Source of the DNA: Salinisphaera orenii subsp. orenii MK-B5
GTDB lineage: Bacteria > Pseudomonadota > Gammaproteobacteria > Nevskiales > Salinisphaeraceae
DNA: 64,000 nucleotides
Direction: 5' to 3'
Assembly: GCF_003788635.1 (NCBI RefSeq)
Contig: NZ_AYKH01000041.1
Coordinates: 1 to 64,000, forward strand
The position numbers were made by a program, and so were the translations under genes. The notes beneath the pieces are model-generated. The model made no database searches and was not told the origin of the DNA. It saw only the letters and a list, made by a program, of their open reading frames with translations. Of this stretch, positions 1-64,000 are shown in pieces; within the stretch, counting starts at the first letter, position 1; each line of letters begins with the position of its first letter.

Positions 1-338
1 CGGTGGCGCTCATTCCCGGCTCGTCGCGCGCGGGCATGACCATCCTCGGCGCGCGCGCCTTCGGTCTGACGCGGCCGGCCGCGGCCCGGCTGTCGTTCTT
101 CATGGCGATCCCCATCACGCTGGCCGCGATCGTGTTCGAAGTCGTGGTGATGCTCGGCAGTCCGATCGACGAAGCCTGGAGCCAGATGGGCGTCGCCGCG
201 GTGCTGGCCTGCGCGAGCGCCTTCGTGACCATCCATTTCTTCCTGCGCATGCTGCAGTCGATGGGCATGACCGTGTTCGTCGTCTATCGGGTGCTCCTCG
301 GCCTGCTGCTGTTCGCGCTTTTCGGCTGGTCCGGCTGA
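1..338 (+). CDS. uppP: Undecaprenyl-diphosphatase, C-terminal part
   Basis: This is the 3' part of UppP/BacA, an inner-membrane enzyme that dephosphorylates undecaprenyl diphosphate so the lipid carrier can be reused for peptidoglycan and O-antigen. The visible 111 residues begin at the family's conserved second motif (IPGSSRAGMTI) and continue through three hydrophobic segments to the C-terminus, ending in a short tail FGWSG. The start and the first catalytic motif lie left of the window. It is convergent with cca, with 194 bp between them in which I see no clear terminator. Identification is firm from the motif and membrane pattern. Confidence 0.93.
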   Translation, partial: VALIPGSSRAGMTILGARAFGLTRPAAARLSFFMAIPITLAAIVFEVVVMLGSPIDEAWSQMGVAAVLACASAFVTIHFFLRMLQSMGMTVFVVYRVLLGLLLFALFGWSG

Positions 339-532
339 CCGCGTCGACGCGCCGGCAGCGCCCGGCGTGGTTTGGGGCAGGGCCGAAGTCCTTCGGGCGT
401 TCGCCCGCCACTCGGGACGTCGCCTGTGTCGATACGGTCGCGACAGCCTGATCGGCGGCTGTGCGAAGCTGCAGCTGGTCTCGGCTTGATCGGCACGAGC
501 GCCGCCCGAATGCGGCGCGCCCGTCTCGCGTT

Positions 533-1771
533 CTAGGCGTCTCGGTCGAGGCGGTTCGACAGCGTCTCGGCGATCGCGGCGATGCGTTGCCGGCGCAGCG
601 CCTCGCCGATCTCGGGCCCGGCCAGGCCCTGGTCGGCCAGGGGCTTGGCGGTGATCGCGCGGGCGGCGGCAAAAGCCGCGCGGGCCCGATCGGCCTGGCC
701 GTAGGCGCGGCGCTCGAAACCCAGCCGGCCGCGAACGTCGGCCTCGCAGACGCGCAGCAGCGTCTCGAGGCGCTCGGGGCGCCGGAATGCATCGATGCCC
801 TCGAACAGCGCCAGCACGGTGGCCGGGCGCAGTTCGTACAGGCGATGCACATGGGTGTGCCAGCGTGCGGTCAGGCGGGCCGCGTCGCGCAGGGCCCGGG
901 GCACGCCCAGCCGTTTGCTGCAGGCCTGCGCCAGGGGAACGCCGGCCTCCTCGTGGCCGTGATGGCCCGGCAGCCGCGCGCGCGGCGTCGCGGCCTTGCC
1001 GTAGTCGTGACAGAGCGCGGCGTAGCGGGCATCGAGATCGGCCCCCGCGGCCGCCGCCTGAGCGAGCACGAGCAGGGTGTGGACGCCGGAGTCGATCTCC
1101 GGGTGGTGGCGTACCGGCTGGGGCACGCCGAACAGGGCGTCCAGCTCGGGAAACAGCCGCGCCAGCGCGCCGCATTCGCGCAGGAGATAGAAGAACAGCT
1201 GCGGTTCGGCGTGCATCAGCGCGCGTTCGGTCTCGGCCCAGACGCGTTCCGGCACCAGATGATCGACCTCGCCGTTGGCGACCAGGGTGCGCAGCAGTGA
1301 CATGGTCTCGTCGGCGACGGTGAAGCCCAGCGGCGCGAAGCGCGCGTAATAGCGCGCCAGTCGCAGCAGCCGCACCGGGTCCTCCACGAAGGCCGGGGAG
1401 ACGTGCCGCAGCACCCGGGCCTCCAGGTCCGCGCGGCCGCCGTGCGGGTCCACGATGCGGCCGTCCTCGGCCTGGGCGATCGCGTTGACGGTGAGATCGC
1501 GCCGCACCAGATCGTCCTCGATCGAGACCTCGGCGCCGGTGTGGAAGACAAAGCCGTGATAGCCGCGGCCGGATTTGCGTTCAGTGCGCGCCAGGGCGTG
1601 CTCTTCCCGTGTTTCGGGGTGCAGAAAGACCGGGAAGTCGCGCCCCACCGGGGTATAGCCGCGCGCGGTGAGCGCCTCCGGCGTGGCGCCGACGATCACC
1701 CAGTCGCGGTCGGTCACCGGCTGGCCGAGCAGGGCGTCGCGGACCGCGCCGCCCACGAGATAGCGCTGCAT
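533..1771 (-). CDS. cca: CCA-adding tRNA nucleotidyltransferase
   Basis: This enzyme adds or repairs the 3' CCA end of tRNAs using CTP and ATP. The 412 residues match the E. coli-type multifunctional Cca over full length: the N-terminal nucleotidyltransferase motif GGAVRDALLG near residue 8, the metal-binding DRDW at about 21-24, ERKSGRGY near 64, and a later HD phosphohydrolase motif (ALCHDYGKA). The length equals E. coli Cca (412 aa). The gene starts 2 bp after the slt stop codon and is the last gene of the minus-strand run, so it is probably cotranscribed with slt. Confidence 0.97.
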   Translation of the reverse strand: MQRYLVGGAVRDALLGQPVTDRDWVIVGATPEALTARGYTPVGRDFPVFLHPETREEHALARTERKSGRGYHGFVFHTGAEVSIEDDLVRRDLTVNAIAQAEDGRIVDPHGGRADLEARVLRHVSPAFVEDPVRLLRLARYYARFAPLGFTVADETMSLLRTLVANGEVDHLVPERVWAETERALMHAEPQLFFYLLRECGALARLFPELDALFGVPQPVRHHPEIDSGVHTLLVLAQAAAAGADLDARYAALCHDYGKAATPRARLPGHHGHEEAGVPLAQACSKRLGVPRALRDAARLTARWHTHVHRLYELRPATVLALFEGIDAFRRPERLETLLRVCEADVRGRLGFERRAYGQADRARAAFAAARAITAKPLADQGLAGPEIGEALRRQRIAAIAETLSNRLDRDA

Positions 1772-1773
1772 GG

Positions 1774-3696
1774 TCAGCCCTCGCCCGCCGTGTCGTCGTC
1801 GGCGTAGCGCGGCCGGATCGGATCGAGGCGCTCGGCCAGCGGCACGATCGACTCCGTCAGCCGCTGCTGGAAAACGGTCATGTGTGACATCGCGCGCTGC
1901 ACGTACTTGCGGGTCTCGGTGTAGGGGATGTTGGCGATCCAGATCGCCGGATCCATCGACTCTGCGGGCAGCCAGCGTGCGATCCGGTTGGGGCCGGCGT
2001 TGTAGCTGGCCGTGGCCAGGGCCAGATTGCCGTGCCAGCGATCGAGCATGTCGCGCAGATAGCGGGTGCCCAGCCGCGCGTTGGTGGCCGGATCGGTCAG
2101 CGCCGTGGTCGAGGGTGTGGGTTCGCCGTTCTGGCGGGCCACCAGGCGTGCCGTGCCGGGCATGAGCTGCATGAGCCCGATCGCCCCCGCCGGTGAGCGC
2201 ACCGCCGGCTGGAACAGCGACTCCGTACGGATGATGGCGTAGGCGTAGGCCGGATCGATGCCGGCGCGGTCGGCGGCTGTGGCCACCGCGTCGCGGAACG
2301 GCGTGGGGTAGCGGATGTCCAGGTCATCCCAGTAGTCGGCCTTGGCCAGCGTCGTGATCGCGCGTATGTGCCAGCCCCAGTCGTGGGCGACGCGCGCGGC
2401 CTGGCCGAGCGCCGCGCCATCGAGCCGGTCGACGAGCACATTCCACTCGCGGCCGGCCTGGTGATCCATGCCGAGCGCCCGCAGCTCCTCGGCCCGCGCC
2501 AGCGCCGGCTGTGCCCGCAGACGCGCCAGGGCGTCGGTGTCGGGCGCCAGCGGGCGCTCGTTGAGGCTGTAATCGAGGCCGAGCGCGTCCGCGGCGAGAT
2601 AGCCGTGATAGGAGCGTTCGCGAGCGAGCGCCTGGTAGCGCGCCCGCGCGGCTTCGTCATCGCCCGTCTCGGCCAGCGCGCGGGCCTGCCAGTAGCGCCA
2701 TTCCTCCTCGTCGGCGAGCTCCGGTGGCAGGTCGTGGATGGCCTCGATGACCAGCGGCCAGCGCTGCTGATAGATCGCCGCCCGGATCTCCCAGCCCAGT
2801 TCATGGGCGTCCATGCGCGCGTGGTCGAGCCGGGCGAACCAGGCCAGGGCCTCGGATTCGTGGTTCTGTGCATAGAGCAGAGCGAGATAGCGCTTCATCT
2901 CGTACTGCTGGGCCGCGTCCGGGTTCAGGCGTTCGACGAGCCGGGGGTAGAGATCGGTGGCTGCGTCGAGATCGCGCAGGGCGAGCCGCTTGAAGACGTA
3001 GACGGCGACGTCGGTGTCGAGCGGGCCGGCGCTGGCGAGCCGCTCCGGGTTCTGGGCGACGTCGAGCCAGCGATCGGTGCGCGCGGCGCGGTCCTCAGGT
3101 AACTTGCGGCCCAGATAGCGGACCAGGCCGAAGTGACCTTCGAGCAGGGCCAGCCGCGCGCGCAACAGGATTTCGTCCGCGCTCAGCCGGCCGCTGTCCT
3201 CCAGCCAGGCGAAGACTGGATCGCAGGCGTCCGGCTGGCTGTGCCCCACGCGCCAGAGTTCCAGCGCCTCGGTGGCCGGTTCACCGCCGCGTGCAATGCG
3301 CGCGTGCACTGCGCGGCAGCGGTTGGCGGTGCCGTCTGCGTCGGTGTCCACGGCGGCCAGCAGCGTGTCCCAGCGCTCGCGCCGCGTCAGGCTGGCCAGC
3401 CAGCGGCCGCGCAGCGCGCGTGCCGGTGGCAGGTCGGGATGCGCGGTGACGAAGGCGTCGATGCGCCGGTCGAGCGCGGCGCTGGCGTCGGTTCGCAGGC
3501 GATGACTCAGATCCGCCGCGGTGAGATAGTCGTGAAGCGGGTAGTTCTCCAACTGACGCCGTGCGGCCGGCGTTTCATCGAGCCGGCCCTGCTCGGCCGC
3601 GGCCAGCGTGTCCAGAAAAAGCGACCGCTGGGCCGGGGTGGTCGCGGCCGCGGTGCCGGCGAGTCCGACGAGTGCGGCGATCAACAGCACGCGCAT
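1774..3696 (-). CDS. slt: Soluble lytic murein transglycosylase
   Basis: Periplasmic lytic transglycosylase of the Slt70 family, which cleaves the MurNAc-GlcNAc bond of peptidoglycan to form 1,6-anhydromuropeptides. The ATG at 3696 gives 640 residues (E. coli Slt70 is 645) with a signal peptide MRVLLIAALVGLAGTAAA. An in-frame GTG at 3720 would add eight residues but has no visible ribosome site. Most of the protein is the alpha-helical superhelical U/L region. The C-terminal SLT domain carries IIRTES, whose Glu (residue 492 from this start) is the predicted catalytic acid, followed by GLMQLMPGTA and ATASYNAG. It lies between oxyR and cca. Confidence 0.95.
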   Translation of the reverse strand: MRVLLIAALVGLAGTAAATTPAQRSLFLDTLAAAEQGRLDETPAARRQLENYPLHDYLTAADLSHRLRTDASAALDRRIDAFVTAHPDLPPARALRGRWLASLTRRERWDTLLAAVDTDADGTANRCRAVHARIARGGEPATEALELWRVGHSQPDACDPVFAWLEDSGRLSADEILLRARLALLEGHFGLVRYLGRKLPEDRAARTDRWLDVAQNPERLASAGPLDTDVAVYVFKRLALRDLDAATDLYPRLVERLNPDAAQQYEMKRYLALLYAQNHESEALAWFARLDHARMDAHELGWEIRAAIYQQRWPLVIEAIHDLPPELADEEEWRYWQARALAETGDDEAARARYQALARERSYHGYLAADALGLDYSLNERPLAPDTDALARLRAQPALARAEELRALGMDHQAGREWNVLVDRLDGAALGQAARVAHDWGWHIRAITTLAKADYWDDLDIRYPTPFRDAVATAADRAGIDPAYAYAIIRTESLFQPAVRSPAGAIGLMQLMPGTARLVARQNGEPTPSTTALTDPATNARLGTRYLRDMLDRWHGNLALATASYNAGPNRIARWLPAESMDPAIWIANIPYTETRKYVQRAMSHMTVFQQRLTESIVPLAERLDPIRPRYADDDTAGEG

Positions 3697-3770
3697 GGCT
3701 ATCCAGGAGTTGCGGATCACGGCAGCCGAGTGTAACCCAGCGTGCGGGGCCGTCGGCCCTCGGTCCCGAT

Positions 3771-4736
3771 TCAGCCCTCGAGCGCGATCTCGTCCTCAAG
3801 ATTGCTCGCGGTGGCATCGGTCAGCAGCCGCACACCGCCGGGCTCGCAGCGCATGACCGCCTCCCGGAGCGCCGTGATCGCGCGGGGCCGCGGAAAGCTC
3901 TTGCGCCAGGCCACCGCGATGCGCCGCGTGGGTGATTCGCCCGCGAAGGGGCGGGTCTCCAGCAGGCGCGATTCCTCGGACAGTCCCGGGATCGACGAGC
4001 GTGGCAGCACGGTGATGCCGAGCCCGCTGGCCACCATGTGGCGGATGGTCTCCAGACTCGAGCCGGCCTGGGTCTGGCGGTCGCGTTCGGCGTCCCGGCA
4101 TTCGGCGCAGATATCCAGCACCTGATCGCGGAAGCAGTGGCCCGGGCCCAGCAGCAGCAGATCCTCGCCGGCCAGGTCGTTGGCGTCGATCTCGTCGCGC
4201 GCGGTCCAGGGATGGTTCTGCGGCATGACCACGACGAAGCTCTCGTCGTAGAGCGCCCACGTCGACAGCCCCGGCACGTCGTAGGGCATGGCCACGATGA
4301 CGGCGTCGAGTTCGTTGTTGCGCAGCTGCTGGGTGAGGGTGCCGGTGAAGTTCTCCTCGATCACCAGCGGCATGTCCGGGGTCGCCTCTCGCAGTCTGGG
4401 GATCAGATGCGGCAGCAGATAGGGCCCCACGGTGTAGATCACGCCCAGACGCAGGGGGCCCTTGAGTTCGTCGCGGCCCTGTTCGGCGACCGCTTCCAGC
4501 GAACTGACCTCGCCGAGCACCCGGTAGGCCTGCTCGATGATGCGTCGGCCGATGGGGGTGACCCGGGCCTCGCCGCGGCTACGCTCGAACACGGTCACGC
4601 CGAGTTCGCTTTCCAGCTTCTTGACCGCCACCGACAGCGTGGGCTGGCTCACGAACGCCCGCCGCGCGGCGCGTCCGAAATGGCGCTCCTTGTCGAGCGC
4701 GATGAGATAGCGCAGTTCGGTCAGGGTGATGTGCAT
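3771..4736 (-). CDS. oxyR: OxyR-type peroxide-sensing LysR regulator
   Basis: LysR-family transcription factor of 321 residues with an N-terminal winged helix-turn-helix (residues 1-60; AARRAFVSQPTLSVAVKKLE) and a substrate-like regulatory domain. The peroxide-sensing region GHCFRDQVLDIC places Cys201 and Cys210 nine residues apart, the spacing of the E. coli C199-C208 redox pair; an extra Cys213 follows. These make OxyR a far better call than a generic LysR. It starts 4 bp after the hemF stop and is followed by slt, so transcription from the hemF side probably reaches it. Most OxyR genes sit next to a peroxidase gene; none is visible here. Confidence 0.93.
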   Translation of the reverse strand: MHITLTELRYLIALDKERHFGRAARRAFVSQPTLSVAVKKLESELGVTVFERSRGEARVTPIGRRIIEQAYRVLGEVSSLEAVAEQGRDELKGPLRLGVIYTVGPYLLPHLIPRLREATPDMPLVIEENFTGTLTQQLRNNELDAVIVAMPYDVPGLSTWALYDESFVVVMPQNHPWTARDEIDANDLAGEDLLLLGPGHCFRDQVLDICAECRDAERDRQTQAGSSLETIRHMVASGLGITVLPRSSIPGLSEESRLLETRPFAGESPTRRIAVAWRKSFPRPRAITALREAVMRCEPGGVRLLTDATASNLEDEIALEG

Positions 4737-4740
4737 GAGG

Positions 4741-5658
4741 CTAGGATAGCCAGTCCTGCGGCTTCAGATAGGTGTCGTAGAGTGCCGCCTCCGGGCTGCC
4801 CGGCTCCGGCGTGAAGCCATACTGCCACGCCGCCAGCGGCGGCATCGACATGAGGATGGATTCGGTGCGCCCGCGCGACTGCAGGCCGAACAGCGTGCCG
4901 CGGTCGTAGACGAGGTTGAACTCGACGTAGCGCCCGCGCCGGTAGAGCTGGAAGTCGCGCTCGCGCTGGCCGTAGTCGGTCTCGCGCCGCCGCGCGACGA
5001 TCGGGGTGTAGGCGTCGATGAAGGCCTGGCCGACCGAGCGCACGAAGGCGAAGCTGTCGTCGAAGCCCAGCTCGTCGAAGTCGTCGAAAAACAGGCCGCC
5101 GATGCCGCGGTTCTCGTCGCGGTGCGGCAGATGGAAATATTCGTCGCACCAGGCCTTGAAGCGCGGATACAGGTCGTCGCCGAAGGGCGCGCAGGCGTCT
5201 CGGGCCGCCCGGTGCCAGGCCACGGCGTCCTCGCGCACCGGATAGTAGGGCGTCAGGTCGAAGCCGCCGCCGAACCACCAGACCGGCGGCTCGCCGGCCT
5301 TTTCGGCGATGAAGAAGCGCACGTTGGCGTGGGCGGTCGGTACATGCGGATTGCGCGGATGGGCGACCACGGACACGCCGCTGGCGATGAACGAGCGACC
5401 GGCCAGTTCCGGACGACGCGCCGAGGCCGAGGCCGGCAGGTCGTCACCGGTCACGCGCGAGAAGTTGACCCCGGCGCGCTCGAAGGTGTCGCCGTCGGCC
5501 AGCACGCGGGTGTCACCGCCGCCGCCCGCCGGCCGCTGCCAGGCGTCGACGTGGAAGTCCCGGTCGGGTTCGAAGATCTTCAGACGCTCGCAGATGTGGT
5601 CCTGCAGGGTGTTGAACCAGGCGATGACGGCTTCGGTATCGGCGGCCTCCGTGCCCAC
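4741..5658 (-). CDS. hemF: Coproporphyrinogen III oxidase, aerobic
   Basis: Oxygen-dependent coproporphyrinogen III oxidase, which decarboxylates coproporphyrinogen III to protoporphyrinogen IX in haem synthesis. I chose the GTG at 5658 (305 aa; E. coli HemF is 299), one base after the tsaC stop codon and preceded by a G-rich stretch; a longer in-frame reading exists but lies wholly inside tsaC. Conserved family blocks are present: [47 protein letters not shown] and [10 protein letters not shown]. It lies between tsaC and oxyR, and hemF is a known OxyR target in E. coli, so the adjacency may matter for regulation. Confidence 0.96.
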
Positions 5659-5659
5659 G

Positions 5660-6247
5660 TCAGCCCCGGATCGTGGTGTCGTCGAGCGCATGCCGGATCG
5701 TGCTCGGCACGCCCGGCCGATCGCAGACGCCGCCGGCGACGCAATCGATGCCGTCTCCGAACAGCGCCCGCGCGCGCCAGGCGCTGCGGACCGGCGGCCG
5801 CCCGCTGACGTTGGCGCTGGTCGATACCAGGGCACTGCCGAGTGTGGCTGCAAGTGCCGCGGTCTCCGGATGGGCGGTCTGACGCAGCGCGATGGTGTCG
5901 TGGGCGCCGGTGAGCCACCACGGCGCGGTGTCCCGCGCTGGCAGCAGCCAGGTCGTCGGCCCCGGCCAGCTCGCGTGGGCGCGCTGCCAGGCCGCTTGCG
6001 CGTCCGGGTCGACGAACGGTGCCAGGGCGTCGGCGCTGTGCGCGACCACGATCAGGCCTCGGGCCGCGTCGCGTCGCTTCAGCGCGAGGATGCGCATCAC
6101 CGCGTCGAGATCGAAGGCGTCGCAGGCCAGGCCCCAGACCCCCTCGGTGGCGTGGGCGACCACGCCGCCGGCGCGCAGAACGCGCGCAGCGTGGCGCAGG
6201 CGATGCGGGCTGATACGACAGGCGCGTTCGACAGGGCTCTGTGACAT
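5660..6247 (-). CDS. tsaC: L-threonylcarbamoyladenylate synthase
   Basis: TsaC (YrdC/Sua5 family) makes threonylcarbamoyl-AMP from threonine, bicarbonate and ATP, the first step of the t6A37 modification of ANN-decoding tRNAs. The 195 residues show the family pattern: [18 protein letters not shown] near the N-terminus, [15 protein letters not shown] with the substrate-binding K/R pair, and [13 protein letters not shown]. It has the short TsaC form without the extra Sua5 domain. It is tightly followed by hemF, an arrangement also seen near dprA in Pseudomonas. Confidence 0.94.
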
Positions 6248-6301
6248 GGCGGATTGGTTCGCTGCGGACGAGACGGCGTCGACGCGGGCCGCGACCGGGC
6301 C

Positions 6302-8965
6302 CTACGACTTGCGGCGCGAGCCGCCGCCGGCCTTGCCGCTATCGCCGTCCTTGCCCGCCGCCTTCGATTTCGCGGGGGTCGTCTTGGCTGAGCCACCCTT
6401 GGTCGAACCGGTGGCCTTGGTCTTCGTGCCGCCGGACTTGCCGGTGCCCGACTTCGCGGCCTTGCTCGGAGCGCCGTCGGTCTTTGTGCCCTTGGCCTTC
6501 GAGCTCGTGGTCTTCGAAGCAGTGGTCTTTGAACCCGAGGCCTTGGCGGTACGGCCGTCGCCGGCGGCGCTCTTCTTGGCGCCGGCGGTCTTGGCCGAGC
6601 CCTTGCGGCCGCGCTTTTTCTTTTCGGGCGCCTTGGCGATGATCTCCTGGCACTGCTCGAGGGTGAGGTCCGCCGGCTCCTGGTCCTTGGGCACGCTGGC
6701 GTTCTTCTTGCCGTCGGTGATGTAGGGGCCGAACGGGCCGTGCTGCACCTTGATACCGGCGTCCTCGAAGTGCTTGATCAGCTTCTTGGCGTCGGCCTCC
6801 TTCTTCTCGGCGATGACTTCCAGCGCCCGCTCCTTGGAGATCGTGTAGGGGTCGTCCTCCTTGAGCGAGGCGAAGGTCTTGCCGAAACGCACGTACGGGC
6901 CGAAGCGGCCGATGTTGACCTGGATCTCCTCGCCCTCGGGCGTCTCGCCCAGATCGCGCGGCAGGTTGAACAGATACAGCGCCTCGTCGAGGGTGATCTT
7001 GTCCATGTCCTGGCCCTTGCGCAGGCCGGCGAACTTAGGCTTTTCCTCGTCGTCCTTGGAACCGATCTGCACGAACGGTCCGAAGCGGCCGATGCGCACG
7101 ATCACCGGCTTGCCGGATTCCGGATCGGTGCCCAGCTCGCGGGCCTGGGCGACTTCCTCGCGCGAGAGATCCTGCTTCGACTCGATCTGGTCGGAGAAGC
7201 GGTCCCAGAATTCGCGCAGCAGCGGCTGCCACTGCTCCTCGCCGCGCGAGACGGCGTCGAGCCGGTCCTCGAGATTCGCGGTGAAGGCGTAGTCGACGTA
7301 GCGCGTGAAGTGGTCGGTCAGGAACTTGTTGACGATCTTGCCCAGCGGCGTGGGCATGAACGCCTTGCCGTCCATCTCGACGTATTCGCGGTCCTGCAGC
7401 GTCGAGATGATCGAGGCATAGGTCGACGGCCGGCCGATGTCGTATTCCTCGAGCGTTTTCACCAGCGCGGCCTCGGTGAAGCGCGGCGGCGGCTCGGTGA
7501 AGTGCTGGGTCGGCACGATCTCGACCAGCGAGAGCCGCTCGTTCTCCTCGAGCGGCGGCAGGCGCTTGTCGCCGTCGTCGTCTTCCTTGTCGTCGTCCTT
7601 GCCTTCCTTGTAGACGGCCAGAAAGCCGGCTTCGCGCAGGGTCCGGCCGCTGGCGCGGAACAGGTGCCGGTCGTCGTCGCCGGCGGCGAGATCGGCGGAG
7701 ACGGTGTCAAACAGCGCGTGCATCATCTGGCTGGCGACCGTGCGCTGCCAGATCAGCTCGTAGAGCCGGAACTGGTCCGAGGCCAGATACTGCTTGATCT
7801 CGGCCGGCACCCGGGCGCTCGCCGTCGGCCGGATGGCCTCGTGCGCCTCCTGGGCGTTCTTGGACTTGGTCCGGAACGTGCGCGGTGCGTCCGGCAGGTT
7901 CTTGTCGCCGTAGCGATCGGCGATCAGCTGACGCAGCTCGGCCACGGCGTCGTTGGCCAGGTTGACCGAGTCGGTCCGCATGTAGGTGATCAGGCCGGTC
8001 TCGTCGCCGTCGCCCAGCCGTACGCCCTCGTAAAGGCTCTGGGCGGTGCGCATGGTGCGCTTGGCGGTGAAGCCGAGCTTGCGCGCGGCCTCCTGCTGCA
8101 GCGTGGAGGTGATGAACGGCGGCGCCGGATTGCGCTTGCGCTGCTTGCGCTCGACCTTGGCCACGCGCAGTTCGCCGCCGGCCGAGCGCAGGGCGGGCGC
8201 GTCGGCGCTTTCCTGGCTGTCCTCGGTCAGCTGACCGCCGGCGGCAGCCGTCAGCGTGGTGAGCGCGTCCCGGGCGCTGCCGTGATTGTTGACCGTGAAC
8301 TGCTCGACCTTCTCGCCGTCGAGCTGCGACAGCCGCGCGCCGAACGGCGTGCCGTCCTTCTCGACGCTGGCCTCGATCTTCCAGTATTCCTCCGGAACGA
8401 AGGCCTCGATCTCGGCGTCACGTTCGCAGATCAGGCGCAGGGCCGGCGACTGCACGCGGCCGGCGGACAGCCCGCGCTGGACCTTCTTCCACAACAGCGG
8501 CGAGAGGTTGAAGCCGACCAGATAATCCAGCGCCCGGCGCGCCTGCTGGGCGTTGACCAGATCGCTGGAGATGTCGCGCGGATTCTCGACGGCGTGCGCC
8601 ACGGCCCGCTTGGTGATCTCGTGGAAGACCACCCGGGCGACGTGCTTGTCCTCGAGCAGGCCGCGTTCGCGCAGCAGCTCGAGCAGATGCCAGGCGATGG
8701 CCTCACCCTCGCGGTCCGGGTCGGTCGCGAGCAGCAGCGCGTCGGATTTCTTGAGGCTGCGCGCGATCTTGTCGACCTGCTTGGCGTTGCGGTCGATGAC
8801 GTCGTAGCGCATCGCGAAGTCGTGCTCGGTGTCGACCGCGCCTTCCTTGGGGATCAGATCGCGGACATGGCCGTACGAGGCCAGGACTTCGTAGTCCTTG
8901 CCGAGATACTTCTCAATCGTCCGGGCCTTGGCCGGCGATTCCACGATGACGAGGTTGCGGCTCAT
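6302..8965 (-). CDS. topA: DNA topoisomerase I (type IA)
   Basis: Relaxes negatively supercoiled DNA. I start at the ATG at 8965 (887 aa), which gives the usual N-terminus MSRNLVIVESPAKARTIEKY of the TOPRIM domain; an upstream in-frame start adds 21 unlikely residues. DPDREGEAIAWHL is the TOPRIM acidic motif, and ITYMRTDS contains the predicted active-site Tyr328. The C-terminal third has repeated blocks of the form GRFGPFVQ / GRFGPYVRFG / HGPFGPYITDG instead of the four-Cys zinc fingers of E. coli TopA, and ends in about 110 residues of Lys/Ala/Gly/Ser/Thr low complexity, probably a DNA-binding tail. It lies between smg and tsaC. Confidence 0.96.
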   Translation of the reverse strand: MSRNLVIVESPAKARTIEKYLGKDYEVLASYGHVRDLIPKEGAVDTEHDFAMRYDVIDRNAKQVDKIARSLKKSDALLLATDPDREGEAIAWHLLELLRERGLLEDKHVARVVFHEITKRAVAHAVENPRDISSDLVNAQQARRALDYLVGFNLSPLLWKKVQRGLSAGRVQSPALRLICERDAEIEAFVPEEYWKIEASVEKDGTPFGARLSQLDGEKVEQFTVNNHGSARDALTTLTAAAGGQLTEDSQESADAPALRSAGGELRVAKVERKQRKRNPAPPFITSTLQQEAARKLGFTAKRTMRTAQSLYEGVRLGDGDETGLITYMRTDSVNLANDAVAELRQLIADRYGDKNLPDAPRTFRTKSKNAQEAHEAIRPTASARVPAEIKQYLASDQFRLYELIWQRTVASQMMHALFDTVSADLAAGDDDRHLFRASGRTLREAGFLAVYKEGKDDDKEDDDGDKRLPPLEENERLSLVEIVPTQHFTEPPPRFTEAALVKTLEEYDIGRPSTYASIISTLQDREYVEMDGKAFMPTPLGKIVNKFLTDHFTRYVDYAFTANLEDRLDAVSRGEEQWQPLLREFWDRFSDQIESKQDLSREEVAQARELGTDPESGKPVIVRIGRFGPFVQIGSKDDEEKPKFAGLRKGQDMDKITLDEALYLFNLPRDLGETPEGEEIQVNIGRFGPYVRFGKTFASLKEDDPYTISKERALEVIAEKKEADAKKLIKHFEDAGIKVQHGPFGPYITDGKKNASVPKDQEPADLTLEQCQEIIAKAPEKKKRGRKGSAKTAGAKKSAAGDGRTAKASGSKTTASKTTSSKAKGTKTDGAPSKAAKSGTGKSGGTKTKATGSTKGGSAKTTPAKSKAAGKDGDSGKAGGGSRRKS

Positions 8966-9102
8966 CGAATCACGCTGATGTCGGAGTCGGGATGGCTGCG
9001 GGAGGCAGAGCGCGTCGCAGGCTAGCACAGCCTTTGAAGCATGCGCGAGCGCGCCGCGTCAAGGAACGACGCGGCATGCCGGCGCCGGCCCGCGGCCGCG
9101 GT

Positions 9103-9573
9103 TCAGTGGCTGGCGCCGGGCGATTCGGCGTGAATCAACGATTCCATATGGGCATAGGCCTGATCCTCGCCACCCGAGGACAGCACCATCATGACCACCC
9201 ATTTGAGCTGCTCGATCTCGGCGCCCTCGGACTCGTCCTCCGCAAGCGCCATCAGCCGGTCGATCACGATCTCGCGCGCCGTGGCCGAAAGGACGCCGCA
9301 CTGTTCCAGACGCGCGATGTAGCCGCGGCACTCGGCGTCGAGTACGCGGGTCTCGTGCTCGGCGTAGACCCGGATCGCGTCCGCGCTCGGGCTCAGCGCC
9401 AGCGCCTGGCCCTCCGGCTGGGTGGCGCGTATCCAGGCGAAGGCGTCGTCGATCTCGTCGGGGAAGAAGCCTGCATCGCCGAGATCGTCGCGGACGTTGG
9501 CCGCGTGCTCGGCTTCGGTGAGCGAGAAGTTCTCGAACAGATAGAGCAGGACATCGAGCAGGTTTTCGTTCAT
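9103..9573 (-). CDS. smg: Smg family protein (DUF494)
   Basis: A 156-residue acidic protein matching the Smg/DUF494 family: it starts MNENLLDVLLYLFENF and contains the conserved region EIEQLKWVVMMVL near the C-terminus. The family has no established biochemical role, but it is typically encoded between dprA and topA in Gammaproteobacteria, as here. It starts 33 bp after dprA and is followed by 137 bp before topA, in which I see no clear terminator. Confidence 0.9.
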   Translation of the reverse strand: MNENLLDVLLYLFENFSLTEAEHAANVRDDLGDAGFFPDEIDDAFAWIRATQPEGQALALSPSADAIRVYAEHETRVLDAECRGYIARLEQCGVLSATAREIVIDRLMALAEDESEGAEIEQLKWVVMMVLSSGGEDQAYAHMESLIHAESPGASH

Positions 9574-9606
9574 ACGCGCGAATCCGTTGCCAGAATGTCG
9601 GTCGAG

Positions 9607-10722
9607 TCAGCCGGTCCGCATGTAGGCCCCGCCGGGGGCGGCGACCACGCGGCCTTCGAGTTCGAGTATGAGTAGCGTGGAGGATACCGCATCCGCCGGC
9701 CAGCCCGTACGCGCGACCAGATCGTCGATGCGCGCCGGGGCGTGGCCGAGTGCGGTCAGCAGGGCGCTCTGGGCGTCCGACATGCCGGCGTCATCTGCCT
9801 GATTCGAGAGCGTATCGGCGGCGTCGTCGGGAACGGGATCGGGGCGCCGGAAGCCGTCGAGCACGCCGGCGATGTCCTCGAGGATGTGGTCGGTCGTCTC
9901 GACCAGTTTCGCGCCGTCGCGAATGAGCTGATGGCAGCCCCGCGCCAGCGGGTTGTGGATCGAGCCGGGGAGCGCGAACACGTCGCGGCCCGCCTGGCTG
10001 GCCAGGCGGGCGGTGATCAGCGAGCCCGAGGCCCGGGCCGCCTCGACCACCAGAGTGGCCGCGCACAGCCCCGCGATCACCCGGTTGCGGCGCGGGAAAT
10101 TCCCCCGCGCCGGCTGGGTGCCGAGGGCGAACTCGGACAGCAGCAGCCCGTGGTCGGCGATCCGCTGGGCGAGATCCCGGTGAGCGGCCGGATAGACGCG
10201 GTCGAGTCCGGTGCCGCAGACGGCGATGGTCATGCCGTTGGCGGCCAGCGCGCCCTCGTGGGCCGCGGCGTCGATGCCGCGGGCCAGTCCGGAGACCACG
10301 ACCAGCCCGGCGCTCGCCAGGGCGTGGCCGAAGGCGTGGGCGTGTTCCAGGCCCGCGGGTGTGGGATTGCGGCTGCCCACGACCGCGACCGCGGGATAGC
10401 TCAGCAGGTCGGTGTCGCCGATGGCATAGAGCCAGGGTGGGGCCGGCGTCAGTTCCGCGAGCGGGCCGGGATAGTGCGGATGATCGGCAGTGATCAGCCC
10501 GCGGCCGTCCCCGGCGAGCCAGCGTTCGGTCTCGTCGATGCGCGCGGCGTCCGGTTCGGCCAGCGCCCGGCGTGCCGGGGCCGGCACGCCCAGCTGTTGC
10601 CAGCCGGCGTCGCCGGCGGCGAGCACGGCGGCGGGATCGCCATAGTGCGCGATCAGACGGGCACCGAGCGTTGCCCCGATGCCGGGCGTGGTCGCCAGTC
10701 GCAGCCAGTCCCGGGTGCTCAT
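9607..10722 (-). CDS. dprA: DNA processing protein DprA
   Basis: DprA/Smf binds incoming single-stranded DNA and loads RecA during natural transformation. The 371-residue protein has an N-terminal SAM/HhH-like part, the central Rossmann fold (VVSGLARGIDAAAHEGAL, AVCGTGLDRVYPAAH, GNFPRRNRVIAGL, ARASGSLITARLA, GRDVFALPG) and a C-terminal winged-helix domain (about 300-371). All conserved Rossmann motifs are intact, so the gene looks functional. It sits between the LysM protein and smg, in the usual gammaproteobacterial order. Confidence 0.95.
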   Translation of the reverse strand: MSTRDWLRLATTPGIGATLGARLIAHYGDPAAVLAAGDAGWQQLGVPAPARRALAEPDAARIDETERWLAGDGRGLITADHPHYPGPLAELTPAPPWLYAIGDTDLLSYPAVAVVGSRNPTPAGLEHAHAFGHALASAGLVVVSGLARGIDAAAHEGALAANGMTIAVCGTGLDRVYPAAHRDLAQRIADHGLLLSEFALGTQPARGNFPRRNRVIAGLCAATLVVEAARASGSLITARLASQAGRDVFALPGSIHNPLARGCHQLIRDGAKLVETTDHILEDIAGVLDGFRRPDPVPDDAADTLSNQADDAGMSDAQSALLTALGHAPARIDDLVARTGWPADAVSSTLLILELEGRVVAAPGGAYMRTG

Positions 10723-10762
10723 CGAGCCGCCGGTTCGGGGCGCAATCGCACGGCGCGACGGT

Positions 10763-11908
10763 TCACGCGGCCGGCGAGCGCACCACGTCCTCGACGTGAA
10801 TGGCGCGGGTCGCGTTCATGATCAGGGCGAAGCTGACGCGGGCGTCGACCTTGAAGACCATCAGCTGGCCGGCGTGGCGCTCGGGCAGCTCCACCCGGCC
10901 GCCGGCGATCGGGTCGGCGACTTCGCGTCCCGCGGCGTAGATGTCGAGCACGTGACCGCGCTCGATGCCGTCGCGTCGGCCCCGATTGAGCGTGACGACC
11001 TGGTACTGGCCGATCGCGGACAGGCCGTCCTGAACCGACATGATGCGGCCGGTGACCGGGTCGGCGGGCGCGTGGGGGTGGAAGTCGCGCAGCATGCTCG
11101 TGCTCGCGACCGGCAGCAGCCGGTTGCCCGGTCGGGCCTCGCGGTAGCTGCGCGTCATGACCGCGGTGGAGATGTCGCCGAAACGGCGTATCTGCAGCTC
11201 GCCGGTCGGGATCGCCCGCTGGCCCAGGATCTCGTCGGTTGCCGGATCCCGGTAGTCGCCGGCCGGATGCACGACGCTGTATTCCGCCGGCCCGTCCGCG
11301 GGCGCGCCGCGTACATAGACGAGGCTGCCTTCGCCGCCGATCAGATGCTCGTCGCCGAAGGACACGATATAGGGTGCCTCGGCGAGCTCGGCTTCGGTGA
11401 CCAGCCGTGGCGAGGTCAGAAACGCGCGGATCGCCTCCCGGGGGATCGTCGGGATCGCCCGTTCGACCGGCGCCTCGCGGATGCGCGGCGACAGCCGCTC
11501 GCGCCCGCCGCGATCGAGCCGCGGCTGGCCGTCGCCGGCGCGCGAGAGCACGAGCACGTCGCCGGGGCGGATGCGGTGCGGGTTGTCGATGTCCGGGTTG
11601 TCGTTCCAGAGCTGCGGCCAGTACCAGGGATCGCGCAGGTAATAGCCCGCGATGTCCCAGAGCGTGTCGCCGGGTTTGACCACATAGCGCAGCGGCGCGT
11701 CGTCGCGGATCTGTGCCGACAGGTCCGCGGTCTCGAGATCGGGCGGCGCGACCGCGCGCGGTGGGGCCTCGTCCCGGGGCGCGGGCCCCGGCGGCCCGGC
11801 GGGCGAGGTCGGTTGCCCGGCGCAGCCGGCCAGGGCCAGACCCGCGGCCAGTGCCAGGGCGCGGACCACGGCCCCGAGCGTGGTGTTCAAACCGTTATAC
11901 TCTCGCAT
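10763..11908 (-). CDS. LysM lipoprotein, TsaP-like
   Basis: A 381-residue predicted outer-membrane-associated lipoprotein. The N-terminus carries a lipobox (LALAGC) after a hydrophobic stretch, then a Pro/Ala-rich linker and one LysM peptidoglycan-binding domain (YVVKPGDTLWDIAGYYL ... IRPGDVLVL). The rest resembles the FlgT-like part of TsaP, which anchors the type IV pilus secretin to peptidoglycan. Its place between dprA and divergent def matches PA0020 (tsaP) of Pseudomonas. The start is uncertain: ATG 11908 is given, but GTG 11869 gives a more typical short lipoprotein leader, and a TATAAC sequence lies between the two. TsaP function is inferred; no pilus gene is in the window. Confidence 0.8.
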   Translation of the reverse strand: MREYNGLNTTLGAVVRALALAAGLALAGCAGQPTSPAGPPGPAPRDEAPPRAVAPPDLETADLSAQIRDDAPLRYVVKPGDTLWDIAGYYLRDPWYWPQLWNDNPDIDNPHRIRPGDVLVLSRAGDGQPRLDRGGRERLSPRIREAPVERAIPTIPREAIRAFLTSPRLVTEAELAEAPYIVSFGDEHLIGGEGSLVYVRGAPADGPAEYSVVHPAGDYRDPATDEILGQRAIPTGELQIRRFGDISTAVMTRSYREARPGNRLLPVASTSMLRDFHPHAPADPVTGRIMSVQDGLSAIGQYQVVTLNRGRRDGIERGHVLDIYAAGREVADPIAGGRVELPERHAGQLMVFKVDARVSFALIMNATRAIHVEDVVRSPAA

Positions 11909-12006
11909 CCGGGATGCGTCCCCCGTGGTCGAGCCGCACATGGCGGGCGCCACACGGCGTGCGATGCGGCCCCGGTCATGCGCAACCTTGTCCAAACCGA
12001 CAGAAT
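11909..12006. promoter_or_regulatory. Divergent promoter region, LysM protein / def
   Basis: This 98-bp gap separates the minus-strand tsaP-dprA-topA run from the plus-strand def-fmt-rsmB run, so it should hold two promoters. The clearest -10-like hexamers, TATACT on the plus strand and TATAAC on the minus strand, lie just outside at about 11896-11901, inside the annotated LysM leader. I could not pair either with a convincing -35 box. Confidence 0.35.
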
Positions 12007-12525
12007 ATGGCGATTCTCGAGATTTTGCATTTCCCCGATCCGCGGCTGCGCGAGACCACCGAACCGGTCACGCAGTTCGATGCGGCGCTGTCGGCCTTCG
12101 TCGACGATATGTTCGAGACCATGTACGACGCGCCGGGCGTCGGCCTGGCCGCGACTCAGGTCGGCGATACGCGCCGCGTCGCGGTCATGGACTGCTCCGA
12201 CGACCGCAGCGGGCGCATCGTCATGTGCAATCCGCGGATCCTGTCGCAGGAGGCACCCGAGGTCGTCGACGAGGGCTGTCTGTCGGTGCCCGAGCACTAC
12301 GACCGGGTCGAACGCTACACCTGGGTGCGCTTCGCCGCCCAGGACCGCGACGGCGAGCATTTCGAGATGGAGGCCGAGGGTCTGCTCGCCCAGTGCGTGC
12401 AGCACGAACTGGCTCATCTCGACGGCGGCCTCTACATCGACAAGCTCTCGCGGCTCAAGCGCGAGCGCATCCGGCGCAAGCTCGCCAAGGCCGCGCGTCA
12501 CGCCGCCGAGGCCGGCGACGCGTGA
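12007..12525 (+). CDS. def: Peptide deformylase
   Basis: Fe2+/Zn2+ metalloenzyme that removes the formyl group from the N-terminal Met of new proteins. The 172 residues start MAILEILHFPDPRLRE and contain the three motifs: GVGLAATQVG, EGCLSVPE (metal-binding Cys) and QHELAHLDG. The third keeps the HExxH metal site and catalytic Glu, but the Asp usual in HExDH is Ala here. A longer in-frame reading upstream lacks support. It is followed 13 bp later by fmt, the classic pair acting on initiator formyl-Met. Confidence 0.96.
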   Translation: MAILEILHFPDPRLRETTEPVTQFDAALSAFVDDMFETMYDAPGVGLAATQVGDTRRVAVMDCSDDRSGRIVMCNPRILSQEAPEVVDEGCLSVPEHYDRVERYTWVRFAAQDRDGEHFEMEAEGLLAQCVQHELAHLDGGLYIDKLSRLKRERIRRKLAKAARHAAEAGDA

Positions 12526-12538
12526 ACGCGGGTCGGGT

Positions 12539-13462
12539 ATGAACATCGTCTTCGCCGGCACGCCGGATTTCGCGCTGCCCAGCCTCGACGCGGTCGCGGC
12601 GAGCGGTCATCGCCTGACCGGCGTGCTCACCCAGCCCGATCGCCCGGCCGGGCGCGGGCGCCGGCTGGCGGCGTCGCCGGTCAAGCAGCGGGCGCTCGAA
12701 CTCGGTGTCCCGGTCCAGCAGCCGGAGCGCCTCAAGCGCGATGCCGATATCGACGCGCTGGCCGCGCTGGCGCCGGACCTGATGGTGGTCGTCGCCTACG
12801 GCCTGATCCTGCCGCAACGGGTGCTCGATCTGCCGACGCACGGCTGCGTCAACGTGCACGCCTCGCTGCTGCCGCGCTGGCGCGGGGCCGCGCCGATCGC
12901 CCGCGCGATCCTCGCCGGCGACAACGAAACCGGGGTCACCGTGATGCAGATGGCGCCCGGCCTGGATACCGGGCCCATGCTCGCCCGCCGCGCGGTGGCC
13001 ATCGACGCCACCACCGACGCCGGTGCGCTGCATGACGAGCTCGCCGAACTGGGCGCGGTCGCGCTCGGCGACGTGCTCACCCGGCTGCCCGGCCGGCTGG
13101 AGGCCGAGCCCCAGGACGACGATCAGGCCACCTACGCCCGCCGGCTGGACAAGGCCGAGGCCGCGATCGACTGGCGCGCGCCGGCCGAGGCGATCGCCCG
13201 CGCGGTGCGCGCGTTCTCGCCCTGGCCGGTGGCCCATGCGGGCCTGGACGGTGCGCGGCTGCGCATCTGGCGGGCCGCCGTGGCGCCGGGCACGAGCGCG
13301 GCCGAGCCGGGCACGGTCGTCGCCGCGGGTCGCGGCGGCATCGATATCGCCACCGGCGGCGGGCTGCTGCGGGTGCACGAACTCCAGCTGCCGGGCAAGC
13401 GCCGGATGAGCGCGGCGGATGCCGCGCATGGTCGCGACTGGGTCGGGCTGCGGCTTGAGTGA
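12539..13462 (+). CDS. fmt: Methionyl-tRNA formyltransferase
   Basis: Transfers a formyl group from 10-formyl-THF to initiator Met-tRNA. The 307 residues begin MNIVFAGTPDFALPSL. The catalytic Asn and His lie in CVNVHASLLPRWRGAAPI (SLLPRWRGAAPI is the family signature), with the catalytic Asp in APGLDTG. The C-terminal OB-like tRNA-binding domain is complete. Its end overlaps the start of rsmB, so def-fmt-rsmB is one transcription unit. Confidence 0.97.
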   Translation: MNIVFAGTPDFALPSLDAVAASGHRLTGVLTQPDRPAGRGRRLAASPVKQRALELGVPVQQPERLKRDADIDALAALAPDLMVVVAYGLILPQRVLDLPTHGCVNVHASLLPRWRGAAPIARAILAGDNETGVTVMQMAPGLDTGPMLARRAVAIDATTDAGALHDELAELGAVALGDVLTRLPGRLEAEPQDDDQATYARRLDKAEAAIDWRAPAEAIARAVRAFSPWPVAHAGLDGARLRIWRAAVAPGTSAAEPGTVVAAGRGGIDIATGGGLLRVHELQLPGKRRMSAADAAHGRDWVGLRLE

Positions 13463-14753
13463 CGCCGCGGCCGGTTCCGCGCCGCGGGCGGCGGCGGCGC
13501 GCGCGGTCAGCGCGGTCATCGACGGCGGTCGCAGCCTGGATGCGGCGCTGGCCGAAGCGGTCGTGGCCCTGAGCGCGGCCGACCGCGGTCTCGCCGCCGC
13601 CATGGCCTTCGGCACGCTGCGGGAACACCGGCGCCTGGCGGCGCTGATCGCGCCGCGTCTCAAACGCCGGCCGCAGCCGCTGCTGCACGCCCTGCTGCTC
13701 GTGGGTGTCCATCAGCTCGAGGCCATGCGCGTGCCCCCGCACGCGGCGGTGCACGCCAGCGTGGCCGCGACACGCGCCCTGGGGCTATCCAAGGCGCGGG
13801 GGCTGGTCAACGCGGTGCTGCGCGGGTTCCAGCGCGACGGTGCGCCCGCGGTCGGCGATGCGCCCGGCCTGCGGTATTCGCATCCGGACTGGCTGGTCGA
13901 CGCCATCCGTGCCGATTGGCCGCAGGCCTGGACGTCGGTGCTGGCGGCCAACAACGCCCAGGCGCCGATGCATCTGCGCGTCAACGCCCGGCGCATCGAT
14001 CGCGAGGCCTATCGTGCGGTGCTCGCCGAGGCGGGGTTTGAGGCGGTGCCCACGCCGCATGCGCCCGACGGGCTGACCCTGGACACGCCGGTGGCGGTCG
14101 CCGAGCTGCCCGGCTTCGCCGCCGGCGATGTCTCGATCCAGGACGGCGCGGCCCAGCTCGCGGCGGATCTGGTCGACCCGGTTGACGGTGAGCGCGTGCT
14201 TGATGCCTGCGCCGCGCCCGGCAACAAGACCGCGCATCTGCTCGAACGGGCCGCGGCCGACGTGCTCGCGCTGGACGTCGACGGCGAGCGTGTGGCCACG
14301 CTCGAAGCCACGCTGACCCGGCTCGGCCTCGCGGCGCGCACGCGAACCGCCGACGCCCGGGCGGTGGATTCGTGGTGGGACGGTCGTGCCTTCGACGCGA
14401 TTCTGCTCGATGCCCCCTGCAGCGGCACCGGGGTGATCCGCCGGCATCCGGACATCAAGTGGCTGCGGCGCCCGACCGACATCGCCGCCGCTGCCGAGCG
14501 CCAGGGCGCGCTGCTGGATGCGCTGTGGCCGACGCTCGCCCCAGGCGGGCGGCTGGTCTATGCCACCTGCTCGATTCTTGCCGCGGAAGGCGCGGATCCG
14601 GTGGCGGCATTCATCGCGCGCCAGCCCGATGCGCACGAGCGTCCGATCGCCGCCGACTGGGGCGAGCCGGCCGCGGCCGGGCGTCGGCTGGCGCCCGGCG
14701 CGCACGGTTTCGACGGCTTCTACTACGCCGTGCTCGAACGCCGTCCGGACTGA
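13419..14753 (+). CDS. rsmB: 16S rRNA (cytosine-967-C5)-methyltransferase
   Basis: RsmB (Sun/NOL1 family) methylates C967 of 16S rRNA. The N-terminal NusB-like RNA-binding domain (about 15-150) is followed by the Rossmann methyltransferase with SAM motif LDACAAPGNKTAHLLE, DAPCSGTGVIRRHPDIKW and YATCSIL; the two Cys are the release and nucleophile residues. Three starts are possible: ATG 13419, ATG 13428, or TTG 13455 overlapping the fmt stop. The last gives 432 aa, closest to E. coli RsmB (429). The order def-fmt-rsmB is widely conserved. Confidence 0.95.
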   Translation: MPRMVATGSGCGLSDAAAGSAPRAAAARAVSAVIDGGRSLDAALAEAVVALSAADRGLAAAMAFGTLREHRRLAALIAPRLKRRPQPLLHALLLVGVHQLEAMRVPPHAAVHASVAATRALGLSKARGLVNAVLRGFQRDGAPAVGDAPGLRYSHPDWLVDAIRADWPQAWTSVLAANNAQAPMHLRVNARRIDREAYRAVLAEAGFEAVPTPHAPDGLTLDTPVAVAELPGFAAGDVSIQDGAAQLAADLVDPVDGERVLDACAAPGNKTAHLLERAAADVLALDVDGERVATLEATLTRLGLAARTRTADARAVDSWWDGRAFDAILLDAPCSGTGVIRRHPDIKWLRRPTDIAAAAERQGALLDALWPTLAPGGRLVYATCSILAAEGADPVAAFIARQPDAHERPIAADWGEPAAAGRRLAPGAHGFDGFYYAVLERRPD

Positions 14754-14846
14754 CGTCGCCGGGGTACGTAGCAATACGGAGTTGAAACGGTTGCGCGCAA
14801 TCGCATGCTTGGTCGCGTAGTGATGCATCAACCAAGCGGAGTTGCG

Positions 14847-15413
14847 ATGAGCGACGAACTCAAAGGCAAGAAGGTCGCGTTTCTGGCCACCAACGGTTTC
14901 GAATACTCGGAGCTGACCCAGCCCTGGGACGAGATCAAGGCCGCCGGCGCCGAAGTGGAACTGATTTCGCTCGAATCCGGCAAGATCCAGGGCGAAAGCG
15001 GCGGCGAACCGACGGGCGACCCGAAGCCGGTCGACAAGACCGTGGATCAGGTTTCGGCCGGCGACTACAACGCACTGGTGCTGCCGGGCGGTCTGGCCAA
15101 TCCGGACACGCTGCGCACCAATGACAGGGCCGTGTCCTTCGTGCGCGATTTCTTCGCCCAGCACAAGCCGGTCGGCGCGATCTGTCATGCACCGTGGGTG
15201 CTGATCGAAGCCGGCGTGGTCGACGGCCGCACGCTGACGTCCTTCCCGTCGGTCCAGACCGATCTGAAGAACGCCGGTGCGACCTGGGTCGATCGCGAAG
15301 TCGTCTGCGACGAAGCGCTCGTCACCAGCCGGACGCCGGACGATCTCGACGCCTTCTGCGCGAAGATGATCGAGGAGATCGCCGAGGGCAAGCACGAGGA
15401 ACAGACGACCTAG
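14847..15413 (+). CDS. PfpI/DJ-1 family deglycase or protease-like protein
   Basis: A 188-residue cytosolic protein of the DJ-1/PfpI superfamily (YhbO/YraA type), proposed to repair glyoxal-damaged proteins or act in general stress. It starts KKVAFLATNGFEYSEL and has the nucleophile-elbow motif AICHAPWVLIEAG, with the Cys-His pair characteristic of the PfpI branch, and LVLPGGLANPD upstream. The ATG at 14847 is preceded by a GCGGAG-like ribosome site. It stands alone, 93 bp after rsmB and before a strong terminator. Substrate cannot be read from sequence. Confidence 0.9.
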   Translation: MSDELKGKKVAFLATNGFEYSELTQPWDEIKAAGAEVELISLESGKIQGESGGEPTGDPKPVDKTVDQVSAGDYNALVLPGGLANPDTLRTNDRAVSFVRDFFAQHKPVGAICHAPWVLIEAGVVDGRTLTSFPSVQTDLKNAGATWVDREVVCDEALVTSRTPDDLDAFCAKMIEEIAEGKHEEQTT

Positions 15414-15436
15414 GCTGTTCGCACGCGCGATGAGGG

Positions 15437-15463
15437 AAAAGCCCGGCCACGGCCGGGCTTTTT
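15437..15463. terminator. Bidirectional rho-independent terminator
   Basis: A perfect GC-rich stem (GCCCGGCC with GGCCGGGC) flanked by AAAA on the left and TTTTT on the right. It sits between the convergent PfpI gene and the SIMPL/his run and can end transcription from both sides. Confidence 0.88.
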
Positions 15464-15471
15464 CGTGCGCG

Positions 15472-16182
15472 CTAGTCCTCCAGCGCGTAGTCGATCGTGG
15501 TCACCACGCGCACGCGCTTGATATCCGGCGTATAGCTGTCGAGATCGGAGATCGAGAAATAGCCCTGTGAGGCCGAGCGGATGGCGCCGACCCGGCTGCC
15601 CGAGTCCTGCGCGAACTGTTTGGCGGCCTTGCGGGCATCCGCGGTCGCGGCCGCGATCATCTCCGGCTTGATCTCTTCCAGCTCGGTGAACAGGAATTCG
15701 GTGCGGTAGTTGTAGTTCGGCGAGAGCACCACGCCCTGGCTGATCAGTTCGCCGACCCGTGGCATGGCCTGTTTGACCGCGTCGATCGCTTCGGTGCGCA
15801 CGAGCATGGTGGCCTCGGCCGAATAACGGCTGGGCGGGCGCTGGTTGCCGAAGCTGTTGGCAAAACGATCGGTGACCTCCGGCGAGGTGAGGGTGATCGT
15901 GTCGGGCTTGAAGCCGGCGTCGGCGAGAAAGGCGCGGATGATGTCGGCCTGGGCGTTGACCCGCTGCTGGACCTCGCCGAGCGCGTCGCCGGTCACGCTG
16001 AAATGCAGCGGCCAGAGCGCCAGCGTGGCGCGGACTTCGCGTTCGGCCAGACCCTTGACCGTGACCGTGCGCTCGGCGGATTTCCACTGGATCGCCGCGC
16101 TCTTGAGATAGCTGCCACCGGTCACCAGGCCGATGGCGATGGCCAGGCCGAGCACGGCCGCTGCGAAGACGTTGTGGTACAC
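15472..16182 (-). CDS. SIMPL domain (DUF541) envelope protein
   Basis: A 236-residue protein with an N-terminal hydrophobic segment (about residues 5-25) that is either a signal anchor or a signal peptide, followed by a SIMPL/DUF541 domain: TVTVKGLAEREVRATLALW and later YRTEFLFTELEEIKPEMI and ITLTSPEVTDRF. SIMPL proteins are periplasmic or secreted and their role is mostly unknown. The start is GTG. It lies 96 bp downstream of hisF on the same strand and could be transcribed with it, but there is no functional link to histidine synthesis. Confidence 0.85.
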   Translation of the reverse strand: MYHNVFAAAVLGLAIAIGLVTGGSYLKSAAIQWKSAERTVTVKGLAEREVRATLALWPLHFSVTGDALGEVQQRVNAQADIIRAFLADAGFKPDTITLTSPEVTDRFANSFGNQRPPSRYSAEATMLVRTEAIDAVKQAMPRVGELISQGVVLSPNYNYRTEFLFTELEEIKPEMIAAATADARKAAKQFAQDSGSRVGAIRSASQGYFSISDLDSYTPDIKRVRVVTTIDYALED

Positions 16183-16278
16183 GCCGATAGCCCTTTGCGT
16201 CGACGCCGGAAAAGCGCCTTCAAAGCATATCGGAAAGCCCCGCTGCGTGCGTACGCATCGGGCGCGGGGCGGAGGTCG

Positions 16279-17064
16279 CTAGCGGTAGATCGGGTCGCGC
16301 ACCACCACGCCGCGCTCGGCGAGAAAGCCCTTGGCCTGCTGGATAGTATAGGTGCCGAAGTGGAATATGGACGCGGCGAGCACCGCGTCCGCGCAGCCGA
16401 TCTCCAGGCCGTCGTGCAGATCCTCGAGGCTGCCCACGCCGCCGGAGGCGATCACGGGCACGTCCACCGACTGCGACATGGCCCGGGTGAGCTTGAGGTC
16501 GAAGCCGGACTTGGTGCCGTCCTTGTCCATGCTGGTCAGCAGCACTTCGCCGGCGCCCAGCGATACCAGCTTCTGCGCCCAGCCGATGGCCTCGATGCCG
16601 GTCGGCTTGCGGCCGCCGTGGGTGAAGATCTCCCAGCGCGGCGGCTCGCCCTTGCGGGCCACGTTCTTGGCGTCGATGGCCACGACGATGCACTGCGAGC
16701 CGTAGCGGTAGGCGGCCTCGCGCACGAAATCCGGGTTGGAGATCGCGGCGGTGTTGATCGAGACCTTGTCGGCCCCGGCCGACAGCAGCCGGCGCACGTC
16801 CGGCAGAGTGCGCACGCCGCCGCCCACGGTCAGCGGAATGAAGACCTCGCCGGCCACGCGCTCGACCACGTCCATGAGGGTGTCGCGCGCCTCGTGGCTG
16901 GCGGTGATGTCGAGAAACACCAGTTCGTCGGCGCCCTGCTGGTCGTAGCGGCGCGCGATTTCGACCGGGTCGCCGGCGTCCTTGATCTCGAGGAACTTCA
17001 CGCCCTTGACGACCCGCCCCTTGTCGATGTCGAGGCAGGGGATGATGCGCTTGGCGAGGGTCAT
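16279..17064 (-). CDS. hisF: Imidazole glycerol phosphate synthase, cyclase subunit
   Basis: HisF forms imidazole glycerol phosphate and AICAR from PRFAR and ammonia delivered by HisH. The 261-residue TIM barrel begins [20 protein letters not shown], with the catalytic Asp in CLDIDKG and a second in AIDAKNV; phosphate-binding GGVRT and [10 protein letters not shown] motifs are present. Its start overlaps the hisA stop by an ATGA. It is the last his gene of the minus-strand group. Confidence 0.97.
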
Positions 17065-17807
17065 GGGCTGCGGGTCTTGTCGTTGACGAGCCGGCGGGCT
17101 TCGGCGAGATCGATGGTGCCCTCGTAGAGCGCGCGCCCGATCACCGCGCCCGTGACGCCGTCGGCCTCGGCGTCGAGCAGGGCCTCGATGTCGTCGAGAC
17201 GGGTCACCCCGCCCGAGGCGATGACCGGAATGGTCAGTTCCCGGGCCAGCGCGCGGCTGGCCTCGACGTTCACGCCCTCCATCATGCCGTCGCGGCTGAT
17301 GTCGGTGTGGATGATGGCGATCACGCCGTCGGCCTCGAACTGCTGCGCGAGGTCGGCAACCGCGTGATTGGACAGTTTCGACCAGCCGTCGGTGGCGACC
17401 TTGCCGTCGCGGGCGTCCAGGCCGACGATGATCCGGCGCGGGAACTCCACCCCGACGTCGGCGACGAAGTGCGGCTCCGAGACCGCGCGGGTGCCGAGGA
17501 TGACGAACTCCACGCCGCGCTCGAGATAGGTCTCGATGTCGACTTCCTCGCGGATGCCGCCGCCGACCTGCACGGGGATGTCGCCCGCGGCGGCCACGAT
17601 CTCCCCGATCACGCGGTCGTTGACCGGATAGCCGGCCTTGGCACCGTCGAGATCGACCACGTGGATGCGGTCAGCGCCCGCGGCGATCCAGCGCTCGGCC
17701 ACCGCCACGGGGTCGTCGTCGAATACGGTGACGTTCTTGTCCATGTCGCCCTGGCGCAGGCGCACGCACTGACCGTTCTTGATGTCGATTGCAGGGATGA
17801 GTAGCAC
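17061..17807 (-). CDS. hisA: ProFAR isomerase
   Basis: HisA isomerises ProFAR to PRFAR, the substrate of HisFH. I start at GTG 17807 because an AGGAG ribosome site lies 7-8 bases upstream and the protein then begins with the conserved [16 protein letters not shown] (248 aa). The TIM barrel shows the first-strand Asp (AIDIKNG), VQVGGGIR and the later IHTDISRDG with the second catalytic Asp. It overlaps hisF by an ATGA and follows hisH by 52 bp. Confidence 0.96.
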
Positions 17808-17859
17808 GCCGGAACTCCTGGTCTGCGGCCGATTCGTGACTGTTGCGGGCGGGGCCGTT

Positions 17860-18504
17860 CTAGGCGGCGCCGTCCCATTCGAGGAAATTGGCCAGCAGCT
17901 GCAGGCCGGCCGACTGGCTCTTTTCGGGATGGAACTGCACGGCAAAGACGTTCTCGCGCAGGATCACCGACGCGAAGCGGACACCGTAGTCGGTGGTGCC
18001 GGCGATGTGGCCGGCGTTCTCGGGCACGACGTGATAGCTGTGGACGAAATAGAACCAGCTCGCCGGCGCGATATCCTTCCACAACGGATGATGCCGCTCC
18101 TGGCGGACCTGATTCCAGCCCATATGCGGTATCTTGCGGCGCACGCCGTCGGGCTGGTCGTCCGGGCCGGCGAAGTGCACCGTATCCCCGGGGAAGGCGC
18201 CGAGGCATTCCACCCCGCCGGATTCCTCCGAGTGCGCCATCAGGGCTTCGATCCCCAGACAGACGCCCATGAGCGGCTTGCGGCCGAGCTGCTCGCGGAT
18301 CATGTCGTCGAGCTCCAGGCGATGCAGCTCGGCCATGCAGTGCCCGATCGCGCCGACGCCAGGCAGGACCAGGCGATCCATGCGCGCGAGCGCATCCGGA
18401 TCGAAGCTGACCTCGATCTGCTCGTCCGATGCGACGTAGCGCAGGGCCTTGGCAATCGAGTGCAGATTGCCCATCCCGTAGTCGATGATGCCGACGGTTG
18501 CCAT
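17860..18504 (-). CDS. hisH: Imidazole glycerol phosphate synthase, glutaminase subunit
   Basis: HisH hydrolyses glutamine and passes ammonia to HisF. The 214-residue class I amidotransferase has [11 protein letters not shown] with the nucleophile Cys, and [13 protein letters not shown] with the His and Glu of the triad. The residue four positions after the nucleophile is Glu, whereas most homologues have Gln in CxGxQ. It lies 18 bp after hisB and 52 bp before hisA. Confidence 0.95.
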
Positions 18505-18522
18505 AAGCGTAGAGAAGGTGGT

Positions 18523-19116
18523 CTAGAGGCGGCCCTTGGTCGACGGCATCGCGCCCTCGGCGCGCGCGTCGCCGGCCACGGCCATGCGCAGCGCGCGTCC
18601 GAAGGCCTTGAACAGGGTCTCGGCGATATGGTGCGCGTTGTCACCCTTGAGGCTGTCCATGTGCAGGGTGATCGCGCCGGCGCTGGCCACGCCCTGGAAG
18701 AACTCGCGCACGAGCTCGACGTCGAAGGTGCCGATCTTGTCGCGCGTGAACGCGGCGTCGAAGAACAGCCCCGGCCGGCCCGACAGATCGACGACGACCC
18801 GCGACAACGCCTCGTCCAGGGGCACGTAGGCGTGCCCGTAGCGCGTGATGCCGCGCTTGTCGCCCACGGCCTCGGCTAGCGCCCGGCCCAGACACAGGCC
18901 CACGTCCTCGACCGTGTGGTGGTCGTCGATGTGGGTGTCGCCGGCCGCGCTCAGCTCGATGTCGATCAGCCCGTGGCGGGCGATCTGGTGGAGCATGTGA
19001 TCGAAAAAGCCGACACCGGTACCGCCGGTGAAGGCGCCGCTACCGTCCAGGTCGATCTCGAGTCGAATATCGGTTTCGGCCGTCGCGCGTGCGATCGTGG
19101 CCCGTCGCGAAGTCAT
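18523..19116 (-). CDS. hisB: Imidazoleglycerol-phosphate dehydratase
   Basis: Mn-dependent dehydratase of histidine synthesis. From the ATG at 19116 it is 197 aa, the normal length of the monofunctional form (no phosphatase domain); a TTG at 19131 is a less likely start. Metal-binding motifs are present: [26 protein letters not shown] and [13 protein letters not shown]. It is the first gene of the minus-strand group hisB-hisH-hisA-hisF. hisG, hisD and hisC are not in the window; hisI and hisE lie separately at 24 kb. Confidence 0.96.
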
Positions 19117-19212
19117 GGTAGTCGCTTTCAAAGCTGTCGATTCACCCCGTCAGACGGCGGATAATACGCCGTTTGCGCCGGTCACGCGAATGGCCGCGGG
19201 CGCCCGCGTCGC
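19117..19212 (-). promoter_or_regulatory. Likely promoter region of hisB
   Basis: The 96 bp between dtd and hisB contain a -10-like TATTAT on the minus strand at about 19161-19166, 45 bp before the hisB start. I see no good -35 and no histidine-rich leader peptide that would indicate attenuation. Confidence 0.3.
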
Positions 19213-19650
19213 CTAGCTGGCAAGCCAGAACGTGACCGGCCCGTCGTTGACCAGCTCGACCTGCATGTCGGCGCCGAAAACGCCCGTGGCCACGGGCGTG
19301 TGCGCGGCCGCAAGGGCGGCGGCGAAGACGTCGAAGAGCCCGGCCGCGCGTTCGGGCGGGCAGGCGGTGGAAAAGCCCGGCCGCGTGCCGCGACGGGTGT
19401 CCGCGGCGAGCGTGAACTGGGGCACGGCGAGCACCGCGTGGCCGCCCGCCGCGGCGCTGACGTTCATGCGGCCGTCGGCGTCGGCGAACAGGCGGTAGCC
19501 GAGCACGCGCTCGGCCAGCCGCCGGGCTCGGGCGTCGTCGTCCTCGGGCACCGCGGCGACCAGCGCGAGTATGCCGCGGTCGATGGCGGCCACTTGCTCG
19601 CCGTCGATGCACACCGCGGCGCGGGACACGCGCTGGATCAGCGCGATCAT
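19213..19650 (-). CDS. dtd: D-aminoacyl-tRNA deacylase
   Basis: Dtd removes D-amino acids (and glycine) mischarged on tRNA. The 145 residues equal the E. coli length and start MIALIQRVSRAAVCIDGE. The C-terminal motif NDGPVTFWL contains the Gly-cisPro element that enforces chiral proofreading. The other signature, normally SQFTLAADT, reads PQFTLAADT here. Its ATG overlaps the stop of the homoserine kinase gene (ATGA), so the two are translationally coupled. Confidence 0.95.
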   Translation of the reverse strand: MIALIQRVSRAAVCIDGEQVAAIDRGILALVAAVPEDDDARARRLAERVLGYRLFADADGRMNVSAAAGGHAVLAVPQFTLAADTRRGTRPGFSTACPPERAAGLFDVFAAALAAAHTPVATGVFGADMQVELVNDGPVTFWLAS

Positions 19651-20600
19651 GACGGGATCAGCGGCGGCGCCTGTTCGCGATGGCGGCGCAGCAGGGCCTC
19701 GAACGGCGTCGGGTCGTGGACGTGCACGACGTCGCCGTCCATCGGGAAGTGGTAATCCACGAGCCGCGAGACCCAGAAACGCAGCGCCGCGGCCCGGAGC
19801 ATCGCCGGCCAGGCCCGGATCTCGGCGTCGGTCAGCGGCCGGCGGCGATGGTAGGCGCCCGCGAAGGCCGCCCAGTGATCCGGCAGGTGCCGGCGCTGGT
19901 CGTCGTAGGCCCAGTCGTTGCAGATCACGGCCAGATCGAACAGCAGATACTCCTGACAGGCGAAGTAGAAGTCGATGATGCCCGAGACCCGCTGACCCTG
20001 GAACAGGACGTTGTCGCGGAACATGTCGGCGTGGATGACCGCGCGCGGCAGGTCGACGTAGCAGGTCCGGGCGCAGTCGGACTGATAGGCGAGCTCGTCG
20101 TCGAGCAGCGTCCGCGTCTCGGTGTCCAGGCGCGTGCCCAGGCGCGCGCGGGCATCGCGCAGCCAGGCCAGATCCCGGGTGTTGTCCTGGGTCAGGCCGA
20201 AGGAGCGCACGGCACGGTGCATCTCGGCCACGACGCCGCCGAGCGAGCCGCACTGGGCCGGTTCCGGGCTCTCGATACTCGCGCCGGACAGCCGATAGAC
20301 CAGGGCGGCCGGGCGCCCGCGCACCTCGCTGAGAAAACCGCCGTCGTTACGGGCCACCGGGTGGGCCCCCGGCACGCCGTGTCCGGCGAGATGGTCCATG
20401 AGCTGCATGAAGAACGGCAGCGCCGCGGTGTCCACCTGCTCGAAGAGCGTGAGAACCCAGCGTCCGGTGGTGGTGTCCACGAAGTAGTTGGTGTTCGTGA
20501 TGCCGGCGGCGATGCCGCGGAAGTCCTCGAGTTCGCCGATGGCGTAATCCGCGAGCAGGGCGCGCAGATCGTCGTGATCGACCCGGGTGTACACCGACAT
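19647..20600 (-). CDS. thrB: Homoserine kinase, APH-fold type
   Basis: Phosphorylates homoserine to O-phosphohomoserine for threonine synthesis. The 317 residues belong to the aminoglycoside-phosphotransferase-like ThrB of Pseudomonas and relatives, not to the GHMP-type kinase of E. coli. Diagnostic motifs are GIAAGITNTNYFVDT near the N-terminus, the catalytic VIHADMFRDNVLF and the metal-binding GIIDFYFA. It is preceded by a TPR gene (TGATG overlap) and followed by dtd (ATGA overlap); no thrA or thrC is near. Confidence 0.93.
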   Translation of the reverse strand: MSVYTRVDHDDLRALLADYAIGELEDFRGIAAGITNTNYFVDTTTGRWVLTLFEQVDTAALPFFMQLMDHLAGHGVPGAHPVARNDGGFLSEVRGRPAALVYRLSGASIESPEPAQCGSLGGVVAEMHRAVRSFGLTQDNTRDLAWLRDARARLGTRLDTETRTLLDDELAYQSDCARTCYVDLPRAVIHADMFRDNVLFQGQRVSGIIDFYFACQEYLLFDLAVICNDWAYDDQRRHLPDHWAAFAGAYHRRRPLTDAEIRAWPAMLRAAALRFWVSRLVDYHFPMDGDVVHVHDPTPFEALLRRHREQAPPLIPS

Positions 20601-20938
20601 CAGTTTCTGCCTTCGCTGTCCCGCCTGCGCGCGCGCTTGAGAAAGACCCGCATTTCCTTGGCCGCCTGATTGTCGCCGCGGTCCTCGGCCACTGCGATCC
20701 CGCGTTCGAGCGCATCGATCGCCGCGTCCGTGTCACCGTGTTCCAGCAGGGCCCGGCCGTAGAGTTTCCAGGCGGCGGAATACTGCGGGTCCTGAGCGAC
20801 CGCCTCCGCCAGATGCGTGATCGCCGGACCGGTCTCGCCGGCCTGATACAGCAGCTCGCCGAGCGAGAAACGCAGCAGCGCCCCGTCGCGCCCCGCGGCG
20901 AGCATGTCCTCGAGTTGGTCGCGCATCCCCATGCGCAC
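20600..20938 (-). CDS. Small TPR-repeat protein
   Basis: A 112-residue cytosolic protein made almost wholly of two to three tetratricopeptide repeats: LRFSLGELLYQAGETGPAITHLAEAV, then AAWKLYGRALLEHGDTDAAIDALE, then a basic C-terminus (KRARRRDSEGRN). The repeats predict protein binding. It overlaps the thrB start by one base and follows trkH by 40 bp. Partner unknown. Confidence 0.85.
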   Translation of the reverse strand: MRMGMRDQLEDMLAAGRDGALLRFSLGELLYQAGETGPAITHLAEAVAQDPQYSAAWKLYGRALLEHGDTDAAIDALERGIAVAEDRGDNQAAKEMRVFLKRARRRDSEGRN

Positions 20939-20978
20939 AGTGTAACGGTCGCGCTGCGCCGCGCGGGAGAGAAATCGC

Positions 20979-22451
20979 TCAGTGGCGCCAGAAGGCGGGG
21001 GTCAGAATCACCAGCAGGGTGAACACTTCCAGCCGGCCCAGCAGCATCGCCAGGCACAGCACCCACTTGGCCAGCGCGGGCAGGCCGGCCATGTTCGATG
21101 ACACTTCGCCCAGGCCCGGACCCAGGTTGTTGATCGAGGCCGCCACCGCCGAGAACGCCGTCAGCTCGCTCAGGCCGGCGGCCAGCAGCACCAGGAACAT
21201 GGCCGTGAACACCGTCACGTAGACCGCGAAGAAACCCCAGACCGCCTGGATGACGCGGTCCGGGATCACCTTCGCGCCCATCTTGATCGGGATCTCGGCG
21301 TTGGGGTGAACCAGGCGGGTGATCTCGCGCGTGCCCTGCTTGGCGAGCAGGATGAAGCGCACGACCTTCATGCCGCCCGTGGTCGAGCCCGCGCAGCCGC
21401 CCACGAAGCTGCCGAGCAGCAGCAGCATGGGCAGAAAGGTCGGCCAGACCGAATAGTCGGTGGTCGTGAAGCCGGTGGTGGTTCCGATGGCGACCACCTG
21501 GAACATCGACTTCACCATGGCCTCCGGCACGTTGACGTACGTGCCCGACAACAAAAGCACCCCGACGCAGACCGTGGTCGCGGCGAGGACCATGATCAGG
21601 AAGGTGCGCGTCTCCGAGTCGCGCCAGTAGGTCAGCGGATTGGCGCTGCGCCAGACGGTGAAGTGCATGCCGAAGCTGATCGAGCCCACCAGCATCGCCA
21701 CGATCGCCGCGAGCTCGATCACCGGGTTGTCGTGATGGCCCAGCGACAGGTCGTGGTTGGAGAAGCCGCCCGTGGCGATCGCCGAAAAGCCGTGACTCAC
21801 GGCGTCGAAGGCGCTCATGCCGGCCAGCCAGAACACCAGCGCGCACAGGGCCGTGAGCGAGACGTACAGATACCAAAGCGCCTTGGCGGTCTCGCGAATG
21901 CGCGGCGTCAGCTTGGAATCCTTGATCGGGCCGGGCGTTTCCGCGCGATAAAGCTGCATGCCACCCACGCCGAGCATCGGCAGCACCGCCACCGCGAGCA
22001 CGATGATGCCCATGCCGCCCATCCAGTGCAGCAGCTGGCGCCAGAACAGCACCGCATGCGGCAGCGTGTCCAGCCCGACCAGCACGGTGGCGCCGGTCGT
22101 GGTCAGCCCGGAGACCGATTCGAACACGGCGTCGGTGACGCTGATGTCGGGACGCTCGGCGAGATACAGCGGCACCGCGCCGAACAGGCTGAGCACCATC
22201 CAGAACAGCACCACGACCAGAAAGCCGTCGCGGACCTTGAGTTCGCGCTGAACGTGGCGGACCGGCCACCACGCGGCCGTACCGGTCGTCAGGGTGACCG
22301 CGAATCCGATGAGAAAGGCGTCGCTCTCGCCGTCGCCGTAGGCGAAACCCATGACCGCCGGCACCAGCATGCTGGTGGAGAAGATCATCAGCAGCAGGCC
22401 GAGCACCCGCTGGACGACCGCGAAGTAGTAGTTCAGCTGGAATGTCGCCAC
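20979..22451 (-). CDS. trkH: Trk-type potassium uptake membrane subunit
   Basis: Inner-membrane K+ translocating subunit of the Trk system. The 490 residues have about ten to twelve membrane segments with the repeated P-loop regions of the Trk/Ktr family (SVSGLTTTGATVL, FSAIATGGFSNHD, AIGTTTGFTTTDY, FVGGCAGSTTGGMKV). The gene starts 7 bp after trkA ends, so the pair is one unit with the NAD-binding TrkA gating it. Confidence 0.94.
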   Translation of the reverse strand: MATFQLNYYFAVVQRVLGLLLMIFSTSMLVPAVMGFAYGDGESDAFLIGFAVTLTTGTAAWWPVRHVQRELKVRDGFLVVVLFWMVLSLFGAVPLYLAERPDISVTDAVFESVSGLTTTGATVLVGLDTLPHAVLFWRQLLHWMGGMGIIVLAVAVLPMLGVGGMQLYRAETPGPIKDSKLTPRIRETAKALWYLYVSLTALCALVFWLAGMSAFDAVSHGFSAIATGGFSNHDLSLGHHDNPVIELAAIVAMLVGSISFGMHFTVWRSANPLTYWRDSETRTFLIMVLAATTVCVGVLLLSGTYVNVPEAMVKSMFQVVAIGTTTGFTTTDYSVWPTFLPMLLLLGSFVGGCAGSTTGGMKVVRFILLAKQGTREITRLVHPNAEIPIKMGAKVIPDRVIQAVWGFFAVYVTVFTAMFLVLLAAGLSELTAFSAVAASINNLGPGLGEVSSNMAGLPALAKWVLCLAMLLGRLEVFTLLVILTPAFWRH

Positions 22452-22458
22452 GGCGCGC

Positions 22459-23838
22459 TCAGACGTAGGACACGCCGACCTGGAACAGACGTTCCACGTC
22501 CGCCGTGTATTTCTTGTCGACGATGAACAGCATGACGTGATCGCCGGATTCGATCACCGTGTCGCGATGGCCCATCAGGACGTCGTCGCCGCGTGCGATC
22601 GCGCCGATGGTCGTGCCCGGGGGCAGCTTGATCTCGTCGATGCGCCGGCCGACCACGCGCGAGTCGGCCCGCTCGCCGTGGGCGATGGCCTCGATCGCCT
22701 CGGCCGCGCCGCGCCGCAGCGTGTGCACCCGAACCACGTCGCCGCGGCGCACGTGCGCCAGCAGGGCGGAGATGGTGGACTGCTTGGGCGAGATCGCGAT
22801 GTCGATCTGGGTGCCCGAGGACTCGATCAGGTCCACATAGGCCAGCCGGTTGATCAGCGACATCGCCTTGCGCGCGCCCAGGCGCTTGGCCAGCATGGCC
22901 GAGAGGATGTTGGCCTCGTCGTCGTTGGTGATCGCGCAGAACACGTCGACGTGCTCGATGTTCTCCTCGACCAGCAGCGACTCGTTCGCGGCGTCGCCCT
23001 TGAGCACGATCGAGCGGTTGACCTTCTCCGAGAGCCAGCCGGCCCGCGCCTGATTGTTCTCGATGATCTTGACCTGGCAGTGGTTTTCCAGCGCCAGCGC
23101 CAGCCGCAGGCCGATGTTGCCGCCACCGGCGATCATCACCCGCTTGACCGGCCGGTCGAGCTTGCGCAGTTCCCCGATCACCTTCTTGATGTCCCGCCGT
23201 GCGGCGACGAAGAACACCTCGTCATCGGCCTCGATGATGGTGTCGCCTTCCGGGATCAGCGGTTTGCCGCGCCGATAGATCGCCACCACGCGGGTGTCGA
23301 TGTCGGGGATGTGCTCGCGCAGGGTGCGCAGCTCCTGGCCGACGAGCGGCCCGCCGTAGTAGGCCTTGACGCCCACGACCTGCACCTTGCCGTCGGCGAA
23401 GTCCACCACCTGGAGCGCGCCCGGATACTCGATCAGCCGCTTGATGTAGTCGGTGACCAGCTGCTCCGGGCTGATGGTCATGTCGATCGGGATCGCATCC
23501 TGATGGAACAGCCGATCCTCGAGCAGATACTCGGCCGCCCGGATGCGTGCGATCTTGGTCGGCGTGTGGAACAGCGTGTAGGCGATCTGGCAGGCGATCA
23601 TGTTGGTCTCGTCGGTCGCCGTGACCGCGATGATCATGTCGGCGTCGTTGGCACCGGCATTGCGCAGAACGTCGGGATGCGAGGCATAGCCCTGCACCGC
23701 CTGGATATCGAGCCGATCCTGGAGCGGACGCAGCAGCGACTGGTCGGTATCGACGACGGTGACGTCGTTGGATTCGTGCGCGAGATTCTCCGCCAGTGTC
23801 GCACCGACTTCGCCCGCCCCCAGGATGATGATCTTCAT
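22459..23838 (-). CDS. trkA: Trk potassium uptake regulatory subunit
   Basis: Cytosolic NAD(H)-binding gating subunit of Trk. From the ATG at 23838 the protein is 459 aa (E. coli TrkA is 458) and starts [20 protein letters not shown], the first RCK Rossmann motif. A second RCK domain begins at [18 protein letters not shown], and each is followed by a TrkA-C domain. A longer in-frame reading upstream overlaps the divergent hisI and is rejected. In Pseudomonas trkA lies next to rsmB; here the his and thrB blocks separate them. Confidence 0.95.
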
Positions 23839-23959
23839 GCCGCGCAACAGTAGAACGGGCCCTGTCCGCTTGCAACAGCCTGCAGGCGCACATCGGACGC
23901 TGTGTTCGCTGCACGATGCGCGTAATATGGACGCCTGTTCAACACCCTCGCGACAGATC

Positions 23960-24391
23960 GTGAACGACGACGTCAGCTCATCCCCCGAATCCGCCGACGG
24001 CCCGGCCTGGCTCGAGCACGTGGCCTGGGACGAACACGGCCTGGCGCCGGTGATCGCGCAGTCGGTGGACAGCCAGCGCGTGCTCACGCTGGCCTGGATG
24101 AACCGGGCCGCGCTCGCGGCGACGGTCGAGTCCGGCTTTGCAACCTACTGGTCACGTTCGCGTGCCAAGCTCTGGCGCAAGGGTGAGACATCGGGCAATC
24201 GGCAGCGCGTGGTCGAGATCCGGCTGGACTGCGACAACGATGCGCTGCTGCTGCGGATCGAACAGATCGGCGGCGCGGCCTGTCATACGGGGCGCGAATC
24301 CTGTTTCTTCCAGATCCACGACGACGGCGAATGGGTGACCCGGGACCCGGTGCTCATCGATCCCCAGGACATGTACGGTCTGCATGAGTGA
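23960..24391 (+). CDS. hisI: Phosphoribosyl-AMP cyclohydrolase
   Basis: Zn-dependent cyclohydrolase, third step of histidine synthesis. The 143-residue reading from GTG 23960 contains the family core: [51 protein letters not shown] and the Zn-binding [13 protein letters not shown]. An ATG at 23927 is an alternative start; neither has a good ribosome site. It overlaps hisE by 8 bp and is divergent from trkA across about 120 bp. Confidence 0.94.
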
Positions 24392-24722
24392 CAACGATAT
24401 TCTGAGCCGGCTCGACGCGGCGCTGGCCGCCCGGCGCGAGGCCGATCCCGACACCAGCTACACTGCCTCGCTCTATGCGGGCGGCGTGGCGCGCATCGGC
24501 GCCAAGATCCGCGAGGAGTCCGAGGAGGTGGTCGAGGCCGCCGCCGAGGACGACGACGTCCATTTGATCCACGAGGTCGCCGACCTGTGGTTCCATTGCA
24601 TGGTGCTGCTCGGCTCGCGCGGGCTCGACAGTGCCGCGGTGCAGGCCGAACTTGGACGACGCTTTGGCGTGTCCGGCATCGAGGAGAAGGCCGCCCGCCC
24701 GGCGTCCGACGGACACGAGTAA
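24384..24722 (+). CDS. hisE: Phosphoribosyl-ATP pyrophosphatase
   Basis: HisE hydrolyses PR-ATP to PR-AMP, second step of histidine synthesis. The 112-residue all-helical MazG-like protein has [30 protein letters not shown], in which EExxE and a later Asp (VADLWFH) bind Mg2+. hisI and hisE are separate overlapping genes here, unlike the fused hisIE of enterics, and are followed by tatABC as in Pseudomonas. Confidence 0.95.
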
Positions 24723-24736
24723 CAGACGAGGTAATC

Positions 24737-25030
24737 ATGATTGGTGGTATCAGTATCTGGCAGCTGCTCATTCTTCTGGTCATCGTGGTGCTGATATTCG
24801 GCACCAAGCGACTGCGCAACCTCGGCGGCGATCTCGGTTCGGCGCTCAAGGATTTCCGCGGCGCGATGAAGGACGGCGACGAGAACGACGAGACCACCGA
24901 GGACGCCCGCAAGCGCCCGGAGGACCCGCAGGTCGTCGACGAACTGGGCAAGACCAAGGCCAACACCGGCCCGGTGGAGGACGCCCATCAGCGCAACGCC
25001 AAGCGGGATGAGAGCGAGAACCGCGAGTAG
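24737..25030 (+). CDS. tatA: Sec-independent protein translocase subunit TatA
   Basis: Pore-forming subunit of the twin-arginine translocase, which exports folded proteins. The 97 residues show one N-terminal membrane span (about 5-22), the FGTKRLRN hinge with the conserved Phe-Gly, an amphipathic helix with [11 protein letters not shown], and a charged disordered tail. A GAGG ribosome site precedes the ATG. It lies 14 bp after hisE. Confidence 0.95.
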
Positions 25031-25045
25031 TCTCGCGCCACGGGA

Positions 25046-25447
25046 ATGTTCGATATCGGTTTCTGGGAACTGACAATACTGGCCGTCATCGGCCTGATCG
25101 TGCTCGGCCCCGAGCGCCTGCCCGTGGTCGCGCGCACGCTGGGGCTCTGGGTCGGGCGCGCCAAGGGCTATGTGCGCGGTATCACCAGCGAGCTCGAGCG
25201 TGAGGTCAGCGTCGACGAGCTGCGCGCCGACGTCCGGCGCACGCGCGAGCGCATCGAATCGGAGACGCGCGGGGCGATCGAGCCCGCACAGGACGCCCTT
25301 TCCCCCGAGCGGCCGTCGGTGAAGCCGAGCGACGACGCCGCCCGGGCTGGCACACGGTCGGATGCGGCCGGGGGCGGCGATGCGTCGGCGCGCGACGCGC
25401 CGACCGCCGATGACGGATCACGGAAGACGGATCGACCCAGCGAATGA
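25046..25447 (+). CDS. tatB: Sec-independent protein translocase subunit TatB
   Basis: Twin-arginine signal-binding partner of TatC. The 133 residues start MFDIGFWELTILAVIGLIVLG with the conserved Glu near residue 8 and the GPERLP hinge typical of TatB, then an amphipathic helix and a long polar tail. It follows tatA by 15 bp and overlaps tatC by 4 bp (ATGA). Confidence 0.95.
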   Translation: MFDIGFWELTILAVIGLIVLGPERLPVVARTLGLWVGRAKGYVRGITSELEREVSVDELRADVRRTRERIESETRGAIEPAQDALSPERPSVKPSDDAARAGTRSDAAGGGDASARDAPTADDGSRKTDRPSE

Positions 25448-26211
25448 GCCAGCAGACGCCGAGCGAGGAAGAACAGCCGCTGATGGCGCATCTGCTCGAG
25501 CTGCGCTCGCGCCTGCTGCGGATCGTGATCGGCATCGGCATCGTTTTCGTGCCGATGGCCTATTTCGCGCGCGATCTGTTCACGTTTCTCTCCGGGCCGC
25601 TTCTCGCGCACATGCCGGAGGGCAACAGCCTGATCGCGACCGGGGTCGCCGCGCCGTTTCTGGCGCCGTTCAAGCTGTCGATGCTGCTGGCGGTGGCGGT
25701 CTCGCTGCCCTGGACCCTTTACCAGATCTGGATGTTCATCGCGCCGGGACTCTACGCCCAGGAGCGCCGGCTGGTCACACCCCTGCTGGCCTCCAGCACC
25801 GGGCTGTTCTATCTCGGCATGGCGTTCGCCTACTACGCGGTGTTCCCCGTGGTGTTCGGGTTTTTCATCTCGGTCGCGCCCACGGGCGTGGCGGTGATGA
25901 CCGACATCTCGGCGTATCTGGATTTCGTGCTCGGCATGTTCCTCGCCTTCGGCATGGCCTTCGAGCTGCCGGTGGCGATCTTTCTGATCGTCTGGGCCGG
26001 CTTCGTCACGCCGCGCCAGCTCGCCAGCTATCGCGCCTATGTGCTGGTGGCGGCATTCGCTGTGGGCATGCTGCTGACGCCGCCGGACGTCATCTCGCAG
26101 ACGCTTCTGGCCGTGCCGGTCTATCTGCTCTACGAGGTCGGCATCTGGACCGCGCGGCTTTTCGTGCCGGGTGTGCGCGAGGTCGAGGCGCAGCAGGACG
26201 AGCAGCGCTAG
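25444..26211 (+). CDS. tatC: Sec-independent protein translocase subunit TatC
   Basis: Six-span membrane protein that binds twin-arginine signal peptides. The 255 residues align over full length with E. coli TatC: PLMAHLLELRSRLLR with the conserved Glu/Arg of the first cytosolic part, FIAPGLYAQERRL in the first loop, and GMLLTPPDVISQTLLA near the end. Its TAG stop codon shares its final G with the first base of a repeat element. Confidence 0.96.
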   Translation: MSQQTPSEEEQPLMAHLLELRSRLLRIVIGIGIVFVPMAYFARDLFTFLSGPLLAHMPEGNSLIATGVAAPFLAPFKLSMLLAVAVSLPWTLYQIWMFIAPGLYAQERRLVTPLLASSTGLFYLGMAFAYYAVFPVVFGFFISVAPTGVAVMTDISAYLDFVLGMFLAFGMAFELPVAIFLIVWAGFVTPRQLASYRAYVLVAAFAVGMLLTPPDVISQTLLAVPVYLLYEVGIWTARLFVPGVREVEAQQDEQR

Positions 26212-26504
26212 GCCTGTTAACACTTCATGCGGACGCCGCGTTGGAGACCTCAAATCGTGTTACGCGAGGCGCGAGTCACCGATCGTGGCGCGCCACGATC
26301 AAGACTGGCAACGCCGCAGCGCGCCCATGATTGTTTCATGGGCGGCCCAACCCTTCGGGCCAGGCGCTGTGGTGCGGCAATCCCGCGTTGGCGCAGAAGT
26401 TGGCGCAGAATGACTGCGCGGCGCGCACGACGCCTCGTCCTGCCGCCCCTGATCAATTTTTCAGGAAACGCCTGGCGCGGGCTCGCATGAGGTGTTGGCA
26501 GGCC
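26211..26504. repeat. Dispersed inverted-end repeat, copy A (294 bp, with insert)
   Basis: The ends form a terminal inverted repeat: the first 16 bases (GGCCTGTTAACACTTC) and the complement of the last 16 match at 13 positions, the three differences being C/T changes. The interior carries a perfect 20-bp palindrome at 26281-26300. About 190 bp of it aligns with copy B at 57989-58178; the extra ~104 bp lies after about 26325. It begins on the last base of the tatC stop codon and codes for no recognisable protein. It looks like a MITE-type or other non-autonomous element; GGCCTGTTAAC-type ends recall some IS5-family ends, but that is inference. Confidence 0.8.
26318..26426. repeat. Insert within repeat copy A with 12-bp tandem duplication
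   Basis: A segment of about 102 bp absent from copy B, flanked by 7-bp near-identical sequences AGCGCGC (26318-26324) and GGCGCGC (26420-26426). It holds a 9-bp perfect hairpin around 26322-26344 (CGCCCATGA and TCATGGGCG) and a perfect 12-bp tandem duplication GTTGGCGCAGAA at 26387-26410. The flanking repeats would fit an insertion into a copy-B-like ancestor, though deletion from B is also possible. Confidence 0.6.
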
Positions 26505-26602
26505 CTGGTGTCGTTCGTGTTCCGGGCCTACGGGTTAAGTGCGGGTTCATGGCACGGCGTTATGTTCCGCGTTGAATTCCATTCCGACACAGAGGCACCG
26601 CC

Positions 26603-27073
26603 ATGTTCAGGAAGACAGCGATCGCAATCGGGCTCGCCATGGCCGCCGGTGGCGGCAGCGCGATGGCCCAAGACAGCATGCAGAACAGCGGCGAGCGAAA
26701 CGCCGGCGCCGAACGTCAGACTCAGATGAGCGAAAGCGCGCTGCACACGCGCTTCGACGCGCTCGATGCCAACGGCGACGGCGTGCTCAGCCGGTCGGAG
26801 GCCGCCGACAGCGAGGAGGTCGCCGAGATCTACGATTCGCTCGACACGAGTGCGACGATCGAGGACCGCGAAAGCCAGAGCAGTCCCGGCGGCATCACCT
26901 TCGAGCAGTTCCAGGCCGGAATGCAGGCCCGCGGTGCCGGTGTGGTCGGCCCCGCGGTTTCCGGCGGCCAGACCTATATCATCATGCGCGACGGCACGCG
27001 TCGGCTGAAGGATCCGGACGCTCGGCCGGGCGGCGACAGGTCGCAGGATGCTGAAACCCGCTGGGACGAGTAG
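26603..27073 (+). CDS. Exported EF-hand protein
   Basis: A 156-residue predicted periplasmic or secreted protein. An Ala-rich signal peptide (1-22, cleavage after AMA) is followed by a polar region and one canonical EF-hand loop at residues 55-66 (DANGDGVLSRSE), with Asp55, Asn57, Asp59, Ser63 and Glu66 placed to bind Ca2+. A second, degenerate hand may lie near GGITFEQFQAG. The C-terminal part is Gly/Arg/Asp rich. No close family recognised; a calcium-binding envelope protein is the safe call. It stands alone between repeat A and a terminator. Confidence 0.78.
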   Translation: MFRKTAIAIGLAMAAGGGSAMAQDSMQNSGERNAGAERQTQMSESALHTRFDALDANGDGVLSRSEAADSEEVAEIYDSLDTSATIEDRESQSSPGGITFEQFQAGMQARGAGVVGPAVSGGQTYIIMRDGTRRLKDPDARPGGDRSQDAETRWDE

Positions 27074-27184
27074 TCACCGTCTGGCCGGCGCCGTATGCTG
27101 CGCTAGCGGTTCGACCGGCCGTGACGGGACACCAAGTCCACGCGCGGCGCGCGGCCGTTAGCTGATTTGATGCTTCGACGCATG

Positions 27185-27213
27185 AACGCCCGCGGCGTGC
27201 CGCGGGCGTTTCT
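27185..27213 (+). terminator. Rho-independent terminator of the EF-hand gene
   Basis: A perfect 11-bp stem (AACGCCCGCGG with CCGCGGGCGTT) with a 4-base loop, followed by TTTCTC. It lies 111 bp after the EF-hand stop codon. Confidence 0.82.
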
Positions 27214-27417
27214 CGTCGTGACGCCGATACTCGGCGAATCGGCGGAGTTTCCCATTCGATATCACGGTCGGCCCGTCACGGCTGCGGATCGCGTGCGGCA
27301 TCGAATAGGTGCGATGCGCACATGGCCGTTGTCGCGGCCGATATTCGTCCCGGCTCGGGCTGCGGCGGGAGGGTGCTCGATTCCGCGGATCGCCGGACGG
27401 CCCCGATAGCGGCCATG

Positions 27418-27445
27418 AAAAAACCCGGCGCATGGCCGGGTTTTT
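27418..27445. terminator. Terminator of the Gln-rich exported protein
   Basis: CCCGGC and GCCGGG form the stem with a 5-base loop; AAAAAA precedes and TTTTT follows, so it can act in both directions. It lies 23 bp beyond the stop codon of the minus-strand gene. Confidence 0.87.
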
Positions 27446-27467
27446 CGCGAGCAGTTAGGGCTTGAGA

Positions 27468-28055
27468 TCAGCCGCTGCCGGGGGACTGGCCCGGGGCGGG
27501 CGCCTGACCGGACTGCGGCATCTTCGACTGCAGCTCGGAGCGCAGCGAATCCATCTCGTCGAGCAGATCCTGCGTGTTGCTGTTCTGCTTCTTCATGGCC
27601 GCAAGCGTGTCTTCCTGCAGCTGCTGACCGGCCGACTGGATTTCCGGCTTCTGCATGACCTTGTTACGGGCCTGTGTCATCTCCTGGCGCTCGGCCTGAA
27701 AATCCTGCATCACCGCCTTGCGCTCGGACTGGTCGAGATCGCCGGACTGCATCTTCTGCGCGAGTTCCTGAACCCGCTGCTGGCCCTGTTCGACGTCGTA
27801 GCCCTCGTCCTCGACGGCCTGACGAACCTTCTTCTCGAACTCTTCCTGCTGGGTGGCCAGCTCCGGATTGGCTTCGATGGTTTCCTTGTGGATCTGCTGC
27901 AGGCGCGACGCCTTCTGGCGGTACTGCTGCATCAGTTGCTGGGCTTCCTGCTGATCGGCGCCGCCGGCCGCCGCGCCCTGCGCGTTGGCCGTCGTGGCAC
28001 TGAAGGCGATGGCGGCCAGCGCCACGGCGAGAGTGGATGTTACACGTTTCATCAT
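27468..28055 (-). CDS. Exported Gln-rich helical protein of unknown function
   Basis: From the ATG at 28055 (or 28052) this is a 195-residue protein with a clear signal peptide (MKRVTSTLAVALAAIAFSATTANAQ) and a mature part dominated by Gln, Glu, Lys and Ala in long predicted helices or coiled coil (for example QQEAQQLMQQYRQKASRLQQIH, shortened here in meaning, and EFEKKVRQAVEDEGYDV). It ends in a Pro/Gly/Ser tail. I do not recognise the family; the character is that of small periplasmic helical proteins such as DUF4168 or Spy-like chaperones, without a diagnostic motif. It is a single gene with its own terminator. Confidence 0.75.
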   Translation of the reverse strand: MMKRVTSTLAVALAAIAFSATTANAQGAAAGGADQQEAQQLMQQYRQKASRLQQIHKETIEANPELATQQEEFEKKVRQAVEDEGYDVEQGQQRVQELAQKMQSGDLDQSERKAVMQDFQAERQEMTQARNKVMQKPEIQSAGQQLQEDTLAAMKKQNSNTQDLLDEMDSLRSELQSKMPQSGQAPAPGQSPGSG

Positions 28056-28130
28056 AGGTCTATCCGTCGAGTGAATGTCGTGTGGACCTGATCTGACAAC
28101 GTTCAAGGTTATCAGTGCCGCAGCAGGCGC

Positions 28131-28844
28131 TCAAAAATCCGGCTTTCCGGAGGCGAGCCGGTCAGCGACGCGGGTCGTCTCCGGAAGGCGGTAGCGGGTC
28201 AGCGCCTGCAGGGTCCAGGCAATCGCGTTGTCGAGGTCCACACGATGCCCGGGCGAGATGAAGATTGGCTTAACGCGCTCGCGCGAGCGCAGGACGGCGC
28301 CGATCACGGTTTCGCCGTCGTAGAGCGGGGTCCAGGCGCCGCGGCGCTCCGGGGCCGGGCCGTGCGTTCCGGTCAGACGCTTCTTGGCGACGCCAATGGT
28401 CGGCCGACCGGTGACCAGGCCGAGGTGGGTCGCCACGCCGAGGCGGCGCGGGTGGGCGATGCCATGACCGTCGACCAGGATCAGATCCGGCGGCGTCTCA
28501 AGCGCCTCGAGCGCGGCTAGCGCGCCGGGGATCTCCCGGAACGACAGCAGGCCGGGGATGTAGGGCATCCGCGTCGGCACGCGCACGAGCCGGCGCTCGC
28601 GTACCGCCAGCGTGGTGGCATCCAGCACCACGGCCGCCGCGCGCGTGGTGCGGCCGCCGTCCTCGAAGCCGATGTCGACGCCGCCGAGCGTCGCCACCGG
28701 GCCGGTATCGTGGCGGGTGTCGACGCGGTCGGCCAGTTCCCGCTGCAGCGTCCGGCAGGCGCGCGCGTCCTGGGGCCAGTCGTGGTCGAGGCAGATGCGG
28801 CCGTCGGTGGTCTGGCGACGGACGACGCCGGGTGTGTCCGGCAT
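28131..28844 (-). CDS. nfi: Endonuclease V
   Basis: Nfi cleaves DNA near deoxyinosine and other deaminated bases. The 237-residue protein starting at ATG 28844 has the family motifs GGVDIGFE (first metal Asp), RMPYIPGLLSFRE (the P-Y-I-P wedge that recognises the lesion), and DLILVDGHGIAHPRRLGVA with further acidic metal ligands, then GVAKKRLTG. It starts 7 bp after mntR and is likely cotranscribed with it. Confidence 0.95.
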   Translation of the reverse strand: MPDTPGVVRRQTTDGRICLDHDWPQDARACRTLQRELADRVDTRHDTGPVATLGGVDIGFEDGGRTTRAAAVVLDATTLAVRERRLVRVPTRMPYIPGLLSFREIPGALAALEALETPPDLILVDGHGIAHPRRLGVATHLGLVTGRPTIGVAKKRLTGTHGPAPERRGAWTPLYDGETVIGAVLRSRERVKPIFISPGHRVDLDNAIAWTLQALTRYRLPETTRVADRLASGKPDF

Positions 28845-28851
28845 CCGTGCC

Positions 28852-29346
28852 TCAGTCGTCCTGCGCGCCGTCGCGGTCGTCGGCGAAACGACGCATGATC
28901 TCGATGGTTTCGGCGCTGACGTGGTGCTCCACGCCCTCGGCGTCCTTGCGCGCGGTGGTCTCCGGCACGCCCAGGGCACGCAGGAAGCGCAGCACCACGA
29001 TATGCCGGTCGCGTGATTCGCAGGCCATGCGCTTGCCGTCTTCGGTGAGGAAGATGGAGCGATAGGGCTCGCTGGTCACCAGGCCGGCGTCGGTCATGCG
29101 GCGGATCATCTTGCCGACCGTGGCCTGGGTCACGCCCATGCGCTGGGCCAGCTCGACGGCGCGAGCCTCGCCCTTGGCATCGATCAGATCCGCGATGAGC
29201 TCGACATAGTCCTCGATCAGCTCGGTCTCGTGCGCCTTGCGGACATAGCTGTACTGGCGCGCGTGGTCGGCGGGGTCGAGCAGCTCCCCGGAGGTATCCG
29301 CACGCAGGACGTGGTCGAGATCGTTTGCCGTGCGTTCTGCGTTCAT
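28852..29346 (-). CDS. mntR: Manganese-responsive regulator MntR
   Basis: DtxR/MntR-family repressor that represses Mn uptake genes when Mn2+ is bound. The 164 residues have an N-terminal extension, a winged HTH (AVELAQRMGVTQATVGKMIRRM, about 66-88) and a dimerisation/metal domain with ESRDRHIVVLRFLRALG and DAEGVEHHVS, which hold the expected His/Glu ligands. There is no C-terminal SH3-like domain, as in MntR rather than DtxR. Neither mntH nor mntP is in the window, so its targets are elsewhere. Confidence 0.92.
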   Translation of the reverse strand: MNAERTANDLDHVLRADTSGELLDPADHARQYSYVRKAHETELIEDYVELIADLIDAKGEARAVELAQRMGVTQATVGKMIRRMTDAGLVTSEPYRSIFLTEDGKRMACESRDRHIVVLRFLRALGVPETTARKDAEGVEHHVSAETIEIMRRFADDRDGAQDD

Positions 29347-29356
29347 CGTGCTTCGA

Positions 29357-30205
29357 TTATACCGTGTCGTCGCGACCCTGCGGGGCCGGGTGGAGGGCTG
29401 CGATCACCGCCCGGGTGTCCGGGCGCACGCCGCGCCAGAGATGGAAGGACTCGGCCGCCTGCTCGACGAGCATGCCGAAGCCGTCGCACCGGCGGGCCAC
29501 GCCGTGGCGTTCGGCCCAGCGCAGAAACGGTGTGGGCGCATCGGCGTAGATCATGTCGTAGGCGGCGGTCGCACCCGCGATCGCTGCTGCCGGCAGATCC
29601 GGCATGCGCCCGGCCAGTCCGGCCGATATGGCGTTGATCACCAGGTCCCAGCCGCCGCCGATGCCCGCGAGCCCGCCGGCGTCGACGGGCCCCAGGTCGG
29701 TGAAATCGGCGGCGATGGCCTCGGCCCGCTCGGCGGTGCGGTTGGCGATGTAAAGATGTTTCGGGCCCTGTTCGAGCAGAACGGGGACCACCCCGCGCAC
29801 GGCGCCTCCGGCCCCGAGCACCAGCACGCGACGCCCCTCGATTGGTGTGCTCAGACGACCGGTCAGGTCGCGCAGCAGGCCGACGCCGTCGGTGTTGTCG
29901 CCGTGGATGCGGCCGTCGTCGCAGCGGATCAGCGTGTTCACCGCCCCCGCACGCTCCGCGCGCGCCGAGAGCGTGGCGGCGTAGGCGGCGGCCGCCTGCT
30001 TGAAGGGCAGCGTCACGTTCAGGCCGCGGCCGCCGTCGGCGAAAAAGCGCTCGACCGTGGCGGTGAAGGCGTCCTCGGCGGCGGGCAGACGCGTGTAGGT
30101 CATGCGCTGACCGGTCTGTTCGGCGAACATGGCGTGGATCGCCGGCGACCGGCTGTGGTCGACGGGGTTGCCGATCACGGCGTAGCGGTCGGGTTCGTCG
30201 GTCAT
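29357..30205 (-). CDS. aroE: Shikimate dehydrogenase
   Basis: NADPH-dependent reduction of dehydroshikimate in the chorismate pathway. The 282 residues from ATG 30205 contain YAVIGNPVDHSRSPAIHAMF (substrate Ser pair), GLNVTLPFKQ with the catalytic Lys, GDNTDGVGLLRD with the catalytic Asp, and the NADP motif LVLGAGGAVRGVV; NRTAERAE marks the NADP preference. The ATG overlaps the waaF stop (ATGA). Confidence 0.96.
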   Translation of the reverse strand: MTDEPDRYAVIGNPVDHSRSPAIHAMFAEQTGQRMTYTRLPAAEDAFTATVERFFADGGRGLNVTLPFKQAAAAYAATLSARAERAGAVNTLIRCDDGRIHGDNTDGVGLLRDLTGRLSTPIEGRRVLVLGAGGAVRGVVPVLLEQGPKHLYIANRTAERAEAIAADFTDLGPVDAGGLAGIGGGWDLVINAISAGLAGRMPDLPAAAIAGATAAYDMIYADAPTPFLRWAERHGVARRCDGFGMLVEQAAESFHLWRGVRPDTRAVIAALHPAPQGRDDTV

Positions 30206-31293
30206 GGAGCAGGCTCCTCGGTAGCGGCAGACGGCGGCGCGGCCCGGCCGGCCGCGTAGTGCAGCGAGGGCAGCGCCCGCGCCTCGGGGTTCAGGCAGGC
30301 GTGCATTACATCGGCGACCGGGATATCGCGCATGCACGCGTTGTGGCCCAGCGGGCAGACCCGCTCGCGACAGGGCGCGCAGGCCAGGCCCAGCCAGAAG
30401 CGGGCCTCGGCCGGGGCCAGCGGCGGCGCATAGTCGGGATGCGTGGCGCCGTAGATGGCCAGCACCCGTGGTGCGGTGGCCGCGGCCAGATGCATCACAC
30501 CGGTGTCGTTGCCGACGAAGGCATGGGTGAGCGAGGCCAGGTCGGCGATGTCGACCAGTGAGGTGCGTTCGCACAGGTTCATCCCGTGGCGCGGCGCGGC
30601 CGCGGCGATGCCGGCGGCGAGATCGCGGTCGGCGGCGCTGCCGAAGATCCATACCGCGATGCCGCGCGCGTCGAGCGCCTCGGCCAGGCGTGCGAAGTGG
30701 GTCGCCGGCCACTGTTTGGCGCCGCCGTAGGCGGCGCCGGGCGCGAAGCCGACGGCGGGTCGGTCGCGGTCCAGCGCCAGCGAGGCCGTCAGTGCCGAAC
30801 GGCGCTGCTCGTCGATCGACAGCCGCGGTAGCTCGACCTCGCCGAGCGCGTCGCCCTCGTGTTCGAGGCCCAGCAGCGCGTAGTGCTCGACCTTGCGGGG
30901 ATAGCGCGTGGCGTCGAGCGTGCGCACATCGTTGATCAGGCCGTAGCGGAGTTCGCCGCGATAGCCGGTGCGCTGTGGAATGCCGGCCAGCCAGGGCACC
31001 AGCGCGGCCTTGGCGCTGCGCTGCATGACGATCGCCTGGTCGTAACGGCCGCGCAGGGCGTGCGCGGCGCGCCGGCGGGCGCCCCAGGCGAACTCGCGGT
31101 GGGCGATGTTGAGCGGCACCGCCGCGTCGATTTCCGGCATGCGGGCGACCAGCGACGCGGTGACGTCAGGGGCCAGCACATCGATGCGCGCCTGCGGCAG
31201 GCGTCGGCGCAGCGTCTTGAACAGACCCTGCGCCATGACCATGTCGCCGATCCAGCTCGGGCCGACGATGAGTATGCGCGGGCTGTCGTTCAT
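30202..31293 (-). CDS. waaF: ADP-heptose:LPS heptosyltransferase II
   Basis: GT9 glycosyltransferase that adds the second heptose to the inner core of lipopolysaccharide. The 363 residues from ATG 31293 (AGGA ribosome site) start RILIVGPSWIGDMVMAQGLFKTLRR and contain VGFAPGAAYGGAKQWP and FVGNDTGVMHLAAATAPRVLAIYGATHP, the donor-binding motif of the family. Three Cys in the C-terminal part (CAPCRERVCPLGHNACM) match other WaaF. It is the first clear LPS gene of the 31-51 kb glycan region and is followed by aroE. Confidence 0.93.
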   Translation of the reverse strand: MNDSPRILIVGPSWIGDMVMAQGLFKTLRRRLPQARIDVLAPDVTASLVARMPEIDAAVPLNIAHREFAWGARRRAAHALRGRYDQAIVMQRSAKAALVPWLAGIPQRTGYRGELRYGLINDVRTLDATRYPRKVEHYALLGLEHEGDALGEVELPRLSIDEQRRSALTASLALDRDRPAVGFAPGAAYGGAKQWPATHFARLAEALDARGIAVWIFGSAADRDLAAGIAAAAPRHGMNLCERTSLVDIADLASLTHAFVGNDTGVMHLAAATAPRVLAIYGATHPDYAPPLAPAEARFWLGLACAPCRERVCPLGHNACMRDIPVADVMHACLNPEARALPSLHYAAGRAAPPSAATEEPAP

Positions 31294-31449
31294 GTGTCCT
31301 GCCGCTCCATGGCGATCGACCCCGAGGGCCGCCAATCGTAACCGAATCCGGTGCTGTGATCGGGCGCGACATCGTCGCGATCCCGGTGCTGCATGGCCGC
31401 GGCGGGCTACGGCGGGCGCTCGGGGCCGGCGGCACGACCGGTTCGTCGC

Positions 31450-32535
31450 TCAGGCGGGTTCCGAGTGCGCGGGCGCGGCAGCGTCCGCGCGCTGGCGAAC
31501 GGCGCCTTCCCGGGGTCGGAACAGAAGAAACGCATGCAGCGACAGCAAGGGAAAGATCCAGGTCCAGGAGCTGATCGTCTTGCTGTGCTCGTGGGTGTAG
31601 ACCGCCGGTGTGAACACGCAGATCCAGTAGACGGCCACCGCGAATACGCCGGCGTAGGCATAGGCGGTCGCGCCGCGGCGGGCGTAGGCGAGGAACGCCG
31701 TGGCGACGGCCAGGCCCCAGCCGGCCGCCGCGCAGAACAGGCCGAACTTGCGCTCGGCCTCGTACAGCTCGTTGTCGCGCAGATGCAGGAAGGTGGCGCC
31801 CACGGAGAGCACCACGATCGCCGCCAGCGCCAGCACCACCGACAGCGTCGGCCGCTGCGCGGGACGACGAACATCGCAGACCGAGATCGCCGCCAGCACG
31901 AACAGACTCCAGCCCAGCAACTCCAGCGGTTCCTCCGCGTTGCCCACGACGCGGGCGACCGGTGCCAGAACCGATTCGTCCAGTTCCTGTTCGAACACGT
32001 TCTGGAACTGTATCGCGGTGGTGTGGTCTCCCAGCGAGCCGATGAACGCGACGAAACAACCGGCTAGCAGGAGCACGATCGGCGCGTAGGCGCGTCGCAG
32101 CAGCAGTTCGATGCCCAGCCATACCAGCAGGATGATCAGGAACTGGGGCCGCAGATCGTCGCGTATCGCGTTGTTCTCACCCACGAAGGCGATGAGGAAG
32201 AGCATGCTGAACACGATCGCCACGCGGCTCAGGCGCCGATCGCCGTCGATGTACGTCAGCAGCGCCACAGTCACGCCGAGCAGACACAGGACCAGCGACA
32301 TGACTTCGCTGAGCAGGAACTCGCCGCCGTCGACCGGCAGATAGATGGTCGCGCCTCCCGCCACGCAGGCCGACAGCCCCGCGCCGGCGACGCAGCCGGC
32401 GTGAATGGCGAGAGCGGTGACCGTGATCACGATCACGCCCGCGGCCAGCCCGATCCGGTTGACCGGTCGGCTTCGGGGCGCAGCCCGTGACGCCTCGGTG
32501 TGCGGATATCGGTCGAACGCGGATGTTTGTACCAT
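31450..32535 (-). CDS. Ten-span inner-membrane protein of unknown function
   Basis: A 361-residue protein with about ten predicted membrane segments (near 28-48, 72-95, 103-118, 131-148, 150-168, 207-222, 232-250, 267-286, 291-310 and 321-338) and polar ends. I see no motif of O-antigen ligase, polymerase or flippase families. Its site, 156 bp upstream of waaF and divergent from the GT4 genes, suggests a role in the envelope glycan system, but this rests on position only. The N-terminus before the first span is long and the start may lie at M1 or later. Confidence 0.72.
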   Translation of the reverse strand: MVQTSAFDRYPHTEASRAAPRSRPVNRIGLAAGVIVITVTALAIHAGCVAGAGLSACVAGGATIYLPVDGGEFLLSEVMSLVLCLLGVTVALLTYIDGDRRLSRVAIVFSMLFLIAFVGENNAIRDDLRPQFLIILLVWLGIELLLRRAYAPIVLLLAGCFVAFIGSLGDHTTAIQFQNVFEQELDESVLAPVARVVGNAEEPLELLGWSLFVLAAISVCDVRRPAQRPTLSVVLALAAIVVLSVGATFLHLRDNELYEAERKFGLFCAAAGWGLAVATAFLAYARRGATAYAYAGVFAVAVYWICVFTPAVYTHEHSKTISSWTWIFPLLSLHAFLLFRPREGAVRQRADAAAPAHSEPA

Positions 32536-32622
32536 GTGCGTCTTGCTTTCAGGGGATGGCTTGGATGAAAAAGCTTAATATGGCGCGAAATTGCGCGGTC
32601 TGAACGCAAATTTAACAGAAAA
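32536..32622. promoter_or_regulatory. AT-rich divergent promoter region of the glycan cluster
   Basis: This 87-bp gap between the ten-span membrane gene and the first GT4 gene is strikingly AT-rich for the window, with GAAAAAGCTTAATATGG around 32566-32583 and AAATTTAAC further on. Divergent promoters are expected here; TTAATAT is a plausible -10 for the plus-strand operon, without a well-spaced -35. Confidence 0.4.
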
Positions 32623-33879
32623 ATGATGGACGCCGCGACGACAGCCGAGGCGGGTTCCGTGCCGCTGTCGCTGACCCATTATGTGAGCCTCAGCGGTTTC
32701 GGCGGCGTGGAGCAGCAGTTCGCCGCGTTCGTCCGGCGCGCGGCCGAGAGACAGGCTCTGGATCAGTCCGTGGTCGCCTGCAGCCGGCGGATTCACACGT
32801 TGCATCGAGAGGCGCTGGCGGGGGTCGGACACTGGCGCTATGAGAAGAAGGTCTGCGGTTTCAAGCTGCCGCAGCGCCCGGCGCAGCTGCGCCGGGCACG
32901 TTACCGGTGGCTCGCGCGAACGCTGCAGCCGGATGTCGCGCTGCTTTGGAACCGACTCGGCGAGCAGGCACGGGTGCTCGACGCGCTCGGCCCGCGGCGC
33001 TGTCTTTACTGGGAGCACGGCTCCGCCTGGCTCGCCGGCGGGGTCGAGGCCAAGCGCGCGGTACTCGACCGGCTGCCGGCCGTGATCTGCAATTCGCGGG
33101 CGGCGCGGCGGATGCTGGAACTGCACTGGCAATACCGGGGTGTGGTCCGCGTCTGCCCCAACGGCATGCGTTCGCCGCAGCTGGCCGCAGCGCCGCGTCG
33201 TCGGGCCGCCGATGCGCCGGTGCGGCTGGGCACGGCGAGTCGCCTGGTGCCGGTCAAGGCGACCTGCCTGGCGATCCACACGCTGGCTGCACTCGTCGAG
33301 CGTGGTGTGGATGCGTGGCTGGATATCGCCGGCGACGGTCCGCTGCGCGGAGATCTGGCGGCGCTCGCGGATGCGCTGGGCGTGGCGTCACGGCTGCGAT
33401 TTCGGGGCGTGGTGGCCGACATGGCGGCTTTCTACGAACAGATCGACGTGCTGCTCCATCCGGCGCTGCGCGAGCCGTTCGGTGTGGTCGCGGCCGAGGC
33501 GGCCGCCGCCGGATGCCCCGTGGTATGCAGCGCGGTCGACGGCCTGCCGGAAGTCGTCGCACACGAGCACGGGGGGTACTGCGTGCCCGTCACGGCCGGT
33601 CTCGAGCGCTTTCGCGCACTGGGCGGCAGCACCGCCGGACTGCCGCCCGTGGTCTACGATCCGGTGACCGACCGGATCGTGCCGCCGCGCATCTGCGAGC
33701 CCGCGGCGCTGGCCGATGCGGTGATGCGGGTGATCGCCGATCCGGATCGCTACGCCCGGATGAGCGCGGCTGCCATTGCCCACGTCCGCACGGCGTTCGA
33801 TTTCGACGCGCATGTAGATGACGTGCTCGCCGCGGCGCGCGAATACGCCGCGACCGGCACCCTGGCGCCGGCGGCATGA
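32623..33879 (+). CDS. GT4 glycosyltransferase, paralogue 1
   Basis: A 418-residue GT-B fold transferase (Glycos_transf_1/GT4) of the cytoplasmic membrane face. The N-terminus has THYVSLSGFGGVEQQFAAF, the acceptor-side GGxE-type motif; the C-terminal half has GTASRLVPVKATCLA, the REPFGVVAAEAAAAGCPVV donor-binding EPFGxxxxEA motif, and a linker VVYDPVTDRIVPP shared with three other proteins in this window. It is first of a coupled run of three genes (32623, 33876, 35126). Donor and acceptor sugars are unknown; LPS core is the likely target. Confidence 0.87.
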   Translation: MMDAATTAEAGSVPLSLTHYVSLSGFGGVEQQFAAFVRRAAERQALDQSVVACSRRIHTLHREALAGVGHWRYEKKVCGFKLPQRPAQLRRARYRWLARTLQPDVALLWNRLGEQARVLDALGPRRCLYWEHGSAWLAGGVEAKRAVLDRLPAVICNSRAARRMLELHWQYRGVVRVCPNGMRSPQLAAAPRRRAADAPVRLGTASRLVPVKATCLAIHTLAALVERGVDAWLDIAGDGPLRGDLAALADALGVASRLRFRGVVADMAAFYEQIDVLLHPALREPFGVVAAEAAAAGCPVVCSAVDGLPEVVAHEHGGYCVPVTAGLERFRALGGSTAGLPPVVYDPVTDRIVPPRICEPAALADAVMRVIADPDRYARMSAAAIAHVRTAFDFDAHVDDVLAAAREYAATGTLAPAA

Positions 33880-35129
33880 GCGCGGCGTCGCTGCTGCACT
33901 ACGTGAGCCTCGACGGCGCCGGCGGCGTCGAGCTGCAGTTCGTCGAATTCCTTCGCACCGCGCTGGCGCGGGCCGACGCCCGGCATGCCGTGGTGGCCTG
34001 CGGTCGCGGCGTGCATCCGCTGGTGGCCGATCGGCTGGCGGCGTCGGGTGTGCCGGTGGGTTATGAGAAGTACGCCGGCCCGCTCAAGCTGCCCGCCTGG
34101 CCCCGGGCGGTGCGCGCCGCCCACCAGCGCGGATTGATGCGCCGGCATCGGCCGGATGTGGCGGTGATCTGGAACCGTATGCGCGACAGTCTGCGCACGC
34201 TCGAAGCGGCCGGCGCGGCGCGCTGCCTGTACTGGGAGCGCGGCGCGAGCTGGTTCCCCGGCGAGACGATCGCGAAGCAGCGGTTTCTGGCGACGGTTCC
34301 GGCGGTGCTGTGCAACAGCCACGCGGCGCGGCGGATGCTGGAGCTGCGCTGGGGTTATCGCGGCGCGATCCGGGTGGTGCCCAACGCCCTGCGGCCCTCG
34401 CTGCGGCCGGCCGCGGCCCGGCCGCGACAGCTCGTGTCCGACCGCCCGTTGCGGCTGGGTGTGGTCGCCCGGCTGGAGCCGATCAAGGGCGTGGCACTGG
34501 CGGTTCACGCGCTGGCCCTGCTTCGCGATCAGGGCCGCGCGGTGACGCTGTCGATCGCCGGGGACGGGCCCGAACGCCGGCGCCTGGAAACGCTCGTGGC
34601 GCGGCTCGATCTGACCGATGTCGTGCGCTTCGAGGGTCTGGTGGCGGACATGGGGGCGTTCTATCGCGGCATCGATCTGCTGGTGCATCCGGCGCTGCGC
34701 GAGCCATTCGGCCAGATCGCGGTGGAAGCCAACGCCTACGGCTGCCCGGCCGTGGTCGCGGCGGTCGACGGCCTGGTGGAGGTCATCACCCATGACGTGA
34801 CCGGTCTGTGCGTGGCGCCGAGCCTGCCGCTGGCCGATTATCCGTTGCTCGGCGGCCACGACGACGATCTGCCGCCCGTGGTCTACGATCCGGTGCGGGA
34901 TCGGATCGCACCGCTGGTGCTCGTCGATCCCGAGCGGCTGGCGGCGGCCGTGGCGACGCTGGCCGACGATCCGGACGCCTATGCGCGCATGAGTGCCGCC
35001 GCCATCGAGGCGGTGGCCACGCGCTTCGTCTTTGACGGCCACGTCGACGCGGCGCTTGCCGCGGTGGACGAATTCCGCGCCCGTGGCACGCTTGCGGATC
35101 CACCGGCTTCGGCAGGTCAGATCACATGA
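33876..35129 (+). CDS. GT4 glycosyltransferase, paralogue 2
   Basis: A 417-residue GT4 protein clearly paralogous to the preceding gene: LLHYVSLDGAGGVELQFVEF at the start, CLYWERGASWFPGE and NSHAARRMLELRWGYRG in the middle, REPFGQIAVEANAYGCPAVV and VVYDPVRDRIAP near the end. It overlaps the previous gene by ATGA and the next by 4 bp. Tandem duplication followed by change of specificity is the likely origin. Confidence 0.87.
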   Translation: MSAASLLHYVSLDGAGGVELQFVEFLRTALARADARHAVVACGRGVHPLVADRLAASGVPVGYEKYAGPLKLPAWPRAVRAAHQRGLMRRHRPDVAVIWNRMRDSLRTLEAAGAARCLYWERGASWFPGETIAKQRFLATVPAVLCNSHAARRMLELRWGYRGAIRVVPNALRPSLRPAAARPRQLVSDRPLRLGVVARLEPIKGVALAVHALALLRDQGRAVTLSIAGDGPERRRLETLVARLDLTDVVRFEGLVADMGAFYRGIDLLVHPALREPFGQIAVEANAYGCPAVVAAVDGLVEVITHDVTGLCVAPSLPLADYPLLGGHDDDLPPVVYDPVRDRIAPLVLVDPERLAAAVATLADDPDAYARMSAAAIEAVATRFVFDGHVDAALAAVDEFRARGTLADPPASAGQIT

Positions 35130-36259
35130 GTACCACTCCGGGTAAGCGGATCGCGATCGTGTTTCGCGGCATCGGCGACATCGGCGGCACCAACAACACC
35201 ATCGCCGACCATGCCCGGCATTTTCGGCGGCTGGGCCATGCCGTCGATCTCATCGGCGAGAAGGTCGATCGCGGCGGGGTGACGCCGGATATGGGCCGGG
35301 CCGTGAAGATCGGCCGGCTGCCGCTGTTCAAGCGTCACAAATGGCGCTGGTTCGCCGCCCGCGCCCAGCGCGTCGTCGATGCCGCCGGCTACGAATTCGT
35401 TGCCGGGCACGGGCATCACTATCGACAGCACGTGCTGTCGATGCACAATTGCCTGCACCTCGCGCACGAAATCACCCACGGCACGGCCCTGGACCCACGC
35501 GGAACGCTGGCCGAGATCCACGACCGCATCTTCGCCGAGGACGGCTTTGCGGCGTGCATCTGCAACTCGAAGCTCATGCAGGACGACCTGGCCCGGCGCT
35601 ACGGCGTGGCGCGCGAGCGCCTGCCGATCATCCATCCCGGGTATCGGCCGGAACAGTTCGACCGGGCCGATCGCGCACGCCATCGCGATGCGGTGCGCGC
35701 CGAGCTCGACTGCGGCGACGCCGTGCTCGTCGGGCTGGTGACGTCGGGCGACTACCGCAAGCGCGGGCTGGATCTGCTGCTCGAGGCCTACGCCGGCCTG
35801 CCGGCCGCGGTGCGGGAGCGCAGCCTGCTGCTGGTGCTCGGCAAGCAGGCCGGGGCGGGGCCGTTCCTGGCCCAGGCCCGTGCGCTGGGCATCGCCGATC
35901 GCCTGCGCCTGGTCAAGCACACGCGCGCGCCCGAGCGCTATTTCCACGCCCTGGATATCTGTGTCCACCCGGCGCGCGTCGAGGAATTCGGTCAGAGCGT
36001 GCAGGAGGCCATGGCCTGCGGCGTGCCGGTGGTCACCAGCCGCCGGGTCGGTGCGACCGAGCTGCTGCCCGCGGATCTGCGCGAGGCGCTGCCGGAGACG
36101 CCGGACGTCGAGGCCTTGCGCGCGCTGCTGGCGCAGTGGATCGTCGATCCCGCCCGGCGGGCCGACGTGGCGCAGGCGGGGCTCGCGGCCGTGGCCGGCA
36201 ACACCGAACGCGCCAACTTCGAGGCGACACGCCGCGTCTACGCCGCCCACGGCCTCTAG
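35126..36259 (+). CDS. GT4 glycosyltransferase, WaaG-like
   Basis: A 377-residue GT4 enzyme of a different type from its neighbours. It starts RIAIVFRGIGDIGGTNNTIADHA, has CNSKLMQDDLARRYGV and IIHPGYRPEQFD in the hinge, and the donor motif RVEEFGQSVQEAMACGVPVV. The pattern resembles WaaG-type LPS core glucosyltransferases. It ends the three-gene plus-strand operon that begins at 32623. Substrate is not proven. Confidence 0.83.
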   Translation: MSTTPGKRIAIVFRGIGDIGGTNNTIADHARHFRRLGHAVDLIGEKVDRGGVTPDMGRAVKIGRLPLFKRHKWRWFAARAQRVVDAAGYEFVAGHGHHYRQHVLSMHNCLHLAHEITHGTALDPRGTLAEIHDRIFAEDGFAACICNSKLMQDDLARRYGVARERLPIIHPGYRPEQFDRADRARHRDAVRAELDCGDAVLVGLVTSGDYRKRGLDLLLEAYAGLPAAVRERSLLLVLGKQAGAGPFLAQARALGIADRLRLVKHTRAPERYFHALDICVHPARVEEFGQSVQEAMACGVPVVTSRRVGATELLPADLREALPETPDVEALRALLAQWIVDPARRADVAQAGLAAVAGNTERANFEATRRVYAAHGL

Positions 36260-36310
36260 CGGTTTCCAAGCGGGGGCGCGCCGCGCCCGATGGCCGGAGC
36301 CGGAAACCGC
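36259..36310. other. Nested inverted repeat after the GT4 operon
   Basis: GCGGTTTCC at 36259-36267 pairs with GGAAACCGC at 36302-36310; inside it lies a second GC-rich inverted repeat (GGGCGCG with CGCGCCC). It starts on the last base of the GT gene's stop codon and lies between convergent genes, so it may help end transcription, though there is no U-tract. Confidence 0.4.
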
Positions 36311-36420
36311 GCCATGCCGCTGTCCGGCCGCGGTGCCGTCGGTCTCTTTACTTTTAAGTGGAGGGTCGGGAGGCGGACAGCGCCAATGCCACCCGCGCCG
36401 CGCTCGACGACGCGCGCGTG

Positions 36421-37161
36421 TTACGAACGCGTTGCGAACCAGCGCCGCAGACCGCTCCTGAGACGGGACTTGCTTTCCTGACGCACGCCGCGCTCGCCGT
36501 CGGCGGTCTTCTGCGCCCAGGCCCAGGTGTTGTCCTGAACGCGGAAATTGCCGTAACCGGGATGGGTCGCAACCAGCAGATCGAAGATCGCGGCCACGTT
36601 CGGCTGCTCGATCTGGTCGGCGGAGAGTTCGCGGATGCTCACGCCGTCGGTGGCGGATTTTCCGCGCTCCAGGGCGTCCGCATAGCGCCAGGCGTAGTCG
36701 TCGAACAGGATCCAGCCGCCCTCTCGCAGCAGCTTGTCGGCCAGGAAGAAGGCCATGCCGTCGATCGTCCAGTTCTTGCTGCCGTCGATGAACACGAAGT
36801 CGTAGCAGGGCTCGCAGCGGCCGTCGCGGATCTGCTGCTCGACGGCCTTCTTGAGGAACCAGTTGTAGGAGTTGACCTCGCGGTGGATCGATACGAAGGA
36901 GGCCAGTCCCAGCCCCTCCAGCGTCTGCTCGATGGTGGGGTCGAACGCGCGGCTGCGCTCGATGTCGACGCAGGTCAAATGCCCACGCCCGAGTTCATCC
37001 AGCGCGGCCGCCATGTAGCCGCTGCCGGCGCCGTGGGCGAAGCCCAGCTCGATGCAGTCGCGCGGCTGCTCGGTGAGGATGAAGTCGTAGAGAATCCGCG
37101 CGGAATGGCGCGATATGTGGGGAATGCCCTTGAGCCGGGTCGCTGCGTTACTGAATTTCAT
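36421..37161 (-). CDS. Class I SAM-dependent methyltransferase
   Basis: A 246-residue methyltransferase of the Methyltransf_24/CmcI-like kind. The SAM-binding motif is CIELGFAHGAGSGYMAAAL (about 37-55), motif II is HLTCVDIERS, and FVFIDGSKNWTIDGMAFFLA is followed by GGWILFDDYAW, which holds the metal or catalytic acidic residues seen in related sugar methyltransferases. It overlaps the upstream kinase gene by 14 bp, so both are one minus-strand unit. A sugar or glycan O-methylation is the likely role; not proven. Confidence 0.8.
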   Translation of the reverse strand: MKFSNAATRLKGIPHISRHSARILYDFILTEQPRDCIELGFAHGAGSGYMAAALDELGRGHLTCVDIERSRAFDPTIEQTLEGLGLASFVSIHREVNSYNWFLKKAVEQQIRDGRCEPCYDFVFIDGSKNWTIDGMAFFLADKLLREGGWILFDDYAWRYADALERGKSATDGVSIRELSADQIEQPNVAAIFDLLVATHPGYGNFRVQDNTWAWAQKTADGERGVRQESKSRLRSGLRRWFATRS

Positions 37162-37936
37162 CGATCAGGGATGGTCCATTCGGTGCGTGCGCGAGCGCCT
37201 CACCGAATTGCTGTTTGAAGATTCGCCACTCGCGTTCGCCGATGTCGTTTCGCGCGGTGCGGCGCAGCAGCGCCAGCGCTCGGCGAAGCCCCTGTCGGCG
37301 GCGGGCGGCGCTGCCCGGGCGCCGGATGTCGCAGTCGATCCAGACGAGGCGACCGTCGTCGCGCACGCACAAGTTATCAAAATGGCAGTCCTTGTGAACG
37401 AAACCGTGGCCGAACAGCGTGCCCAGCTCCGAGGCGAGGCGGGCGAGAAACGCGGCGCGTCGGTCGGCGTCGCTCTCGCTGCGCAGCAGCCGCAGGCCGG
37501 AGACAAACGGCGGCAGGGGCCGCATGAACAGCGCCGATTCGTAGTGCGCGCCCGGGGCGAGCGAGACCGCCCAGCCGCGCATGTCCGGCGTATCCAGACC
37601 GAGCGCGTTGAGAAAGGCGGCCCCGCGATATTCGCGCCGCGCCTGACACATCACGTATTTGCGCAGATCGTCGCGGGGGCGACTACGCGGCTCGGCGAGC
37701 TTGACCACCAGCGCGGCTGCCTCGAGCCGGTAGATGCGCGAGTGGGCGCCGTCGTAGAGCAGCCGCCAGCCGGTGACGGCCCCGGGCAGGTCGACATCCG
37801 GCGTCAGCCGGAATCGCCATGGCCCGCCGCCCAGGATCGCGGGCGCACGCCGGCGGACCCGCTCGAGCACGGGCGGCGCGCTGCGGTCGCCGGCGGTGGT
37901 GCCGGGCTGTTCGGACGCGGGTTTGCGATCACGCAT
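37148..37936 (-). CDS. Lipopolysaccharide kinase-family protein (WaaP/InaA-like)
   Basis: A 262-residue protein-kinase-like fold enzyme. The Lys of the ATP site is in ALVVKLAEP, the catalytic loop is HGFVHKDCHFDNLCV and the metal-binding Asp lies in LVWIDCDIRRP, the pattern of Kdo/LPS kinases (PF06293). Such enzymes phosphorylate core heptose or Kdo on the cytosolic face. It sits in the glycan region, divergent from the GT42-like gene and coupled to a methyltransferase. Which sugar it phosphorylates is unknown. Confidence 0.83.
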   Translation of the reverse strand: MRDRKPASEQPGTTAGDRSAPPVLERVRRRAPAILGGGPWRFRLTPDVDLPGAVTGWRLLYDGAHSRIYRLEAAALVVKLAEPRSRPRDDLRKYVMCQARREYRGAAFLNALGLDTPDMRGWAVSLAPGAHYESALFMRPLPPFVSGLRLLRSESDADRRAAFLARLASELGTLFGHGFVHKDCHFDNLCVRDDGRLVWIDCDIRRPGSAARRRQGLRRALALLRRTARNDIGEREWRIFKQQFGEALAHAPNGPSLIDEIQ

Positions 37937-38037
37937 GCCGTGGCGGATGATACGCGACCCCGACGACAGCGGCTGACGCGGCGCGGTCGGCTCGTTGCGT
38001 GGCCACGGCCCGCGCGATTCCCGCGAGACTTGGCACC

Positions 38038-38841
38038 ATGGCGGCCACGATGACGGACACGGTCTATATCTTCGGCACCGGACGATCGCTGCTCGCGCTG
38101 GATGCCGAGGAGCGGGCGTATCTGGATGCGCATCCGCGCACGCTGGGCATGAACCGCTACTACCTGCACTACGAGCGGCTGGGCATCCTGCCGCGGATGC
38201 TGTTCCTGTCGGACTTCAACTACTACGCGGACCTGATTCTGCGTCGGTGCATCGAACGCCTGCAGCATCTGGGGCACGCGCTGCCGTACTACGTCAGCGA
38301 GACCTATCCGCAGTTCTATCGCACCCCGGCCTGGCGGCATCCGGTGCGCAAGCGCCGCCTGCGCCGCCAGCTGATGCAGCAGCACGGCTATCGTCCGGAG
38401 CCGCTGCCGGCTTACGACCACTTGGTGCCTTTCCCGGTGAGCAACGAAGCGCCGCGCTTTCACTGGGCGCGCGATCTGTCGCAGCCGCTGTATCATCGGC
38501 GCGGCTCGCTCACGGTCGCGATCAACCTGGTCAACATTCTCCACCCCGGCTGCGACGTGAAGCTGCTGGGGATCGATCTGTCCGACGCCGGCTATTTCTA
38601 CGACGAGATGATCACCGACAGCAACCGCGACCTGTGGGTCGACGACAAGTACGACCGCTCGGTGCGCGAAGGCCGGCACGCCAACGCCCGCCCCAAGCGG
38701 CACGACGACTTCACCCTGTGCGACGCCATGCGCGCGGTGCGCGGCGAGTTCGATCGCCAGGGCCGTCGGCTGCTGTGCTGCAACCCCCGTAGCCTGCTCG
38801 TCACCGACGGCGTGCTGGATTCCGCCCCGGTGATTGACTGA
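38038..38841 (+). CDS. GT42 sialyltransferase-like protein
   Basis: A 267-residue protein (from ATG 38038; ATG 38050 is also possible) with no obvious common family, but its layout resembles Cst-II/GT42 sialyltransferases and DUF115 proteins: TVYIFGTGRSL like the CMP-sugar loop, then LGMNRYYLHYERLG with a conserved Asn, a central RGSLTVAINLVN ahead of VKLLGIDLSDAGYFYDE, His222 in KRHDDFTLCDA at the place of the catalytic His, and LLCCNPRSLL near the end. No sialic acid synthesis genes are in the window. It is coupled to the pyruvyl transferase gene. The call rests on pattern only. Confidence 0.6.
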   Translation: MAATMTDTVYIFGTGRSLLALDAEERAYLDAHPRTLGMNRYYLHYERLGILPRMLFLSDFNYYADLILRRCIERLQHLGHALPYYVSETYPQFYRTPAWRHPVRKRRLRRQLMQQHGYRPEPLPAYDHLVPFPVSNEAPRFHWARDLSQPLYHRRGSLTVAINLVNILHPGCDVKLLGIDLSDAGYFYDEMITDSNRDLWVDDKYDRSVREGRHANARPKRHDDFTLCDAMRAVRGEFDRQGRRLLCCNPRSLLVTDGVLDSAPVID

Positions 38842-38857
38842 TGCGGGCGTCGACGCT

Positions 38858-40000
38858 GTGACCACGGCGCTGCTGGTCAACGACACCGCCGGTGTCTGCC
38901 ACTGGGGCTGTACCGGCACCACACGCGGGCTCAAGCGTGCGATCGGCGCGCTCGGCTACACCGTCGAGAGCGTCATCGCCGAGGATATCCCGCGCCTGGG
39001 CGGGGCCCTGAATACAGCCGCGGACTTCGACACCGACGCGCCGCTGGCGCGGCTGCGCACGCGGGCGCCGTGTCTGCCGGAGCGCCTGGCGGCCGCCGAT
39101 GTGGTCGTGGTCAACGCCGAGGGCTGTCTCCACGGCGATCGCAGCGTCGCCAAGACACTGCTCTATCTCGCCTGGTACGCGGCCGAGCGGCTCGGGCGAC
39201 CGGCGGATCGGGTCAATCACTCCTGTTATCCGCAGGATACGACCGAGGTCGCCGACGACGCGTTGCTGGCGATCTATCGCCGCGCGTACGAGGCCGTGCG
39301 TTTCGTTGCGGTGCGCGAGCCGCTGTCGCACGCACGGGTCGCACGCTGGTTGCGGCGCGACGCCCGAGAGAGCTTCGACTGCCTGCCGCTCTGCATCGAG
39401 GCGCAGCCGCCGGCGCCGACGAGCGCGCCGCGCGGCATCGTGTTCGCCACGAGCGTGATCTGGCAGCGCGCCTGGGCCTCGGTCCAGGTCGATGTGATGG
39501 CGCGGCTGGCCGAACAGGGCCACGCGCTGACCGTGCTGGTGGGCTCGGCAGGCGCACGCAATCACGAGGATGCGGCCTTCCTACGTGATCTGCAGCGGGC
39601 CTGGCGCCGGCGGGCGCTGTGCTCCGGTCGATTCTGGCGCCGGCCCCCCTGGCGCGTGGTCGACGCGGCGAGTCTCGACGAGTGGCTGGGGCTGATCGCC
39701 GACAGCCGACTGCTGGTCTCCGGGCGGTTCCACCACAGCATCGCCGCGGCCTGCGTGGGCACGCCGTGGATCGCGCTCGACAGCAACACGCCCAAGATCG
39801 ACGGCCTGCGGGCCGCCGCCGGCGTCGCCGACGGCCCGCGCTACGGCGAGCCGGGCTGGGGCGAACGGCTGACCCGCGAGATCGAGGCGCGGCTCGCCGC
39901 CAAGCGGCCGGACCCGGCGGAGGTGCGCGCCCGACGCGCGCCCTGGTGCGAGCTGGCCTATCGCAACGTCGACGCACTGCGTCACGCGGCCGGGGGCTGA
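38858..40000 (+). CDS. Polysaccharide pyruvyl transferase family protein
   Basis: A 380-residue protein of the PS_pyruv_trans family (PF04230), which transfers pyruvate from PEP to form ketals on sugars. Family features are WGCTGTTRGLKRAI at the start, VVVNAEGCLHGD, HSCYP in the middle, FVAVREPLSHARV and SGRFHHSIAAACVGTPWIALDSNTPK near the end with the conserved His. GTG 38858 is chosen as start; a TTG at 38834 overlapping the previous gene is possible. It lies between the GT42-like and a GT4 gene, so pyruvylation of the surface glycan is likely. Confidence 0.85.
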   Translation: MTTALLVNDTAGVCHWGCTGTTRGLKRAIGALGYTVESVIAEDIPRLGGALNTAADFDTDAPLARLRTRAPCLPERLAAADVVVVNAEGCLHGDRSVAKTLLYLAWYAAERLGRPADRVNHSCYPQDTTEVADDALLAIYRRAYEAVRFVAVREPLSHARVARWLRRDARESFDCLPLCIEAQPPAPTSAPRGIVFATSVIWQRAWASVQVDVMARLAEQGHALTVLVGSAGARNHEDAAFLRDLQRAWRRRALCSGRFWRRPPWRVVDAASLDEWLGLIADSRLLVSGRFHHSIAAACVGTPWIALDSNTPKIDGLRAAAGVADGPRYGEPGWGERLTREIEARLAAKRPDPAEVRARRAPWCELAYRNVDALRHAAGG

Positions 40001-40004
40001 CGGC

Positions 40005-41204
40005 ATGCGGCTGCTGCACCACATGAACCTCACCCTGTTCGGCGGGCTGCAGACGCATTTTCTGCGTTTCCTCGAATATTCGGCCCGGCGGCACGGCTAC
40101 GACAACAGCGTCTGGCTAGAGCAGCCGGCGATCCATCACGCCGCGCGTGCGCCGCTGCGCGGGCACGCGCGCTGGGCCGGGCATCCGCGGTATCACGGCC
40201 GCGTCAAGCTGCCCGGCTGGCCGGCCGCGCTGCGTCGACGGCGCGAGCAGCGGATGTTCGCGCGGGCGGCCGCGGACACCGGCATCATCTGGGACGGTTT
40301 CAACCGGTTGCGCATCGTGCGGGCCTTCGCGGCACACGGGCTGCGCCCGGTCTACTGGGAGCACGGCGCGTCGTGGTATTCCCACCACGATCCGGACAAG
40401 ACCGGCGCGTTCTTCGACGAGATCGACACCGTACTGTGCAACTCCCACGCCGCGCGGCGCATGCTGCAGCTGCGCTGGGGCTGCGAGCGGCCGATTGCGC
40501 TGTGTCTCAACGGTGTGGCCGCCAGCGAGCGCAGCCGGGCGCCGCGGGTGCGGGACCTGCCGGTTGGCCGGCCCTTCCGGATCGGTACGGCCGGCCATCT
40601 GCGGACCTACAAGGGCGCCCACATCGCCATCAAGGCGGTGCACGAACTCGTTCGCCGTGGCCACGACGTCGAGCTCTGGATCGCCGGCACCGGCCCGAAG
40701 GAGGCCGAGATGCGGGCGTTCTGCCGGCGTCTGGGTGTCGCCGAGCGCGTGCGCTTCTGCGGCTTCGTCGCCGACATGCAGGGCTTCTACGACGCCCTCG
40801 ATTGCTATCTCCACCCGGCCATGCGCGAGGCTTTCGGCCTGGTCTGTGCCGAGGCCGCGCTGGCCGGCTGCCCGGTGATCGCCACCCGGGTCGACGGACT
40901 GCCCGAAGTCGTCCAGCACGAACGCACCGGGCTGTGCATCGAGCCGACCTGCGACAGCGCGGCGCTGGCAGATCTGGAGACCGCGCTCGAGCCGCGCGTG
41001 GACTGCGTCTACGATCCGATCGCCGATCGCATCGCCGCACCGCGGTTCATCGACCCCGCCGACCTGGCCGAGGCCGTCGCCGCGCTGGCCGGCGACGGCG
41101 ACCGGCTGGCGCGTTTCAGCGCCAACGCCATCGCCGATGCGGCGGGGCGGCTGTCCTACACGCGCCACATGGACGATGTCCACGTGGCGCTGGGGTCGAT
41201 CTAG
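40005..41204 (+). CDS. GT4 glycosyltransferase, paralogue 3
   Basis: A 399-residue GT4 enzyme starting RLLHHMNLTLFGGLQTHFLRFLE. It shares with the other three paralogues VYWEHGASWYS, NSHAARRMLQLRWG, AGHLRTYKGAHIA, REAFGLVCAEAALAGCPVI and the C-terminal CVYDPIADRIAAP, but is the most divergent of the four. It follows the pyruvyl transferase gene by 4 bp and is convergent with hemB with a 4-bp gap. Confidence 0.87.
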   Translation: MRLLHHMNLTLFGGLQTHFLRFLEYSARRHGYDNSVWLEQPAIHHAARAPLRGHARWAGHPRYHGRVKLPGWPAALRRRREQRMFARAAADTGIIWDGFNRLRIVRAFAAHGLRPVYWEHGASWYSHHDPDKTGAFFDEIDTVLCNSHAARRMLQLRWGCERPIALCLNGVAASERSRAPRVRDLPVGRPFRIGTAGHLRTYKGAHIAIKAVHELVRRGHDVELWIAGTGPKEAEMRAFCRRLGVAERVRFCGFVADMQGFYDALDCYLHPAMREAFGLVCAEAALAGCPVIATRVDGLPEVVQHERTGLCIEPTCDSAALADLETALEPRVDCVYDPIADRIAAPRFIDPADLAEAVAALAGDGDRLARFSANAIADAAGRLSYTRHMDDVHVALGSI

Positions 41205-41208
41205 GGGA

Positions 41209-44765
<3,557 letters not shown>

Positions 44766-44961
44766 GAACGCGCGGCCGGGCCTGAGGCGCGTCGATCGGG
44801 GGACCGCTCGCTCGAAGGTCCTGTCGCGATCGCGGGCCCGACTGACCGCCGCCCGGGGATCTCGCCAGCGACTGCGGTGCCGGCGGCGGTTTAATCGTCG
44901 CCGGGGGCGCGGCAGGTGTGGCGGGCTCGGCCGAGTAGCGGCACGACGCCCGAGCGGCCGC

Positions 44962-45780
44962 TCAGTCGTCCATGGCCGCTTCGTCGTTGAGCGACCAGTC
45001 GTAGGCGTAGCCGTCGATCGCGTCGCGCGCGTCCAGTCGTGTGGACAGCGCAGGCGCCGCGTGCCGCCGCAGTTCGCTGATGATCGCCTGGTCGCTGTGG
45101 CCGAAGTCGCGGCGATACCACTCATAGATGCGTGACACGGTCAGTTCGTCGTCGTCGAAGCGCACGCCCGCCGGGCTGTTGACGTAGTCGCGGGCGTTGT
45201 CGCGCAGCTGCGCGCCGATCGTGTCGCCGGTATAGGCCTCGGGGCGCAGGTCCGGGCAGCCCATCGATGCGCAGTTGACGCCGTAGTGGGTCATGCCGTC
45301 GCCCCAGATGGGCCGCAGGATGCGGTGCTCGATATCGTTCAGGCTCAGCTTCTCGCCGTCGATGCGCAGCACCTCTTTATTCCACGGCCCCTTGGAGAAC
45401 AGGCCGCCGCCGATGTCGCGTATGGAGTCGACCGGATAGTCGTCGAGGACGAATTCGAGCGTGGCCGCGTTGTAGAGGTTGGTCCAGTAGGCCCGCTGCA
45501 CGTCCCGGTTGTAGCGGTCGATGTCGATCTCCTGCATGCGCTCGACGTAGTCGGCGAGGGCGCGGCGATCGGCCGGCGTCACGTCGCCGTAGCGGACCCC
45601 GTTGGGGGCGTGCTCGTGGGCCACGATATAGGTATCGAGGAAGGCGTCGAAGGCGCCGTGATCGATGGTCTGCGTGGCGTTCTCGTCGTGCGCCTGCCAG
45701 CGTTTCCACAGATCCGCCTCGGGCGCGGCCAGGGCGGCGACGGGGGCGAGACAGAGGGCGATCACGGCGATGGCGCGCAT
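44962..45780 (-). CDS. DUF547 family exported protein
   Basis: A 272-residue protein with a signal peptide (MRAIAVIALCLAPVAALAAPE) and a DUF547 domain: AYWTNLYNAATLEFVLDDYPVDSIRDI, LSLNDIEHRILRP and YGVNCASMGCPDLRPEAY. The family is periplasmic, of unknown role, and occurs in bacteria and plants. A longer in-frame reading upstream crosses the divergent glpK promoter region and is rejected. It is convergent with the sigma/anti-sigma pair; the 196-bp gap between them shows no clear hairpin. Confidence 0.86.
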   Translation of the reverse strand: MRAIAVIALCLAPVAALAAPEADLWKRWQAHDENATQTIDHGAFDAFLDTYIVAHEHAPNGVRYGDVTPADRRALADYVERMQEIDIDRYNRDVQRAYWTNLYNAATLEFVLDDYPVDSIRDIGGGLFSKGPWNKEVLRIDGEKLSLNDIEHRILRPIWGDGMTHYGVNCASMGCPDLRPEAYTGDTIGAQLRDNARDYVNSPAGVRFDDDELTVSRIYEWYRRDFGHSDQAIISELRRHAAPALSTRLDARDAIDGYAYDWSLNDEAAMDD

Positions 45781-46067
45781 GGCGGGTTCCTTGCTTGATC
45801 GGGTGCGCGGGCGCGGGCTGCGGATACACGCTCGCGCCGCGCGGGGCGCGACGATCACGGTAGCCGGGGTCTCGGTGTTCGGCAACTGGTGGTCTGTGCA
45901 GCCGCTGCGTGCGGACGCACGCAGCTCAATCGGCCGCTGTATGTGCTCGCCCGGCAGCCGACGTTTCGGTCGGGTCGCGGATCGCATCGATCGGCGAGAC
46001 GGCGTGTGGCCGTCGGTTGACCCGTCGGCCATGCAGCGCGGATGCTGCGGTACAAACGACACCACGT
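45781..46067. promoter_or_regulatory. Divergent intergenic region DUF547 / glpK
   Basis: 287 bp between the DUF547 gene and glpK. Both promoters must lie here, but I find no convincing hexamer pairs and no GlpR-like operator. Short open frames in it look accidental. Confidence 0.35.
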
Positions 46068-47567
46068 ATGCCGCCCGTGAACCGCCGCAATCATCTTCTG
46101 GCCATCGACCAGGGCACGACCAGCAGCCGCGCGATCGTCTTCGATGCCCGCGGCGCCATCGTGGCGAGTGCGCAGCGCGAATTCGATCAGTTCTATCCGG
46201 AGGAAGCCTGGGTGGAACACGACGCGAACCGGATTTGGACCGACGTGCTTGCGGTCTGTCGCGAGGCCATCGACCGGGCCGGCCTGTCGGCGGCGGATCT
46301 GGCGGCCTGCGGCATCACCAATCAGCGCGAGACCACGGTGATCTGGGACCGCGCCACCGGCGAACCCATCCACCGGGCGATCGTCTGGCAGGACCGGCGC
46401 ACGGCCGAGCGCTGCCGGGCGCTCGCCGATGACTCGACCGAAGCCTGGCTGCAGGAACGGACCGGGCTGTTGATGGATCCGTACTTCTCGGCGACCAAGA
46501 TCGCCTGGCTGCTGGACCATGTCGACGGCGCCCGGGCGCGTGCCGAAGCCGGCGAACTCGCCTTCGGCACCATCGACGCGTGGCTGCTCTGGCATCTGAC
46601 CGACGGCGCGGTGCATGCCACCGATGCCACCAACGCCTCCCGCACGCTGCTGTTCAACATCCACGACCAGCGCTGGGACGACGAGCTGCTCGCCTTTTTC
46701 GACGTGCCCGCCGCGCTGCTGCCCGAGGTGCGCGACACCGCCAGCGATTTCGGCACGATCAGCAAGGATCTCCTGGGCGCCGAGATTCCGATCGCGGCGA
46801 TGGTGGGCGATCAACAGGCCGCGCTCGTCGGCCAGGCCTGCTTCGCGCCGGGCATGGCCAAATCCACCTATGGCACCGGCTGTTTCCTGATGCTCAACGT
46901 GGGCGAGACGGCCGTGCTCTCGCGCCACCGGCTGCTCACCACCGTGGCCTATCGCATCGGCGGCCGCACGACCTACGCGCTCGAAGGCTCCATCTTCGTC
47001 GCGGGCGCGGCCATACAGTGGCTGCGCGACGCGCTGCATCTGTTCGAAAAGGCCGAGCAGACCCAGGCCCTGGCCGCCTCGATCGAGCACACCGACGGCG
47101 TCTATCTGGTGCCGGCCTTCACCGGCCTCGGGGCGCCGTACTGGGACCCGGCGGCGCGCGGGGCCATCCTTGGGCTGACCCGCGACACCGGCATCGAGCA
47201 GATCGTGCGCGCTGCGCTCGAATCGACCTGTTATCAGACCCGCGATCTCGTCGGCGCCATCGGCGACGACGCGCCCGGCCCGCGGGAGCTGCGCGTCGAC
47301 GGCGGCATGGCGGCCAACGATCTGGTGTGCGGTTTTCTCGCCGACATCCTGCAGACGCCGGTGGAGCGTCCCGAGATCATCGAGACCACCGCGCTCGGTG
47401 CGGCCTATCTCGCCGGCCTGCAGGTGGGGCTGTACGAGTCGCTGGAGGCCGTCGGCGCGCTATGGCGCGCCGAGCGCCGCTTCGAGGTCACGCGCGAGGC
47501 CGCCGAGGTCGATGCGCTCTACGACGGCTGGTGTCGCGCCGTCGCGCGCGTGCGCTGCGCGGACTGA
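46068..47567 (+). CDS. glpK: Glycerol kinase
   Basis: ATP-dependent phosphorylation of glycerol to sn-glycerol-3-phosphate. The 499 residues from ATG 46068 (E. coli 502) start [17 protein letters not shown], the ATP-binding P1 loop; [10 protein letters not shown] and [15 protein letters not shown] contact glycerol; [17 protein letters not shown] and [13 protein letters not shown] complete the FGGY fold. It stands alone: no glpF, glpD or glpR is next to it, so glycerol uptake genes are elsewhere. Confidence 0.96.
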
Positions 47568-47765
47568 CAACGGCGGATCGAGGCCCGGTCTGCCGCGGCC
47601 GGCAGGGCATCGATCCGGCTCGCCGGGCACGGCCCGGGCGTTGCCTGCCGGCGACCGGGATCGAGCGCCGTGATCCACGCGCATCGGCGTGAATCCGCAC
47701 CCGGGTTGCAGCCCCGGCGGCACAGGCTTGCTAGAATGGGCTAACGATTATTTAACGCTGTCTTC

Positions 47766-48632
47766 ATGGCCCAACGACCCACGCCGCTCAAGCCCAACCG
47801 GACCATCAGCCAGCGGCTGCGGCACCGTCGTCGCGACTGGCTCTGGCGGGGCCGCGTCAGGCGCGAGGCGCGTCTGCCGGAGGGGACGACACGCGAGGAT
47901 CCGGCGTTTCCGGGGCTGGCGATATACGCGATCGCGATCCTGCCCAAGTACCACGACTGGTGCCTGAGCATGATCGATTCGCTGCGCAAGCGCGGCAACT
48001 ACCACGGGCCGGTGTATGTGGTCACCGAGGATCCGACGCCGTTCGAGGGCCTCGACAACGTGCATGTCGTGGTCGTGCCCTATACCCGTTATCGACTGGT
48101 CATCAAGACCTGCAAGCAGCTGATGCTGGACTGGGCGAGCGAGCCCCGGCTGCTCTATATCGACGCCGACATCATCATCGGCCGGCCGCTGGCCGAGTGG
48201 TATCGGCGGGCCCGGCCCAAGCTCGACGCGCGGCCGCTCGTGCTCTATACGGGCAACATGCCGGTCGCCGGCGCCTACCACGCCGGGCTGATGCTCATGG
48301 ATCGCGAGCGCGTGCGGCCGTTCTTCGACCGCTGGCTCCGTCTCATCCGCACCGGCCGCTATCAGCTCGACCAGTGGTCGATGCACTCGATCATCACCGA
48401 CGATGACGTCGCTCGCTTCGACGACGAGGAGTTGGTCTATCTGCACCAGATCCTGGGCCCCGATCAGCCGGACTTCGATCCCGAGCGGGACGGCGCCGGG
48501 GAGCCGCCGGGCACGTTCGTCCACGTGACCAACGGCCTGATGCGGCGCTACGCCTCGGATGAGATCAAGGCCTATCTGTCGCATGTGGTCGGGCTCGAAC
48601 GCATTCCGACCAGTTTCGGTCGCGACGCATGA
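47766..48632 (+). CDS. GT-A fold glycosyltransferase, paralogue 1
   Basis: A 288-residue cytosolic protein with a basic N-terminus and a single GT-A domain: AIAILPKYHDWCLSMIDSL, then VYVVTEDP, then LLYIDADIIIGRPLAEWY, in which the DxD motif (Asp-Ala-Asp) should bind metal and nucleotide sugar, and FVHVTNGLMRRY near the end. It resembles GT8-type transferases without a firm family. It is translationally coupled to a paralogue and lies at the start of a glycan operon (47766-50768). Confidence 0.78.
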   Translation: MAQRPTPLKPNRTISQRLRHRRRDWLWRGRVRREARLPEGTTREDPAFPGLAIYAIAILPKYHDWCLSMIDSLRKRGNYHGPVYVVTEDPTPFEGLDNVHVVVVPYTRYRLVIKTCKQLMLDWASEPRLLYIDADIIIGRPLAEWYRRARPKLDARPLVLYTGNMPVAGAYHAGLMLMDRERVRPFFDRWLRLIRTGRYQLDQWSMHSIITDDDVARFDDEELVYLHQILGPDQPDFDPERDGAGEPPGTFVHVTNGLMRRYASDEIKAYLSHVVGLERIPTSFGRDA

Positions 48633-49489
48633 GTTCGCCGCGGATCCCTGGAGCCGCCGAGGACGTCCCCGCGGCCAACCGCTATCTCGAGCCGCGTTCG
48701 CTGCCGCGGCGGCTGCGACACCAGCGCCGTGATCTCATCTGGCGGGCCCGGCTGCGTTTCGGGTCGGTCTACGGCAGGCGCGACGCCGCAACCCGACCGG
48801 ATCCGGCCTGCCCGGAACTGGCGGTGGGCGCGGTCGCGATGGGCGACAAATACGCCGACTGGTGTCTGACCATGATCACCTCGCTGCGCGATCGCGGGGC
48901 GTATCAAGGGCCGATCTACGTCATCACCGACCTGCCCGAGCTTTTCGAGCCGCTGGATAACGTCGTGGTCGTCCACGCGCCGCCGGCCGGAAACCGGCTG
49001 ATCGCCAAGGGCTGCAAGCAAGTGCTGATGCACTACGTCAGCGAGCCGGTGTTCCTGTATCTGGATTCCGATCTCGTGGTCGCCTCGCCGCTGGCGGCGT
49101 GGTACGAAACCATGAAGCCGGCCCTCGCGACGTGGCCGCTGCTGTGCTATTCGAACGACAAGCCGGTCGACAACGCCTATCACGGCGGCGTTGTCCTGGT
49201 GGACATGAAACGGGGGATGCCGATCGTCGAACGATGGGAGAAGGTCGTGCGCAGCGGCCGCTGGCAGTCCGATCAGACCTGTCTGTACAGCGTGGCCGGC
49301 CCGGACGGTCCCGGCCATTTTCCGGATACGGGCTTCATACTGCTGCGCTATCTGTTCGACGGGGCCGGCGCCGAGGCGTGCATCGTTCACGTCACCAACA
49401 AGGTGATCCGCGAATATCCGCGTGAAGAGGTCCAGCGCTACCTGTCGCAGGAACTCGGCGTCACGCGGCTGCCGCAGTCGTTCGACTGA
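48629..49489 (+). CDS. GT-A fold glycosyltransferase, paralogue 2
   Basis: A 286-residue paralogue of the preceding gene: the basic start RRLRHQRRDLIWRARLRFG, KYADWCLTMITSLRDRGAYQGP, the DxD motif in FLYLDSDLVVASPLAAWY, and IVHVTNKVIREYPREEVQRYLS. It overlaps the upstream gene by ATGA and is followed 37 bp later by a GT4 gene. Tandem duplication is likely; donor sugar unknown. Confidence 0.78.
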   Translation: MSSPRIPGAAEDVPAANRYLEPRSLPRRLRHQRRDLIWRARLRFGSVYGRRDAATRPDPACPELAVGAVAMGDKYADWCLTMITSLRDRGAYQGPIYVITDLPELFEPLDNVVVVHAPPAGNRLIAKGCKQVLMHYVSEPVFLYLDSDLVVASPLAAWYETMKPALATWPLLCYSNDKPVDNAYHGGVVLVDMKRGMPIVERWEKVVRSGRWQSDQTCLYSVAGPDGPGHFPDTGFILLRYLFDGAGAEACIVHVTNKVIREYPREEVQRYLSQELGVTRLPQSFD

Positions 49490-49526
49490 GGCGTCCGCGC
49501 GGCGCGCCCAACGGATTCGTCACGGC

Positions 49527-50768
49527 ATGTCGAACAGTCGCGAGCGGCCGATCCGGATACTCCATTACGTGAGTCTGGCGGCGGTGGGGGGCGTCGAGCA
49601 CCAGTTCGCCCAGTTCATCCACCACACGCGCCAGCGCTTTGACGTGTCGCACGCGGTCGTGGCCTGCAGCAAGCGCATTCATCCGCATCTGGCACGCGAG
49701 ATCGAAGCCGATGCGGAGGGCATCGATTTCGAGAAGCGTCTCGGCCGCTGGAAGATTCCGAGCCGGCCCGCGTTTCTGCGTGCCGCCCATCAGCGCCGGA
49801 TTGCGGCGCGCCACCGGCCGGATGTGGCGCTGCTCTGGAACCGCATGGGTGAGAACTGGCGCGCCGTGCGGGCCGTGGGCGGGTCCCGGTGCATCTACTG
49901 GGACCGCGGCTCGTCCTGGCTGCCGGGGGAGGAGGGAGCCAAGCGCCGGCTTCTGGATTCGGTCGGCGGCGCCCTGGCCAACTCCAACGCCTCCCGGCGC
50001 ATGCTGGAACTGCGCTGGGGCTATACCGGCGAGATCCGGCTCTGTCGCAACGCGCTCAGGCCCAACATGGTGCCCGCCGAGTCGATGCCGCGGCACTTCC
50101 CGGCCGCCGACGTCCTGCATATCGGCGTGGCCGCCCGGCTGGAGTCGATCAAGGGCGTGGTTCTCGCGGTCCACGCCCTGCACGCACTGAACGCGCGCGG
50201 CGTCGCCGCCCATCTGCATATCGCGGGTACCGGAGCCGAGGAGGCCACGGTCGCCGACCTGATCGAGACGCTCGGGCTGGGCGATCGGGTGACCTTGCAC
50301 GGGCTGGTCCGGAACATGTCGGCCTTCTACGCCACGGTCGATTGTCTGCTGCATCTGGCGCTGCGCGAGCCCTTCGGCGCCGTGGCGGTCGAGGCGATGG
50401 TGCACGGCTGCCCCGTGGTCGCGAGCAATGTCGACGGCCTGCCGGAGATCGTCGTGCACGGCGAATGCGGCCGGGTGGTCCAGCCCGAGCTGGATCTGTC
50501 GGAATACCGGGCCCTCGGCGGCCGGATCCAGGATCTGCCCGAATACGTCTACGATCCCGGCACCGACAGCATCCGCGAGCCGCGCGCGGTCGCGCCCGAG
50601 GCCGCGGCCGACGCCGTGCAGGCGCTGTTCCGCGATGCCGCCACCTACGAACGCATGAGCACATCCGGCATCCGGCGGGCCCGGGATGTGTTCTCCTACG
50701 AAGGCCACGCGGCCTGTGTGATGGACGCGGTGACCCGTTTTCACCGCACCGGTCGGCTGGGCGGCTGA
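49527..50768 (+). CDS. GT4 glycosyltransferase, paralogue 4
   Basis: A 413-residue GT4 enzyme starting RILHYVSLAAVGGVEHQFAQF, with CIYWDRGSSWLPGE, NSNASRRMLELRWGYTG, AARLESIKGVVLAVH, REPFGAVAVEAMVHGCPVV and the YVYDPGTDSIREP linker of this family. It is closest to paralogues 1 and 2 although 14 kb away. It closes the plus-strand operon and is convergent with the FkbM gene. Confidence 0.87.
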   Translation: MSNSRERPIRILHYVSLAAVGGVEHQFAQFIHHTRQRFDVSHAVVACSKRIHPHLAREIEADAEGIDFEKRLGRWKIPSRPAFLRAAHQRRIAARHRPDVALLWNRMGENWRAVRAVGGSRCIYWDRGSSWLPGEEGAKRRLLDSVGGALANSNASRRMLELRWGYTGEIRLCRNALRPNMVPAESMPRHFPAADVLHIGVAARLESIKGVVLAVHALHALNARGVAAHLHIAGTGAEEATVADLIETLGLGDRVTLHGLVRNMSAFYATVDCLLHLALREPFGAVAVEAMVHGCPVVASNVDGLPEIVVHGECGRVVQPELDLSEYRALGGRIQDLPEYVYDPGTDSIREPRAVAPEAAADAVQALFRDAATYERMSTSGIRRARDVFSYEGHAACVMDAVTRFHRTGRLGG

Positions 50769-50775
50769 GCGGGCC

Positions 50776-51714
50776 TCAGCCGTGTGTCGCGATCGCGTCC
50801 GCGCGTTCGCGGGGCACGCAGAACACGAGGTTGTACTTGGAGCGGTGGGGCTCGGCCAGCGGTGTCAGCAGGGTCAGGCGGTGCTTGGGCGCCGCGGTCT
50901 TGATGCGGCCGTTCTGGCCGCGCGCCGCCGGCACCAGCAGCGCGTAGTCGGGCAGTAGCGCCCGCAGCGCGTCGAAGCCGCCCTTCGTGCGCATGGTGTC
51001 GGTCAGCCACTCCATGAAGATCACCGGCCGGTCGCGTTCGAGCGTTCGCTCCAGCCCGCGGAGCACGTCCAGCTCGTGGCCTTCCACGTCGATCTTGATC
51101 GCGGCCACGAAGGGGGCGAAGCGGGGCAGGAAATCGTCGCCCCGTGCGATCTCGACCTCGATGCGTTCGCCGCCCGGCCGCTTTTTCTCAAGCCCCGACG
51201 CGCCGGAGTTGCCGGCATTGTTGGGATAGAACGCAGCCGTTCCGGTATGCGCGGACAGGCCCATGCGGATCGGCTCGATCCCCAGCGACGGATTGTCGTG
51301 TGCGTTCTGCTGCAGCAGTCGAAAGGACACGGGGTTGGGTTCGAAGGCGTAGGTCTGCCGGTAATGCGGGGCCAGCGCCAGCGCGTAGTTGCCGAGATTG
51401 GCCCCGATATCGAGAAAACAGCCCTCGACATCGGTGAAATGACGGCGGACCAGCGCTACGAACGGCTGCTCGGTAAAGCCGTTCTTGAGCATCTCGCGGC
51501 CGACGCGATCGCCCGCATCGACGGTGATCCGGCGCCCGGCGTGGGTATAGGTCGTCTGACCGCAGGCGGCCAGTGAGCGATCGAGAAATGCCAGTCGGTC
51601 GAGCCGCCGAAGCAGCGAGCGCCGGACCGCCGGCGACAGCGCGCGCAGGCTGCGCGCGATGGCGAGCCCGGTTCTACCGCTCACGAGAGGGCACGCCGGG
51701 ATTCGAGAGCGCAA
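50776..51714 (-). CDS. FkbM family methyltransferase
   Basis: A 312-residue SAM-dependent methyltransferase: FLDIGANLGNYALALAPHY is the SAM loop, AFEPNPVSFRLLQQNA the ribose-binding region, and IKIDVEGHELDVLRGLERTL the FkbM signature, with PVIFMEWL further on. FkbM proteins often methylate sugars or polyketides; next to glycosyltransferases a sugar O-methyltransferase is likely. The start is uncertain (TTG 51714 given; GTG 51684 possible). It is convergent with the last GT4 gene. Confidence 0.85.
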   Translation of the reverse strand: MRSRIPACPLVSGRTGLAIARSLRALSPAVRRSLLRRLDRLAFLDRSLAACGQTTYTHAGRRITVDAGDRVGREMLKNGFTEQPFVALVRRHFTDVEGCFLDIGANLGNYALALAPHYRQTYAFEPNPVSFRLLQQNAHDNPSLGIEPIRMGLSAHTGTAAFYPNNAGNSGASGLEKKRPGGERIEVEIARGDDFLPRFAPFVAAIKIDVEGHELDVLRGLERTLERDRPVIFMEWLTDTMRTKGGFDALRALLPDYALLVPAARGQNGRIKTAAPKHRLTLLTPLAEPHRSKYNLVFCVPRERADAIATHG

Positions 51715-51775
51715 TCCAAAAATGAGCCCGTCGCGCGGCGATCATCGTGCATGGTCGGACTCGAGGCGGGGATGA

Positions 51776-51800
51776 GACGCCGGGCCGGCGGCCCGGCGTC
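51776..51800. terminator. GC-rich hairpin after mdh
   Basis: A perfect 11-bp inverted repeat (GACGCCGGGCC with GGCCCGGCGTC) and a 3-base centre, 12 bp beyond the mdh stop codon. There is no U-tract, so it may be a weak or factor-aided terminator. Confidence 0.5.
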
Positions 51801-51811
51801 GACGCGGCGGA

Positions 51812-52783
51812 TCAGAGCAGATCGGCGACGGCTTCGCGCTCGCCGCGCAGCTCGTCTTCCGTGGCTTTCATGCGCTCACGGCTGAATTCGTCGATCTCCA
51901 GATCCTGGACGATCTCGTAGTCGCCGTTCCGGCAGATGACGGGATAGGAGAACATGATGCCTTCGGCGACGCCGTAGCTGCCGTCGGAGGGAATGCCCAT
52001 CGAAACGATGCCGTCCGAGCCCATCACCCAGTCGCGCATGTGGTCGATGGCGGCCGAGGCCGCCGAGGCCGCACTCGAGGCGCCACGGGCTTCGATGATC
52101 GCCGCGCCGCGCTTCTGCACGGTCGGGATGAAATCGTTCTCGTACCAGTCGCGGTCGACCAGATCCAGGGCGGGCTTGCCCTTGACGGTGGCCTTGCTGA
52201 TGTCCGGATACTGGGTCGCGCTGTGGTTGCCCCAGACCATCATCCGGTCGATGTCGGTGACGTGGGCATCGGTCTTCTGGGCCAGCTGCGACAGGGCGCG
52301 GTTGTGGTCCAGCCGCATCATGGCGGTGAACTGTCTGTTGTCCAGATCCGGTGCGTTGGCCGCGGCGATCAGCGCGTTGGTATTGGCCGGGTTGCCGACC
52401 ACCAGTACTTTCACGTCCTTGGAGGCGTTGTCGTTGAGTGCTGCGCCCTGGACCGAGAAGATGTCACCGTTGGCCTTCAGCAGGTCCGAGCGTTCCATGC
52501 CCTTGCCGCGCGGCTTGGAGCCGACCAGCAGGGCGATGTCCACGTCCTTGAACGCTTCTTCGGGCTTGTCGCTGCCGGAGACGCCGTGCACGAGCGGGAA
52601 GGCGCAGTCGTTGATTTCCATGATCACGCCCTTGAGCGCGTCCATGGCCGGCGGGATTTCGAGCAGCTGCAGAATCACCGGCTGGTCGGGGCCCAGCATG
52701 TCGCCGGCGGCGATGCGGAAGATCAGCGAATAGCTGATGTTGCCGGCGCCGCCGGTGATGGCTACGCGTACAGGTTCTTTCAT
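51812..52783 (-). CDS. mdh: Malate dehydrogenase
   Basis: NAD-dependent oxidation of malate to oxaloacetate. The 323 residues from ATG 52783 (AAAGGAG ribosome site) begin [22 protein letters not shown], the NAD loop, and contain [29 protein letters not shown] with the substrate Arg and catalytic Asp, and [12 protein letters not shown] with the catalytic His. This is the longer, cytosolic-type Mdh of Pseudomonas relatives and Actinobacteria rather than the 312-aa E. coli form. It is divergent from the lipid operon across 229 bp. Confidence 0.95.
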
Positions 52784-53012
52784 GGCTGCTCCTTTGCGAA
52801 GGTCGTCGATGCCTGGGCCCTGAGCGCGTCGCCGACGCCCTCCGGCGATCGCCGACGAACGGGCGGATCGCGCGACGGCGCGGCGGGCCGGGCTTGAAAA
52901 ACGCGGCGTAGAGCATAGCCCAAACACGAAACCGGGTAAAAAGGCATCCACCCGCGCGGGCGCGCCGTATGACCGCCCTTTGGCGGCAGTTTCCGGTCAC
53001 AGGACGAACCAC

Positions 53013-54269
53013 ATGCAGCGAATCGCCATCGTGGGCAGCGGCATCGCCGGGCTGGGCGCGGCCTGGCTGCTGCGCGAACACGCGGATGTCACGGTGTTCG
53101 AAGCCGAGGCGCGCGCCGGCGGCCACGCCCATACGGTGATGGCCGGCACACAGCCGGTGGATACTGGCTTCATCGTTCTTAACGACCGGAATTATCCGTA
53201 TTTTCAGTCGCTTCTGGCCGAGCTCGAGGTGCCGACCACGGCCAACGACATGTCCTTCGGCGTATCAATCGCGGGCGGCGCGATCGAGTGGGCGGGCGAT
53301 AGCTGGCGCACGCTGTTCGTTCAGACGCGGCTCATCGCCGATGCCGCGCACTGGCGCATGCTGGCCGACATCCTGCGCTTCAATCGCCAGGGCAAGCGCC
53401 TGATCGCGAACGACGCGCTGCCCGACGAGCCGCTGGGCGCGTTCCTCGACCGAAACCGCTACGGCCGCGCCTTCGCCGCGCGTTATCTGCTGCCCATGGC
53501 TGCGGCGATCTGGTCGACGCCGGCCGCCGGCATGCGCGATTTTCCGGTCGCGCCGTTCCTGCGCTTCTTCGACAACCACGGGCTGCTGGATATCAGCGAT
53601 CGGCCGCAGTGGCGCACGGTCGCCGGCGGCAGTCAGCGCTACGTGCAGGCGATCGCCGCCGAGCTCGGCCCGCGCCTGCGGCTGGATTGCGCGGTCACCG
53701 GCGTCGAGCGCGACGCCGCCGGCGTGCGTGTGACGACCGCCCGCGGCGACGACGCGCACTTCGATCAGGTCGTGTTCGCCTGCCACGCCGATACCACCCG
53801 GGCACTGCTGGCCGGGCCGTCGGCGGCCGAGCGGCGACTGCTGTCGGCGTTCACCTTCCAGCGCAACCGCGCGATCCTGCACACCGACCCCGCCCTGATG
53901 CCGCGCCGGCGCGCGGTCTGGTCGTCCTGGAACTATCTCGCCGATCGCGATGCGGTCTCCGATCAGCGCGTTGCGGTGACGTACTGGATGAACCGGCTGC
54001 AGTCGATTGCCGGCGCCACCGACTATTTCGTCAGTCTCAATCCGCTGATCGAACCGGCGGCCGGGCGCGTCATCCGCGAGCTGACCTACGACCATCCCGT
54101 GTTCGACGGCCGCGCGGTCGCGGCCCAGCGCGAGCTGGACACGATCCAGGGCGCGGGCGGCGTCTGGCACTGCGGCGCCTGGTGCGGCTACGGTTTTCAC
54201 GAGGACGGTCTCGCGGCCGCGGTCCGCGTGGCCGAAGGGCTGGGTGCGCGCGTGGCCTGGCGTCGGTGA
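53013..54269 (+). CDS. FAD-dependent NAD(P)/FAD oxidoreductase (amine oxidase-like)
   Basis: A 418-residue flavoprotein of the amine oxidase/FAD-linked desaturase superfamily. It starts IAIVGSGIAGLGAAWLLRE (dinucleotide-binding GxGxxG) with FEAEARAGGHAHTV after it, and ends with a second FAD contact WHCGAWCGYGFHEDGLAAAV. An AGGA ribosome site precedes ATG 53013. Homologues are encoded with DUF1365 and Cfa-like genes and act on membrane lipids, possibly as the oxidoreductase in furan or unsaturated fatty-acid formation. It is first of a coupled four-gene operon. Confidence 0.87.
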   Translation: MQRIAIVGSGIAGLGAAWLLREHADVTVFEAEARAGGHAHTVMAGTQPVDTGFIVLNDRNYPYFQSLLAELEVPTTANDMSFGVSIAGGAIEWAGDSWRTLFVQTRLIADAAHWRMLADILRFNRQGKRLIANDALPDEPLGAFLDRNRYGRAFAARYLLPMAAAIWSTPAAGMRDFPVAPFLRFFDNHGLLDISDRPQWRTVAGGSQRYVQAIAAELGPRLRLDCAVTGVERDAAGVRVTTARGDDAHFDQVVFACHADTTRALLAGPSAAERRLLSAFTFQRNRAILHTDPALMPRRRAVWSSWNYLADRDAVSDQRVAVTYWMNRLQSIAGATDYFVSLNPLIEPAAGRVIRELTYDHPVFDGRAVAAQRELDTIQGAGGVWHCGAWCGYGFHEDGLAAAVRVAEGLGARVAWRR

Positions 54270-55036
54270 TGGCGGCACATGCGCTCTACATCGCCCGCAT
54301 CATGCACCGAAGGCCGGGTGCGCCGCGCTATGGTTTCGGCTACCGGGCGTGGTACCTGCTGCTGGACATCGACGCGATCGACGCCGCCTGCGCGGCCACG
54401 CCGCTGCTCTCGCGCAATCGTTTCAACTGGCTGTCGTTCCACGACGCCGACCACGGCCCGCACGACGGCAGTTCGCTGCGGCCCTGGCTGGAGGCGCTGC
54501 TGGCCGATCGCGGCGTGACCCTGGCCGGCGGCCGCGTGCGCCTGCTGGCGATGCCGCGGGTGCTCGGCTATGGCTTCAATCCGCTCAGCCTGTTCTACTG
54601 CGAGCACGCCGACGGGGGGCTGCGCGCGATCGTCGCCCAGGTCCACAACACCTTCGGCGAGCATCATTTCTATGTGCTCCACGCCGATGGTGCGGCAATG
54701 GGTTCGAGGGTCACGGCGGACAAGGCCAAGCGGTTTCACGTCTCGCCCTTTCTCGATCGTGACGGCCGCTATCGCTTTCATTTTCTGTATCCGGACGAGC
54801 GCCTGGGCGTGGGTATCCGGCTGTACGACGACAGCGGTCAGACGCTGCGCATCGCCACCACGCTGACCGGCGAGCGCCGACCGCTGACCACCGCCGCTCT
54901 GCTGCGGGCCGCGCTGGCGCGGCCGCTGCTGCCCTTCAAGGTCATCGCCGCAATCCACTGGCAGGCGCTCAAGCTCTGGCTGCGCGGCGCCGGCTATCGC
55001 CCGAAACCCAAACCGCACGACTCCAATGTGTCCTGA
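54269..55036 (+). CDS. DUF1365 family protein
   Basis: A 255-residue protein of DUF1365, almost always encoded between an FAD oxidoreductase and a Cfa-like methyltransferase, as here. It has the family features HRRPGAPRYGFGYRAWYLLLD, LGYGFNPLSLFYC, VAQVHNTFGEHHFYVL and KRFHVSPFL. Function is unknown; a role in lipid modification is inferred from context. It overlaps the flavoprotein gene by TGATG and the Cfa gene by 11 bp. Confidence 0.88.
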   Translation: MAAHALYIARIMHRRPGAPRYGFGYRAWYLLLDIDAIDAACAATPLLSRNRFNWLSFHDADHGPHDGSSLRPWLEALLADRGVTLAGGRVRLLAMPRVLGYGFNPLSLFYCEHADGGLRAIVAQVHNTFGEHHFYVLHADGAAMGSRVTADKAKRFHVSPFLDRDGRYRFHFLYPDERLGVGIRLYDDSGQTLRIATTLTGERRPLTTAALLRAALARPLLPFKVIAAIHWQALKLWLRGAGYRPKPKPHDSNVS

Positions 55037-56276
55037 AGCCGTCATGCATTCGAGCCACCGCGCGACCAAGCAATCCGGCCGGCCGGCGACCTGGCGCGAG
55101 CGTCAGGTCGTCAAACGCCTGGACCGGCTGCACACCGGTCGCCTCGAGGTCGCGCTGCCCGGCGGCTCGCTGGCGCTGTTCGTCGGCCGCCGGCCGGGGC
55201 CGAGCGCGGCCCTGCGCATCGTCTCGCCGCGCATGGTCACGCGCCTGTTCAAGGCCGGTTCCATCGGCTTCGCCGAAGGCTATATGGCCGGGGAGTGGGA
55301 CACGCCGGATCTGGCCGCGCTCATCTATCTGCTGCACCTCAACGAGGATGCGCTGGAGCCGGATTTCTCGCGCCTGCAGCATCTGTATACCGCGATGAGT
55401 GCGGTGCGGCACCGCCTGCGCCGCAACTCGCGCCGCGGCGCGCGGCGCAACATCGCCTATCACTACGATCTGGGCAACGACTTCTACGGCCTTTGGCTGG
55501 ACGAGACCTGGACCTATTCCTCGGCCCTGTTCGCGCATCCGGAGGAGGATCTGGCGAGCGCCCAGCGGCGCAAGTACGCGCGCCTGCTGGCCCGGCTCGA
55601 CGTGCAGCCGGGCGACCGCATCCTCGAGATCGGCTGCGGCTGGGGCGGGTTCGCCCGCTACGCCGCCCGCCAGGCCGACTGCCACGTCACCGGTCTGACG
55701 CTGTCCACCGAGCAGCTGACCTTCGCCCGCCGGGCCGCGACCGAGGCCGGGCTGGAACAGCAGCTGGACTTCCAGCTGCGCGATTACCGCGACGTCGACG
55801 AGCGCTTCGATCACGTCGTCTCCATCGAGATGTACGAGGCCGTGGGCGAGCGCTACTGGCCGGACTACTTCGGTGCGATCTTCCGCGCGCTCAAACCCGG
55901 CGGGCGGGCCGCGATCCAGGCGATCACGATCGACGACAGCCGCTTCGACTACTACCGCGCGAACGTGGACTTCATTCAGGAGTACATCTTTCCGGGCGGC
56001 ATGCTCGCCTCGCCGGCCGTGTTCGAGCGCGAGGCCGCCCGAGCCGGGCTGAACGTGCGCGAACGCGACTTCCACGGCCGCGACTATGCGCGCACGCTCA
56101 TGCGTTGGGACGCGCGCGTGGTCGCGCGCGGCGCCGAGATCGAGGCCCTGCACGGGGCGTCGTTCCTGCGCATGTGGCGCTACTATCTCGCCTACTGCGC
56201 GGCGGGTTTCACCTCCGGCAACATCGATCTCATGCAGATCGCGCTCGAGCGTCCGATCGGGGAGAGCGCCCGATGA
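55026..56276 (+). CDS. Cyclopropane-fatty-acyl-phospholipid synthase family methyltransferase
   Basis: A 416-residue SAM-dependent methyltransferase of the Cfa family, acting on unsaturated acyl chains of membrane phospholipids. It has the Cfa N-terminal domain, HYDLGNDFYGLWLDETWTYSSALF, the SAM motif LEIGCGWGGFARYAA, LTLSTEQLTFARR, IEMYEAVGERYW and FIQEYIFPGGMLAS. The start may be 55026 or 55044. With DUF1365 and the flavoprotein it forms a conserved lipid-modification set; it may methylate rather than cyclopropanate. It overlaps the MFS gene by ATGA. Confidence 0.9.
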   Translation: MCPEAVMHSSHRATKQSGRPATWRERQVVKRLDRLHTGRLEVALPGGSLALFVGRRPGPSAALRIVSPRMVTRLFKAGSIGFAEGYMAGEWDTPDLAALIYLLHLNEDALEPDFSRLQHLYTAMSAVRHRLRRNSRRGARRNIAYHYDLGNDFYGLWLDETWTYSSALFAHPEEDLASAQRRKYARLLARLDVQPGDRILEIGCGWGGFARYAARQADCHVTGLTLSTEQLTFARRAATEAGLEQQLDFQLRDYRDVDERFDHVVSIEMYEAVGERYWPDYFGAIFRALKPGGRAAIQAITIDDSRFDYYRANVDFIQEYIFPGGMLASPAVFEREAARAGLNVRERDFHGRDYARTLMRWDARVVARGAEIEALHGASFLRMWRYYLAYCAAGFTSGNIDLMQIALERPIGESAR

Positions 56277-57607
56277 GCGCGGTCGGCTATCGCTGGCCGA
56301 TGCTGTCGGCCTATGGCGTACTCGGTCTGCCGCTGGCCGCGCTCGGTCTGCCGCTGACGGTGTATCTGCCGCCGTTCTATTCGGAGATGTCGGCGCTCAA
56401 CACCGGCCTGGTCGGCGTGCTGATCTTCGCCGCGCGCCTGTTCGACGTGATCACGGACCCGCTCATCGGCACCGCCTCGGATCGCCTGACGACGCGTTTC
56501 GGCCGGCGCCGGCCGTTCATCGCCCTCGGCGCGCCGCTGTTGATGCTCGCCGCCTGGTTCCTGTTCGTGCCTGGCGCGGACGCGGGCGCGGCCTACCTGC
56601 TGGTCTGGAGCATGCTGGCCTATCTGGGCTGGACCCTGATCTATCTGCCCTACACCACGCTCGGCGCCGAACTCTCGGCGGACTACGACGAGCGTTCGCG
56701 TATCACCGCCTGGCGCGAGGGATTTTTCGTGCTGGGGACGCTGGTGGCGATCCTGCTGCCGGCGCTCGCCCAGCGCGCGGCCGGCGACGCGGCCGCGGGG
56801 CTGGCGGCGATCGCGGTGTTTCTGCTGGTGGCCCTGCCCATGGCCACGGCGCTGTTCATCTGGCGCGTGCCCGAGCCCGCGGGAAGCCGGGCCTCGCATA
56901 TCCGCTGGGCGCAGAGCTGGCGGCTGCTCGCGGCCAACGCCCCGTTCCGGCGCCTGCTGATCGCCTATCTGTTGAACGGCGCGGCCAACGGCCTGCCGGC
57001 GGCGCTGTTTTTGTTCTTCGTGATCGGCATTCTTGGCGGCAGCGAGGTCACCGGCGGCGTCTTTCTGGCCATCTACTTTCTCTCCGCGGTGCTCGGGCTG
57101 CCGCTGTGGCTGCGCATCGGCCGCAACTGGTCCAAGCATCGGCTCTGGTGCGCGTCCATGCTCTGGGTGAGCGCGGTGTTCGTGTTCACGGTGACGCTGG
57201 GCGAGGGCGACTATATCGGCTACGGGCTGATCTGCGTGCTCGGCGGCAGCTGCCTCGGCGTGGATCAGGCGATCGCGGCTTCGATCCAGGCGGATGTGAT
57301 CGACGAGGATACGGCGGCCGGCGGCGACGGCCGGGCGGGGCTGTACTTCGGCCTCTGGGGCATGGCCACCAAGCTGGCCTTCGCGATCGCGCTGGGCATC
57401 GCCTATCCGATGCTCTGGCTGGCCGGCTTCGAGGCCGGCGGCGACAACGACGCCACCGCGCTGTGGACGCTCGCCGTGCTCTACGGCCTGCTGCCGGTGG
57501 CGATCAAGCTCGGCGTGGTGGCGTTGATGTGGCACTTCCCGCTCGACCGGCGCCGCCACGCCGAGCTGCAGAGCGAGATCGGCCGGCGGGAACCCTCGAG
57601 CAGCTGA
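56273..57607 (+). CDS. MFS transporter, GPH-like
   Basis: A 444-residue inner-membrane carrier of the MFS_2/GPH (glycoside-pentoside-hexuronide:cation symporter) kind with about twelve membrane spans. DPLIGTASDRLTTRFGRRRPF is the loop 2-3 signature, and YTTLGAELSADYDERSRITAWRE is another conserved region. Its coupling to the Cfa gene (ATGA) suggests it serves the lipid pathway, for example by lysophospholipid or precursor transport, but substrate is unknown. It ends the operon that began at 53013. Confidence 0.86.
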   Translation: MSAVGYRWPMLSAYGVLGLPLAALGLPLTVYLPPFYSEMSALNTGLVGVLIFAARLFDVITDPLIGTASDRLTTRFGRRRPFIALGAPLLMLAAWFLFVPGADAGAAYLLVWSMLAYLGWTLIYLPYTTLGAELSADYDERSRITAWREGFFVLGTLVAILLPALAQRAAGDAAAGLAAIAVFLLVALPMATALFIWRVPEPAGSRASHIRWAQSWRLLAANAPFRRLLIAYLLNGAANGLPAALFLFFVIGILGGSEVTGGVFLAIYFLSAVLGLPLWLRIGRNWSKHRLWCASMLWVSAVFVFTVTLGEGDYIGYGLICVLGGSCLGVDQAIAASIQADVIDEDTAAGGDGRAGLYFGLWGMATKLAFAIALGIAYPMLWLAGFEAGGDNDATALWTLAVLYGLLPVAIKLGVVALMWHFPLDRRRHAELQSEIGRREPSSS

Positions 57608-57988
57608 GTCACTCGGGCCGTCTCCGATCGGTCAGCCGCGCTCGCGCCGACGCCCGAGCCCGCGGGCCGGCACGTAGGGCGATGAAACGTGCCGAGGGCA
57701 CGCGAACGCCGTACCTTCGCCGAAAGCGGCTGAGCCGGGTGTGTTGCGGGTGCGGCCCGGAATGCGGGCGCGGCCCGCTGAAGCCTGTGAGGTGTCGTTT
57801 CCCGGCGCGTCGCTGCACTCGCCGTCGTGCGCACGCGCCCGGAGCAATGCCGTAAGAAAGCCTGGCCTGGAAGATCTCCGCCGGCCGAGGCGGCGTCGCA
57901 GCCTCGCCGCGTCCGGCCCGGCGCCTGCGTTCGCGGCGCTCGGGACGGAAGTGCGATCCGTGCGGCCGGAACGGGCGTATCGCTCCTG
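57608..57988. other. 381-bp gene-free stretch before repeat B
   Basis: After the MFS gene I see no credible coding region: the short open frames are Arg/Pro-rich and lack any family pattern or ribosome site. No clear terminator is visible. The stretch may be decayed sequence; it ends where repeat copy B begins. Confidence 0.55.
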
Positions 57989-58178
57989 GGCCTGTTACAC
58001 ACCATGCCAACGCCGCGTTGGCGACTGCATAGCGTGTGCGGCAAGTCGCGAGTCGCCGATTGGGGCGGGTCACGATCCAGACTGGCGATGCCGCGGCGCG
58101 CGCGACGCCTCGTCTTGCTGCCCATGGTCCATTGTCAGGAAGCGCCTGGCACGGGCTCGCAGTAAGCGTTAACAGGCC
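57989..58178. repeat. Dispersed inverted-end repeat, copy B (190 bp)
   Basis: It aligns with copy A at 26211-26504 over almost its whole length except A's insert. Shared blocks are ACGCCGCGTTGG, GCGAGTC, CACGATC, AGACTGGC, GACGCCTCGTC, AGGAA, CGCCTGGC and CGGGCTCGCA. The right end, read in reverse, is GGCCTGTTAACGCTTA, nearly the left end of copy A. The last base pair of the element is part of the sco stop codon. The palindrome seen in A is decayed here (58058-58077). It codes for nothing recognisable. Confidence 0.8.
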
Positions 58179-58786
58179 TAGTCGACGCGTTCGAGCAGTT
58201 TCTTCAGATCGGCGCGCAGTGCGTCCACGCTCTGTTCCTGATTGACCAGCAGCCGTGCCTTGCCTTCCGGGCCGAACACGAAGATCGCGCTGCTGTGCGA
58301 GACCAGATAGAAGCCGTTGTCGTTGGGCTCACCGTAGCCGTAGGTCACGCGGTAGCGCTTGGACAGCGTCTGGAGCTGCTCCTGGCTGCCCGTGAGCCCG
58401 GCGAAGCGCGGCCCGAAACTCGAGGTGAACTGCGCCAGGCGTTCCGGGTCGTCGCGCTCAGGGTCGACGCTGACGAACAGCACGTCGATGTTCTCGCGGG
58501 TCGTGTCGTCCAGGCCCCCGAGCGCGGCACGGATGCGGGCCATCGTGGCCGGGCAGATGTCAGGACAGTTGGTGTAGCCGAAGAACAGCAGTTTGAGCCT
58601 GCCGTCATAGTCGTCGGCCTCGACGGCGTTGCCGTTCTCGTCGGTCAGATTGAAGGCGAGATCCGGCATCACGCCTTCGATGTCGTGGGCGTTGTACTCC
58701 GGTTCGCCGCCACTGCAGGCGGCGAGCAGAGCGGTCGCGGCGAGTGCGAACACGACAAACAGGCGGCGGGGCAGGCGATGGTTCAT
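58178..58786 (-). CDS. SCO1/SenC family copper chaperone lipoprotein
   Basis: A 202-residue thioredoxin-fold protein that delivers copper to the CuA site of cytochrome c oxidase. It has a lipoprotein signal with lipobox LLAAC, the copper motif GYTNCPDICP (CxxxC) and the third ligand His in YLVSHSSAIFVF, plus FVSVDPERDDPERL. It is coupled to a CtaG-like membrane gene (ATGA overlap). Its TAG stop codon lies on the edge of repeat copy B. Confidence 0.92.
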   Translation of the reverse strand: MNHRLPRRLFVVFALAATALLAACSGGEPEYNAHDIEGVMPDLAFNLTDENGNAVEADDYDGRLKLLFFGYTNCPDICPATMARIRAALGGLDDTTRENIDVLFVSVDPERDDPERLAQFTSSFGPRFAGLTGSQEQLQTLSKRYRVTYGYGEPNDNGFYLVSHSSAIFVFGPEGKARLLVNQEQSVDALRADLKKLLERVD

Positions 58787-59658
58787 ACGGTCTGGCGCTC
58801 ATCGGGTCGGGAAGCGGTCACGGCGGGCTCGGTCGGCGATGCGGTGCTGCGGTCGTGTACGAAGCCCAGCCGCAGGAGGATGAGGGTGGCGACCACGCTC
58901 ATCATCGCGGCCGGAATCCACGTGATCAGGCCGCCGAGCTGCTGGTCGACGATGGGCGATATCGGAAAGGCGCGCCCGCAGACGGCATAGACGTCGTAGA
59001 CGGTGTCCGGGGCGAGCGCGATATAGGCGCCGATCGCGATCTGCGGCGGCATCACCGCCCACAGCACGATGATGCGCAGGCCGATGGAATAGGTCGTCGG
59101 CGTGGCGCCGGGCCGGCGCGGGTCCAGCATGAACCACCAGAACAGCAGCCCGTCGACGGCCATCGACAGGTTCATCAGCCAGTAGTCGCGGGCCGAGAGC
59201 ATGGCCGTGAAGTGCACCGACGGCCACAGCCAGAAATAGATCAGGCCGACGAACAGGGCCGCGCTGATCACCGGATGCTGGAGTACGCGATACAGCCCCG
59301 CAACCGGCGGCAGGGCGCCGAGCCCGCGCATGCCGCGCGACAGCCACAGCGGCGCACCCGCGGCCAGCACGGCGGTGGGCATGGACAGCGCGATCAGGAA
59401 CGGCCCCAGATGATGCAGTATCAGATGCTGGGCCCGGTGGATGAAGAACATGTACTGGGCGTAGTAGTCGACATGGGTCTGCATCACCGTGTACATGGAC
59501 GCCAGCCCCACGAAGAACGCGATCGCCGGCAGCACGTCGCGCGCCCGTCGGCGGCGCGCCAGCCCGCGGACATAGCAGGCCGCCACGATCGCGAACAGGG
59601 CGATCAGCCAGTACAGGGGCTCCCACGGCGTGAGCCAGCGTGCGATCTCGGCGGCCAT
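58783..59658 (-). CDS. Cytochrome c oxidase assembly protein, CtaG type (Caa3_CtaG)
   Basis: A 291-residue inner-membrane protein with about seven spans, of the caa3-type CtaG family (PF09678): WLTPWEPLYWLIALFAIVA, MFFIHRAQHLILHHLGPFLIALSMP (His-rich core), HPVISAALFVGLIYFWLWPSVHFTAML, and VDQQLGGLITWIPAAM. ATG 59658 is chosen; the longer frame adds 20 poor residues. With the downstream sco gene it forms an oxidase-assembly pair; no oxidase subunit genes are in the window. Confidence 0.86.
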   Translation of the reverse strand: MAAEIARWLTPWEPLYWLIALFAIVAACYVRGLARRRRARDVLPAIAFFVGLASMYTVMQTHVDYYAQYMFFIHRAQHLILHHLGPFLIALSMPTAVLAAGAPLWLSRGMRGLGALPPVAGLYRVLQHPVISAALFVGLIYFWLWPSVHFTAMLSARDYWLMNLSMAVDGLLFWWFMLDPRRPGATPTTYSIGLRIIVLWAVMPPQIAIGAYIALAPDTVYDVYAVCGRAFPISPIVDQQLGGLITWIPAAMMSVVATLILLRLGFVHDRSTASPTEPAVTASRPDERQTV

Positions 59659-59662
59659 TCCC

Positions 59663-60148
59663 CTATGACCCCGATTCGTCGCGGGGGTTGCGCACGCCGG
59701 GCGCGGCGGTGGCGACAAACGTGCCGTCGAACTCGAAGGCGGTGTCGCCGTCGTCGTCGGCTATCCGGACGGTGAGTTCAAGACGTCCGCGGCCGCGGTG
59801 CGCCACGGCGTCGACGAAGCGGGCGAGCGCGGCGGCCTCGGGCAGCTGCATGCGCGTCGTCAGCGCACGCCGCAGCGGGGCGAGATAGCGCGTCTCCGCG
59901 CGCTGGACGACCACGGCGGCGTCGAGGCCGGTGCTCGTGACCAGCCACTGCGTCTGGGCGAAGCCGGCCACCAGGGCGACGACATAGAGGCTGCCGCCGA
60001 AGACCGTGCCGTGCAGGTTGCGGTTGGCGTCGAAGGGCGCCTCGGCGCGCACGCTGCCGTCGGCGTCCAGCGCGAGCCGGATGCCGGCCGCCCGGGCCAG
60101 CGGGATCTCGTCTGCGACCCGGCGCTGCAGCCGCTCGAGCGTGTCCAC
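59663..60148 (-). CDS. YiiD_C-type hotdog thioesterase domain protein
   Basis: A 161-residue protein with a single hotdog domain of the putative thioesterase family (YiiD_C, PF09500): IPLARAAGIRLALD, the core NRNLHGTVFGGSLYVVALVAGFAQTQWL, and YLAPLRRALTTRM. The family is thought to act on acyl-CoA or acyl-ACP. It is 2 bp from the small membrane gene upstream and in a run with an SDR and an acyltransferase, consistent with lipid metabolism. Confidence 0.83.
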   Translation of the reverse strand: MDTLERLQRRVADEIPLARAAGIRLALDADGSVRAEAPFDANRNLHGTVFGGSLYVVALVAGFAQTQWLVTSTGLDAAVVVQRAETRYLAPLRRALTTRMQLPEAAALARFVDAVAHRGRGRLELTVRIADDDGDTAFEFDGTFVATAAPGVRNPRDESGS

Positions 60149-60149
60149 G

Positions 60150-60341
60150 TCAGCGCTTCCAGTCGTCCTTGTCGCGCTCCTCCTCGGCCCAGGCGTCGTC
60201 GTCGAGATCGCGCAGCTTGCTGCGGTCGACGTGCTTGAGATCCTCGCGGCTGGAGGCGATCTGGCGTCGCACCCACTGCAGGATGCCGAATGCGGCGACC
60301 ACGAGGACGACGATGACGATCAGCCAGACGAGCGTTTTCAT
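60150..60341 (-). CDS. Small single-span membrane protein
   Basis: A 63-residue protein: MKTLVWLIVIVVLVVAAFGIL is one membrane span, followed by a highly charged tail (HVDRSKLRDLDDDAWAEEER and DKDDWKR). Its start overlaps the SDR stop (ATGA), and the thioesterase gene begins 1 bp after its stop, so it is a true coupled gene despite its size. Family not recognised; it may anchor or adapt the neighbouring lipid enzymes. Confidence 0.75.
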   Translation of the reverse strand: MKTLVWLIVIVVLVVAAFGILQWVRRQIASSREDLKHVDRSKLRDLDDDAWAEEERDKDDWKR

Positions 60342-61093
60342 GAGCGGCCTCCGGCGATGCGCCGGATCAGAGGAAAGTACAACGCATAGGGTAGCCGCTG
60401 CAGCGTCTTGAGCACATAGGACAGCCGTTTCGGAAACGTGATCTCGAAGCCGCGGCCGTCGAGCCCGCGCCGGATCCGGCGGGCGGCATCGTCCGGCTCG
60501 ATGATGAACGGCATGGGAAAGCGGTTCTTGTCGGTCAGCGGCGTGCGCACGAAGCCCGGCGTGATCACGCGTACGTCGATGCCGCGCGGCGCCAGATCCA
60601 GGGCCAGCCCTTCGGCGAGGGCGATCATCGCCGCCTTGGAGGCGCAGTAGGGCGCGCCGTCCGGCAGGCCGCGGAAGCCGGCCACGCTGGCGGTCAGCGC
60701 GATCTGGCCGCGGCCCCGCGCGCGCATGGCCGGCAGTACCGCGCCGATGCCGTTGACCGCGCCGCCGTAGTTGACGTGCATGCGCTCGCGCACGTCGGCG
60801 GCGTCGAAGCGATCCACCGAAAAGCCGCTGCCCACGCCGGCGTTGAACACCGCGCGGTCGATCGGGCCGAGCCGGCGTTCGATGTCGGCGGCGACGGTGA
60901 CGTTGGCGTCCGCATCGGTCACGTCGAGGGCGAACGGGTGGATCGCCGCCGGCGCCCGCGCCCGGACCGCGGCGAGTCGCTCGGCGTCGCGCCCGGACAC
61001 GGCCACCTGCCAGCCGTGCCCGGCCAGTTCCACCGCCAGCGCGGCGCCGATGCCCGAGCTGGCGCCGGTGATCCAGGCCACGCCCGCCGTCAT
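60338..61093 (-). CDS. Short-chain dehydrogenase/reductase
   Basis: A 251-residue classical SDR: NAD(P) motif TGASSGIGAALA, NAGV, catalytic Ser in ALTASVAGF and YCASK (YxxxK). An Arg in the region SGRDAERL suggests NADP preference. It is coupled to the acyltransferase upstream and the small membrane protein downstream. The C-terminus has a basic, hydrophobic tail (PKRLSYVLKTLQRLPYALYFPLI), unusual for soluble SDRs and suggesting membrane association. A lipid keto or hydroxy group is a likely substrate. Confidence 0.9.
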   Translation of the reverse strand: MTAGVAWITGASSGIGAALAVELAGHGWQVAVSGRDAERLAAVRARAPAAIHPFALDVTDADANVTVAADIERRLGPIDRAVFNAGVGSGFSVDRFDAADVRERMHVNYGGAVNGIGAVLPAMRARGRGQIALTASVAGFRGLPDGAPYCASKAAMIALAEGLALDLAPRGIDVRVITPGFVRTPLTDKNRFPMPFIIEPDDAARRIRRGLDGRGFEITFPKRLSYVLKTLQRLPYALYFPLIRRIAGGRS

Positions 61094-62025
61094 CGGGAGT
61101 CGCCGAGCCGGTCGAAGCGGGTCGCGGACTGACGCGGATCCTGGAGCGCGGACACTTCGGCGTCCTTTTCCGCCCAGACACCTTCCAGCCAGCGCTTGAA
61201 GCGCTCGCGGTACTCGGGATCGGCGCTGTAGTCGCCGTCGAACAGGTCGCGCGGGACATCGAGCCGGCGCACGCGGATCACCACCTCGGGGATCCGGCCG
61301 CAGAGAAAATCCCAGAACCGCGGTTCGGGCGTATTGACGTAGGCCACGCTCATGTCGAGCACGCCGTCGAGCACGTCGCGCATGGCGTTGATGGCGAAGG
61401 CCGTGCCGCCGGCCTTGGGCGGCAGCAGCGCGGCGTAGGGCGAGCCGGCCGCCGCGCGCTTGGCGGCGGTCGAGCGGGTGCCTTCGGCGTAGTTGACGAT
61501 CGAGACCGGCCATGCGCGGAACACCGCGCAGGCGCGGCGCACCGTCTCCATGTCCTGGTTGCGCAGATCGGGGTTGCGCTCGAGTTCGGCCCGGCTGTGG
61601 CGTTTCATGAACGGAAAATCCAGCGCCCAGCAGGCCAGCCCCACCACCGGCAGCCAGCGCAGCCGCTCCTTGATGAAGTAGCGCGGGAAGGGCAGCTGCG
61701 GCTCGACCACGTGGCACAGCAGCATCACGTCGGCCCAGCACTGATGATTCGAGATCAGCACGTAGCGCCCGTCCGGATCGTCGGGCACCTGCTGGTCGTA
61801 GGTCACCCGGGTGCCGGAGACGCCGACGATGACGGCGTTGACGCCGCGCGCCCACCAGCGGGCGACCCAGAGCACGGCGCGCGTGGCCGGCGTGCGCACC
61901 GCCGGCCAGGGCGCGGCCAGCTTCACCAGGCTGGCGGGCAGCAGTGGGATGAAGCCGAGCAGCGTGACGAGCACCATGCCCGCGACCGCGATCGCGCCGC
62001 GCAGGGGTTCGAGCCAGCGTTTCAT
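61090..62025 (-). CDS. 1-acylglycerol-3-phosphate acyltransferase-like protein (YihG type)
   Basis: A 311-residue membrane acyltransferase of the PlsC family. SNHQCWADVML is the HxxxxD active-site motif, VNYAEGTRST the phosphate-binding EGTR motif, and an N-terminal hydrophobic segment (about 9-35) anchors it. FIKERLRWLPVVG and DFPFMKRHSR match the YihG branch. It is the first of four coupled genes with the SDR, small membrane protein and thioesterase. Confidence 0.88.
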   Translation of the reverse strand: MKRWLEPLRGAIAVAGMVLVTLLGFIPLLPASLVKLAAPWPAVRTPATRAVLWVARWWARGVNAVIVGVSGTRVTYDQQVPDDPDGRYVLISNHQCWADVMLLCHVVEPQLPFPRYFIKERLRWLPVVGLACWALDFPFMKRHSRAELERNPDLRNQDMETVRRACAVFRAWPVSIVNYAEGTRSTAAKRAAAGSPYAALLPPKAGGTAFAINAMRDVLDGVLDMSVAYVNTPEPRFWDFLCGRIPEVVIRVRRLDVPRDLFDGDYSADPEYRERFKRWLEGVWAEKDAEVSALQDPRQSATRFDRLGDSR

Positions 62026-62143
62026 CGGGGCGCGTCCGGCGGCGTCGTGACGGTCATGACGGCAATGTAGCGCCTGCGCCGCGTCGCGCCAACCGCCCGT
62101 CCCCGGCCCGCCGTCGGACTGCGCCCGGCTTGCGCGCCCGCCA

Positions 62144-63190
62144 TCAGCGGGCCGAGAATTCGTGCACCGCGTCGACCAGCGCGGCGACGTGGTCGGGCTT
62201 GATGTCCGGGGTGACGCCGTGGCCGAGGTTGAACACATGCCCGGGACCGTCGCCGAAGCGCGCCAGCACGTCGCGCACGTGTTCACGGATGACCGCCGGC
62301 CGGGCGTGCAGTACCGCCGGGTCGAGGTTGCCCTGCAGCGCGACCCGGTCGCCCACGCGGGCGCGGGCGGCGTCGATGTCGATGGTCCAGTCCAGCCCGA
62401 GCGCGGCCGCGCCGGTATCGGCCATCGATTCCAGCCACGGCCCGCCGCCCTTGGTGAACAGGATCGCGGGCACGCGGCTGCCGTCCGGCGCCGGCTCCAG
62501 CGCGTCCACGATCGCCTGCATGTAGGCCAACGAGAACTCGCGATAGCCGGCGGGGGTCAGCACGCCGCCCCAGGTGTCGAAGATCTGCACCGCCTGGGCG
62601 CCGGCGGCGATCTGGGCGTTGAGATAGGCCGCGACCGAGCGCGCGAGCACGTCCAGCAGCTGGTGCAGCGCCTCGGGCGCGTCGTACATCAGCTTCTTGA
62701 TGTGGGCGTAGTTCTTGGACGGGCCGCCCTCGACCATATAAGTCGCCAGCGTCCACGGGCTGCCGGCGAAACCGATCAGCGGCGTGCGCCCGTCCAGCTC
62801 GCGCCGGATCAGCTCGACCGCGGCCGGCACGTAGCCGAGCTCGCGATCGATGTCGGGCACGGTGAGCCGGGCGATCTCGTCGGGGGTGCGCACCGGATGA
62901 TGGAAATGCGGCCCCTCGCCGGCGACGAAATGCAGGCCCAGGCCCATGGCCTCGGGAATGGTGAGGATGTCCGAGAACAGGATGGCGGCGTCGAAGTCGA
63001 AGCGCCGCAGCGGCTGCAGCGTGACCTCGCAGGCGAGCTCCGGGTTCTGGCACAGGGTCAGGAAGCTGCCGGCCTGTTCGCGCAGCTTGCGGTATTCGGG
63101 CAGATAGCGTCCGGCCTGACGCATCAGCCAGACCGGCGTGGCGTCGACGGGTTCGCGCGCGAGCGCGCGCAGCAGGCGATCGTGTGACAT
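62144..63190 (-). CDS. hemE: Uroporphyrinogen decarboxylase
   Basis: Decarboxylates uroporphyrinogen III to coproporphyrinogen III, the substrate of HemF at 4.7 kb. The 348 residues contain the signature [17 protein letters not shown] with the active-site Arg, [19 protein letters not shown] with the catalytic Asp, and [28 protein letters not shown] follows. It lies between pyrF and the acyltransferase on the same strand with gaps of 91 and 118 bp. Confidence 0.96.
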
Positions 63191-63281
63191 GCAAAGGGCT
63201 CTTGGGGCCGGCAGTGGCTGCCGACGGACGATTCTGGCGGGCAGTTTACCGGTCCCGAACCGGCGGCCGATAGGCGTGCGG

Positions 63282-64000
63282 TCAGTCGCCGCGTTCGGCC
63301 ACCGCGGCCGCGATCTCGTCCTGGATGGCCGCGGCCGCCGCGGCCGGGTCCGCGGCCTCGCGGATCGGGCGGCCCACGACCAGATGATCGGCCCCGGAGG
63401 CGATGGCGCGGCGCGGCGTCATCACCCGTTTCTGGTCGTCCGGAGCGCGCTCGTCGTTGGCCACCGGTCGGATGCCGGGCGTGACCGCGATCAGCCGCTC
63501 GGGTGCTTCCGCGCGCAGCCGCTCGACCTCCAGGCCGGAGGACACGACCCCGTCGCAGCCGGCCGCCAGCGCGCGCCGCGCCCGCGAGAGCACGAGTGTC
63601 GGGATGTCGCAGGCAAAGCCCATGTCGTCGAGGTCGCCCTGGTCGAGACTGGTCAGGGCGGTCACCGCCAGGATGCGGGCGCTGCCGCTGCGCGCCTCGG
63701 CCGCCGCCGCCATGATGCCCTGATTGCCGTGCACGGTGATGAAGTCGACGTCGCGCGCGCACAGCCGCGTCACCGCCGCCGCCACCGTGGCCGGCACGTC
63801 GAACAGCTTGACGTCCACGAACACCTTCTTGCCCCGGGCCTTGAGCCAGTCCACCAGCTCGAAGTAGCCGGGCGACATCGCCAGCTCCAGACCCACCTTG
63901 TAGAAAGTCACGGTATCGCCCAGACGCACGACCAGCGACCGGGCCGACTCGGTGTCGGCCACGTCGAGTGCGAAGATCAGGCGGTCGCGGTCGTCCGGTA
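63282..64000 (-). CDS. pyrF: Orotidine 5'-phosphate decarboxylase, partial
   Basis: OMP decarboxylase, last step of UMP synthesis. The visible C-terminal 239 residues run from the right window edge, where [13 protein letters not shown] is the first barrel strand, through [13 protein letters not shown] with the catalytic Lys/Asp set, to [21 protein letters not shown] and [11 protein letters not shown], the phosphate-binding end. The start codon lies outside the window; GTG 63962 inside it would drop the first strand and is unlikely. Confidence 0.95.

Follow-up and report, generated by a model that had tools for sequence, protein, structure and literature searches.

The two repeats beside tatC and sco in the window (the whole 64-kb stretch of DNA analysed here) are very probably decayed copies, A and B, of a MITE without its own transposase, which an IS5 transposase would insert at the TA of CTAG with duplication of the TA. 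This reading rests on the large number of copies, the agreement of their ends, the CTAG sites, the occurrence in the genus of an IS5 element whose ends and flanks are of the same kind, and the conservation of a two-armed fold.

Copies A and B lie exactly on stop codons

The predicted pair of repeats is real: both copies lie where they had been placed and can be aligned with each other. The features are as follows; tatC and sco are gene calls named in the original prediction, and orthologues of tatC were compared.

25444..26211, + strand, tatC
26209..26211, + strand, tatC TAG stop, fused with the first base of copy A
26211..26504, + strand, copy A, near full-length element of 294 bp, in the gap that separates the tatC stop from the next gene
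26211..26233, + strand, left terminal inverted repeat of copy A, GGCCTGTTAACACTTCATGCGGA
26238..26359, + strand, arm I of copy A with the small junction hairpin (CCCTTCGGG), limits set by eye
26360..26479, + strand, arm II of copy A, limits set by eye
26480..26504, - strand, right terminal inverted repeat of copy A
57988..58178, + strand, copy B, internally deleted element of ~191 bp
57988..58012, + strand, left terminal inverted repeat of copy B, limits set by eye
58154..58178, - strand, right terminal inverted repeat of copy B
58178..58180, - strand, sco TAG stop, last base in common with copy B
58178..58786, - strand, sco

The coordinates also confirm that each copy meets a stop codon exactly. 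The G of the tatC TAG is base 1 of copy A, and the sco TAG is read on the minus strand from 58180 to 58178, its final base being the right end of copy B. The two copies had been described as a 190-bp core with an insert in A; the relation is the reverse. Full-length members of the family measure ~255–307 bp, so that A is near full length and B lacks the middle; an insert carried by copy A is thus ruled out. Terminal inverted repeats are present in the family and are imperfect in A and B.

The repeat is a multicopy family with matched ends

A search of the window genome with copy B (E ≤ 10) returned 63 pieces, which were grouped by hand into ~40 places, well beyond the A/B pair. Within the genus, the family was found in 13 of 14 genomes with a short query and in all 14 with a full-length query, and similar copies are abundant in genomes G008 and G013. 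These data support the predicted mobile repeat: its inverted ends lie at CTAG, its copies are numerous and its presence varies among relatives. The copies are short (<600 bp), numerous and devoid of a transposase gene, as expected of a MITE. The element starts at G|GGCCTGTT and finishes at AACAGGCC|C, its position being the TA inside CTAG. The two ends of one copy co-vary, and even rare end variants mirror each other (L035, L056 9087). Searches for plasmid copies with copy B and for phage copies with L223 gave no match. A candidate composite element at ~870–873 kb of G008 was rejected, as the genes between its two solo ends are not transposases.

Edge bases point to TA within CTAG as the target

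In G008, at least 41 paired copies were assembled from ~100 of 135 ends. At 78 of their edges, counted without two spurious pairings that are still among the 41 copies (L099 at 420, L114), position −1 is G in 78/78, −2 is A in 70/78, −3 is T in 55/78 and −4 is C in 65/78. The more decayed copies of the window genome show G at −1 in 23/30 and C at −4 in 21/30. For the short target duplication hinted at in the original prediction, the edge bases of G008 favour TA as the probable reading, the outer G and C then being part of the element itself. The sole filled/empty pair comes from the tatC end, where G003 carries a related element at a CTAG stop and G007, like G005, has a bare CTAG; this pair (G003 versus G007) fits TA and CTAG alike. 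In G003, G005 and G007, sco has no element behind it and its reading frame stops at the same residue. One-sided CCAG or CAAG flanks are common; some are due to a second insertion sequence, and the remainder are decay without explanation. L056 3438 (CGAG/CTCG) and L094 (CGCG) depart from the TA rule.

An IS5-family insertion sequence is the candidate parent

Insertion sequences of IS5 type, 858 bp long and with CTAG on both sides, occur three times in G006 and once in G001, and an 853-bp element of this type in G007 is flanked by one CTAG and one TTAG. The transposases of the three IS5-type elements scanned match NF033580 (E = 1.2e-76, 6.9e-74 and 1.6e-79); a Pfam scan was also run. In G006, a single in-frame stop interrupts the transposase in two of the three copies. 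The putative parent and the MITE have their ends alone in common, and the end variant GGCGTGTTGAGG of this insertion sequence is also found on a G006 MITE. By these sequence matches, the IS5-family insertion sequence of genus-mates is the likely source of transposase for the element. No IS5-type insertion sequence with these ends was found in the window genome, G004, G008, G009, G010, G011 or G013, despite the many similar copies in G008 and G013, and L077, the one gene of IS5 type that was seen in the window genome, is without these ends. IS630 was also considered as a parent and rejected: among 14 loci from five of the 14 genomes, none has these ends on both sides.

Stop-codon contact follows from the choice of CTAG

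The junction touches a stop codon in 10/41 copies in G008 and in 9/15 in the window genome, compared with 0.15% (0.0015) expected at random, so that the predicted recurrence of TAG contact is borne out; two G008 copies touch a TAG on both sides. The 15 comprise the copies with both ends recognised among the first 30 loci retrieved; A is included, and B is not because its left end failed the end pattern. CTAG is depleted about tenfold (135 observed versus 1326 expected in 400 kb). Non-genic CTAGs lie at stops in 15/89 cases in G008 and 17/24 in the window genome (p = 0.34 and 0.51 versus copies), with six loci skipped that lay in the window or repeated another and 13 central CTAGs set aside. 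Since CTAG is scarce and often a stop, and the first G of the element rebuilds TAG, targeting of CTAG explains the contact. A gene-end role, also raised in the original prediction, is not supported as its cause, the contact rate being equal to that of other non-genic CTAGs.

For 17 of the 22 loci from G012, the flanks agree with those of a copy among the sampled window-genome loci; the remaining five had no partner within that sample, which does not imply absence. No movement was seen. Fifteen orthologous copies diverge by 5.5% (236/4318), as do third codon positions (5.5%, 540/9742), which indicates no clear constraint in aggregate. L266, L267 and L269 changed by 0–0.3% between sister species, versus 3.8–5.5% at third codon positions.

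A two-armed folded core extends beyond the genus

Full copies adopt a three-way-junction fold in which compensatory change is massive (alignment A3, from which six of 60 copies, L014, L024, L034 1484, L046, L112 and L114, were left out). The fold of copy A is very stable (z −8.2) and that of copy B weak (z −2.65; 2/200 shuffles were equally good). Paired cells amount to 84.6% in 13 window-genome copies versus 92.3% in 37 G008 copies. In 28 of 32 loci, none of them copy A, the arm I model also recognises the second arm, in reverse orientation; this arm scan gave 67 matches, of which at least three overlap a match of the reverse orientation. A separate alignment of arms comprised 28 of 32. Arm II of L192 is inverted. 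At gathering scores in the window and at E ≤ 0.1 in nine further loci, Rfam returned no family over the element; at E ≤ 5, L032 and L025 gave only sub-threshold microRNA-hairpin matches over the elements. Our literature search found no description of the element.

Of 369 Gammaproteobacteria genomes, 82 contain a match to the arm model; three of the 82 belong to this genus. In class-wide copies, motifs near CAAGGCGC and GCAACGCC are almost fixed while neighbouring pairs turn over (in this comparison the stretch shown for L222 is not its match), and the core is bordered by ends of several unrelated kinds. Six cores were compared in G040, and five of them share 90–94% identity with one copy, whose ends match theirs at only 27–29%; L195, whose ends were not caught, was left out. 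An outer inverted repeat was found in 31 of 37 non-genus loci, the search having taken an inner or wrong pair in L217, L197 and L261 and found none in L191, L198, L202, L205, L219 and L221. A parent for the GAACCTATCC/GAGCCTATCC ends was not found in G040, G105, G252 or G359. We tentatively suggest that the core, in which an arm of ~112 nt is present as an inverted dimer, may be a portable mobile module across Gammaproteobacteria that swaps terminal inverted repeats and hitch-hikes on different insertion-sequence transposases, as a satellite selected for its fold and not its ends. A fold that is maintained by compensatory change and occurs with exchangeable ends in 82/369 sampled genomes would represent insertion-sequence satellites of a new class, and a family of structured nucleic acids not listed so far.

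Proposed mechanism and alternatives

We propose that an IS5 transposase acts on the common 16–18-bp ends and places the element into the TA of CTAG, which would be duplicated. Because the element begins with G and ends with C, insertion at a CTAG stop would rebuild TAG in both directions; such insertions would be harmless and survive, CTAG being rare elsewhere. Targeting a scarce palindrome while bringing the base that restores the stop would thus be a rule for stop-codon placement. The folded core is retained in mobile lineages independently of any one set of ends; as a best guess, it may shield or mask the element or its RNA within 3′ untranslated regions.

A gene-end structure selected by the host, such as a terminator or mRNA stabiliser put on stops because it works there, could account for the many copies whose junction coincides with a TAG (at both ends in two G008 copies), for the stability of the A fold and for the near-invariance of L266, L267 and L269; ERIC at 3′ ends is reported to change mRNA stability (PMC2229807, PMC10969869). 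However, stop contact does not exceed that of other non-genic CTAGs, the 15 orthologous copies diverge as third codon positions do and the B fold is weak, and we regard this explanation as improbable. Somewhat less improbable, though still unlikely, is that the compensatory changes arose because an imperfect palindrome served as its own template for correction while the DNA was copied, without selection on a folded molecule. The mirrored rare end variants, the inverted arm II of L192 and the loss of pairing in old copies would all fit, but the arm motifs of class-wide copies are near-fixed amid pair turnover, and a correction process by itself would preserve neither a motif nor an invariant three-way layout.

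Inverted REP pairs resemble the two-armed layout with a TAG-containing flank, and a REPIN-like element could be moved on single strands by a REP-associated tyrosine transposase (RAYT). Yet the ends and flanks are of the same kind as those of a DDE-type IS5 element, which makes this origin very unlikely.

Comparison with known elements

According to Tenzen and Ohtsubo (1991), IS630 reportedly chooses TA in CTAG, the same preferred site; the IS630-family elements of the genus, however, lack these ends. For ERIC/IRU, we know of no exchange of ends. ERIC/IRU resembles the present element in being a MITE of palindromic build with terminal TA that also lies at gene 3′ ends, but it is set apart by its length of 127 bp and by its description as a stem-loop formed from its own ends (PMC2229807, PMC10969869). 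MITEPsy1 of Pseudomonas syringae, related to ISPsy2 (IS5), has 100 nt, 18-nt ends, CTAG or YTAA sites and a 4-nt duplication (PMC3189936). It is likewise short, transposase-less and thought to be IS5-moved, whereas its end sequence differs and the passages describing it mention no two-armed core (PMC3189936). RUP also uses a TA site and has ends matching a resident insertion sequence, IS630-Spn1, but it depends on another transposase family, measures 107 bp and is without such a core (PMC2229807). CIR of Caulobacter lacks a terminal inverted repeat and has a linker between its arms, but its RNA is likewise drawn two-armed (PMC2229807).

Anatomy and insertion site of the element

The original prediction placed two related repeats with inverted ends on the stop codons of tatC and sco, and both positions are correct:

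Copy A, 26211-26504, 294 bp, starting on the G of tatC's TAG
Copy B, ending at 58178, its last base shared with sco's TAG

A and B can be aligned with each other, and further copies are present: with B as the query, the MK-B5 genome yielded 63 pieces at E ≤ 10, grouped by hand into 40 places. Full copies of this transposase-less family (MITE) span ~255–307 bp and run from one inverted end through arm I, a tiny CCC..GGG hairpin and arm II to the other inverted end, where the arms are the two folding halves of the core. Because B lacks the middle whereas A is nearly whole, the proposed insert in A is in fact a deletion in B. The Salinisphaera genome G008 also has shorter forms of 164 bp (L046), 82 bp (L045) and 54 bp (L107); the last two (L045 478-560 and L107 ~1544-1598) are minimal copies, almost inverted ends alone, adjoining CTAG.

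At the G008 edges beside GGCC, base −1 is G in 78 of 78, −2 is A in 70, −3 is T in 55 and −4 is C in 65; among the decayed copies of MK-B5, 23 of 30 edges have G at −1. On our reading, the element is G GGCC...GGCC C and goes into TA, preferably within CTAG; possibly, the duplication is the 4-bp CTAG instead of TA. Several contigs of G010, G011, G013, G072 and G279 end inside element copies, a sign of near-identical recent copies breaking short-read assemblies.

Five copies have an IS110-family element (PF01548 and PF02371 in L101) placed precisely at the end of the MITE, within the CT of its CTAG:

L101 1773, G008
L111 1570, G008
L113 1536, G008
L044 525, G008
L006 1350, MK-B5

Its far boundary was compared in three of the four G008 copies. 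The sister species G012 has an empty site (L272 1310) matching L006 1350, and the filled form carries CT/AG on both sides. The IS110-family element may target the MITE end through a putative guide RNA.

Stop-codon contact and a possible host role

With genes called by a purpose-built codon-usage gene caller, an edge falls on a gene's stop in 10 of 41 paired copies of the complete genome G008 (both sides in two of the ten) and in 9 of 15 of MK-B5 (both sides in one of the nine). All ten G008 contacts are with TAG; in MK-B5, L030 contacts TAA alone, and L026 contacts TAG at one side and TAA at the other. The predicted stop contact stands well above the ~0.15% expected of a random junction, but not above the rate of non-genic CTAGs. 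CTAG occurs 135 times in 400 kb of G008 versus 1326 expected from base composition; outside genes and elements, 15 of 89 CTAGs there, and 17 of 24 in 138 kb of MK-B5, are stop codons, rates from which the copies do not differ (Fisher p = 0.34 and 0.51, respectively). With no such difference, the rule is insertion at CTAG and survival outside genes, and the stop-codon contact is explained; the terminal G of the element would rebuild TAG after insertion at a CTAG stop.

The tatC end is a natural example of such an insertion: G005 and G007 have a bare CTAG stop, where G003 carries a relative of the element with different ends. The G012 contig stops there, 23 bp inside a copy whose first bases are unlike those of A, so this copy is possibly a separate insertion. 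A sco match was present in 7 of 14 genomes; in G003, G005 and G007, where the element is absent, the sco protein ends at the same residue.

The alternative that the element serves as a gene-end structure fares poorly in the comparison with G012. Between MK-B5 and G012, 15 orthologous copies show 236 differences over 4318 sites (5.5%), the same as third codon positions (540/9742, 5.5%), and other intergenic sites differ at 451 of 5838 (7.7%). In aggregate, the copies are near-neutral, which is evidence against a general role in the host. Individual copies diverge by 0 to 22%, with L266, L267 and L269 almost unchanged. The orthologous pairs L279/L300, L281/L003 and L273/L010 diverge by 13–22%, in two of the three far more than third codon positions do, which would fit replacement or conversion by a different copy.

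Candidate source of movement

IS5-family insertion sequences of 858 bp with element-like ends and CTAG on both sides are found in genus-mates (three in G006, one in G001), and a related 853-bp one in G007 has CTAG at one flank and TTAG at the other. Three scanned transposases matched NF033580 (1.2e-76, 6.9e-74 and 1.6e-79); two of the three G006 copies contain one in-frame stop. The MITE and the insertion sequence have the outer 16–18 bp alone in common. An IS630-family source was rejected: the genus's IS630-family elements, read at 14 loci from 5 of 14 genomes, end differently. We are fairly confident that an IS5-type transposase, the most likely candidate, moved the MITE family. Among the 14 genus genomes, such a gene was not found in MK-B5 or in six others; the MK-B5 copies are therefore probably stranded fossils.

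A conserved fold with exchangeable ends

A 265-nt G008 copy has a minimum folding energy of −189.6 kcal/mol (z = −14.6, 200 shuffles); z-scores are −8.2 for A and −2.65 for B. The structure of the 265-nt copy was applied to 54 of 60 collected copies, a choice that biases pairing in its favor, compensatory change less so. Pairing occurs in 90.4% of cells versus 85.8% in shuffles, with 49 pairs altered on both sides versus 27.1 (SD 2.7) and 266 cells changed on both sides versus 71. Sliding the partners lowered the paired share to 31–39%, and 32 of 63 pairs show compensatory change by RNAalifold.

The full G008 copy, used as a query, hit 40 of the order's 85 genomes (E ≤ 0.001), including 26 of the 71 that lie outside the genus; the shorter B query had hit none of 27. 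The cores can be aligned well. A covariance model of arm I, built from 28 sequences, had hits with E ≤ 1e-4 in 82 of 369 Gammaproteobacteria genomes and 64 of 271 genera, under strict filters and with rough E-values; three of the 82 belong to Salinisphaera. Seventeen matched loci outside the genus were inspected (sixteen plus L222). Fold z-scores for eight copies of the order and class are −11 to −21 (40 shuffles each, own shuffler), and by eye these copies have the same three-way architecture. Among 67 model matches in 32 loci, two-sided changes occur at 39 of the 43 pairs, in 808 cells versus 252 in shuffles, figures inflated by the structure-fitted alignment. In 28 of these 32 loci, the arm I model also recognizes the second arm, on the opposite strand, which makes the element an inverted dimer of the arm.

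In G040, one copy with GAACCTATCC ends was compared with six bearing GGNCTGTT-type ends: cores are 90–94% identical in five of the six and 80% in L192, and ends 27–29%. L192 (402-685) keeps the palindromic layout, with its arm II in the opposite orientation to that of its sister copies in G040. The GGNCTGTT-type ends recur in several class genomes (e.g., L220, L223, L225, L226 and L261–L263), and unrelated ends occur elsewhere (e.g., L215, L227, L228 and L230). This unexpected pattern, a portable core that folds and can exchange its ends, has good support. No insertion sequence with GARCCTATCC ends was found in the four genomes searched. Each set of ends may belong to a different transposase, an idea that one matched family supports. 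No earlier account of the core was found in open-licence literature; it may be described elsewhere.

Plasmid-borne copies, under which no feature is annotated, occur in Azotobacter chroococcum, Halomonas, Pseudomonas aeruginosa and Ca. Magnetococcus massalia. In L025, a sub-threshold match to the Rfam P15 sRNA (1929-2045; 59.5 bits versus a cut-off of 70, E = 2e-10) lies ~160 bp from an element copy. Host genes lie between facing element ends in L041 (1180-3401) and L042 (991-4339), by look LysE-like and aldo/keto reductase genes and riboflavin genes, respectively; they are possibly passengers or there by chance.
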